A stretch of DNA of 33,739 bases, from contig JAKQEI010000165.1 of the NCBI GenBank assembly GCA_029573495.1, positions 1 through 33,739 on the forward strand, read 5' to 3'. Of this stretch, positions 1-33,739 are shown piece after piece. Positions within the stretch are counted from its first letter, which is position 1. Each line of letters opens with the position of its first letter. The translations under genes were made by a program, and so were the position numbers. The notes beneath the pieces were generated by a model. The model searched no databases and was not told the origin of the DNA. It was given only the letters and a program-made list of their open reading frames with translations. Origin of the DNA: Bacteroidota bacterium. GTDB lineage: Bacteria; Bacteroidota; Bacteroidia; Flavobacteriales_F; PHOS-HE28.

Positions 1-1
1 C

Positions 2-121
2 GAGCTACTGACGTACACCGATGCCATTGACTTTGCTAAGTGGTGTCAGTCCCGTGATTGTCCGAGCGGGCCGCTGACTATGGATATGCTAAACACATGG
101 CTGCAAGCAACGCGCTCATGA
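2..121 (+). CDS. Partial hypothetical protein (C-terminal 39 residues)
   Basis: An open frame enters from the left edge and ends at TGA 119-121, giving 39 residues. The tail is acidic and aromatic (motif DFAKWC near residue 10, WLQATRS at the end). This resembles the C-termini of short phage accessory proteins, but no function can be assigned. It is the last gene before a non-coding leader, so it probably ends an upstream operon that lies outside the window. A later in-frame ATG exists, but the open frame continues to the edge, so a truncated gene is preferred to a tiny new one. Confidence 0.45.
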   Translation, partial: ELLTYTDAIDFAKWCQSRDCPSGPLTMDMLNTWLQATRS

Positions 122-217
122 TTACGCAACTCCACCCACCCAAAAAAAACACCGGACACCTGCTCGCCAAACCCCTGAACACCTCCGGATCTTCGTCGCG
201 TTCGATCACTCGACGCC
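122..217 (+). promoter_or_regulatory. Leader before the glycan cassette, with 13-base element
   Basis: This non-coding leader holds an A8 tract (142-149) and the element CGGACACCTGCTC at 153-165. The same 13 bases occur at 32295 and 33237, and with two changes at 9196. In those three places the element starts exactly 47 bases before an ATG; here the ATG is 65 bases away. At the offset where the other copies carry a -7-like box, this copy reads GATCTTCG (188-195), a poor match to TAnnTTTG. A promoter for the 218-6931 operon is inferred, not shown. Confidence 0.5.
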
Positions 218-655
218 ATGACTGCACCGCCGGAGGTCATCATAGAACACTGTGTCAGAGCCTTCAACGCCAAGGCCCATCTGCTCGGGTATGGAAAGAA
301 GGCGATGGCCCACATCCCGCTGAAACCCGAAAGGCTCAAAGAGAACGAGCCTGGTAACAAGCACCCTGGAAGTCTAGTCTACCTGTGCCGCTCGATGTGC
401 ATGTACGCCATCGGTCAGCACTGCCTTGTTGAAAGCCCGTTCGGTGCCGGTCAGCGCCCGCTGGTCTACGCCGCGATAGGAGCCATGTTCAACCGGGCTA
501 CAAGCACGGCGCACATGGCAGCGCGTGGCTTCTGCGCCCACCTGGAGAACGAGGTCATTGCCGAGATCTACCGGGATGCTTTGTCTTCGATCATCGCCGA
601 AGGGCATGAACTGTGGCGGGTAAACACCGGCCGTCCAAAGTGCATCGAGGTATGA
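218..655 (+). CDS. Hypothetical protein with DnaA domain IV-like C-terminal half
   Basis: 145 residues. The middle and C-terminal part (about 50-110) follows the helix-turn-helix pattern of DnaA domain IV: an Arg-rich helix with CRSMCMYAI, then a short loop, AAIGAMFNRATSTAHMAARG, matching the family's IG..F..R..ST..HA signature. The AAA+ ATPase domains are absent, so it cannot be a full initiator. Phage proteins with isolated DnaA-IV-like domains are known as DNA-binding proteins, so sequence-specific DNA binding is inferred. It is the first gene of the operon and its stop overlaps the next start (ATGA at 652-655). The assignment is by eye and uncertain. Confidence 0.6.
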   Translation: MTAPPEVIIEHCVRAFNAKAHLLGYGKKAMAHIPLKPERLKENEPGNKHPGSLVYLCRSMCMYAIGQHCLVESPFGAGQRPLVYAAIGAMFNRATSTAHMAARGFCAHLENEVIAEIYRDALSSIIAEGHELWRVNTGRPKCIEV

Positions 656-1299
656 GGTTCAGCGCTATCATGCCGTCCTACCTCGGGGACTATCCGGGGG
701 CAGCGTCCGGAAGGCCCGGCAAGCTCATGCGGGCCGTGGAGAGCGTCCTTTCGCAGACGTTCACTGACTGGCAGCTTGCTGTCTGCGCCGATGGGTGTCC
801 GCTGACCTTCGAGATCCTGAAGCGGTACAACGACCCGCGGATCAAGATCATTTTCACGGACAAGCAGCCCCTTTGGTCCCCGGCCCCACGGAATGCGGCC
901 CTGTCTATCGCAGAGGGGGAGTGGATCGTCTACCTCGACACGGACGACTATTGGCGGGAGGATCACCTAGCGGTGATTAACGAGGCCATCGAGAGCATGG
1001 ATATGCCTTCGGTATGGGGGTATTTCAACGCGTGGTTCTATAACACTTCGGTCAAGTCCTTTGTGGAAAGGGAGGTCAACATCGCCAAGTGCAGGACATA
1101 CGGGACCGCCAACATCGTCCACCGCAATGACGGCACCTACTGGCCCGACCAGGGCAGGGACCGCAGCGGGCGATACGACTACGGGACGCAGGACTGCGCG
1201 TTCGTGGAGGTGCTGAAGAAGAAGGGGGTGGGGGTCAGGTTGCCCACGCCCGGATACATGGTATGCCACGAGCCGAACCTGTTACGCATCGACGTATGA
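652..1299 (+). CDS. Glycosyltransferase family 2
   Basis: 215 residues from ATG 652, which overlaps the previous stop as ATGA; a GTG 39 bases upstream in frame is less likely. The protein has the GT-A fold pattern: AIMPSY at the first strand (5-10), RAVESVLSQTFTDW (27-40) before the second strand, ARN-like APRNAA (78-83), and the metal-binding DxD motif as LDTDD (95-99). TQDCAF near 179-184 may carry the catalytic acid. Family 2 enzymes transfer a sugar from a nucleotide-sugar to an acceptor in the cytoplasm. Donor and acceptor cannot be read from sequence. It opens a run of nine glycan-related genes. Confidence 0.88.
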   Translation: MRFSAIMPSYLGDYPGAASGRPGKLMRAVESVLSQTFTDWQLAVCADGCPLTFEILKRYNDPRIKIIFTDKQPLWSPAPRNAALSIAEGEWIVYLDTDDYWREDHLAVINEAIESMDMPSVWGYFNAWFYNTSVKSFVEREVNIAKCRTYGTANIVHRNDGTYWPDQGRDRSGRYDYGTQDCAFVEVLKKKGVGVRLPTPGYMVCHEPNLLRIDV

Positions 1300-2180
1300 G
1301 GATCCAGGTCATATCGCGCGACAACGGAGCGGGTCTGACCAAGGACGTGCAGGTGGTGCGCGAGGCATTCCCGGACAGCGTCGTGGACTTCACCAAGTGG
1401 GATAAGCCACGCACATCTGGACGGTGGGACGTGAATATCCATCTGGAGCTGGTCAACCCCGCTCACCTGCCGAGCGCTATGAATAACGTGCTGGTGCCCA
1501 ACCCTGAGTGGTTCGAGACCTCCTGGATCAAGAGCCTCGACCGCTTCGACATGGTCATCGCCAAGACCAGGAGCACGGAGGCGGTCTTTTCGGCGCTTCA
1601 CAGGAATGTGGTCTACACCGGATGGACGACCCCGTATCTGGATTGCGAAGTGGACTATTCGGTCCCCCGAATGGTTCATGTCGCTGGCAAGTCGATCATG
1701 AAGGGAACCCCGCAGGTCGTGGAGGCGATGCGCCTTGTGCCTGACCTGTCACTGGACCTTGTTGTGGACAAGCCGCTGAAGGGATTGCCGCCAAACATCC
1801 GGCAGCACCACCAGCCCAGCAACGAGCAGTTGTGCGAGCTACGCCGCGCCCCGATACACGTCCAGCCAAGCACGTACGAGGGCTTCGGCCATGTGCTGAA
1901 CGAGGCGCGGATGGCGGGGGCGGTGTTGGTATCCACCCTTGGCGACACGGGATGCGAGATCGCCGGTCAGGACTATTCCATCCTGTGTCCTACTGCTGGA
2001 AAGCGCCGCAAGGCATTGGTGATGGAGTGCCTTCCGGATGTCCCTGCCCTTGCCGATTGCCTACGCATCGCGCACGACCACCTCTTCACCCACGGAAAAG
2101 AGTGGGGCGACCGGGCGAAGCGGGCCTACCAACATGACAGGGGCGAGTTCCATGAACGAATAAGGGCGGCGATACGATGA
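1296..2180 (+). CDS. Glycosyltransferase, GT4-like (GT-B fold)
   Basis: 294 residues from ATG 1296, in ATGA overlap with the preceding gene. The C-terminal half carries the retaining GT-B signature: PSTYEGFGHVLNEARMAG (191-208), in which E195 and E203 form the EX7E motif used to bind the nucleotide-sugar. An early glycine-rich stretch, DNGAGLTKD (9-17), resembles the N-terminal acceptor-side loop of the family. It is shorter than typical 350-400 residue GT4 enzymes, mainly in the N-terminal domain. It acts presumably in the cytoplasm, with neighbours, on a shared acceptor. This is the only clear GT-B enzyme of the cassette. Confidence 0.85.
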   Translation: MRIQVISRDNGAGLTKDVQVVREAFPDSVVDFTKWDKPRTSGRWDVNIHLELVNPAHLPSAMNNVLVPNPEWFETSWIKSLDRFDMVIAKTRSTEAVFSALHRNVVYTGWTTPYLDCEVDYSVPRMVHVAGKSIMKGTPQVVEAMRLVPDLSLDLVVDKPLKGLPPNIRQHHQPSNEQLCELRRAPIHVQPSTYEGFGHVLNEARMAGAVLVSTLGDTGCEIAGQDYSILCPTAGKRRKALVMECLPDVPALADCLRIAHDHLFTHGKEWGDRAKRAYQHDRGEFHERIRAAIR

Positions 2181-2824
2181 ACATCCTTGTGAAACTACCG
2201 ACAAGGGAACGGCCTGATCGGTTCCGAGAGGTGCTGGGCGGATGGGTGCGCAACTGCAAGCGGCCCGAGCGCGTGACCTGGCTCTTCAGTTTCGACATGG
2301 ACGACCCCTCCATGGAAGGGTTCGACGACCTGCCAGAGAACAGCATCGTGGCCTACGGGGCGTCTAACTCCAAGGTCCACGCCATCAACAGGGACATCCC
2401 CCAGGTGAAGACGCCATGGGATGTTCTGCTGGTCCTGAGCGACGACATGCACTGCGCCCGTTCGGATTGGGATGAGGCGATCGAGGCGGACATCGACAGC
2501 CCCGATCAGCTCCTGTGGTACTATGACGGCAAGCAGGAGCACATCTGCACCCTTCCGCTGATGACGCGGGTCTATTACGACCGCTTCGGCTACGTCTACC
2601 ACCCAGACTACCTGAGCGTATTCTGCGACAACGAGCAGACGGACGTAGCACAGCAGTTGGGCCTACTGAAGTACATCTCGACGCCTCTTGCGGTCCATGT
2701 CCACCCGGCCAACTTCACCGGGGTGCTGAAGGACGCCCTATACGAGCGGAACGAGACGGGCAAGATCTGGAAGAGGGACCAGAGCACATGGAAGAACCGC
2801 AAGGCACGTAACTACTTCCTATGA
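2177..2824 (+). CDS. Glycosyltransferase-like protein (GT-A type)
   Basis: 215 residues, ATGA overlap on both sides. The N-terminus MNILVKLPTRERPDRF matches the opening strand of GT2-like enzymes, where the TRxRP pattern is frequent. WDVLLVLSDDM (81-91) supplies an acidic pair at the DxD position, and FCDNEQTD (149-156) may give the second acidic site. The C-terminal third is unassigned. The protein belongs with the surrounding glycosyltransferases by fold pattern and operon position; substrates are unknown. Confidence 0.72.
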   Translation: MNILVKLPTRERPDRFREVLGGWVRNCKRPERVTWLFSFDMDDPSMEGFDDLPENSIVAYGASNSKVHAINRDIPQVKTPWDVLLVLSDDMHCARSDWDEAIEADIDSPDQLLWYYDGKQEHICTLPLMTRVYYDRFGYVYHPDYLSVFCDNEQTDVAQQLGLLKYISTPLAVHVHPANFTGVLKDALYERNETGKIWKRDQSTWKNRKARNYFL

Positions 2825-3429
2825 GGTATTCGCAGAACAACGAGGAGGAGATCATCCGGGAGTACTTCGGCGATCAAGTCGGCACCTTCCTTGACCTTGG
2901 CGCCAACGATGGGCGCACCTTGTCCAACACTGCAGCGTGTGCGAACCGTGGGTGGTCTGGCTTGATGGTAGAGGCATCACCAACGGTATTCGAGCTGCTT
3001 CATTCCCGATACAAAGGCAACCTCCGCGTTTACTGCATCAACGTAGCGGTGGGCACCTCCTGCCGCCGCATCACGCTGCATGAGAGCGGCGAACACCTTG
3101 GGGTGGGGGATAGGTCACTGCTTTCCACCGTGGTAGCCTCAGAGCGCGACCGTTGGACGCGGGAGACATTCGAGGAGGTGGAGGTGGATTGTGTGGACTT
3201 CGCGACCCTGATGAAGACGACCACAATGCGGCGATTCGACCTGATCTCCATAGACATCGAGGGCATGGACCTGCCCGTCCTTCGTCAGATGGACCTAGAC
3301 GAACTGGCATGCCGGATGTTGATCGTTGAGTTCAACGGCAAAGACCAGCACCTATTTGACGCGGAGGCGCACAAGTACGGTATGCACCTGCACAGCAAGA
3401 ACGCGGAGAACCTGATCTACGTGCGATGA
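2821..3429 (+). CDS. FkbM family methyltransferase
   Basis: 202 residues, ATGA overlaps at both ends. It has the FkbM pattern in order: N-terminal SQNNEEEII, the SAM-binding motif I as FLDLGANDG (23-31), MVEASP (49-54) at the end of the second strand, and IDIEGMD (144-150), the family's conserved acidic motif. FkbM enzymes methylate hydroxyl groups, often on sugars. In the middle of a glycosyltransferase operon, O-methylation of the glycan is the likely role. This is inferred from family and context. Confidence 0.88.
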   Translation: MRYSQNNEEEIIREYFGDQVGTFLDLGANDGRTLSNTAACANRGWSGLMVEASPTVFELLHSRYKGNLRVYCINVAVGTSCRRITLHESGEHLGVGDRSLLSTVVASERDRWTRETFEEVEVDCVDFATLMKTTTMRRFDLISIDIEGMDLPVLRQMDLDELACRMLIVEFNGKDQHLFDAEAHKYGMHLHSKNAENLIYVR

Positions 3430-4079
3430 AGCTCTCCATCCTCATCGCCACAATGCCTTCACGGGCTGAAGACCTGAAGAATCTGGTCCGTAGCCTTGGG
3501 ATGGCTGGTATGCCCCATGCCATGCACGACTTCGCCCTTGGCGTCCTCGGATCATGGACCGACCCGGAGCGAGAGGTGGAGGTGCTAGCCTACCTGACCC
3601 CGCCCTACAACAAGGTGGATGAGGGCCTGAGCTACGGTGGCAAGCGCAACGCCTTGATGAGCGTGGCGCAGGGGGATTACGTATGCTTCCACGACGACGA
3701 CGACGAGCCGCACCCCGAGTACATCGACCTTATCCTGAAGGCCATAGAGACAGGTCCGGACGTGGTAGGGTTCAAGGTCGCCTGCTACGGGTACGCCAAC
3801 AATTGCAGGTCCCCGAAGATCATGGAGCCTGCTGACGTGTCTATCCAATACCCCAAATGGGCGAACGACCAGAACGGGTTCAAGTACGTCCGGTTCCCGC
3901 ATCACCTCGCCCCGACCAAGCGGGAACACGCCATCGCCATCGGATACCGAGGCCACTACGGGGAGGACCATGATTACAGCATCAGGATGCAGCAGAGTGG
4001 ACGCCTGAAGACGGAGGCGTACATCGACGAGTTCATGTACGTCTATCGGTACAACGCGAAAAAGAAGCCCGGACAATGA
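3426..4079 (+). CDS. Glycosyltransferase family 2
   Basis: 217 residues, ATGA overlaps. N-terminal LSILIATMPSRA is a classic GT2 opening. GGKRNALMSVAQGDYVCFHD (71-90) followed by DDDE gives the ARN-type helix and the metal-binding acidic cluster. HYGEDHDYSIRM (177-188) carries the ED pair typical of the catalytic base region. The family transfers a sugar from an activated donor. As in its neighbours, there is no membrane segment, so it is probably cytoplasmic. Confidence 0.86.
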   Translation: MKLSILIATMPSRAEDLKNLVRSLGMAGMPHAMHDFALGVLGSWTDPEREVEVLAYLTPPYNKVDEGLSYGGKRNALMSVAQGDYVCFHDDDDEPHPEYIDLILKAIETGPDVVGFKVACYGYANNCRSPKIMEPADVSIQYPKWANDQNGFKYVRFPHHLAPTKREHAIAIGYRGHYGEDHDYSIRMQQSGRLKTEAYIDEFMYVYRYNAKKKPGQ

Positions 4080-4738
4080 GCAGGTGTATCGTATCGGTGG
4101 GGGTTGGTAATTGGTATCCGAAGGGGATCGACCGCCTTGCAAGGTCGCTCGTCCATCATGGATGCCACGACGAGTTCATGCTCTGGAAGAACAAGTATCC
4201 GGATGGGTGTCCGACACACCAGGACAACCCGTACGCCTTCAAACTCGCCGCCATACAAGCCGCCTTCGATGCGGGCCACGATCAGGTTCTTTGGCTGGAC
4301 ACCTCGGCATGGGCAATCCAGAACCCCAAGCCCGTGCTGGATAAGATCGAGCGCGAGGGTTACTACTTCTGGACATCCGGATACAAGTGCGGCACATGGA
4401 CGAACGATGCGACCCTGCAACACTTCGGGGTCAGCCGGGACGAGGCCATGGAGATCCCCATGCTCTACGCCTTGGCTATCGGCCTTGACCGAAGGAGCGG
4501 GCTTTCCATGGAGTTCTTCCGCAGGTGGAAGGAGGCCTGTGATCTTGGCCTGTTCAAAGGAAGCTGGACCCGCTCCGAAGGGGATGACGAGCGGTTCATG
4601 GGTCACCGCCACGACCAGAGCAGCGCCAGCCTCATCGCCCATCAGTTAGGCATGGAGATCGACCACACCCACACCCTGCTGCACCTCTACGAGCCGAAGA
4701 TGCCGGAGAGTGTGGTGCTAACCTTTCAAGGGATATGA
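4076..4738 (+). CDS. Glycosyltransferase-like protein (nucleotide-sugar transferase fold)
   Basis: 220 residues, ATGA overlaps. It does not show a GT2 opening, but its centre resembles GT-A transferases such as the GMA12/MNN10 type: KLAAIQAAFDAGHDQVLWLD (56-75), then TSAWAIQNPKPV, where the acidic residue of LWLDTSAW sits at the DxD site. The helix-then-VLWLD layout and its place inside the cassette support a glycan role. The C-terminal HDQSSASLIAHQLG region resembles the conserved DQ segment of such transferases. Acceptor and donor are unknown. Confidence 0.62.
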   Translation: MSRCIVSVGVGNWYPKGIDRLARSLVHHGCHDEFMLWKNKYPDGCPTHQDNPYAFKLAAIQAAFDAGHDQVLWLDTSAWAIQNPKPVLDKIEREGYYFWTSGYKCGTWTNDATLQHFGVSRDEAMEIPMLYALAIGLDRRSGLSMEFFRRWKEACDLGLFKGSWTRSEGDDERFMGHRHDQSSASLIAHQLGMEIDHTHTLLHLYEPKMPESVVLTFQGI

Positions 4739-5295
4739 AACTGGCAGAAGGAACATTCCAAGGGCTTCACGGGCTGGAGGTGGATCTATTCCGGCGCATC
4801 CTGAAAGGCGTGGGTGGTTATGGCGTGGAAATAGGGTGCTGCGACGGCTTCTCCAGCGCGGTGATCCTTGAAGCCTCGGACCTTCACCTGACATCCATCG
4901 ACCCGTTCATTCCGGACAGCATGGAGGCTAGTTTGGTAGGGAGCAAGGAGCGGTATTATGAGAACATGGAACAGTTCGGCAATCGCGCAAAGCTGTTCTT
5001 CAACTACTCGACGTACGTGGCAATTCACGACTTCTTTGACATTCCCCCAATGGATTTCCTATTCATCGACGGCGACCATTCTCTTCAAGGTGTTCAGAGT
5101 GATTTCGGCAACTGGACACCACACTTGAAAACTGGCGGGATCCTTGCCATGCACGACGCCAGGATGGGCCGCGATGGGTCGCCCAACTTCCACGAAGGAC
5201 CTAGCAAGGTCGCCCGCGAAAGGGTCTTCGCAAGGCCCGGAGAATGGGAGGTGATAGGCGAGGCATTCACCCTTGTAATCGCCCGGAAGCTATGA
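4735..5295 (+). CDS. Class I SAM-dependent methyltransferase
   Basis: 186 residues, ATGA overlap with the preceding gene. SAM-binding motif I is GVEIGCCDGFSS (30-41); SIDPF (54-58) ends the second strand; MDFLFIDGDHSLQGV (106-120) is the hallmark of the Methyltransf_24 group seen in sugar and lipopolysaccharide modification enzymes; GGILAMHD (134-141) is the later motif. It is the second methyltransferase of the cassette and not closely similar to the FkbM member, so the two probably act at different positions on the glycan. The substrate is inferred from context only. Confidence 0.85.
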   Translation: MKLAEGTFQGLHGLEVDLFRRILKGVGGYGVEIGCCDGFSSAVILEASDLHLTSIDPFIPDSMEASLVGSKERYYENMEQFGNRAKLFFNYSTYVAIHDFFDIPPMDFLFIDGDHSLQGVQSDFGNWTPHLKTGGILAMHDARMGRDGSPNFHEGPSKVARERVFARPGEWEVIGEAFTLVIARKL

Positions 5296-6047
5296 ATGCG
5301 ATGATCGGCATCGGTATCTTCCAGAAGCCCGACATGTTGCGGTGGATGCTCGAAGGCATTGCGGAGAACTTCCCCGTCAAGGACGTTCCGATCTCCGTGA
5401 TCTTCGAGGCCGAGAACAGCCAAGGCGCGGACGTGATGGCCCTGCGCGACATGGCAAGTGATCTTGGGCTATGGATGACGCTTCCGGTAAGCACTGAGGA
5501 GCACATCCTGGAGCACGGATGCCATCGCCACCTGATCGAGCAGTTCATGCGGACGGACTGCGATGTACTGATCATCCCCCAAGACGACAACCGCTTTCAG
5601 CGCCCACTACTCCCCGACCTGAAGCGGCTCTGGGAACAGTACGGCACGGACCTCGGATGGGTCAGCGGTCGGGACGGCCACGGCTTCGGCTATTCCGACA
5701 TGGTATGCTCCCCATTCAGCGATAGCAACGCCACCAAGACACCCCTGCCCATCGGAGAGCATAGGGAGGTGATCATGATGAACACCGGCCCTGTGGTGTA
5801 CTTCCGCCACGTCATCGAAAAGGTCGGTCTTCCGGACCCGGACCTCGCATGGTATTGGTGGAGCGATTATAGCCTCAGGTGCCACCACGCCGGACTGAAG
5901 AACATCCTGCTCTCCATGGACTGCCTCCATGAGAAGTTCGGTCGCGTTGGCAACAACCCTGACCTGTTCGACGACGCCTTGGTAGCGCGTTGCCTAAAGA
6001 CGTTCAATGACCGCTGGTCACACATCTACGGACGCAACCCCTTGTGA
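5292..6047 (+). CDS. Glycosyltransferase-like protein (GT2/GT-A type)
   Basis: 251 residues from ATG 5292, which forms ATGA with the previous stop; an in-frame start at 5244 would overlap much more. MIGIGIFQKPDMLRWML is a GT-A opening strand and helix. DVLIIPQDDNRF (91-102) has the acidic pair expected at the metal site. The C-terminal WYWWSDYSLRC may correspond to the acidic catalytic region. Context gives it a place in the same glycan pathway. Substrates cannot be predicted. Confidence 0.72.
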   Translation: MNAMIGIGIFQKPDMLRWMLEGIAENFPVKDVPISVIFEAENSQGADVMALRDMASDLGLWMTLPVSTEEHILEHGCHRHLIEQFMRTDCDVLIIPQDDNRFQRPLLPDLKRLWEQYGTDLGWVSGRDGHGFGYSDMVCSPFSDSNATKTPLPIGEHREVIMMNTGPVVYFRHVIEKVGLPDPDLAWYWWSDYSLRCHHAGLKNILLSMDCLHEKFGRVGNNPDLFDDALVARCLKTFNDRWSHIYGRNPL

Positions 6048-6931
6048 TGGACATTCTGCTCATACCCTGCTGGGCGCGCCCCGAGTTCCTTCACCACTGC
6101 CTGAAGAACCTGGCGGCTACGGGCGACCTATCCACCGTCCATGTCGTGTTCAAGCCAGACACCTCGTTCAACCCGGAGATCCTGGGTGTGATAGACACAT
6201 GGATGGAGCACCTGCCGAGCTACGAGGTCGTGACCCCCAAGCTCGCCAGATACCGGCATAGCCGCCAGTCCAGCAACCTGCTCGAAGGGTACGCCTACGC
6301 CGCCAGCCTCACAGGTGGGCTGGTGTTCATGGTCGAGGAGGATGTGATGGTCGCCAATGACTTCTTCCGCTTCCACCGTGATCTTCACGCCAAGGAAAAG
6401 GTCTTCGCCGCCCTGTCCGTCCGCAACCCCAACCGGCAGGTGTTCACCGATGACGACCCCGAAGCCTACTACCTCTCCAGCGGGGACTATTGCAGCCTTG
6501 GCGTATCAATGCGCCCCGAGGTCATCCAAGGCATGATCCTTCCCCACAAGATCGAGGGGTACTTCCGCGACCCGGCCCGCTATTGCCGCAGGCACTTCCC
6601 TAACTCGACCCTCTCGGATAACTTCGTGGAGCAGGACGGCCTCATCCGCCGCATCCAAGGCGCCTCGACCCTGCCCACGGCCTACCCGCACGTCCCCAGA
6701 GCCTTCCACGCCGGGTTCTACGGATACAACCGTCGCCAGTTCGTCCAAGGCAACCTCACCCAGCGCATCGAGCGCCTTGACAGAACGATCTACAACCCTG
6801 AGGCGATGTTGAAAGCATCCCTTTCAGCCGCGTACTATCAGGACAGCCAACCGATACCTTTGCAAATAACGCCATGGAAACAATTGACACGGAAGCAACC
6901 GGAGGGCGCCTCGCTCCCGACAGCATCGTAA
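6047..6931 (+). CDS. Glycosyltransferase-like protein (GT-A type)
   Basis: 294 residues from ATG 6047, which shares one base with the previous stop (TGATG); a GTG at 6044 is an alternative. MDILLIPCWARPEFLHHCLK is a GT-A opening. GLVFMVEEDVMVANDFF (91-107) carries the acidic EED at the metal-binding site. FVEQDGLIRRIQ near 200 resembles the catalytic acidic region. It ends the cassette. Its last 58 bases also encode the start of the next small membrane protein in another frame. Confidence 0.72.
   Translation: MDILLIPCWARPEFLHHCLKNLAATGDLSTVHVVFKPDTSFNPEILGVIDTWMEHLPSYEVVTPKLARYRHSRQSSNLLEGYAYAASLTGGLVFMVEEDVMVANDFFRFHRDLHAKEKVFAALSVRNPNRQVFTDDDPEAYYLSSGDYCSLGVSMRPEVIQGMILPHKIEGYFRDPARYCRRHFPNSTLSDNFVEQDGLIRRIQGASTLPTAYPHVPRAFHAGFYGYNRRQFVQGNLTQRIERLDRTIYNPEAMLKASLSAAYYQDSQPIPLQITPWKQLTRKQPEGASLPTAS
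6855..6862 (+). promoter_or_regulatory. Candidate -7 box (TACCTTTG) before the packaging genes
   Basis: TACCTTTG matches the Bacteroidota -7 consensus TAnnTTTG exactly and ends 11 bases before ATG 6874. No clear TTG lies 17-23 bases upstream. The box is inside the end of a glycosyltransferase gene, so a chance match is possible: roughly a dozen or more are expected in the window. Confidence 0.3.
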
Positions 6932-7047
6932 AGCCACTGAAGGCATGGGGGCGCATCGGCTTCGTAGCCGGGTTCGTCGCCATCGCCTGCCTGATAGCGG
7001 CGTCCATCATGCTACCCTTCGCCCTGCTCAAATACCTGTTGGGGTGA
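6874..7047 (+). CDS. Small single-span membrane protein
   Basis: 57 residues. The first 27 are soluble and mixed charge; residues 28-53 form a long hydrophobic segment rich in Val, Ala and Ile (RIGFVAGFVAIACL and on), then KYLLG. It begins inside the 3' end of the preceding glycosyltransferase gene, in a different frame, and its stop overlaps the next start as GTGA (7044-7047). The start follows an A-rich stretch, CAAATAACGCC. Function is unknown. The chained overlap with the next gene supports it being real. Confidence 0.6.
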   Translation: METIDTEATGGRLAPDSIVKPLKAWGRIGFVAGFVAIACLIAASIMLPFALLKYLLG

Positions 7048-7271
7048 GCCTGCTTGACCGCATACGGGAGGAGCAGATGCTATTCGCCTACTGGAAGGGG
7101 GTGAACAGGGTTTTCCCCGGCTTCTCCGACAAGACGGTCATCGACGGCTTCATCAAGGACTTCGGACACATCTGCAAGGAGTGCGGGGTAGAGGCCCTGC
7201 GGCAGCGGCTGATGAGGATGAAGGTCGAATACCTAAAGGACTGTTCCGATGGCAAAGAAGAGCAGCGGTAA
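7044..7271 (+). CDS. Small hypothetical protein before the terminase genes
   Basis: 75 residues from GTG 7044 (GTGA overlap with the previous stop). It is basic and helical, with SLLDRIREEQMLFAYWKG at the N-terminus and CKECGVEALRQRLMRMK later. It overlaps the small terminase start by 23 bases. A longer in-frame start at 6945 is rejected because it would cover the membrane gene in another frame. The position just before the terminase genes fits a packaging accessory protein, but no family is recognised. Confidence 0.6.
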   Translation: MSLLDRIREEQMLFAYWKGVNRVFPGFSDKTVIDGFIKDFGHICKECGVEALRQRLMRMKVEYLKDCSDGKEEQR

Positions 7272-7803
7272 GAAACCAAGCCAAAAGGGTAAGGCCACAA
7301 GTTCAAGCGGCGGTCTTACCCCCGGAAAAACGGAGACCCAAGAAACGGTAGCAGTCCAATCATACGGGGATGGTATTGACGATGCCATAGCGGAGCGTAT
7401 CTGTGAACTGATCGAAGACACCCCAAAAGGACTGGACCACATCTGCGAGAGTGACCGCAACCTCGTTTCAGCCCGAACCTTCCACCGATGGCTGGAGAAG
7501 TCGCTAGGCCTCCGTCAGAGATACGCGCGTGCGCGAGAAAGGCAGGCCGACCTAATGGCTTCGGAGGTTGTTCGGATAGCGGACACGCCGCGCAACGGGA
7601 TCAAGAAGAAGACCAACGCCGATGGGTCTGTCGAGATAATGGAGGGAGACATGATCGAACACCGGCGCCTTCAGATTGACGCCCGCAAGTGGATGGCAGG
7701 CAAGCTCGCCCCGAAGAAGTACGGCGAAAAGCTGGACCTCACATCTGACGGCAAGCAGATCCAGGCCCCCGTGGTCACCTTCCAGAGTTCCCCTGATGCG
7801 TGA
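7249..7803 (+). CDS. terS: Terminase small subunit (Sf6-like)
   Basis: 184 residues. After a low-complexity Lys/Ser-rich N-terminus (1-35), a helix-turn-helix region (TPKGLDHICESDRNLVSART FHRWL, about 58-82) is followed by the family's conserved core: RYARARERQADLMASEVV and, later, RRLQIDARKWMAGKLAPKKY with YGEKLDL. This combination is typical of phage Sf6-type small terminases, which form a ring that recognises the packaging site and hands DNA to the large subunit. Its stop overlaps the large terminase start (GTGA, 7800-7803). Confidence 0.88.
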   Translation: MAKKSSGKKPSQKGKATSSSGGLTPGKTETQETVAVQSYGDGIDDAIAERICELIEDTPKGLDHICESDRNLVSARTFHRWLEKSLGLRQRYARARERQADLMASEVVRIADTPRNGIKKKTNADGSVEIMEGDMIEHRRLQIDARKWMAGKLAPKKYGEKLDLTSDGKQIQAPVVTFQSSPDA

Positions 7804-9194
7804 GCGGCTTTCACGGCTCATACAAGCAAGGGCTGGCATGGGAGGCCTGCCACGACCCGACAGCCGACGAAGTGTTCTTTGGGGGAGGCGCCCGCTCCGG
7901 TAAGAGCATCTTCATCTGTGCCCACGAGATCATCGAGGCGACCACATGGCCCGGAACGCGGGGCATCATCGGACGCAAGGAATACACCTCCCTGCGGGAT
8001 AGCACCCTGAAGACATGGTGGGAGGTCATGGCAATGTTCGGCTACCGGGACGGACATGAGTTCAAGTGGAACGGTCAGGACCAGGAGGTGAGGTGGGCGA
8101 ACGGAAGCCTGACGATGTTCCGGCACCTACGCAACGAGCCGAGCGACCCGGACTACACGCGGCTGGGGTCCACGGAGTTCACACGGTCAGCCCTTGACGA
8201 AGGGAACGAATGCGAGGAACGGCTGGCGGAGATCCTGCTGATGCGAACTGGCTTCAACCCGCCTCCGCATGGCTGCAAGTTCATCGTCACGGGAAACCCT
8301 GGCGAGTACTGGACGAAGTACCGCTATGTCTACACCAAGAAGAACGAGCCGGTGGAGCTTACCCCGAGGCAGCGGGTCATCCTCGCCACGGTGAAGGACA
8401 ACCCGGACCCCAAGGTGCGGGCGGAGTACACCCGGAGGCTGGAGGGGATGCGTTCGGAGTACGATAAGCGGCGCCTGCTCTACGGGGACTGGCTGGTGCA
8501 GCCCCAGACCGGGATGGAGTTCCTGCCCGAGTTCAACTCCACGCAGCACACGGAGAGGATCCCCTACGACCCATCCAAGGCGCTCCATGCCACGCTGGAC
8601 TTCAACGTCTCCCCGTACATGACCCTGTTGGTGTTCCAGGTGTGGAGAGAAAGCCCAACGCTATGGCGGGTCCACTTCCTGAAGGAATACTGTCCGGCAC
8701 ACCCGTTGAGCACGGCACGGGCGGCGTGTCAGATGCTATCAAGGGACCTGAAGGAAGGGTGTTTCGCTGGGCATAAGTCAGGCATGTTCATCTACGGGGA
8801 CAGGTCCGGCAAGAGCCGCAAGGCCGGGGAAGGACCGGTGGTGATGCACGACTTCGACGTAGTGGAGCAGGAGCTGGCGCGGCACCTTGACGGCAGGAGC
8901 GACCGAGTGTTGAGGTCCAACCCGCCGCATGTGAAGGCGCGGGAGTTCATGGGGCATTGCTTCGCCGGAAGGTTGCCCATCAGCATCACCTTCGACCCGG
9001 ACATGAACACCACGATCACCGACCACGTTCACCTCAAACAAGGGGCGGATGGACACATCCTGAAGGAGTACGCGATCGACCCGGTGAGCAAGGTTCGGTA
9101 TGAGAAGTGGGGCCACTGCGTACAGGCGGCTTACTACGGGGTGATCGGGGCGTTCAAGGACATGTACGACGACATGAACGAGCTGGCGTCTTAG
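7800..9194 (+). CDS. terL: Terminase large subunit (packaging ATPase-nuclease)
   Basis: 464 residues from GTG 7800. The ATPase domain shows Walker A as GGGARSGKS (28-36), a Walker B-like segment FTRSALDEGNE (127-137) with D133 and E134, and motif C FIVTGNP (161-167). The C-terminal RNase H-like nuclease has the expected acidic residues: LHATLDFN (262-269, D267), IYGDRSG (331-337, D334), and the end motif KWGHCVQAAYY (436-446), where His replaces the more usual acid. The protein drives genome packaging into the procapsid at the portal and cuts concatemers. Length is normal. Confidence 0.95.
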   Translation: MSGFHGSYKQGLAWEACHDPTADEVFFGGGARSGKSIFICAHEIIEATTWPGTRGIIGRKEYTSLRDSTLKTWWEVMAMFGYRDGHEFKWNGQDQEVRWANGSLTMFRHLRNEPSDPDYTRLGSTEFTRSALDEGNECEERLAEILLMRTGFNPPPHGCKFIVTGNPGEYWTKYRYVYTKKNEPVELTPRQRVILATVKDNPDPKVRAEYTRRLEGMRSEYDKRRLLYGDWLVQPQTGMEFLPEFNSTQHTERIPYDPSKALHATLDFNVSPYMTLLVFQVWRESPTLWRVHFLKEYCPAHPLSTARAACQMLSRDLKEGCFAGHKSGMFIYGDRSGKSRKAGEGPVVMHDFDVVEQELARHLDGRSDRVLRSNPPHVKAREFMGHCFAGRLPISITFDPDMNTTITDHVHLKQGADGHILKEYAIDPVSKVRYEKWGHCVQAAYYGVIGAFKDMYDDMNELAS

Positions 9195-9195
9195 G

Positions 9196-9242
9196 CGGAC
9201 AGGTGCTCGGAATAGGAGGGTGGATCGCCGTAGGTTTGGGGT
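9196..9242 (+). promoter_or_regulatory. Start-associated element and promoter of the 9243 gene
   Basis: CGGACAGGTGCTC at 9196-9208 differs in two adjacent bases from the 13-base element at 153, 32295 and 33237, and starts exactly 47 bases before ATG 9243, as at 32295 and 33237. TAGGTTTG (9231-9238) matches the TAnnTTTG -7 box and lies 4 bases before the start, so the transcript would be nearly leaderless. The segment starts directly after the terminase stop. Confidence 0.6.
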
Positions 9243-10055
9243 ATGAACACCGCCCAAGACATCAAGAGGAAGAACCTCCTTGACCTGCGAAAGGTATTCA
9301 CTATCGGGAAGGCAGCGCTCGATGTGGCCGATGCATTCGGTAAGCCAACGGAAAGGCTGGACCGGATGAAGGCGCTGCATACAGAGGCGCTGGCATTGCT
9401 TGCGCACGTCGATGGCCTGAAAGATCTTGATGACATCATCGAAAGGATTGGTGATGTGCTTATCCAGATGGAAGAGCAGGCGCAACAGAATGGAAGCGCA
9501 CCACAGAGCTTTCTGTCCGGAGGGGTTTCTGCTTCAACTGCTCGGCAGGGCGAGTACGTTCTGCCAAAGAGCGTGACCACCACCAACGACGAGCAGGAGC
9601 GTTACGGTCCACGCCAGCTGGACGATGGCACCTATGCGGCCCAACCTGAGCCTGCGCCAAAAGACGACTTCGCCAGCATGTGCGAGGAACTTGGTCTTAC
9701 GCAGGATGGCCTTGACCGGATCGCAGAAGGACTTGCAGAAGCGTTCAGCCGTGCCGAGCAGCCCAAGCGGGAGCCGCTGTTGACGGTTCAGAGGTACAGC
9801 CCCGAATGCTCGCCGCACAGGGTGAACCCCGCCTACATGACGGAAGACGATGGTGGTGATTACGTCAGGCTTTCGGACATCAAATCCAAGATTACCAGCG
9901 GGGAGTTGATGGTGGTGAGGACAGCGCAGCTTGCCCGTAGCCCAATGAATCAAGGCTGGGTGTGTTCGGCGTGCGGCTTCTTCTACGAGGACTTTCGGAA
10001 TGAGCCGCCAGAAGTCGGTGAGCATTGCCGCTGTGGAGCCAAGATCATCGAGTAA
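9243..10055 (+). CDS. Hypothetical protein with C-terminal zinc ribbon-like motif
   Basis: 270 residues. The N-terminal 80 residues are helical; the centre (85-145) is low-complexity and probably disordered; about 145-172 is a helical acidic segment; the C-terminus has CSACGFFYED (241-250) and HCRCGAKIIE (261-270), where C241, C244, C262 and C264 could bind one zinc. It sits between terminase and portal with its own putative promoter, so it looks like an accessory insertion rather than an essential head gene. Role unknown. Its stop overlaps the next start (TAATG). Confidence 0.6.
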   Translation: MNTAQDIKRKNLLDLRKVFTIGKAALDVADAFGKPTERLDRMKALHTEALALLAHVDGLKDLDDIIERIGDVLIQMEEQAQQNGSAPQSFLSGGVSASTARQGEYVLPKSVTTTNDEQERYGPRQLDDGTYAAQPEPAPKDDFASMCEELGLTQDGLDRIAEGLAEAFSRAEQPKREPLLTVQRYSPECSPHRVNPAYMTEDDGGDYVRLSDIKSKITSGELMVVRTAQLARSPMNQGWVCSACGFFYEDFRNEPPEVGEHCRCGAKIIE

Positions 10056-10225
10056 TGCTCCCTGACAAGGTCGAGATCACCACCAAGGCAGAGGCCGAAG
10101 ACCTCCTCCGCCACTACACCTTGGAAGAGGTCCGCACCATGTGGGAGAACGGCGCCTTCGTCCATCCGCTACCAGAAGAGGTGCGCGAGTATTTCGTTCG
10201 ACGCATGGTGATCGGCGACATTTAG
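10055..10225 (+). CDS. Small hypothetical protein
   Basis: 56 residues from ATG 10055, sharing one base with the preceding stop (TAATG); a start at 10025 would lie inside the preceding gene. The sequence is acidic and helical, with TKAEAEDLLRHYTLEEVRTM and HPLPEEVREYF. No domain is recognised. It is translationally coupled to the zinc ribbon-like protein and is probably part of the same accessory unit. Confidence 0.55.
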   Translation: MLPDKVEITTKAEAEDLLRHYTLEEVRTMWENGAFVHPLPEEVREYFVRRMVIGDI

Positions 10226-10261
10226 CCCTATACTTGACCCCAAGCCCATCCGGGTGAGCGG

Positions 10262-10298
10262 GGCGTTCAGGCAGGCCCGTATCTGCCGCTGTAACGCC
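10262..10298 (+). terminator. Hairpin between accessory unit and portal gene
   Basis: GGCGTT (10262-10267) pairs with AACGCC (10293-10298), and an inner GGCAG pairs with CTGCC, around an 8-base loop. No T tract follows, so this could be a weak terminator, a processing site or a structured leader for the portal gene (ATG 10307). Nearby TATACTTG (10229-10236) is a one-mismatch -7 box. Confidence 0.35.
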
Positions 10299-10306
10299 TT
10301 CCGCTA

Positions 10307-12268
10307 ATGATAGACCTCCCAAGGGCTATTGACCTGGCCACATCCAAGGCTTCACAGGGTCGCAAAAGCCAGCACAAGCACTATCCGCGAACGCAGGAGC
10401 TAGCCCGCATGTACCGGGCCTTCGTCACTGGCGAAGACCTTGAATACCTGCTCAGGCGCTTCAACCGGCGAGAGAGCCTGGAGGACTTCGAGCAGGCTTG
10501 CCGCATCGCCCAGCAGATCACGCCGTCGATCACATCGGCGCTGATGTCACCACCCAAGAAGGTGGTGTCCGTGCGTCCGGTGGTGGACCGCATCGACTAC
10601 GGCAAGGAGAACGACCGCAGGGCGGATGAACTGCGGGATGAACTCGCCATGTTCTACGGCGGCAACTCCATGGACCACTACCTGAACACGCTGGTGGAGC
10701 CATCGGACATCGACCCGAACGCCTTCGTGCTGCTGACCTTCGACCCATTCGACTACCGGAGTGAGAAGCCCACGGTGTATCCGGTGTTCGTGCCGAGCGC
10801 GAACGTCTGGGGCCACAGCTACCTATCGGGCATCCTGGAATGGCTATGGCTGGGCTTCGACATCAAGTACGTGACCAAGGCCGGGTATGTGGACGCATTA
10901 GGTCGGGAGCATCCGGCAGAGACGGCGGACGGCCTGCGCATGGCGCTCTACACCCATGACCACCACATCGTCTTCGAGCAGGTGGAGAAGAACACGGTGA
11001 AGCTCCGCAAGTCGGACGCCATCGTGGACGAAATGGGCGTTCCGGTGCAGAACCCAAGCGCCAGCGACGGAAGGACCGAGGTGGTGTACTACTTCAAGCC
11101 CAACGACGACACGCTCTACACCGTCCGATTCTATGAGCAGGACAGCGGCGGACGTGTTCCGGCCTTCCGCGTAGGGTGCAAGGCGGACCAGCATACCGGG
11201 GGGGAGACGTGCGTGAACCGCTGGCACGAGGCCGTGCCGCACCTTAAGAAGAACCTTCAGCACGTCCGGGAGCTGGACCTGAGCATCGCGCTACACACGT
11301 TCCCGCAGAAGATCCAGTACGTGAGCAAGTGCAAGTCTCATGGATGTACTGGCGGTACTCTTCCAGATGGAGGTGAGTGTGGATCCTGCAAAGGATCCGG
11401 ATTCACCACGATCAACTCGGCGCAGGATCACATCACCATGCCCCTGCCGAAGGACCCGAGTGAGATGATCGACCCCACCAAGATCATCCACTACGCGCCA
11501 GTCCCGATAGACATCGTGACCAAGCTCATGGAGATCGTCAAGGAGGACCGCTCCGACGCCTTCCGCTCCGTGTACGGCTCCGACCTGTACGGACAGGGGA
11601 ACGTGGGCAAGACATACGAGGAGGTCATCGCCCAGAACCAGGCCCTTTATGATTCGCTCCAGCCATTCGCCCGGTGGTGGGCTGAATCGCGTAAGACGAT
11701 CACCTACGTCTACGCCGCCTATCGCGACATGGACGAGGGACTGGAGGTGGTGTATCGCCTGCCTCGCGCCTTCGGCTTCGAGACAACTGCCACCCTTTAC
11801 GACATGATGAAGGGGGCGCGGGATGCAGGAGCTTCAAAGGCCATCCTCGCCAACCTGAACGATACGGTGCTGGACCTTGTGTTCCGGGACGACGCCCAGA
11901 AGCTCGCCAAGGCGCGGACACAGGCCAAGTTCGACCCGTTCCCTGGATTGGCAGAAGCGACCATCCTGAGCCTCATTGCAGGGGGAAAGGCCAGTGAGCG
12001 TAGCGCCCTGATGTGGACCGAGAGCGCCACGGTATTCACCAAGGCCGAGGCGAAGTATCCGGGCGAAATGTCGTTCTATGACCTTGCCGAGCCTAAACAG
12101 CGGCAGGTGATCGACGAGATCCTGGACGAGATGCTGGAGGAGAACAAGCCGCAGCCGGTGTCGTTCCCGATGTTCGGGGTGGAGCCTGACCCTCAGGACC
12201 CAAATGACCCTGCCGACCCTAATGATCCGGCGACAGATCCGGCCCAGCAAGAACAGCCTGTGCAATGA
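10307..12268 (+). CDS. Portal protein
   Basis: 653 residues. The assignment rests on position (after terminase, before a Mu F-like head protein), length and the long helical C-terminal region with a DPQDP/NDP-repeat tail (about 627-645). The portal is the dodecameric ring at the capsid vertex through which the terminase pumps DNA. An unusual insert at 342-366 has four cysteines (C342, C347, C358, C361) with CGSCKGSGF, which matches the DnaJ-type CxxCxGxG zinc motif. The start ATGATAG follows the leader hairpin. The stop overlaps the next start (ATGA). Confidence 0.78.
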   Translation: MIDLPRAIDLATSKASQGRKSQHKHYPRTQELARMYRAFVTGEDLEYLLRRFNRRESLEDFEQACRIAQQITPSITSALMSPPKKVVSVRPVVDRIDYGKENDRRADELRDELAMFYGGNSMDHYLNTLVEPSDIDPNAFVLLTFDPFDYRSEKPTVYPVFVPSANVWGHSYLSGILEWLWLGFDIKYVTKAGYVDALGREHPAETADGLRMALYTHDHHIVFEQVEKNTVKLRKSDAIVDEMGVPVQNPSASDGRTEVVYYFKPNDDTLYTVRFYEQDSGGRVPAFRVGCKADQHTGGETCVNRWHEAVPHLKKNLQHVRELDLSIALHTFPQKIQYVSKCKSHGCTGGTLPDGGECGSCKGSGFTTINSAQDHITMPLPKDPSEMIDPTKIIHYAPVPIDIVTKLMEIVKEDRSDAFRSVYGSDLYGQGNVGKTYEEVIAQNQALYDSLQPFARWWAESRKTITYVYAAYRDMDEGLEVVYRLPRAFGFETTATLYDMMKGARDAGASKAILANLNDTVLDLVFRDDAQKLAKARTQAKFDPFPGLAEATILSLIAGGKASERSALMWTESATVFTKAEAKYPGEMSFYDLAEPKQRQVIDEILDEMLEENKPQPVSFPMFGVEPDPQDPNDPADPNDPATDPAQQEQPVQ

Positions 12269-13200
12269 GCGAACGGGAACTAGCGCAGCTATTCGGACGC
12301 GCTACCCGTGAGATGGACGCACGGCAACGCGCCCGCATCAGGCAGCTACGCGGGATCGAGCGTGAGCTATTCGAGGTGCTTGCCCGTCGCATCGTGGAGG
12401 AGCTGGACAGAGGGCGCGGCACCATCACCACCTCGCGCGGAAGCGCATCCATCGGAACGCTGATAGACGCAGCCTTCAGCTCCATCGAGCGGTCAGGGCT
12501 GAAGGCGTTCTACAAGGATGCCATCACGGACATCTTCGGCATCATCGGCGCCAATGACGCCTACCACATCGCCCTTGCGCCCACCGTCCGCAACCTTGGA
12601 GACAAGCGCCTGAAGGCCATGCAAAAGGAGGTGGACCGGCTCATGCGCCGCCGCATGGGTATCGACGGCCGAGGAAGGGCTATCGAAGGCGGGCTGATCG
12701 ACAGCCTGACCAATAGCTCGGAGGTCCGCACACGGGTTAAGGAGGTGATCAACGCCGGTGCTGCATCGGGCATTCCAACGGGCAGGCTGGTCCGCGCCTT
12801 GGAGATCACCCTGAAGGGGACGCGGGTGGACCCTGGATTGCTCCAACGTCAGTTCTCGCCACTGATCTTCGACACCTATCAGTACCTCGACCGGGCCTCC
12901 AGCGATGCCTACGCCACGAAGCTGGGCCTTGATGCGTTCATCTACGCCGGCGGGTTGATCGAGACATCGCGCGACTTCTGCATCAAGCGTAACGGCAAGG
13001 TGTTCAGTCGCAAGGAGGCGGAAAGGGAATGGCCCAAGGACCCCACCCTTCCACGGACAAAGAAGGAACGGGAGAGCGGTGTGCTTGTTGGGTATGACCC
13101 GCTGCGCGACATGGGCAGGTGGAACTGTAGGCATCGTATCCGCTTCATCAGCGATGCGCTCGCCGAACAATTGCGCCCAGACCTAGCATTGAAACCGTAA
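12265..13200 (+). CDS. Minor head protein, Mu F-like head morphogenesis family
   Basis: 311 residues in ATGA overlap with the portal gene. The N-terminal 200 residues are mainly helical. The C-terminal domain carries the family signature: TSRDFCIKRNGKVFSRKEAE (234-253) followed by VGYDPLRDMGRWNCRHRIRF (275-294). In Mu gpF and SPP1 gp7-type proteins this domain ends with the conserved Asn-Cys-Arg-His or similar motif. Such proteins are present in few copies near the portal and act in DNA delivery or head assembly. Domain assignment is good, exact role less so. Confidence 0.82.
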   Translation: MSERELAQLFGRATREMDARQRARIRQLRGIERELFEVLARRIVEELDRGRGTITTSRGSASIGTLIDAAFSSIERSGLKAFYKDAITDIFGIIGANDAYHIALAPTVRNLGDKRLKAMQKEVDRLMRRRMGIDGRGRAIEGGLIDSLTNSSEVRTRVKEVINAGAASGIPTGRLVRALEITLKGTRVDPGLLQRQFSPLIFDTYQYLDRASSDAYATKLGLDAFIYAGGLIETSRDFCIKRNGKVFSRKEAEREWPKDPTLPRTKKERESGVLVGYDPLRDMGRWNCRHRIRFISDALAEQLRPDLALKP

Positions 13201-13233
13201 TTACAGCGGACGAACATCGCACCAACGGCGCTT

Positions 13234-13241
13234 GACCTTTG
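13234..13241 (+). promoter_or_regulatory. Candidate -7 box before the 13246 gene
   Basis: GACCTTTG differs from TAnnTTTG at its first base and lies 4 bases before ATG 13246, the same spacing as the TAGGTTTG box before 9243. No upstream TTG at normal distance. It may start transcription of the scaffold and capsid genes. Confidence 0.3.
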
Positions 13242-13245
13242 GAGC

Positions 13246-13527
13246 ATGGAGATGTTGACGATCCAGCAGGTCGATGATCCGACCAAACGACGGGAGGTTT
13301 CCGCCAAGAGCTTTAAGCACTGGCCCGACGCCAAGGAGGTGCCGGGCGGCAAGTACGGAGGCCGGAACATCTTCGTCGTCGTTGACCCTACCGTGGAGGT
13401 GAAGCGCGAGCCGGTGAAGCCGGTGGTGCCACCTGAGGCGCAGCAGGTGATCGACGCTGCCACCAAGAGGCAGGCGGAGGGTGTGACACCCGCACCGAAG
13501 CCCAAGACCAAATCAACGGCTAAGTGA
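13246..13527 (+). CDS. Small head-region hypothetical protein
   Basis: 93 residues. The N-terminal half is folded-looking (MLTIQQVDDPTKRREVSAKS), then the sequence becomes Pro, Lys and Val rich with VKREPVKPVVPPEA and KPKTKSTAK at the end. Proteins of this kind, with a basic proline-rich tail, are common between the minor head protein and the scaffold or capsid gene in Bacteroidota phages, but no role is established here. Its stop shares a base with the next start (TGATG). Confidence 0.6.
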   Translation: MEMLTIQQVDDPTKRREVSAKSFKHWPDAKEVPGGKYGGRNIFVVVDPTVEVKREPVKPVVPPEAQQVIDAATKRQAEGVTPAPKPKTKSTAK

Positions 13528-13781
13528 TGGCTTCGATCATGGCCATCAAGAACAAGGTAACGGGAAAGGAATCCACCGTGACCAGCGACCAATGGGAGCA
13601 GATGGAGGAGAAGAAGCGCGGAAGCAAGCTCTTCACCATTGTTCGCGAAACACCCATGCGCGGTGTGCGTCCGGTGCCTGAGGTCCCCAAGGAGATCAAG
13701 ACGCCTCCTGAAGCGGGGGTGATCATCAAAAAGAAACGCGGCGGTGCCGATGCCGCTCAAACATCGGAACAAGATGCCTGA
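13527..13781 (+). CDS. Small head-region hypothetical protein, similar in layout to its neighbour
   Basis: 84 residues from ATG 13527 (TGATG overlap). The N-terminus, AIKNKVTGKESTVTSDQWEQ, looks like a short folded segment; the C-terminus is Pro/Lys rich (VRPVPEVPKEIKTPPEAG) with KKKRGG. Layout resembles the preceding protein, a short ordered N-terminus followed by a basic proline-rich tail, which suggests related roles. It overlaps the next gene by 8 bases. Confidence 0.55.
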   Translation: MASIMAIKNKVTGKESTVTSDQWEQMEEKKRGSKLFTIVRETPMRGVRPVPEVPKEIKTPPEAGVIIKKKRGGADAAQTSEQDA

Positions 13782-14691
13782 ACTCAAGGAGGTATTCAGT
13801 GGCCTGTTGGTCAAGGGCTATAACATGACCGAAGCGGAGGTGTCCTCGCTCTTCTCAGAGGACGGCAACCCGAAGGACGATGCGATCGAAACCATCCTGA
13901 GCCGACAGGCCACCTCCCTGCAAAAGATGCGGGACAAGGCCAAGGAGGAACGGGATCAAGCCTTTGCGCGTGGAGTACGCGAGAAGGCGGAAGAGGTCGA
14001 GAAAGCCCTGAAGGATGCCGGTGTCGAGATCGGAGATGCCAAGGGCGCCGATGCGGTCAAGAAGTTGATCGAGCACATCGAAGCCCGCACGAAGCCTTCG
14101 GACCTGGACGACGACAAGGTCAAGAACAGCGCTTTCTTCCGCAAGCGGGAAAAGGAACTGCTCGACCAGATCAGCGCCAAGGAGACGGAGTTCAAGAAGG
14201 CATGGAGCGATCGCGACGCCAAGGAGCAGCGCGAACGTGACCTAAGCTCTGTGAAGGGCAAGCGGGACGACCTGGTGAAGACCATGAAGCCCATCCTGCC
14301 CGAAGACCCTGAAAAGGCCCGCCGCCAACTGAGCGTGATCGACCACGCCATCGACGCCCACACCTACGAAAAAGAGGGCGACACATGGTACGTGATCAAC
14401 AAGGAAGGCAAACGGCTGGAGACATCGAACGGACTTCCGATGACCGTCGAGCAGTTCCTGGAGGCCGAGATCAAGGCCACCTATGAACTGCCGGTGAGCG
14501 ACAAGAAGGGAGCCGCCGGTGACATCACCAAGGGGACGGAGAACAAGGGAGCGATCAAGCTGCAAAAACCCGCCAACCGGCAGGCGCTTGCGGCTCAGAT
14601 CCACGAGATCAGTGAGAACACCACTCTCAGCTCAAAAGAGAAGGTTGAGATGGTGAACCAACTGAAGGAGATGGCACAGGACCTGGCGTGA
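13774..14691 (+). CDS. Scaffolding protein candidate
   Basis: 305 residues from ATG 13774; an in-frame ATG at 13744 would overlap the previous gene more. Charged, strongly helical and coiled-coil rich: QATSLQKMRDKAKEERDQAF (50-69) and KEREL-type heptads through about 150, a low-complexity linker, and a helical C-terminus (NRQALAAQIHEISENTTLSS). Position directly before the capsid gene, composition and size fit an internal scaffold. No protease motif is visible. Confidence 0.65.
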   Translation: MPELKEVFSGLLVKGYNMTEAEVSSLFSEDGNPKDDAIETILSRQATSLQKMRDKAKEERDQAFARGVREKAEEVEKALKDAGVEIGDAKGADAVKKLIEHIEARTKPSDLDDDKVKNSAFFRKREKELLDQISAKETEFKKAWSDRDAKEQRERDLSSVKGKRDDLVKTMKPILPEDPEKARRQLSVIDHAIDAHTYEKEGDTWYVINKEGKRLETSNGLPMTVEQFLEAEIKATYELPVSDKKGAAGDITKGTENKGAIKLQKPANRQALAAQIHEISENTTLSSKEKVEMVNQLKEMAQDLA

Positions 14692-14697
14692 TGTGGC

Positions 14698-14713
14698 GGG
14701 GTGGTCAAACCCC
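14698..14713 (+). terminator. Short hairpin between scaffold and capsid genes
   Basis: GGGGT (14698-14702) pairs with ACCCC (14709-14713) around a 6-base loop. It lies between the scaffold stop and the capsid start, followed by an A/C-rich leader, AACACAACACGACA, to ATG 14730. It may help to set different expression levels, by partial termination or transcript stability. Confidence 0.3.
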
Positions 14714-14729
14714 TTAACACAACACGACA

Positions 14730-15773
14730 ATGTCACAACCTACTGCGGGCAACTTCGATTGCGCTCGCCTTCAAGAGATCAAGGTCCGCGTGGATTCCTT
14801 GGTCACCCCAAACGATGTCAAGAACGCGGAGTACATCCCGGACATCGCACCCCTTCAGATGGTGAAGGAGATCCAGACGGCACAATTCCCGGACCTGGAG
14901 GACCCCACCAAGGATAACACGGTGAAGGCCGTGTGGATGGACGACTGCGACAGCGCCGAGCCGGATGATTGCGCCGAAGGGTGCGAGATCGACGGCAATG
15001 AGATCGGCACGGTCTGCAAGGACTACGAGCTGACCGACTGCTTCGAGACGTCCTTCAGCGTATCGGAGCGCAAGTTCCGCGCCATGGGCAACACGGTGAG
15101 CTTCGATGAGCAGGTCGCGATCAGCCTCGCCAAGAAGATCAAGCTCATGGACGAGGAGTGGGCGCGTCGGACGGTTTCCGCCATGGACAGCATGGTGGGC
15201 GAGAACCTGAACACGGCGCCGTACACCGTGAGCAGCACCCACACGAGCATCCCGCCTACGGCTTGGAACGCTGACCTGTTCAGCTACTTCGCCGTGACCA
15301 AGGCACGGAACAAGATGCCGAACATGCGCCTGGTGCTGGGTGGATTGATGGAGCAGCAGCTCCTGAAGATCGAGCAGGAAGCAGGCACCGAGATGGGCGC
15401 CGCCAACGCTCGCAAGGTGGCATCGCTGGGTAAGGTGTACACGGACATGTTCGTGACCGAGGAACTGCTCGGACACAAGGCCGCGTACCTGATCGCCCCG
15501 TCCGCCCTTGCGGTGGTCACCAAGGCGTACAACACGCCATACGGTGCCGGTCGTGAGGAGATCGCCAGCGGCAACAAGCAGATCCACTACACGATCACCT
15601 CCCCGAATAGCGGAATCCGCTATGACGTGATCTACCAGGTGAAGTGCGTGAGCACGTCCGGCGCCCAGGATTGGGTCCACACTTGGATGCTGCGCACCAA
15701 GGGCGCCGTGCTGACCAGCCCGGTGTTCTGCAACGCTGACCGCACCGGAGTGCTGAAGTTCCGCTGCGTGTAA
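14730..15773 (+). CDS. Major capsid protein
   Basis: 347 residues. The assignment rests on position after the scaffold, size and sequence features: an N-terminal segment without signal, an acidic Cys-rich stretch (MDDCDSAEPDDCAEGCE, about 71-87), then a mixed alpha/beta body including FDEQVAISLAKKIKLMDEEW, and a C-terminal region with GIRYDVIYQVKCV. The length suits an HK97-fold capsid protein, but no family is recognised by name. The start follows a conspicuous A/C-rich leader, without Shine-Dalgarno sequence, fitting a strongly expressed Bacteroidota phage gene. Confidence 0.75.
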   Translation: MSQPTAGNFDCARLQEIKVRVDSLVTPNDVKNAEYIPDIAPLQMVKEIQTAQFPDLEDPTKDNTVKAVWMDDCDSAEPDDCAEGCEIDGNEIGTVCKDYELTDCFETSFSVSERKFRAMGNTVSFDEQVAISLAKKIKLMDEEWARRTVSAMDSMVGENLNTAPYTVSSTHTSIPPTAWNADLFSYFAVTKARNKMPNMRLVLGGLMEQQLLKIEQEAGTEMGAANARKVASLGKVYTDMFVTEELLGHKAAYLIAPSALAVVTKAYNTPYGAGREEIASGNKQIHYTITSPNSGIRYDVIYQVKCVSTSGAQDWVHTWMLRTKGAVLTSPVFCNADRTGVLKFRCV

Positions 15774-15853
15774 TGACATGCTCTGACGCCGGGGTCGTGT
15801 TCTGGGTATGGGACCAAGGACGCGGCTCCGGCGAAGGGGCCTAACGAAAGACG
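15774..15853 (+). other. Non-coding segment after the capsid gene
   Basis: This 80-base gap contains CGCCGG and CCGGCG that could pair at long distance, and ends with an A-rich leader CTAACGAAAGACG before ATG 15854. No convincing terminator or promoter is seen. Confidence 0.3.
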
Positions 15854-17008
15854 ATGAGCCTGACGCCTGCCTGCTTTGAAGATGTGGTCGGAATAAGCCG
15901 TACCACGGACGACTGCTACGGAACGCCACCGAGCGGATACGACACGAGCGCGTCCGGCCTGTACTTGGACGAGGCTCCGGGCATGAACCTGGAGCGCATC
16001 TTCAGCCTCAGTCAGGACAACGACCAGAGGTGGGCCTTCGCAGCCCTTGCGCTGGAAGAGGGGCAGAAGCGGTTCCAAGGAGAGGTGTTGAAGCACCTGA
16101 TCGCCAAGACCAAGCCCAAGCGCCCCAACTCACGCAGCACGGTAGCCGGTGACAAGGCGAGCCAGGCCGTGAACCTGCGCAAGACCTATCACGGGGCGGA
16201 CATGACCCTTGCACCGCATCGGGGCGGGACCATGACCATCCACCGGATAGGGACTTACATGAAGTTCAACGGGTCGGTGACGGTAGATGTGTACACGGAT
16301 GATAGCGACGACCCGATCGAGACCTACGTGCTGACGGCTGATATGAACAAGCGGGCATGGACAGAGATCGATCCGCTGCAGGTGGACATGGCGACGGTGA
16401 CGGGAACGCCCAAGCGGGTGTACTTCCTGTTCCAGCCCACCGAGGGGCAGCAGGCCATGGATAGCAAGGTGGCGTCATGCGGATGCTCCGGGAAGCCCAA
16501 GTGGAACCCGCACAACCCGTATTACACCAATGGAACACCGATCGACGGACAGCCGTGGACGGCGTGGATGATGGTGGGCGGTATTTCGGGAGACGACCTG
16601 AGTGACCGGGAGGATTGGTCGCACACGAACGAGACGAACGGGCTGATGTTCGACGTGTCCTTCGCGTGTGATAGCCGGACCTCCATTTGCTACGGGACGC
16701 CGGACTACAATGGCGACCCCTTGCAGGCCACCTACGCGCACGGGGTGCGGTTCGCCGCCGCCTTGTATGTGGTGGAACAGATCACGGGGTCAACGCGGGT
16801 GATCCGTGAGAACATCGCAGGAGGTGACGCCATGGAACTGCTCCGGGTGAGCTACCAGAAGGAGATCAACGAACGGGCTGAATACCTCGGGGAAGAGCTT
16901 TCCGAGGACCCGCAGGAGGGCATTCCATACAGCGGTGTGGGTACCTATTCAGACTGCTTCGCCTGCCGTGACCAACACGGGTTGAAGGTTCAAAGGATTC
17001 CACGATGA
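15854..17008 (+). CDS. Structural protein of unknown role
   Basis: 384 residues. No family recognised. The middle looks beta-rich (GGTMTIHRIGTYMKFNG and following); several Cys are clustered, as in CGCSGKPK (about 212-219) and DCFACRDQHG near the C-terminus. The gene lies between the capsid and a tail completion candidate, in a place usually taken by head-tail connector proteins. The later section has a helical stretch, ALYVVEQITGSTRVIRENI. A connector or a capsid-associated protein is inferred from position only. ATGA overlap to the next gene. Confidence 0.55.
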   Translation: MSLTPACFEDVVGISRTTDDCYGTPPSGYDTSASGLYLDEAPGMNLERIFSLSQDNDQRWAFAALALEEGQKRFQGEVLKHLIAKTKPKRPNSRSTVAGDKASQAVNLRKTYHGADMTLAPHRGGTMTIHRIGTYMKFNGSVTVDVYTDDSDDPIETYVLTADMNKRAWTEIDPLQVDMATVTGTPKRVYFLFQPTEGQQAMDSKVASCGCSGKPKWNPHNPYYTNGTPIDGQPWTAWMMVGGISGDDLSDREDWSHTNETNGLMFDVSFACDSRTSICYGTPDYNGDPLQATYAHGVRFAAALYVVEQITGSTRVIRENIAGGDAMELLRVSYQKEINERAEYLGEELSEDPQEGIPYSGVGTYSDCFACRDQHGLKVQRIPR

Positions 17009-17475
17009 ACCTGGACGAGATCATAGAGGCGTTCGACCGGATGCTCGCGGCTGCGGATGGGCTGATCCTGAAGAACACGGAGCGGGCGGCACTCGACGCC
17101 CTTGCCCTTGTGGACGTTAGGATTACCGAACGCGGCGTGAACGCTACGGGGGGCGCCTTTGAGGACTACACGCCAAGCTACAAAAAGAAGAAACAGGCGG
17201 TGGGTAGGTATCGCGGGCATGTGGACTTCACGCTGTCTGGTCAGATGCTAGCCTCTACCACAACTGGATTCGAGCGCATCGGACCTACGGAAAAGAGCGT
17301 CCGGGCGGGTCGTGCGAAGGTGTCCTTCGACGGACGCGATGAGGTCACGCGCAAGAAGCTGAAGGGGAACGAGGCGAAGCGTCCGGGGTTCTTGCAGCCC
17401 TCGCGTGAGGAGGTGGAGATGGTGCAACGGGCGGCAAACGTGAACATGGAGCGCGACCTCGCGGCATTGGTATGA
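17005..17475 (+). CDS. Tail completion/neck-like protein
   Basis: 156 residues, ATGA overlaps on both sides. After an N-terminal helix, the segment DVRITERGVNATGGAFEDYT, then SYKKKKQAVG and HVDFTLSGQML resembles the HK97 gp10 / Mu gpG virion morphogenesis type, where a conserved G.NA-G..F..Y..-Y...K pattern is followed by L-SG.M. The C-terminal RKKLKGNEAKRPGFLQPSRE also fits. Such proteins sit in the neck or head-tail joining layer. The position after the head genes agrees. Confidence 0.65.
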   Translation: MNLDEIIEAFDRMLAAADGLILKNTERAALDALALVDVRITERGVNATGGAFEDYTPSYKKKKQAVGRYRGHVDFTLSGQMLASTTTGFERIGPTEKSVRAGRAKVSFDGRDEVTRKKLKGNEAKRPGFLQPSREEVEMVQRAANVNMERDLAALV

Positions 17476-18563
17476 ACGCAACGATCGCCAACCTGATCAT
17501 CACGCGCCTTGTGGATGCTGGCATTCCTTGGCTGGATAAGTACGCCGGGCTGGTGCGCCCCATCGCCTTCCTGCGGGATAAGAAGACGCACGTATGGCCC
17601 ATCGCCTGCAACGTGGTGGACCCTCAGGCGTGTACGGACGAGACGCTGAAGGAGCTGCTTCCGCTGGAGAAATACACCAGCATCGTCTTCGTTGAGGGCG
17701 ACACCTATCCGACAAGGGTGAAGAACCCGGCGATGGGGGTGCTCTTTGAGGCGAACCTCAGGCTTGTTGTGTGGATCAACTGCTCCAAGGTGGGCGGTGC
17801 CTGCGGATGTGGGGACCAAGCCGCGCAGGATGTGATAGCGGCGGTGGAGAAGCAGCGGACCTACAGCGCTGACCCCGTGCTGAACATCAAGCACGTAGTG
17901 ATGGGAGGTGCCACGCGCGGGCGTGACGTGTTCGGCAAGTACACCTTGGACGAATCGCGCTCCCAATACCTGCACTACCCATTCGACTACTTCGCCTTGG
18001 ACATCAAGACGGAGTTCAGGGTGGTGCCGGGGTGTGAGGACCAACTGGACGGATCGGATGTGTCGTGCTGGGCGCCTCCGAGTATCCCGCTCAGGCGGTA
18101 TCCGGATCAGTTCACCTGCGAGGAACTGATTGGGGAGAGGGGGTTGACGGAGACGCAGATAGCGTGTCTGGATTGTGTGGACGGTGGAGACTGCGACCCA
18201 CTCGGATACGACCTGCACAATTCAGAGGACACGGTCTTACTTTCCGGGGTGGTCACGGGCCCGTGTGGTCAGACATTGGAGTTGACAGCGCCGGATGCAA
18301 CCTACGACCTGAAGGACGAAGAGGGGCAGACCCTTTCCAGTGGTTCGATACCGTCGCAAGTTAATGCTGTGATCACTGCCCCGAACGGGACGGTATTGCG
18401 GGACGGATCACCATATGGGGAAGTTCTTTCTGGTGGTTCGATTGACGTTGAAAGTGCGACGTGTCCATTGACCATCAATATCACAGTGAACGGAGTGGAG
18501 CAAGATCCGATAACGGATGTTGACCCTTGCGTCGAAAACACCATCAACATAACGATCGAATAA
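17472..18563 (+). CDS. Tail terminator/neck-like protein with extra C-terminal domain
   Basis: 363 residues, ATGA overlap with the preceding gene. Residues 1-205 look like a single alpha/beta domain, the type found in neck or tail terminator proteins. A hinge rich in Cys and Asp (about 225-245) leads to a beta-rich C-terminal domain (about 250-363) with TYDLKDEEGQTLSSGSIPSQ and a later SGGSIDVESATCPLTINITV, resembling appended immunoglobulin-like or decoration domains of phage virions. The DNA becomes AT-richer from about 18420 on, which suggests that the C-terminal part was exchanged together with the fibre genes downstream. Confidence 0.55.
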   Translation: MNATIANLIITRLVDAGIPWLDKYAGLVRPIAFLRDKKTHVWPIACNVVDPQACTDETLKELLPLEKYTSIVFVEGDTYPTRVKNPAMGVLFEANLRLVVWINCSKVGGACGCGDQAAQDVIAAVEKQRTYSADPVLNIKHVVMGGATRGRDVFGKYTLDESRSQYLHYPFDYFALDIKTEFRVVPGCEDQLDGSDVSCWAPPSIPLRRYPDQFTCEELIGERGLTETQIACLDCVDGGDCDPLGYDLHNSEDTVLLSGVVTGPCGQTLELTAPDATYDLKDEEGQTLSSGSIPSQVNAVITAPNGTVLRDGSPYGEVLSGGSIDVESATCPLTINITVNGVEQDPITDVDPCVENTINITIE

Positions 18564-19447
18564 TGTCTGTATTCAACTTGAACATTACAGTACCTGAATT
18601 CGCCGGCGACACCGGCACCGGAGGTGATGAAGGGATGGTGCCCGCCCCTGCCGCTGGGGATGCGGCTGCGAATAAGTTCCTGCATGCTGATGGAACGTGG
18701 AAAGAAGTTCCTATCGAAGTAGCACTGCGCACCGGCTCCACGATTGCCTTCGATGCACCCGCCATATACAACAGTCCAACAACACCAAGCAGCGGAACCG
18801 TAACACTGGACCTATCCGGTGCGGTTGCAGGAACCGAAGTGGTCGCCTGCTTCAATCATGCCGCGCAACCAACATGGCCATCCGGGGTTTCAGCAGTCGG
18901 ATCGTGGAACAACAGCGCGTTGAATGTGGTACGGTTCACCTACCGTGATGCCAGCAACATCACAGCCACCATCATAAGTAACGCGGCCACCACGCCGAGC
19001 ACGAACCGATGGACACGGATAGATAAGACCACCACTGAAAGCCGCACGACGAATACTGTGTTAACAGCGGATACCGACTTTGCAGTGCCTATGGCCGCCA
19101 ACAAGAAGTATCACATACGCGGTGTGTTGTATGGAGGACAAGCAGGCTCTGGTTCCGGACTGAAGGTTGGCTTCACGGGACCCGCTTCTCCCACCCTGGT
19201 ACGCGCCATGCGGATCCACACATCTACCGGAACTGCTCCGGCAAATGCCCCTGCTATCGGGTATGATACCACGGGGCTGAACTTCACCGCAGGTGCTGGG
19301 GCACTGCATATTTCCCTTGTTGACTACTATGTTGAGAACGGGGCTAACGCTGGAGACTTTCAGATCACGTGGGCGCAGGTTGCAAGCTCTGGCACAGCAT
19401 CTAATATGGGGCGTGGTTCTTACCTCGAATACATCGAGCTGCCATGA
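18563..19447 (+). CDS. Tail or head fibre protein (receptor-binding candidate)
   Basis: 294 residues from ATG 18563, one-base overlap with the previous stop (TAATG). Residues 24-46 hold the motif typical of phage fibre proteins, GMVPAPAAGDAAANKFLHAD followed by GTW, after which comes a beta-rich region of Thr, Ser, Ala and Asn without charge clusters. The C-terminus (about 150-294) is a Gly/Ala-rich beta domain likely used for binding. Such proteins trimerise and contact the host surface. The gene is coupled to a carbohydrate esterase, which supports an adsorption role. Confidence 0.68.
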   Translation: MSVFNLNITVPEFAGDTGTGGDEGMVPAPAAGDAAANKFLHADGTWKEVPIEVALRTGSTIAFDAPAIYNSPTTPSSGTVTLDLSGAVAGTEVVACFNHAAQPTWPSGVSAVGSWNNSALNVVRFTYRDASNITATIISNAATTPSTNRWTRIDKTTTESRTTNTVLTADTDFAVPMAANKKYHIRGVLYGGQAGSGSGLKVGFTGPASPTLVRAMRIHTSTGTAPANAPAIGYDTTGLNFTAGAGALHISLVDYYVENGANAGDFQITWAQVASSGTASNMGRGSYLEYIELP

Positions 19448-20385
19448 TCTTCGGAAAAAGAGCACATGCTTCTGACCTAGTGGACGCTCACTTTATTATC
19501 CTGCTAGGGCAGTCGAATGCAGATGGTAGGAGAGAACCAACGCGTCTGCAAAACACCCAATTCAATTACAAGGGTATAGGCGCTGGTTACCCCACCGTTC
19601 GTAGTGGGCAGGACCAGTATGTAGCCAACCCATCCAACGTTTACATCTACCGGAAGGCCGGCATTTACACCGACAACTTCAGCCCCGACAATGGCGCATG
19701 GCAGGCATACGTAGCAGGTTCAAATAGCAGCTATGATGACAACGCCTTCGGAACAGAGTTGGCATGTGCTACGCGATTAGCGGACACCACGGGAAAGCCA
19801 GTGTATATCATAAAGGTTGCCTTCGGTGGCACGGGATTGTCCGATTCGTGCGACACTTCCACGATACCAGGAAACTGGAACCCCACCATTCGATACATGG
19901 CGGCTGAGTTCTGGATCAAACGAGCATTGCGCGACTTCCGTTCAGCCAATCCCACACTTAGGCCACGCCTGTTGGGGATCAATTGGTGGCAGGGAGAGCA
20001 AGATGCTGTCGATGACATACCCACGGCTACATACGAGGCCCAGTTTGCACTATTACGTGCTTACATGCAGCGGATTATTGAAGGGAATTTCGTGAGCCAA
20101 GACTACATCTGGAACATCACGAAACTGAAGTTCAATGAGAATGCGGCAGAGGTATTGATCAACACCGCTCTCGCCAATATATCCGCTGCACATTCCGACA
20201 CATTCCTTGTTGATTCGACCCCATATCCGCAAGGTGACGCACTCACACTAGGTGAGGCTTCGCCATTAGCAACGGGCAACCCAAATGCGGATGGAGGCAC
20301 GGACAACGCGCACTCCTCTTACATCGGACTGCTTGGTGTTGGTGAGTACATGGCCGATAACATGATCGCACACCACGGACTATGA
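19444..20385 (+). CDS. SGNH carbohydrate esterase, SASA (sialate O-acetylesterase-like) family
   Basis: 313 residues, ATGA overlaps at both ends. Catalytic signatures in order: LLGQSNADG (20-28) with nucleophile S24, AFGGTG (126-131) with the oxyanion glycine, GINWWQGEQDA (178-188), the family's WxQGExD block, and TDNAHSSYIG (286-295) where D287 and H290 complete the DxxH dyad. There is no signal peptide, so export would be as part of the virion. The family removes acetyl groups from sugars; directly after the fibre gene it probably deacetylates host capsule or lipopolysaccharide during adsorption. Local GC is about 45-52 percent in three hand-counted lines, lower than the genome. Confidence 0.85.
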   Translation: MIFGKRAHASDLVDAHFIILLGQSNADGRREPTRLQNTQFNYKGIGAGYPTVRSGQDQYVANPSNVYIYRKAGIYTDNFSPDNGAWQAYVAGSNSSYDDNAFGTELACATRLADTTGKPVYIIKVAFGGTGLSDSCDTSTIPGNWNPTIRYMAAEFWIKRALRDFRSANPTLRPRLLGINWWQGEQDAVDDIPTATYEAQFALLRAYMQRIIEGNFVSQDYIWNITKLKFNENAAEVLINTALANISAAHSDTFLVDSTPYPQGDALTLGEASPLATGNPNADGGTDNAHSSYIGLLGVGEYMADNMIAHHGL

Positions 20386-20693
20386 CCTACTACCTAGCAA
20401 TATCAACAGAGGCCGCTACGATAGCCGTTGTGTTCGCTTCGGTTCGCCCGGACGTATTCGAGTATTGGTACGACCTACTGCTATGGATGGAGGCAAAGGG
20501 AGGATTCTGGAAATGGATCTCCAAACCCATTGGATTGTGCCATATGTGCGTGGCCGGTCAAATAGGGTTCTGGTGGTCATTCTACGCCTCTGGATGGCAC
20601 CTGTCCGCCATGCCACACGTCCTCTTCAGCGCATCAGCGGCTATCCTGATCGCCGCGCTGCTCAACAAATTCCACGAATGGACCAAGAAGTAA
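20382..20693 (+). CDS. Small membrane protein with CxxC motif
   Basis: 103 residues, ATGA overlap with the esterase gene. Hydrophobic segments lie at about 5-20 and 77-94, with an aromatic Trp-rich centre, including WKWISKPIGLCHMCVAGQIG (43-62), where C53 and C56 form CxxC. The CHMC-AGQ-GFWW layout resembles the DUF1360 type of phage membrane proteins, where a CxxCxGxW pattern is conserved. Its role is unknown. The next gene begins 16 bases before its stop. Confidence 0.6.
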   Translation: MTYYLAISTEAATIAVVFASVRPDVFEYWYDLLLWMEAKGGFWKWISKPIGLCHMCVAGQIGFWWSFYASGWHLSAMPHVLFSASAAILIAALLNKFHEWTKK

Positions 20694-21187
20694 AGGAGGT
20701 CACCACCCCGCCGGATAACGCCACGCAGTTCACCGCCAATGGCAAGGTGTACCGCAAGGCGCTGACCCTGTCCTTCAACCGATACGGATGGATGGAGCAG
20801 CTACGCGCCGAGATGGGCGATGGGCGGGACCCGGTGGTGCAGTTCAAGTCCTTGAAGACGGCATACGAGCTACTGAACAAGCAGCAGTTCGCAGACAGCG
20901 CCGTGACCATTCATACGGCCATGACCAACATGGCGCGGATCGCTGACCGGGACCCGCATCCGGCCTTCAAGATGGCGATGCTCTTCTGGAACTATGAGGG
21001 GGAGGACACGCGAAGGATGACGCCAGAGCTGATGGCTGAGAAGTTGAACGACATGGACGAAGGCGGAATAGACCACGCCTTCCTTTTTCGTCAGGCGGTC
21101 AGCAATGCTCCCGGATTGCTCGCCGCTTACAGGGCCTCCATAGAGGCATTTTCGGGACAGGAGAAGACGGCGGACGTGAACGCATAG
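20678..21187 (+). CDS. Tail assembly chaperone (G-like)
   Basis: 169 residues from ATG 20678, which overlaps the preceding stop by 16 bases; earlier in-frame starts lie inside the membrane gene. Mostly helical: KVYRKALTLSFNRYGWMEQL, SLKTAYELLNKQQFADSAV, then HPAFKMAMLFWN and a C-terminal AAYRASIEAFSGQE. Its place directly before the tape measure gene matches lambda gpG, which coats the tape measure during tail assembly. A second open frame starts within its end and continues to the tape measure start, matching the G/GT arrangement. Confidence 0.72.
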   Translation: MDQEVKEVTTPPDNATQFTANGKVYRKALTLSFNRYGWMEQLRAEMGDGRDPVVQFKSLKTAYELLNKQQFADSAVTIHTAMTNMARIADRDPHPAFKMAMLFWNYEGEDTRRMTPELMAEKLNDMDEGGIDHAFLFRQAVSNAPGLLAAYRASIEAFSGQEKTADVNA

Positions 21188-21387
21188 ACCAGGAGATAGA
21201 GCGACTGAAGAGGAATCACGACGAACTACTATGGGCACTGAGCGACGGAAGCAAAACGGACATGGAGGCGTGGGATCATTCCGACGTCTTCGAGGTATTC
21301 CGTGGGCTACGTATCCACAAGGAGCGGATCCGCAAACTGCTAAACAAGAAGGGCCATGCCGCTGATAACGTTCGACGGGATAGGTGA
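21151..21387 (+). CDS. T-like extension of the tail chaperone, reached by -1 frameshift
   Basis: In the -1 frame relative to the 20678 gene, an open stretch of 78 residues runs from about 21151 to TGA 21385-21387. It is helical and charged (RERIDQEIERLKRNHDELLW, then DVFEVFRGLRIHKERIRKLL), and has no ATG before about 21260. It overlaps the tape measure start by 32 bases. This matches the GT product of lambda-like tail operons. No canonical slippery heptamer is visible: the best sites are A-TTT-TCG at 21148-21154 and a T5 run at 21084-21088. The start given is the first codon after the probable slip. Confidence 0.6.
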   Translation, partial: FGTGEDGGRERIDQEIERLKRNHDELLWALSDGSKTDMEAWDHSDVFEVFRGLRIHKERIRKLLNKKGHAADNVRRDR

Positions 21388-24300
21388 GAACCTGGTGGAC
21401 GGCCTTCGCGAGGGTCGGGACGCCCTTGTGCAGTTGCGTGAGGAGACGACCAAGGAGAACGAGGCACTGAAAAAGCTGGGTAATGAGGGAGCACAGAGCA
21501 GCCAACGGCTCGCAGGAACCATCGAGGCCACGGCCAAGGCCCTGCAAAAAGTGCGGCAAGAAGCGACGGGTTCGCCAGTTGCAGCAAGCGCGAAAGCAGC
21601 GACCGACGCCACCGAAGACCTGAACGACGAGATCCTGCAGACGGCCGAGGGATTGGCGGCGGCGACATTCGCGGCGGATGCCTTGACCAAGGAGCAGAGC
21701 GCCATCCGTGCAGAGGCCCTGAAGGTCGCAAAGGCGGTGAAGGAGGGCAAGATCACGCAGGAGCAGGGCTTGGAGATCGCCCGCAAGCTGTCAAAGGAGT
21801 ATGCGGCGAATGCCTTGGAGATGGCCGCTATCAAGGAGGCGGCGCTGACGGTGAACGCTGAACTGGATAAGACGGACGGCCCTACCAAATCCCTGCGGAC
21901 CCAACTGCGGGAGGCGCGGGAGGAATTGGACGCCATGGTCGAGGCGAGCGATGGGAACCTGACGCCTGAACTGATCGCGGCAGCAAAGCGGGCCGGTGAA
22001 CTTCAGGACCGTTTCGGTGACCTCAATGCCACGATCGAGGCGTTCAACCCGGACACCAAGTTCAAGGCGGTGCTCGGGGTGCTGGGGAACGTGGCGGGTG
22101 GAGCGCAGGCGGCAAGTGCTGCATTCGGATTACTCGGGACGGAGAGCGATGAACTGAACGAGGCGCTGGTGAAGGTCCAGCAGACAACAGCCTTCTTCCA
22201 AGGTTTCCAGGCCCTCGTGGGTGGGCTTGCGGACAACTGGAAGAACCTCCGGACGGTTATAGCGGCGTCCACGCTGGCGACCAACGCGGACACGGCTGCG
22301 AAGGCAGCGAACACGGCAGGCACGGCGGCGATGGGCACGGCGAACACGGCGGCCGCTGGCGCCACGGGTGTGCTCACGGGCGCCCTGAACGGGCTGAAGG
22401 CGGCGCTCCTGAGCAACCCGATCACGGCTATCGCGGTTGCGGTGCTGGCGGTGGGTGCTGCCTTCCTGAAGGCCACCAGCGACACGCGGGACTATAACGC
22501 GGAGCTGGATGAGACGATCGACGGCTTGGAGCGCCTGACGTCCATCCGTACCGAGCAGATCCAGGCGAAGCTCCGGCTGGAGAACATCGCCGCAGAGCGT
22601 AGGGCACTAGAGGCAGGAGAGACGGACGCTGCGAAACGCCGTAGGACCGAGGAGGAATACTTGGCGAAGCGGGCGGCGTTGGTAGCGCAGCAGTTTGAGT
22701 TCGAGGCCAACATGCTCAACCTGATCAACGAACTGGAATCGCTACGGGGTAAGAACACGGACAGCGCGATCGAGGCGCGTCAGCGGGCTATCCAGAAGCT
22801 CGAAGAGTACACCCGCGCCTTTGAGCAGACCGGTCAGGAGATCAAGGAGCTGGAAGAGCAGAACAAGAACGACATCATTCGCTCTACCAACGAGACCGTG
22901 ACCGCCCGCAGGGAGGCAGCACGTCGCCGTATCGAGATCCAGCAGCGCATGGCCGATGAGATCCTGCGCATCGAGCAGGACCTGGCTAAGAAGGTGGAGC
23001 AGGCGAACCTTCAGGGGGCAGACCCTGGCCGTCGCTTGGAACTTCAACGGGAGGCTGGTCTGGCAGAGGTCCGCGAGATCCAGAACACCCTTCAGCAGAA
23101 GATCGCCCTTGCCGAAGTAGAGCGCCGCACGAACGCGGCCACGTATGAGCAACTGACCGAGGCCCAAAAGGAGGCGCGGGCACAGGCGCTCATTGATTCG
23201 GGCGAGATCAGCCTGACCGTTCAGCAGCAGGAGCAGATCGCGGCCTTGGAGATCGCCGTATGGGAACAGTACTGGAAGGACCGGGTTGAGTTGGATACCG
23301 AGAGCCGCAGGACACTGCTTGAACTTCAGGCGGACGGCATCGAAAAGGAGCGGGCAGCGTTCGACCTTGAACTTGATGAGCGGGTCAAGAAGCTCGAACA
23401 AGCCGGGGCTACGTCCATCGAGATCGAGAAGTTCGTGCAGGCGCAGCGCGATCAGTTCCGGGTAGGTCAGGTCCAGAAGGCGATCGACCTTGAAGAGCAG
23501 ACCGCCCTTGCGAAGCTGGACGCCCAACAACGGGGGGCGGAGAGTGAGTTCGCGTTCCAGCAGCGCATCGAACTGGAGCGGCTGTCCATTCAGGAGACGG
23601 CGGCGAAGCAACGCCTTGACGCCATCAAGGAGGATACCTCGGACGAGGCTAACCTTATCCGTGCGCAGCTCGAAGGGGTCCTGTCCGACATCGACCGAAA
23701 GCGCGAGGAACTGGCGGGGCAGCGACCGGACTTCAACCTGTTCAAGTTGCTCGGCGTGGAGGTCACGGAAGAGCAAAAGGCCCAGCTACTCGAAAGTCTG
23801 CGTGTGATCGGGTCCGCCGTGTTCGACGCCGTTCAACAGAACATCGCCCTTCAGCAGCAGCAGGTCCAGTCACAGATAGACGCTACTGACCAGATCATCG
23901 AGGACCAGCAGCGGCGCCGCGATGAACTTCAGGCACAACTAGAACAGGAACTAGCCGACAAGGAGGCCGGATATGCCAACGATTCGGACGCCATCCGCGC
24001 CCAGATCGAGCAGACCACGGTAGCCGAGCAGCAGGCGCAGGAGGAAAAGCGCAGGCTGATCCAGGAGCAGAAACGCCTCGCCAAACAACAGGTGTTGATC
24101 GACGCATCCACGCAGGCGTCCGCCATCGCAGCATCTATCGCCAACCTTGTGAAGTCATGGAGCACGATCCCGTTCGGTATCGGCTTGGTGAGCGCCTTTG
24201 CACAGGCGGCGTTGATCGTCTCCACGTTCTCGTCCATCAAGTCGCGGATCAAGAGCGCCACGGCGGACGTGCCTCAGTTCTACAAAGGGACGACCTACGT

Positions 24301-24697
24301 GGACAAGGAGGGCGCCTATCCGCGCACCCGTGACAGCGTACCGGCGATGCTGGACTACGGGGAGGCTGTGGTGCCGCGCAAGCACAATAAGCGGTGGAAG
24401 GGCCTTGTGGAGGGCATCGTGGAGGGTGACTTTGCGCGGGTGCAGCACGAGGCGCTGAAGGAATTGCTCGGGACGAATATCCGCTTGGAGCCGGAGGAGG
24501 TGGTGAAGGTCGTGAGGCTAAAAGAGCGAGAACAGACCTTCATCCGGGACACCAGCACGGACAACACCGACGCTCTGCGTAAGGAGGTCCGCGCCTTGCG
24601 GGAAGAGCTACGCGAGTTCCGGGAGCAGGAGCGGGACCGTCCACAGGAGCGCGACGGGGTGATCAAGACACCATCACGAACGGTCAGGAAGCGATGA
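21356..24697 (+). CDS. Tape measure protein
   Basis: 1113 residues, by far the longest gene. Long Glu/Gln/Arg-rich coiled coils cover about 1-200 and 480-910, for example ARRRIEIQQRMADEILRIEQ. A hydrophobic Ala-rich region at about 295-375 includes NPITAIAVAVLAVGAAFLKA, as in other tape measures that enter the host membrane. A second hydrophobic stretch with SFAQAALIVSTF-like sequence is near 955-965. The protein sets tail length and helps DNA entry; at about 0.15 nm per residue, it would suggest a tail near 165 nm. It overlaps the frameshifted chaperone end and the next start (ATGA). Confidence 0.92.
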   Translation: MPLITFDGIGENLVDGLREGRDALVQLREETTKENEALKKLGNEGAQSSQRLAGTIEATAKALQKVRQEATGSPVAASAKAATDATEDLNDEILQTAEGLAAATFAADALTKEQSAIRAEALKVAKAVKEGKITQEQGLEIARKLSKEYAANALEMAAIKEAALTVNAELDKTDGPTKSLRTQLREAREELDAMVEASDGNLTPELIAAAKRAGELQDRFGDLNATIEAFNPDTKFKAVLGVLGNVAGGAQAASAAFGLLGTESDELNEALVKVQQTTAFFQGFQALVGGLADNWKNLRTVIAASTLATNADTAAKAANTAGTAAMGTANTAAAGATGVLTGALNGLKAALLSNPITAIAVAVLAVGAAFLKATSDTRDYNAELDETIDGLERLTSIRTEQIQAKLRLENIAAERRALEAGETDAAKRRRTEEEYLAKRAALVAQQFEFEANMLNLINELESLRGKNTDSAIEARQRAIQKLEEYTRAFEQTGQEIKELEEQNKNDIIRSTNETVTARREAARRRIEIQQRMADEILRIEQDLAKKVEQANLQGADPGRRLELQREAGLAEVREIQNTLQQKIALAEVERRTNAATYEQLTEAQKEARAQALIDSGEISLTVQQQEQIAALEIAVWEQYWKDRVELDTESRRTLLELQADGIEKERAAFDLELDERVKKLEQAGATSIEIEKFVQAQRDQFRVGQVQKAIDLEEQTALAKLDAQQRGAESEFAFQQRIELERLSIQETAAKQRLDAIKEDTSDEANLIRAQLEGVLSDIDRKREELAGQRPDFNLFKLLGVEVTEEQKAQLLESLRVIGSAVFDAVQQNIALQQQQVQSQIDATDQIIEDQQRRRDELQAQLEQELADKEAGYANDSDAIRAQIEQTTVAEQQAQEEKRRLIQEQKRLAKQQVLIDASTQASAIAASIANLVKSWSTIPFGIGLVSAFAQAALIVSTFSSIKSRIKSATADVPQFYKGTTYVDKEGAYPRTRDSVPAMLDYGEAVVPRKHNKRWKGLVEGIVEGDFARVQHEALKELLGTNIRLEPEEVVKVVRLKEREQTFIRDTSTDNTDALRKEVRALREELREFREQERDRPQERDGVIKTPSRTVRKR

Positions 24698-26589
24698 ACA
24701 AGCGGTGGCAGGTATCGACCGACCAGATGACGTGGGACCGCGAGGTGGTGCCTTTGAACGCCTCGAAGCTCAAGATCACCGAATCCAGGGACCTCGATAG
24801 CGGGCAGATCTTCTTCCGGAAGAAACTGAGCACGGCTATCCAGTTCTGGGGGCGGTCTCCGAACAACGACTACGGCTACTTCCGTACCTTCGAGCGTTCG
24901 GAGAGCAGGCGGTGTCAGCCCATCTACATCCGGCTTCAACTGTACTGCAACGGGTCGTGGAGCACCTTCTGGACCGGGGTGTTCAGCACAGGCGCTGGGA
25001 AGTGGGATCTTGACCAATGCACCTTCGAGGTCAAGCCCGAGACGGTGGATCGGTATACGTGCATCCTTCAGCACTTGAAGGACCAGAAGAACATATTGGA
25101 CGCTCCCGCCTACCTGACCATGGTGCATAGTGGTCCGGGATTGGAGTTCTACGCCTGTTCGTATGAGTTCGTGGACGAGGTGGGTCCGCTTTGTACCAAT
25201 CCAACAGGAACAGGGTGGACGTACATGGACGCCTATGTGATCGACATGACGCCGCTCTACCTGGCCCCGACATGGGTTAGAAAGAGGGCCAAGACGATAT
25301 GCCAAGGCGGTTCACCAAGCCCTCCGGATGATAGTGGGTGGACGCTGTTGTCAAACGACTGCGCAACGGACGGAACTGCCACCTATGTGAAGGGGCTGAC
25401 CTCGGAAGAACTTGGAGAGCTTATCGTCGATGGTAGCATCTTCCCAGACCTGCAACCGGGCACTTGCGTGGGCGGGGTGTCATATCCGCCAACAGAGGCA
25501 TACGGTCAGCCGTTCAACGAATTCTCCCGTATCGAACTGTTCGACTGCACCCACCCCATCCATCCGTCCATGTGGCTGTTCATCAGCTTCAGGAGGGTTG
25601 ACACCGATATTATCGGAAGCGGAGCGTCACGCACCGGAAGGCGCCTTCGTGACGTAGCTGACCTGCTTCTTTCGGATTGCTTCGAGGCCGGGAGTGTGGT
25701 GTCTGACTTCTTCGGCATCAACCCGGCGGGGGATGCCGATGGATACGTGGCTGGAGAGAACTACGTGACCAGGCTTGCCACCACGACCGAGGACATTGTG
25801 ATATGCCAGAAGTCGGACGTGGTATCACTTGGTTCCAGTAACGCAGCAACGAAAGGAGTGATGAGCATGGAAGAGCTGCTTACCGCCTTGTTTGCGATGT
25901 TCAGAATCGCGTGGGACATAGACGACGATGGCAACTTCCGTATCGAGCACATTTCATACTGGACACGTCAGCAAGGTATTGAACTGTCCGACCTTACTCG
26001 GGTGAATGAGTACCTGCTCTATGAGCACGGAGCCACTGACGTCCCGCGCATCGAGCGCCTGAAGTTCATGGAGCAGTCAGGAGAGGATTTCCAAGGTGAG
26101 GACATCCTTTATGATTCGCAGTGCGCATCTGAAAAGGTCGAGGAGATCTCGCCAGGGAAGGTCACTACGGACGTTGGTTTGATACTGTCCGACCCAGAGG
26201 CTGTTTCAAAGGATGGCTTCGTGTTCCTTTCCGCCAGCTACGGTTCGGGCATATATAGCACCGTGACCGGAACAGGGGTCCTTTCCGGGGATGTCATCTG
26301 GAACGCTCCGTTCGCGAAGGCAAACCTTCAGGATGCGTTCTGGCGTCACGACCGATACCTACCGTCAGGCAATATGAACGGCGAGGATGTGGACTTTGAC
26401 GGGTCCAAGGATTCCATCACGCAGGAGACAACGCGGGCATCTTTCTGCTGCGTAGCGAAGTCCATAGACGCCAAGAAGTCCATCGGCACTGCGCTAGGAA
26501 CAGCCATTGGCGTTCGCGCCACGGTCGTATCCATCACATACGACCTCAGCGTTGACCGTGTGGAGTTCGAGTTCAGCTACCCCTACTGA
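24694..26589 (+). CDS. Tail-tip structural protein (distal tail candidate)
   Basis: 631 residues, ATGA overlap with the tape measure gene. The N-terminus (1-140) is beta-rich with many aromatics, including KRWQVSTDQMTWDREVVPLN. Multiple Cys occur through the chain, with some pairs such as CDSQC-like DSQCASEK. The last 200 residues have a regular fold with IEHISYWTRQQG. The position after the tape measure is normally taken by distal tail or tail-hub proteins that join the tube to the receptor-binding complex. No named family is recognised. Its end overlaps the minus-strand gene by 7 bases. Confidence 0.65.
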   Translation: MNKRWQVSTDQMTWDREVVPLNASKLKITESRDLDSGQIFFRKKLSTAIQFWGRSPNNDYGYFRTFERSESRRCQPIYIRLQLYCNGSWSTFWTGVFSTGAGKWDLDQCTFEVKPETVDRYTCILQHLKDQKNILDAPAYLTMVHSGPGLEFYACSYEFVDEVGPLCTNPTGTGWTYMDAYVIDMTPLYLAPTWVRKRAKTICQGGSPSPPDDSGWTLLSNDCATDGTATYVKGLTSEELGELIVDGSIFPDLQPGTCVGGVSYPPTEAYGQPFNEFSRIELFDCTHPIHPSMWLFISFRRVDTDIIGSGASRTGRRLRDVADLLLSDCFEAGSVVSDFFGINPAGDADGYVAGENYVTRLATTTEDIVICQKSDVVSLGSSNAATKGVMSMEELLTALFAMFRIAWDIDDDGNFRIEHISYWTRQQGIELSDLTRVNEYLLYEHGATDVPRIERLKFMEQSGEDFQGEDILYDSQCASEKVEEISPGKVTTDVGLILSDPEAVSKDGFVFLSASYGSGIYSTVTGTGVLSGDVIWNAPFAKANLQDAFWRHDRYLPSGNMNGEDVDFDGSKDSITQETTRASFCCVAKSIDAKKSIGTALGTAIGVRATVVSITYDLSVDRVEFEFSYPY

Positions 26590-26906
26590 CCACGCAAATG
26601 AGCACCCGCACGTTCTTGATGCAGCGCCCCCTTGATTTCGAAGATCAAGAACCCGGCACCAGCTCCGATAGCCATGCCGGTGGCAAGCTGCTTGGAGTCG
26701 GGGTCCTGCTGGATAAGACCGTAAAGGCTTCCGCATACAACACCAACGAGGGCGCCGTGCAACCTATCTCGACCCGCCTTCTCCAGTTGCTCCCCCGCCA
26801 TTTCGAGCCTCAGGTCGATCTTCTCGGAGGGGGCCTCAGGAAGTCCCTGACCAAAGGCAGACGCGCTCAGGGATGCGGCAATAGCAAGGACGAACAGGTG
26901 TTTCAT
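26583..26906 (-). CDS. Secreted or membrane accessory protein, only minus-strand gene
   Basis: 107 residues on the minus strand, from ATG 26906. The N-terminus is a signal peptide: MKHLFVLAIAASLSASAFGQ with a likely cleavage after the AFG region. The mature part has an amphipathic section, KIDLRLEMAGEQLEKAGRDR, then two Gly/Ala-rich hydrophobic segments (51-65 and 76-90). It resembles small envelope proteins. It has its own promoter-like box (TACTTTTG at 26912-26919). An accessory gene expressed independently of the tail operon, perhaps acting on the host envelope or in superinfection exclusion, is inferred. The plus-strand frame at 26598-26927 is taken as its shadow. Confidence 0.68.
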   Translation of the reverse strand: MKHLFVLAIAASLSASAFGQGLPEAPSEKIDLRLEMAGEQLEKAGRDRLHGALVGVVCGSLYGLIQQDPDSKQLATGMAIGAGAGFLIFEIKGALHQERAGAHLRGQ

Positions 26907-26946
26907 ACCCCCAAAAGTACGAAATGAGCTTCCCCCACATCAACAA
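26907..26946 (-). promoter_or_regulatory. Promoter of the minus-strand gene
   Basis: Read on the minus strand, TACTTTTG (26919-26912) matches TAnnTTTG and is followed by GGGGT then ATG 26906, almost the same as TAGGTTTG-GGGT-ATG before 9243. A TTG at 26943-26941 lies 21 bases upstream of the box, within the 17-23 range known for Bacteroidota -33 elements. The promoter overlaps the start of the plus-strand tail gene at 26924. Confidence 0.6.
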
Positions 26947-28627
26947 GCAGGTCAAGGCGGCTTTCCGCTGGTACGACGACGAGGGACTGCGCACCCGCCA
27001 CACCAAGGCTTGCAAGGACGAATCAGCGGACTGCCCATTCGCCCTGCGCATGTCCAACGAGGAGATCCTGCCGTTCCAGTTCGTAGCGGCCTTCACCAAC
27101 GACCCGACCCGCTTCGTAGACTACGCGGAGAACGTCCCTACGGCGTGGTCTATCCGCGATCTTGACGGGAACCAGGTGGCGAACCTCACGGAGTTCATCT
27201 ACGCCCTGAGGATAGATGAGTTCCTGAACCCATCCCGCGTCTACATCACCTTGGAGGAGCCTTTGGAGCATGGCCTGGACCTTGATGATGGGTTGTATGA
27301 GATGCGGATGACCCTTGCTGATGGGTCATTCCGTTACAGCGAAACGTTCCGGATATGCGGGACGAAGGAAGAGCTTGAGGATTGCTGCTACACACTGACG
27401 TGGCGATCCTGCGGGGATGTGGGTACCCAGCGGTATGCCCACAATGACTTCCGGAATATGATCTACCTGGAGGCCAGTAAGCTCGCCTACGTGGGCAAGG
27501 CGGTGGCCGTGTACGGAGAAGAGCAGGAGGACGACAAGGAAGGGGCGCCAGTTACCGCACGGGTGCGCAAGGACGTCCGCTGGAACGTGGAGATGCCGGG
27601 CCTGCCGTGGTTCCTGATCGACGCCTTAACGGAGATCCCGGCGCACGATGACGTTCAGCTCATGGTGCCAGCCGGAAGCGGGTTCGACGTGATCGAGCAG
27701 GTGCAGATGTCGGTATCGTGGGCGGCTGGGGAGACATGCACGGGGACCGTGGCGTGGTCGTTCGTCACCGACGAGAGCACGGTGGTGAACGGGTGCTGCG
27801 AGGAATACGAGCCTGCCTGCATCGAGACGTGCGGGGAGTTCGACGGCATCCTTGGCATCCATGAGCCGGAACTGGATGACGTGTTCCTCATGGACCGCAA
27901 GAACTACGGCACCTTCGTGGGGATAGGAACCCCGGACGACAGGCAGGAGGGCTTCGGGTTCCTCACGGCATGTCCAACGGGGCTGGCGACCACTACGCAG
28001 GAGGGATACGAGTACGTCTATTGGGATGGATCGGATTGGGTGCCAGCCGTGGTGCTCACGACCGTAGTGGGTAACGGCTGCGAGGAAGGCACCTTCACGT
28101 TCTACGGGACGAGCATGGGCCAGTTCCTTGTCCAGATCCAGTACTCGGTGGATGAGGGGGTGTGGATCGACGTAGGCGAGCCGGTGCCTTCGAGCAACTT
28201 CGTGGAAGGGGTGACGCTGGAACTGGACGTGCAGCCCGACGAGTTCCGGGCGCGTATCGTGGGTAGCGACTGCGTGATCGCCAATTCAACGCCGGTGGAG
28301 GCCCCCTATGTAGGTATCGAGGGCCTTTGGGTGAATGATGCGGACCGGGCGGATGCGAACGGCTCCTACCATGTGTATGGCACTTTCAACGGTCGCACGC
28401 AATACCAGAACGCCCATGGTTACCTGGTGCAGTGGATCGTGGATAGCGAAACCGAGCCAGGTACCATCTACGCGTACTGGCGTATCAATGATCCGGCGGA
28501 CGATGCTGGCTGCTATGGCTACCAGTATACTGATCCCGGACCGGAGGATGGCGCGAGCCCGCTGGACAACCCGTTCTGGAACGGGGGGGATTGGGGCGAT
28601 GACGTGTACCTGACCACCTGCAGCTGA
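26924..28627 (+). CDS. Tail-tip protein with C-terminal beta-rich module
   Basis: 567 residues. The N-terminus (1-145) has a compact fold with REMTLADG-like ELMRMTLADGSFRYS features; Cys pairs such as EDCCYT and GCCEEYEPAC occur mid-chain. The last 110 residues (about 459-567) form a module with GSYHVYGTFNGRTQYQ, then a YLVQWIV strand, YAYWRIND and a terminal VYLTTCS. That module resembles the C-terminal part of the protein at 30565 and the remnant at 29106. Tail tip or fibre function is inferred from position and composition. The start lies 17 bases from the divergent minus-strand start. Confidence 0.62.
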   Translation: MSFPHINKQVKAAFRWYDDEGLRTRHTKACKDESADCPFALRMSNEEILPFQFVAAFTNDPTRFVDYAENVPTAWSIRDLDGNQVANLTEFIYALRIDEFLNPSRVYITLEEPLEHGLDLDDGLYEMRMTLADGSFRYSETFRICGTKEELEDCCYTLTWRSCGDVGTQRYAHNDFRNMIYLEASKLAYVGKAVAVYGEEQEDDKEGAPVTARVRKDVRWNVEMPGLPWFLIDALTEIPAHDDVQLMVPAGSGFDVIEQVQMSVSWAAGETCTGTVAWSFVTDESTVVNGCCEEYEPACIETCGEFDGILGIHEPELDDVFLMDRKNYGTFVGIGTPDDRQEGFGFLTACPTGLATTTQEGYEYVYWDGSDWVPAVVLTTVVGNGCEEGTFTFYGTSMGQFLVQIQYSVDEGVWIDVGEPVPSSNFVEGVTLELDVQPDEFRARIVGSDCVIANSTPVEAPYVGIEGLWVNDADRADANGSYHVYGTFNGRTQYQNAHGYLVQWIVDSETEPGTIYAYWRINDPADDAGCYGYQYTDPGPEDGASPLDNPFWNGGDWGDDVYLTTCS

Positions 28628-28630
28628 GCC

Positions 28631-29479
28631 ATGGAGGACGCGATGGACGCCTTTGTTGCCGAGGAGCTGCAGGCCTTCGCGCAATACCTGCTGGAGCAGG
28701 CGAAGGAGCGGCTATTGCGGCGCAACATCGTGGCGGACCGCGACCTGCTGAACAGCCTGGCCACGCAGGCGGCGGAGAAGGAGCTGCGCCTGTGGTTCGC
28801 CGACCATGGCCGGATGCATGACATGGGTGCGGGCAAGGGCTACGAGAAGGGGAAGTTCATGGGCGTGGAGGAGCGCGGGGAGATCCTGAAGGGCCGCACG
28901 CCGAGCAAGTGGTACAGCCGCATGGCCTGGGGCAGCGTGTACGGTACGCTGGTGAACAACCTGGCGAACAAGTATGTGCAGGAGGTGCCGGGCCTGATCA
29001 CGGGGGCGGTGGAACTGGACAGCGCACTGACCGCGTGCGAAGCGCTGGCCGCAGCCCTGGCGGCCGAAGTGGATAGAGCCCGGAGGCCAGCTGGCGCCGC
29101 GTTAGCTGACGGCGGCGACCAGGCCTACCCGACCCACAACGACCGCGAACGAGGTGCCGTGGATACTGGTATGGGTCACAACCTCGTGGCAATTCAAGGG
29201 GGCCGATGGGAAAGGCATCTATTACAGTACGGACGATGTGGCAACGCCAGACCTATGCACCACATGGGTGGCGTTCACGGGCGAAAACCCGCTTCCGACA
29301 GTAGACGAGCTTCAATGTGTAGAGTGCGACTAGTTCGGGGGCGAACATTGAAGTTCGACGAACGGACCTGCCTTCGATACGTGCCGTGTTTCGCCTTAGA
29401 AACAACACGGCACCATGTCGATCAACGCATTCACCTGTCCTACCTGCGACGATCAGTTGCAGGAGATGTCCTTCAATGA
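28631..29479 (+). CDS. Virion protein with run-on or frameshifted C-terminus
   Basis: The open frame encodes 282 residues. The first ~130 look like a normal phage protein: ELQAFAQYLLEQAKERLLRR, then WFADHGRMHDMGAGKGYEKG and TPSKWYSRMAWGSVYGTLVN, a layout (GR..DMG.G.G, then KWYS) common in Bacteroidota phages. Downstream, from about residue 140, the frame has low-complexity Ala/Arg content, and another frame (29106-29333) encodes a fragment with clear similarity to the 30565 protein. The real end is probably near residue 130-140 (about 29025-29050), but no stop occurs there, so a lost stop codon, a deletion or an assembly indel is likely. The frame also overlaps the next gene by 65 bases. Confidence 0.55.
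   Translation: MEDAMDAFVAEELQAFAQYLLEQAKERLLRRNIVADRDLLNSLATQAAEKELRLWFADHGRMHDMGAGKGYEKGKFMGVEERGEILKGRTPSKWYSRMAWGSVYGTLVNNLANKYVQEVPGLITGAVELDSALTACEALAAALAAEVDRARRPAGAALADGGDQAYPTHNDRERGAVDTGMGHNLVAIQGGRWERHLLQYGRCGNARPMHHMGGVHGRKPASDSRRASMCRVRLVRGRTLKFDERTCLRYVPCFALETTRHHVDQRIHLSYLRRSVAGDVLQ
29106..29333 (+). pseudogene. Remnant of a module also found in the 30565 gene
   Basis: In a different frame from the surrounding open frame, 29106-29333 encodes VPWILVWVTTSWQFKGADGK, then GIYYSTDDVATPDLCTTWVA and GENPLP, ending at TAG. The 30565 protein has YYSLDDVATPDLCTTWVAVA at 109-128, so 13 of 14 residues match between YYS and TTW. The segment has no plausible start, and sits in the +1 frame of the 28631 gene. 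It could be the end of that gene after a frameshift or the tail of a truncated paralogue. Confidence 0.55.
29383..29411 (+). promoter_or_regulatory. Hairpin just upstream of the 29415 start
   Basis: GCCGTGTT (29383-29390) pairs perfectly with AACACGGC (29404-29411), with a 13-base loop. The 3' arm contains the A/C-rich leader that precedes ATG 29415, so folding would hide it. It may be a terminator for upstream transcripts or control translation of the next gene. Confidence 0.45.
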
Positions 29480-29987
29480 TTGCGCCCCGGAGTTGCTGGA
29501 CAACGGTATCCTGTACCTGTTGCTCGCACGTCCGGACCAGCCTTTCAGCAACATCGAGGACCCCGCTGAACACAGCGAGCGAACCAGCAACACCAGTTCC
29601 GCCTCCAACGCTGTGCGCCGCCTGAAGGGGGTGGGCAGCTACTCGCACGAGTTCGGCGATAGCTACACGATCGGGCGCGACACGTATTACAACAAGAACA
29701 CCGGCACCCTGGTGTTCAAGATCTACGACAACAACGCGACGAACTACGAGTTCATGCGTTCGCTCGGCTGCAACACGCAATACCTAGCGTGGCCCATCGA
29801 CAGCCAGGGCAACATCTACGGCGGGAACGATGGCATCAAGGTGGTCCTTCAGGGCCGCGAGAACATCACCGAGAGCGTGGACGAGAAGAAGTTCATCGAG
29901 GTGCAGGGCCAGCACAAGTACAAGAACGCCCCTCCGCGTGACACCTACGCGCTGGCCGGTGACATCGACCTGGACGGAAACGTGTAA
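29415..29987 (+). CDS. Structural protein, possible tail tube protein
   Basis: 190 residues. N-terminal CPTCDDQLQEMSFNDCAPEL contains a Cys cluster (C8, C11, C22). The body is beta-rich: GSYSHEFGDSYTIGRDTYY, then NKNTGTLVFKIYDNNATNY. The end is KNAPPRDTYALAGD. Size, beta content and strong-looking leader would suit a tail tube subunit, but the gene lies after the tail tip genes, which is unusual, so another virion protein is possible. The start follows the leader ACAACACGGCACC. Confidence 0.5.
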   Translation: MSINAFTCPTCDDQLQEMSFNDCAPELLDNGILYLLLARPDQPFSNIEDPAEHSERTSNTSSASNAVRRLKGVGSYSHEFGDSYTIGRDTYYNKNTGTLVFKIYDNNATNYEFMRSLGCNTQYLAWPIDSQGNIYGGNDGIKVVLQGRENITESVDEKKFIEVQGQHKYKNAPPRDTYALAGDIDLDGNV

Positions 29988-30000
29988 CAACGAGCGACAA

Positions 30001-30275
30001 TGGCAGCAGGAGATCCTTACTTGGAATGTGACGCAACGGGGAAAAGGTTGCTCACCGACGCCTCCGGGCTTGTTGAAATGCTGAACGCCTTACTGGTCGT
30101 TACCGACACGGGCAAGGTCGGGCTGCGTACCGTGACCGTCAGCGCCGCCGCTGAGGACATCTCGCAGGCGGTGACCTGCTCTGAGAGCCTGATGGACCTG
30201 GAGCAGTTGCTGCGGAAGATGATCGTGGAGAGCCCGGACGGGAAGCCTGCCATCGGGCTGATCGAGGAGTCTTGA
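30001..30275 (+). CDS. Small virion-associated protein with LTC-type domain at its C-terminus
   Basis: 91 residues, after the A/C-rich leader AACAACGAGCGACA. Residues 58-89 read AVTCSESLMDLEQLLRKMIV and then DGKPAIGLI. The same pattern (Cys, helix with LxxLLR, then Asp-Gly 20-21 residues after the Cys) occurs at the N-termini of the next two proteins. The N-terminal half has a similar opening (LECDATGKRLLTDASGLVEM) with looser spacing, so it may hold a diverged copy. Function unknown; close to structural genes, probably virion-associated or a chaperone. Confidence 0.58.
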
Positions 30276-30292
30276 TCCACTGACCAACAACA

Positions 30293-30322
30293 GCGAGAGG
30301 CCGTGTAACAGCGGCCTTTCGC
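30293..30322 (+). terminator. Strong hairpin between two small genes
   Basis: GCGAGAGGCCG (30293-30303) and CGGCCTTTCGC (30312-30322) form an 11-pair stem with one G-U pair and an 8-base loop. No T tract follows. It lies in the gap between 30275 and 30338 and is the strongest hairpin noticed in the window. A terminator or RNA-processing element is inferred. Confidence 0.5.
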
Positions 30323-30337
30323 ATAACAGGAAAGGCC

Positions 30338-30565
30338 ATGGCAGACGCATTGACGTGTACGGATGCACAGCGCGGCACGGAGACGCTGGTGAAGGAGTTG
30401 TTCGTGAAGATGGACGATGGTAGCTATGCCGTGAAGGTCACGACCGTGACGGGTGGCGACGCGGTGGACTGCGACCTGACGGAGGTGCCTACGCTGAACA
30501 TGCTTCAGGGGGCCATGGTCCGCATTGATGACGTGCTGGTGTTACAGATCCAAGAGGTGAGCTGA
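30338..30565 (+). CDS. Small protein with LTC-type domain
   Basis: 75 residues. ALTCTDAQRGTETLVKELFV (4-23), then DDGSYAVKV, shares the pattern of the neighbouring proteins: Cys7 is 21 residues before Gly28 of the DG turn. The remainder (TEVPTLNMLQGAMVRIDDVL) repeats a similar helix-plus-strand element with QGAM-RIDD. The three neighbours appear to be duplicated. No function known. Its stop overlaps the next start (TGATG). Confidence 0.6.
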   Translation: MADALTCTDAQRGTETLVKELFVKMDDGSYAVKVTTVTGGDAVDCDLTEVPTLNMLQGAMVRIDDVLVLQIQEVS

Positions 30566-30978
30566 TGGCATACACCGAACTCACATGCGACGAGGCGGCT
30601 CTTCCATTGGAGGAATTGCTGCGCGGTGCGATGAAGTTGCATGAGGATGGGACGTATTCGTTACAGGTGGTGAACATCACGGACGGGGTCACGTCCTTCA
30701 CGCTCACGAGCGGGTCGGTGACGGATACCTATACGTACGACTTCGACTCCGAGGGTCGTCCGGCGTTCGTACGCCAAGGCTTTGAGGATGATGCGGACGA
30801 GGGTAACCCTGTATGGACCGTTATCTGGACCGATGGCGGTGGTTTCGGGTTCGGGTGGCACATCTCCAATGAAATCGCCGAAGTCCTCTATTACAGCCTC
30901 GACGATGTAGCGACCCCTGACCTGTGTACTACATGGGTTGCGGTGGCAGGAAGTAACCCATTGCCGGTGTTCACATGA
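30565..30978 (+). CDS. Small protein with LTC-type domain and sugar-binding-like module
   Basis: 137 residues from ATG 30565. Residues 5-38 carry the shared domain: ELTCDEAALPLEELLRGAMK then EDGTYSLQVV, with Cys8 21 residues before Gly29. The second half (about 57-137) is a module with SEGRPAF, a WTVIW strand, WHIS, YYSLDDVATPDLCTTW and NPLP at the end. This W-I-W, W-I, YYS..D pattern recurs in secreted and phage proteins and suggests a small beta-sheet binding module. It also appears as the remnant at 29106. ATGA overlap to the next gene. Confidence 0.62.
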   Translation: MAYTELTCDEAALPLEELLRGAMKLHEDGTYSLQVVNITDGVTSFTLTSGSVTDTYTYDFDSEGRPAFVRQGFEDDADEGNPVWTVIWTDGGGFGFGWHISNEIAEVLYYSLDDVATPDLCTTWVAVAGSNPLPVFT

Positions 30979-31241
30979 GCGCAGACGACAAGCAGAGGAT
31001 GGCTGACGCGGTAACATGGATTATGCGGATCCTCACAGGAATTGGAGCCTTCTTCCTCATCAAGACCTACGGGGTGATGAGCGACACCAACACCATGTTG
31101 CAGGAGCACCTACGCCAGTACGCCAGCGATAGGGTAGAGGTGCAGGTGCGCCTTGGCATCGCAGAGAAGGAACTGGAGCGCGTCCGCAACGAAAGGGAGG
31201 CGCGGTACAACAGGCAATACAACAACAACGACCACCAATGA
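30975..31241 (+). CDS. Single-span membrane protein with coiled coil (holin-region)
   Basis: 88 residues, ATGA overlaps. One hydrophobic segment at 14-32, then a charged coiled coil (EHLRQYASDRVEVQVRLGIA and KELERVRNEREARY) ending in an Asn-rich tail. The layout fits small lysis accessory or anti-holin-like proteins. It starts a row of three membrane proteins before the amidase. No holin family is recognised. Confidence 0.58.
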   Translation: MSADDKQRMADAVTWIMRILTGIGAFFLIKTYGVMSDTNTMLQEHLRQYASDRVEVQVRLGIAEKELERVRNEREARYNRQYNNNDHQ

Positions 31242-31420
31242 TAAACAACCTCATCACCGGAGCCGTAGTGCTCTACGCCGTAGCCGTGGGATACCACATG
31301 TACAAGGGCAAGTCATTCAGTGCTGCCCTGTTCTGGGTGTTCACCTGGTTCCGTGGCCTGTTCAGCGCACCCGTTCAGCAGGATCCGCCAGCAGAGGCGC
31401 CGAAAGCGAAGCGCAAATGA
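31238..31420 (+). CDS. Small membrane protein (lysis cassette)
   Basis: 60 residues, ATGA overlaps. Hydrophobic segments at 5-20 and 27-40 flank a short HMYKGKS loop; the tail is Pro/Ala/Lys rich (DPPAEAPKAKRK), positively charged and probably cytoplasmic. Its size and form suit a holin or a lysis regulator; no family can be named. Confidence 0.55.
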   Translation: MINNLITGAVVLYAVAVGYHMYKGKSFSAALFWVFTWFRGLFSAPVQQDPPAEAPKAKRK

Positions 31421-31680
31421 GCAACGCACCCGAAGCCACGAAGGGCCAGAAATGGGCCGCGATCGCTACGCTGGTGGTCCTTGCTGGAGCCTTGGTCTAC
31501 GCCCTGAACAGTGAGGCGTTCCGGCTGCTCCTGTCGGTGGACTGGCCGAAGCTAGTGATCGGCACGGCGGCGGGTATCCTCTCCGGCCTTGGCTTCGGGT
31601 ACGGACATGCCGTGTACGATGTGCTGCTCCGCGACCCTTGGCGCAACCTGCTATCCAAGTGGACGCGAAAGCGATCATAA
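31417..31680 (+). CDS. Two-span membrane protein, holin candidate
   Basis: 87 residues from ATG 31417 (ATGA overlap). An earlier in-frame start at 31153 lies inside the previous two genes and is rejected. Two hydrophobic spans, 13-30 and 46-62 (GTAAGILSGLGFGYG), and a basic C-terminus (KWTRKRS). The two-span layout, basic end and place directly before the amidase gene make it the best holin candidate here. Its end overlaps the amidase start. Confidence 0.55.
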   Translation: MSNAPEATKGQKWAAIATLVVLAGALVYALNSEAFRLLLSVDWPKLVIGTAAGILSGLGFGYGHAVYDVLLRDPWRNLLSKWTRKRS

Positions 31681-32315
31681 CTGCTGGCCTTGCCGGGGTG
31701 GTCCGCTGGGCCATCATGCGGGTACTTCCCCGCGCGATGGTGGGCACCGTAGCCGCTGGCGCTGGGGTGGACTTTGAAAGCTCCGTGATCGACTTGTCGC
31801 AAACTGCGCAGGAGGTGCGGGTCAGCGCCGTAACGCTGGCCGACCTCGATCGCATGGAGCGGGAGGGGGTCATTGACAGGAGTAATGACCTGCCATCGGC
31901 AGGCATCTACCCACTACGTGACCTGTCGATCGTGGACACGCGCTACTGGCACCACACGGCAAGCGCGGAAGGCACCACATGGGACCAGATCGCCAAGGTG
32001 CACATTCAGCGCGGATGGGCCGGGATAGGCTACCACATCGGGATAGACGAAGAGGGGACGGTGGCGATTTTGAACCCTTTGAACAGGCGGACGAACCACA
32101 CGGCCGGGAGGAACACGAAGGGGATCGGGGTGGTGCTGCTGGGGAACTATGAGGAGCACGAACTGAGCGAGGCGATGAAGAAGTCGATCGGGCGGGTCAG
32201 GATGTACCTGGACCTTATCGACATCACGAAGGAGCTGCTGCACAGGGATGTGAAGGCCACGGCGTGTCCCGGGAAGTACGCGGTGGAGTTTCTACGGACA
32301 CCTGCTCAGAAATAG
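31659..32315 (+). CDS. N-acetylmuramoyl-L-alanine amidase (endolysin)
   Basis: 218 residues if started at GTG 31659; TTG 31638 is an alternative. An N-terminal hydrophobic stretch (AIITAGLAGVVRWAIMRVL, 5-23) may be an export signal or membrane anchor, unusual for an endolysin of this family. The catalytic Amidase_2/T7 lysozyme-type domain shows HHTAS (98-102), GYHIGI (124-129), and LLHRDVKATACPGK (193-206). Zinc ligands are probably H98, H195 and C203; the H-to-C distance of 8 equals that of T7 lysozyme. It cuts the amide bond between the glycan and peptide of peptidoglycan at lysis. It overlaps the upstream membrane gene by 22 bases. Confidence 0.9.
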   Translation: MDAKAIITAGLAGVVRWAIMRVLPRAMVGTVAAGAGVDFESSVIDLSQTAQEVRVSAVTLADLDRMEREGVIDRSNDLPSAGIYPLRDLSIVDTRYWHHTASAEGTTWDQIAKVHIQRGWAGIGYHIGIDEEGTVAILNPLNRRTNHTAGRNTKGIGVVLLGNYEEHELSEAMKKSIGRVRMYLDLIDITKELLHRDVKATACPGKYAVEFLRTPAQK

Positions 32316-32341
32316 GCGGTGAATGGGTGAAGATTGGGGGC
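32295..32341 (+). promoter_or_regulatory. Start-associated element before the 32342 gene
   Basis: CGGACACCTGCTC (32295-32307) starts exactly 47 bases before ATG 32342 and overlaps the end of the amidase gene. Close to the start, GGTGAAGATTGGGGGCATG resembles the copy before 33284 (GGTGAAGATTAGCGGCATG). A -7 box is not obvious: AAGATTGG sits where TAGGTTTG lies in the 9196 copy. A promoter or regulator site for an accessory gene is inferred. Confidence 0.6.
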
Positions 32342-32530
32342 ATGAAAAAGACACGCCACTACATCATTCTAGCCGCATCAATGCTGGCGCTTGGATACTT
32401 GGTCGGAGCCTTCGGATCGGCATCATTCAACATCGCCGAATGGAGCGAAAAGGCGCGGTGGATGGTCGCTTCAATTACCGCATTCGTGACGATGTTCATT
32501 GTTGGCGCAATTGCCAGCTATCCAAACTGA
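32342..32530 (+). CDS. Small two-span membrane protein
   Basis: 62 residues from ATG 32342; an in-frame start at 32264 lies within the amidase gene. KKTR leads into a first span (7-25, ILAASMLALGYLVGA) and the second is at 40-59 (WMVASITAFVTMFIVGAIAS), with ENIAEWSEKAR-like loop between. Its own start-associated element suggests independent expression. Role unknown; lysis or envelope function is plausible. Confidence 0.58.
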   Translation: MKKTRHYIILAASMLALGYLVGAFGSASFNIAEWSEKARWMVASITAFVTMFIVGAIASYPN

Positions 32531-32534
32531 CCCC

Positions 32535-32924
32535 ATGAAAGACGCCCGGATATGGCTCGTCACCGCGCTGGTGTTCTTCATCCTGATCTGGGGCGTGTTC
32601 TACTATGCGCGGTCTACGGTCAAATGTCCCGAGCCTATCACCACATGGGAGGCCCTACGGGACCTTCAGGCAAAGGCCGCAAGGACCGACAGCCTTGATG
32701 CCCTGATGACCACCATCCTGAGCGCCGCCGAAGACGCCCACAAGGAGCACGTCAACGAGATCGTACGCCGCCCACAACCTTCATTCGATGACTACTTCAC
32801 GAATTCTCCAGATCGCGCTGCTGCTCGGGCTAAATGGGATAGCATCCTCATGCGCCGCCCAGCACGATACGACTACCGTACCGACAGCGCCGGACACCTG
32901 CTTTCTCCTGATACCGTGCGCTGA
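32535..32924 (+). CDS. Single-span membrane protein, inner-membrane spanin candidate
   Basis: 129 residues from ATG 32535. A membrane anchor at 6-25 (IWLVTALVFFILIWGVFYYA) is followed by about 100 polar residues expected in the periplasm, including a helical part AKAARTDSLDALMTTILSAA. The following lipoprotein-like gene begins inside its 3' end in another frame and overlaps by 137 bases, as in Rz/Rz1. The order amidase, anchored protein, overlapping lipoprotein fits spanins, which fuse the two membranes during lysis. No spanin family match can be claimed. The 12-base CGGACACCTGCT occurs at 32891-32902 in its end. Confidence 0.55.
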   Translation: MKDARIWLVTALVFFILIWGVFYYARSTVKCPEPITTWEALRDLQAKAARTDSLDALMTTILSAAEDAHKEHVNEIVRRPQPSFDDYFTNSPDRAAARAKWDSILMRRPARYDYRTDSAGHLLSPDTVR

Positions 32925-33234
32925 GATCGACACGGCGGCGGCTTACAGGTCCATGTTGAACGCCACGGCGCGGGACCTTGCTATCGACCGGGCGAAGTGC
33001 CTCTACCGGGAATGGACGTTGATCGGCAGGACGGAGGCGCTGCACCTTGAAACCAAGGCGGCGAAAAGGGAGGAACGGGAACGGTGCGACTTCACGGTAA
33101 AAGCCTTGGAGGACAAACTGTACGCCGAACAGCGGATCAGCGACCGGCTCAGGCCATGGGCCACGATAGGGAAGGTCACGGTGGGGCTAGGTCTTGCGGC
33201 TGGCGGATACGGCCTTTACCGGCTCGTGAAATAA
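32788..33234 (+). CDS. Lipoprotein-like protein, outer-membrane spanin candidate
   Basis: 148 residues from ATG 32788, overlapping the preceding gene in a different frame. N-terminal ILQIALLLGLNGIASSC (6-22) fits a lipoprotein signal, with Cys22 as the lipidated residue and IASSC as lipobox. A charged coiled coil follows (HLETKAAKREERERCDFTVK). Unlike classical Rz1, it is long and has a C-terminal hydrophobic span (125-143, TIGKVTVGLGLAAGG), so another envelope role or a single-gene spanin is possible. The outer-membrane placement is inferred. Confidence 0.55.
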   Translation: MTTSRILQIALLLGLNGIASSCAAQHDTTTVPTAPDTCFLLIPCAEIDTAAAYRSMLNATARDLAIDRAKCLYREWTLIGRTEALHLETKAAKREERERCDFTVKALEDKLYAEQRISDRLRPWATIGKVTVGLGLAAGGYGLYRLVK

Positions 33235-33236
33235 CC

Positions 33237-33283
33237 CGGACACCTGCTCGCCAAGGTTGAAGGAAGGGGTGAAGATTAGCGGC
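33237..33283 (+). promoter_or_regulatory. Start-associated element before the 33284 gene
   Basis: CGGACACCTGCTC (33237-33249) is 47 bases before ATG 33284. The 19 bases CCGGACACCTGCTCGCCAA (33236-33254) are also found exactly at 152-170. The 3' end, GGTGAAGATTAGCGGCATG, matches the 32342 leader except at two positions. The element follows directly after the stop of the lipoprotein-like gene. Confidence 0.6.
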
Positions 33284-33739
33284 ATGGACACCAAGCGCAT
33301 ATTGATAGGGGCTGGGCTTGTATTGGCATCCGTCTCCAGCCTAATGCTTTCGGCTTTCACGGACATCTACGTAGCGTGGAAGGTGCTGATAGCATTAGGC
33401 GTGATCATTGTTTCCACGGCGTACCTGGTCAAATGGACAGGCAGCCCTTATGGGTTTGCGAACATCCACCCCGGAGACGGCATCATCGACCTGCGCACAG
33501 ACGCCCGCCGCAGAGGCATCGTGGTGGGCCGCAACTTCACCGACCCACCCGGCAATGCCCAAGGGGAGTTGGTATCGGTCACGGCAAGGTTCTGGTCTGA
33601 CCAGATGCCCGAGGTGATCAATGTCGGAGAGTTCCGCCGTGAGACGTTCATCGAGTACATGACCAGACCCACGGGCTTCGGCAAGACGCATTGGGCGCTG
33701 TTCTTCCTTATTCAGTTGGTGCTCGGCATCGGCATGGCC
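33284..33739 (+). CDS. Partial multi-span membrane protein (runs off the window)
   Basis: An open frame from ATG 33284 continues to the last base, giving at least 152 residues. Two N-terminal spans lie at 5-24 and 30-48 (WKVLIALGVIIVSTAYLV), a polar middle domain follows (WTGSPYGFANIHPGDG, then RRRGIVVGRNFTDPPG), and a third span starts at 137. No family recognised. The start-associated element and multi-span layout suggest an accessory envelope protein. The C-terminus is missing. Confidence 0.6.
   Translation, partial: MDTKRILIGAGLVLASVSSLMLSAFTDIYVAWKVLIALGVIIVSTAYLVKWTGSPYGFANIHPGDGIIDLRTDARRRGIVVGRNFTDPPGNAQGELVSVTARFWSDQMPEVINVGEFRRETFIEYMTRPTGFGKTHWALFFLIQLVLGIGMA

Follow-up and report, generated by a model that had tools for sequence, protein, structure and literature searches.

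A repeated 13-base element at constant distance from a host-type -7 box in a Bacteroidota phage contig: candidate upstream half of a two-part promoter

Known promoters and start-associated repeats

To our knowledge, phage promoters of GC-rich environmental Bacteroidota have been little mapped. T4 middle promoters with their MotA box and the CII promoters of lambda carry a phage word in the -35 region and keep the host -10/-7 box. The locus described here may be built in a comparable manner, but the activator of its 13-base element is only putative, and sequence and host are unrelated to those of T4 and lambda.

Promoters of the Bacteroidota primary sigma factor combine a -33 element (TTTG) with a -7 box (TAnnTTTG; TANNTTTG), and many transcripts start four to five bases downstream of the box (excerpted text of PMC6847099). 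The boxes at our locus resemble this -7 box and lie four bases before the predicted start; they differ in that no TTTG is present at -33, a 13-base phage word spans -47 to -35 and three of the four boxes are poor. As far as the available portion of PMC3160421 tells, leaderless genes were predicted in one of 37 Bacteroidetes/Chlorobi genomes, with a method tuned to another box.

In cluster K mycobacteriophages, short repeats termed ESAS occur about 50 bases before selected starts, together with a putative promoter, and a leaderless transcript has been predicted for another Adephagia gene, gene 90 (passages of PMC3203893 and PMC11373665). ESAS share the position and the company of a putative promoter with our element, but they consist of 17-base imperfect inverted repeats, are accompanied by a 13-base start-associated sequence (SAS) beside the start codon, with one noted exception, and belong to phages of actinobacterial hosts. 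Neither arrangement was found here: 17-base inverted repeats with a spacer beside an SAS are absent from the four stretches around the copies, and the distance to the start codon is 47 bases instead of the usual 3-9 given for SAS in the passages of PMC11373665. The element is not named in the titles and abstract beginnings of the literature surveyed.

The repeated element and its second box

The window, i.e. the whole analysed stretch of 33,739 nucleotides, is a linear fragment in which the last gene is cut (Table 1). An earlier note had reported the exact 13-mer CGGACACCTGCTC at 153, 32295 and 33237 and a variant with two changes at 9196, and all four sites stand, with the common form CGGACA(CC/GG)TGCTC; its list missed an additional copy at 32891. 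The same note had placed the copies at 9196, 32295 and 33237 directly after the stop of a conserved gene. This holds for copies 9196 and 33237, where the terminase stop ends at 9194 and the stop of the preceding gene at 33234, but not for copy 32295, which lies inside the endolysin frame before its TAG.

Table 1. Positions of element copies, -7-like boxes and adjoining genes in the window
Feature	Position	Strand	Remarks
Element copy 1, CGGACACCTGCTC	153..165	+	
Element copy 2, CGGACAGGTGCTC	9196..9208	+	1 base past terminase stop
Element copy 3	32295..32307	+	within 3' end of endolysin gene 31638-32315
Extra copy, CGGACACCTGCTT	32891..32903	+	where genes 32535-32924 and 32788-33234 overlap; +35 box lacking
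Element copy 4	33237..33249	+	
-7-like box GATCTTCG	188..195	+	35 from copy 1 start; predicted transcript start ~200, 18-base leader to ATG 218
-7-like box TAGGTTTG	9231..9238	+	4 bases before ATG 9243; predicted leaderless start
-7-like box AAGATTGG	32330..32337	+	4 bases before ATG 32342; weak match
-7-like box AAGATTAG	33272..33279	+	4 bases before ATG 33284; weak match
-7-like box GACCTTTG	13234..13241	+	4 bases before ATG 13246; leaderless-type promoter without 13-mer
Gene after copy 1	218..655	+	145 aa; no family match, no relative beyond itself
Gene after copy 2	9243..10055	+	270 aa; no relative beyond itself
Gene after copy 3	32342..32530	+	62 aa, hydrophobic stretches; no family above cutoff
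Gene after copy 4	33284..33739	+	leaves contig end; part matches relative G099

Each of the ATGs 9243, 32342 and 33284 lies exactly 47 bases downstream of the point where a copy begins, and the starts 32342 and 33284 have GGTGAAGATT(G/A) in common, both as noted earlier. The constant distance, however, is that from the element to a second box and not that to the ATG: in all four main copies, a box begins 35 bases from the copy start, whereas copy 153 has no ATG at +47 and the next gene start, 218, follows at +65. At copy 32891, the place 35 bases on is without a box (score of -14.2 under the host model described below). The box at 9231 matches the Bacteroidota consensus TAnnTTTG and that at 188 is a host variant, while those at 32330 and 33272 match only nAnnTTnG. 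A -33 TTTG is missing, as the 13-mer ends there with CTC followed by G or A. The sole other TAnnTTTG on the plus strand of the window, at 6855, is inside a gene.

At least one 13-mer with three exact copies arose in two of 100 dinucleotide shuffles, the other 98 yielding two copies at most. With up to three mismatches allowed, the window holds 27 motif matches (15.6 expected), a number reached in one of 100 shuffles. The bare pattern of a box four bases before an ATG occurred at least as often as at the window's four sites in 7 of 200 shuffles. Between offsets 13 and 46, the four main copies share eight invariant columns; random sets of four positions have 0.66 on average, and none of 20,000 such sets reached eight. 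The element copies are not fully independent of one another: 152-170 and 33236-33254 have a 19-mer in common, copies 153 and 33237 are identical at 25 of 27 positions surrounding the element, and copies 32295 and 33237 at 21 of 24 positions surrounding the start. The 19-mer is absent from the 44 other genomes of the genus that were searched. A single IMG/VR contig contains it exactly, which was taken as chance, with no terminase match and no box at +35. In the four stretches around the copies, no inverted repeat of at least eight bases overlaps a copy, and the sole one present (32261-32268/32350-32357) lies away from the element. A strong palindrome within the 13-mer was considered and dropped; counted by eye, three of six pairs are complementary in a 12-base dyad.

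Host-genus starts and related phages

A mixture model was trained on 843 gene starts from two genomes of the host genus (G000, 554; G011, 289), the window being excluded. For each ORF of 120 or more amino acids left after overlap removal, the first ATG counted as a host start unless it lay within 100 bases of a stretch end. Those scored in the window, 44 in all, were picked by hand and include 18527, 20465 and 29415. Assignment of the phage to this genus rests on the presence of the contig in assembly G000 (8.5% contamination); the phage terminase is found in no genome of the genus except G000.

Within G000, nAnnTTnG stands exactly four bases before the ATG in 20 of 554 starts, compared with 0-8 at each other gap from 0 to 59 and with two and one for the reversed and the reverse-complement control at gap 4. 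The peak recurs in G011 (9/289; 0-3 at other gaps), making 29 of 843 starts for both genomes, and suggests leaderless mRNAs. A gap of four bases to the ATG agrees with the four to five bases between box and transcript start described for the primary sigma factor. The pattern learned before the ATG is TACCTTCGcggC; 31 aligned host promoters gave no clear -33 element. The boxes before 32342 and 33284 are poor matches to this pattern: A at -12 occurs in none of the 29 host gap-4 boxes and G at -10 in two. G084, a genome of another family with 40.6% GC, showed no clear four-base peak (2/145).

Under this model, the 44 window starts are headed by 13246 (9.4), 9243 (4.3), 32342 (3.7) and 33284 (3.2), three of which carry the 13-mer, and these four and their order were unchanged after three start coordinates had been corrected. 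All four have a promoter-like box that would place the start on the ATG, the posteriors of 32342 (0.44) and 33284 (0.35) being below 0.5. Among 311 plus-strand ATGs opening at least 40 codons, two internal ones (28814 and 3289) score above 9243. When offsets from -40 to -8 and from 13 to 79 were compared, +35 was best at the four copies (sum 18.1, next -12.5). Its score was reached by none of 500,000 random four-sets and, with copy 32295 left out, by one of 500,000 three-sets. Box 188 with the next four bases is the best-scoring plus-strand place in the window (2.96e-5 of positions). An earlier unconstrained motif model was discarded as a failed control, having drifted to another pattern; 12,917 of 1,000,000 random sets were as good, and offset 43 surpassed 35.

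Relatives of the phage are distant. Bases 1-25000 gave no match to phages in Megablast, the protein search of phages returned 35 records, all below 60% identity, and for the closest terminases (71-77% identical) just the protein sequences are available. Searched singly, the window's terminase and endolysin found no relative in IMG/VR, and no relative of protein 14730 was found. An alignment of 20 terminase sequences led to eight IMG/VR loci, the six best of which were fetched whole; L020 and L021 (34% and 23%) were excluded from the counts of relatives except that of near-matches. These distant relatives keep many of the window's genes. A (T/C)AnnTT(T/C)G box lies 5-45 bases past the terminase stop in all six relatives examined of the eight found, the distance in the window being 37, and in G100, G102 and G104 the junction reads TATGTTTG, four bases, ATG. 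TAnnTT(T/C)G occurs 68 times in sense and 9 times in antisense orientation in the relatives. Both this conserved box and the host-type box 35 bases from all four main copies, 153 included, support the phage-specific promoter or operator that the earlier note had offered among its readings.

That note had made its proposal depend on conservation in related phages, and here the picture is mixed: many of the genes are kept in the distant relatives, as is a promoter-like box at the terminase junction, while the element itself is missing. Near-matches to the 13-mer are at background (8 versus 9 in the control), none of these eight near-matches has a box at +35, and element and box were not found together anywhere in IMG/VR. 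Five of six relative contigs have repeated promoters of their own, with AAAG, 7-9 bases and (T/C)AnnTTTG, preceded in four by TTGnAnnT. These resemble the arrangement in the window in belonging to related phages and in combining the same kind of -7 box with a repeated upstream word, but this word is different and is placed between -33 and the box, and the pattern used to search for it has no match in the window. This suggests that a promoter persists at this junction in the relatives while its control word changes.

A candidate two-part promoter and its rivals

The repeat, its spacing, the agreement of the boxes with the host model and the promoter-like box after the relatives' terminase genes are computed findings, whereas promoter activity, the positions of the starts and the presence and nature of a protein reading the 13-mer are inferred. 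We regard a two-part phage promoter as quite probable, with the 13-mer as its upstream half and a host-type -7 box as the other half. The box (consensus TAnnTTTG, here nAnnTTnG), which begins 35 bases downstream of the 13-mer's own start, would be used by the host's RNA polymerase carrying a primary sigma factor of the Bacteroidota type, and transcription would start four bases after it. At 9243, 32342 and 33284 this predicted start coincides with the A of the ATG, which would explain the distance of exactly 47 bases and would yield leaderless mRNAs; at copy 153, transcription would begin at base 200, 18 bases before ATG 218. The 13-mer would then span -47 to -35 with its centre near -41, a place taken by class II activators or by a -33/-35 element. 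Given the weakness of three of the four boxes and the highest conservation in the 13-mer, the latter probably serves as binding site for an activator that the phage encodes or modifies. The suggestion that the 218 protein binds the element found no support, as neither a family nor a relative beyond itself was detected, and a DnaA-C-like reading of this protein made by eye was dropped after Pfam and PHROGs gave no match. The product of 32342..32530 would be holin-like by position, as judged by eye. Two statements on F. johnsoniae in the excerpts of PMC6847099 count against these promoters: G at -10/-9 is virtually absent there, to be set against TAGGTTTG at 9231, and 87% of the predicted transcripts have leaders of more than 10 bases.

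A repressor or other operator lying over ordinary host-type promoters, with the genes silent until induction or late infection, appears unlikely to us, yet deserves serious attention. The stretch from -47 to -35 would suit it as well, the 19-mer form is missing from the rest of the genus as searched, and copy 9196 differs only in two central bases with its flanks kept, as a dimer site might tolerate. Boxes that are for the most part weaker than typical host boxes fit activation better, however, and the incomplete dyad, the lack of an inverted repeat over any copy and the absence of transcription-regulator families among the 44 genes scanned with Pfam all speak against repression. It is rather improbable that the 13-mer is a boundary word aiding module recombination, with the start spacing following from module joins. 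Such a word would agree with the location of the copies at gene junctions or close by, two of them ahead of genes that lack known relatives, with the near-identity of copies 153 and 33237 and with the boxless copy 32891. It would leave unexplained the constant 35 bases to the second box and the agreement with a host promoter model, and copy 153 combines another ATG distance with the same box distance.

A translation signal on the mRNA, as the earlier note had considered by analogy with mycobacteriophage SAS, is most improbable. A distance of 47 bases is beyond ribosome contact, copy 153 does not keep to it, and an element that controls a promoter would lie upstream of, and outside, its transcript; the fixed distance to three start codons and the length of 13 bases, which is also that of the cluster K sequences (passages of PMC3203893), are what the two have in common, SAS being usually much closer to the start. 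Chance as the source of both repeat and spacing is scarcely credible: short words do recur in GC-rich coding DNA and the shuffles occasionally produced three exact copies, but accident would also have to account for the spacing, the second box and the way the boxes fit the host model. The likeliest role of the 13-mer is thus in the control of phage promoters, not in signalling to the ribosome.

More tentatively, and with some doubt, we propose that a phage transcription factor or alternative sigma subunit, encoded off the fragment or by an unassigned gene, recognises CGGACA(CC/GG)TGCTC as a -35-like element of its own and directs the host's polymerase to weak -7 boxes, so that lysis and accessory genes yield leaderless mRNAs; related phages, with a different upstream word, would then probably use a different regulator. 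If the two-part promoter is right, the 13-mer would be a promoter word specific to the phage and open to positional tests at single-base resolution, the odd 47-base rule would be explained, and leaderless mRNAs would occur in a group for which they have rarely been predicted.

The repeated 13-mer and the box downstream of it

The earlier note described a 13-base word in four copies (153, 9196 with two changes, 32295 and 33237), three of them exactly 47 bases before an ATG (9243, 32342 and 33284), and proposed it as a possible promoter, operator or translation signal; our motif check bears out both the sequence and these distances. Its placement of the copies right after the stops of conserved genes does not hold for 32295, which is located within the end of the endolysin gene. 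The copy at 153 lies 65 bases from the ATG at 218 and thus breaks the 47-base rule, and the motif search of the window yielded a fifth copy at 32891 with one change, which has no box at +35. Repetition of the word on its own is unusual, not decisive, because some 13-mer in three exact copies arose in two of 100 shuffles. The window is an entire contig (C271) of the 4.07-Mb host-genus assembly G000, and the loci that surround the first and last copies end where it ends. The word is not a host site, since a 19-mer common to copies 153 and 33237 is absent from the other 44 genus genomes searched and the exact 13-mer is confined to this contig within G000. By BLAST, copies 153 and 33237 agree in 25 of 27 bases and copies 32295 and 33237 in 21 of 24 around the start, with little other likeness among the copies beyond these two stretches.

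The four main copies also have in common a patch 35 bases past the first base of the 13-mer (GATCTTCG, TAGGTTTG, AAGATTGG and AAGATTAG), a spacing that copy 153 keeps although it breaks the 47-base rule. Eight columns are invariant at offsets 13-46, compared with a mean of 0.66 at random positions, where none of 20,000 sets reached eight. In sequence this patch is similar to the -7 box of Bacteroidota, TANNTTTG, from which transcripts often begin 4 or 5 bases downstream (PMC6847099). The box ends 4 bases before the ATG in all three +47 cases and the expected transcript start is therefore the A of the ATG. It was first spotted by eye; later scoring used a model trained without the window.

Further features of the window are compiled in the table. 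Two overlapping genes of the likely lysis cassette look, by eye, like inner and outer spanin (lipobox-like LNGIASSC), and no Pfam family was found above cutoff for the cassette genes.

Table. Coordinates of additional features in the window
Feature	Position	Strand	Remarks
13-mer copy	32891-32903	+	region coding in two frames; no box at +35; model score -14.2
Likely lysis cassette after endolysin	32342-33234		short hydrophobic protein, then two overlapping spanin-like genes
Glycosyltransferase-like and methyltransferase-like gene run	613-5295		upstream of terminase genes; partly kept in relatives
Two 86-base stretches, 71% alike	29212-29297 and 30881-30966		1669 bases apart
TAnnTTTG, sole other + strand case in window	6855-6862	+	within gene 6044-6931

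Apparent leaderless promoters of the host genus and scoring of the window

From G000, 60 stretches (L044-L103; 794,215 bases) with 554 usable starts were sampled. In the 100 bases preceding these starts TAnnTTTG turns up 37 times versus six times for the reversed pattern, and from these promoters we infer a host of Bacteroidota type. The pattern nAnnTTnG lies precisely 4 bases ahead of 20 of the 554 starts, compared with 0-8 at each other gap from 0 to 59; the reversed and reverse-complement controls give two and one at the 4-base gap and neither exceeds seven at any gap. The 4-base peak recurs in G011, a second genome of the genus (L104-L123; 9 of 289 starts, other gaps 0-3); judging from both genomes, leaderless promoters thus appear to occur regularly, as a minority, in the genus. 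Taken together, the box sits 4 bases before the ATG in 29 of 843 starts, 28 of them with C at -1. No clear 4-base peak was seen in G084 from another family (40.6% GC; 2 of 145). The boxes exactly 4 bases before the ATG thus mark apparent leaderless genes in a GC-rich Bacteroidota-like genus.

A mixture model over the 12 bases before the ATG, fitted solely to the 843 host starts, converged on TACCTTCGcggC, which covers 5.7% of starts and has 7.0 bits in the box; refitting at five shifted positions yielded no more than 3.9 bits. The 44 gene starts of the window are headed by 13246 (9.4), 9243 (4.3), 32342 (3.7) and 33284 (3.2), so that 13-mer genes make up three of the top four, an order unaltered after correction of three start coordinates. 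Among all 311 + strand ATGs opening at least 40 codons the four rank 1, 4, 5 and 6, with two internal ATGs between. Summed over the four copies, the model score is highest at offset 35 (18.1, against -12.5 for the next best of the offsets tested) and none of 500,000 random four-sets reached this sum; when 32295, whose box is like that of 33237, is left out, one of 500,000 three-sets did. The box of copy 153 with the next four bases is the top-scoring site on the + strand of the window. Against this stand an earlier unconstrained model that drifted (about 1.3% of random sets as good, offset 43 above 35), the absolute weakness of the boxes at 32342 and 33284 (posteriors 0.44 and 0.35) and a count of the pattern alone, in which 7 of 200 shuffles equalled or exceeded the four box-4-ATG sites of the + strand. 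The minus strand of the window has no such site.

Possible modes of action

The 13-mer probably functions as a real promoter element, and a two-part phage promoter would be the simplest account: a host -7 box would be read by a host sigma factor, and the phage-specific word at -47 to -35 would compensate for a weak box, most likely via an activator bound at the 13-mer. In T4 MotA and lambda CII promoters a phage word occupies the -35 region, and a 13-mer promoter recalls these types in that respect. The main rival is a repressor bound at the same word. For a regulator of either kind, a Pfam scan of 44 window genes gave no match to a transcription-regulator family, and the 218 protein, which the earlier note had put forward for binding, showed no family match and no relatives other than itself; the contig, with its last gene cut, is a fragment, and related contigs are up to 54,265 bases long. 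The 13-mer is unlikely to be a translation signal, as it would be outside the transcript it controls and lies at too great a distance from the start.

Among phage features already described, the closest is the extended start-associated sequence of cluster K mycobacteriophages, which lies some 50 bases ahead of selected starts and holds a putative promoter (PMC11373665, PMC3203893). Its inverted repeats and the neighbouring start-associated sequence are, however, not present at the window 13-mer.

Putative promoters in relative phages

A related terminase was found in eight IMG/VR loci, and the six contigs fetched whole (39-44% in the match table) have much of the window's gene order in common. 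With one mismatch allowed, the 13-mer is at background in eight relative contigs (8 matches versus 9 for the reversed control), none of the eight matches having a box at +35. A (T/C)AnnTT(T/C)G box starts 5-45 bases past the terminase stop in all six fetched contigs (37 in the window). Three of them, G100, G102 and G104, read TATGTTTG, 4 bases and ATG after the terminase and are near-identical at this junction, so the six amount to about four independent cases. Across the six, TAnnTT(T/C)G is found 68 times in sense and nine times in antisense orientation. The relatives have repeated words of their own: five of six contigs carry AAAG upstream of the box at a distance of 7-9 bases, and in four TTGnAnnT stands ahead of the AAAG; the pattern searched for their upstream word has no match in the window. 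In the relative contig G099 (L030-L032), CGTGACTGAAAC directly follows three repeated promoters, stands once inverted beside another and also occurs near L031 sense 12962-13010, which gives it the look of a regulator site belonging to this relative.

Given the boxes after the terminase, the background level of the 13-mer and the relatives' own words, these phages as a group appear to retain a promoter past the terminase and to vary the word upstream of it.
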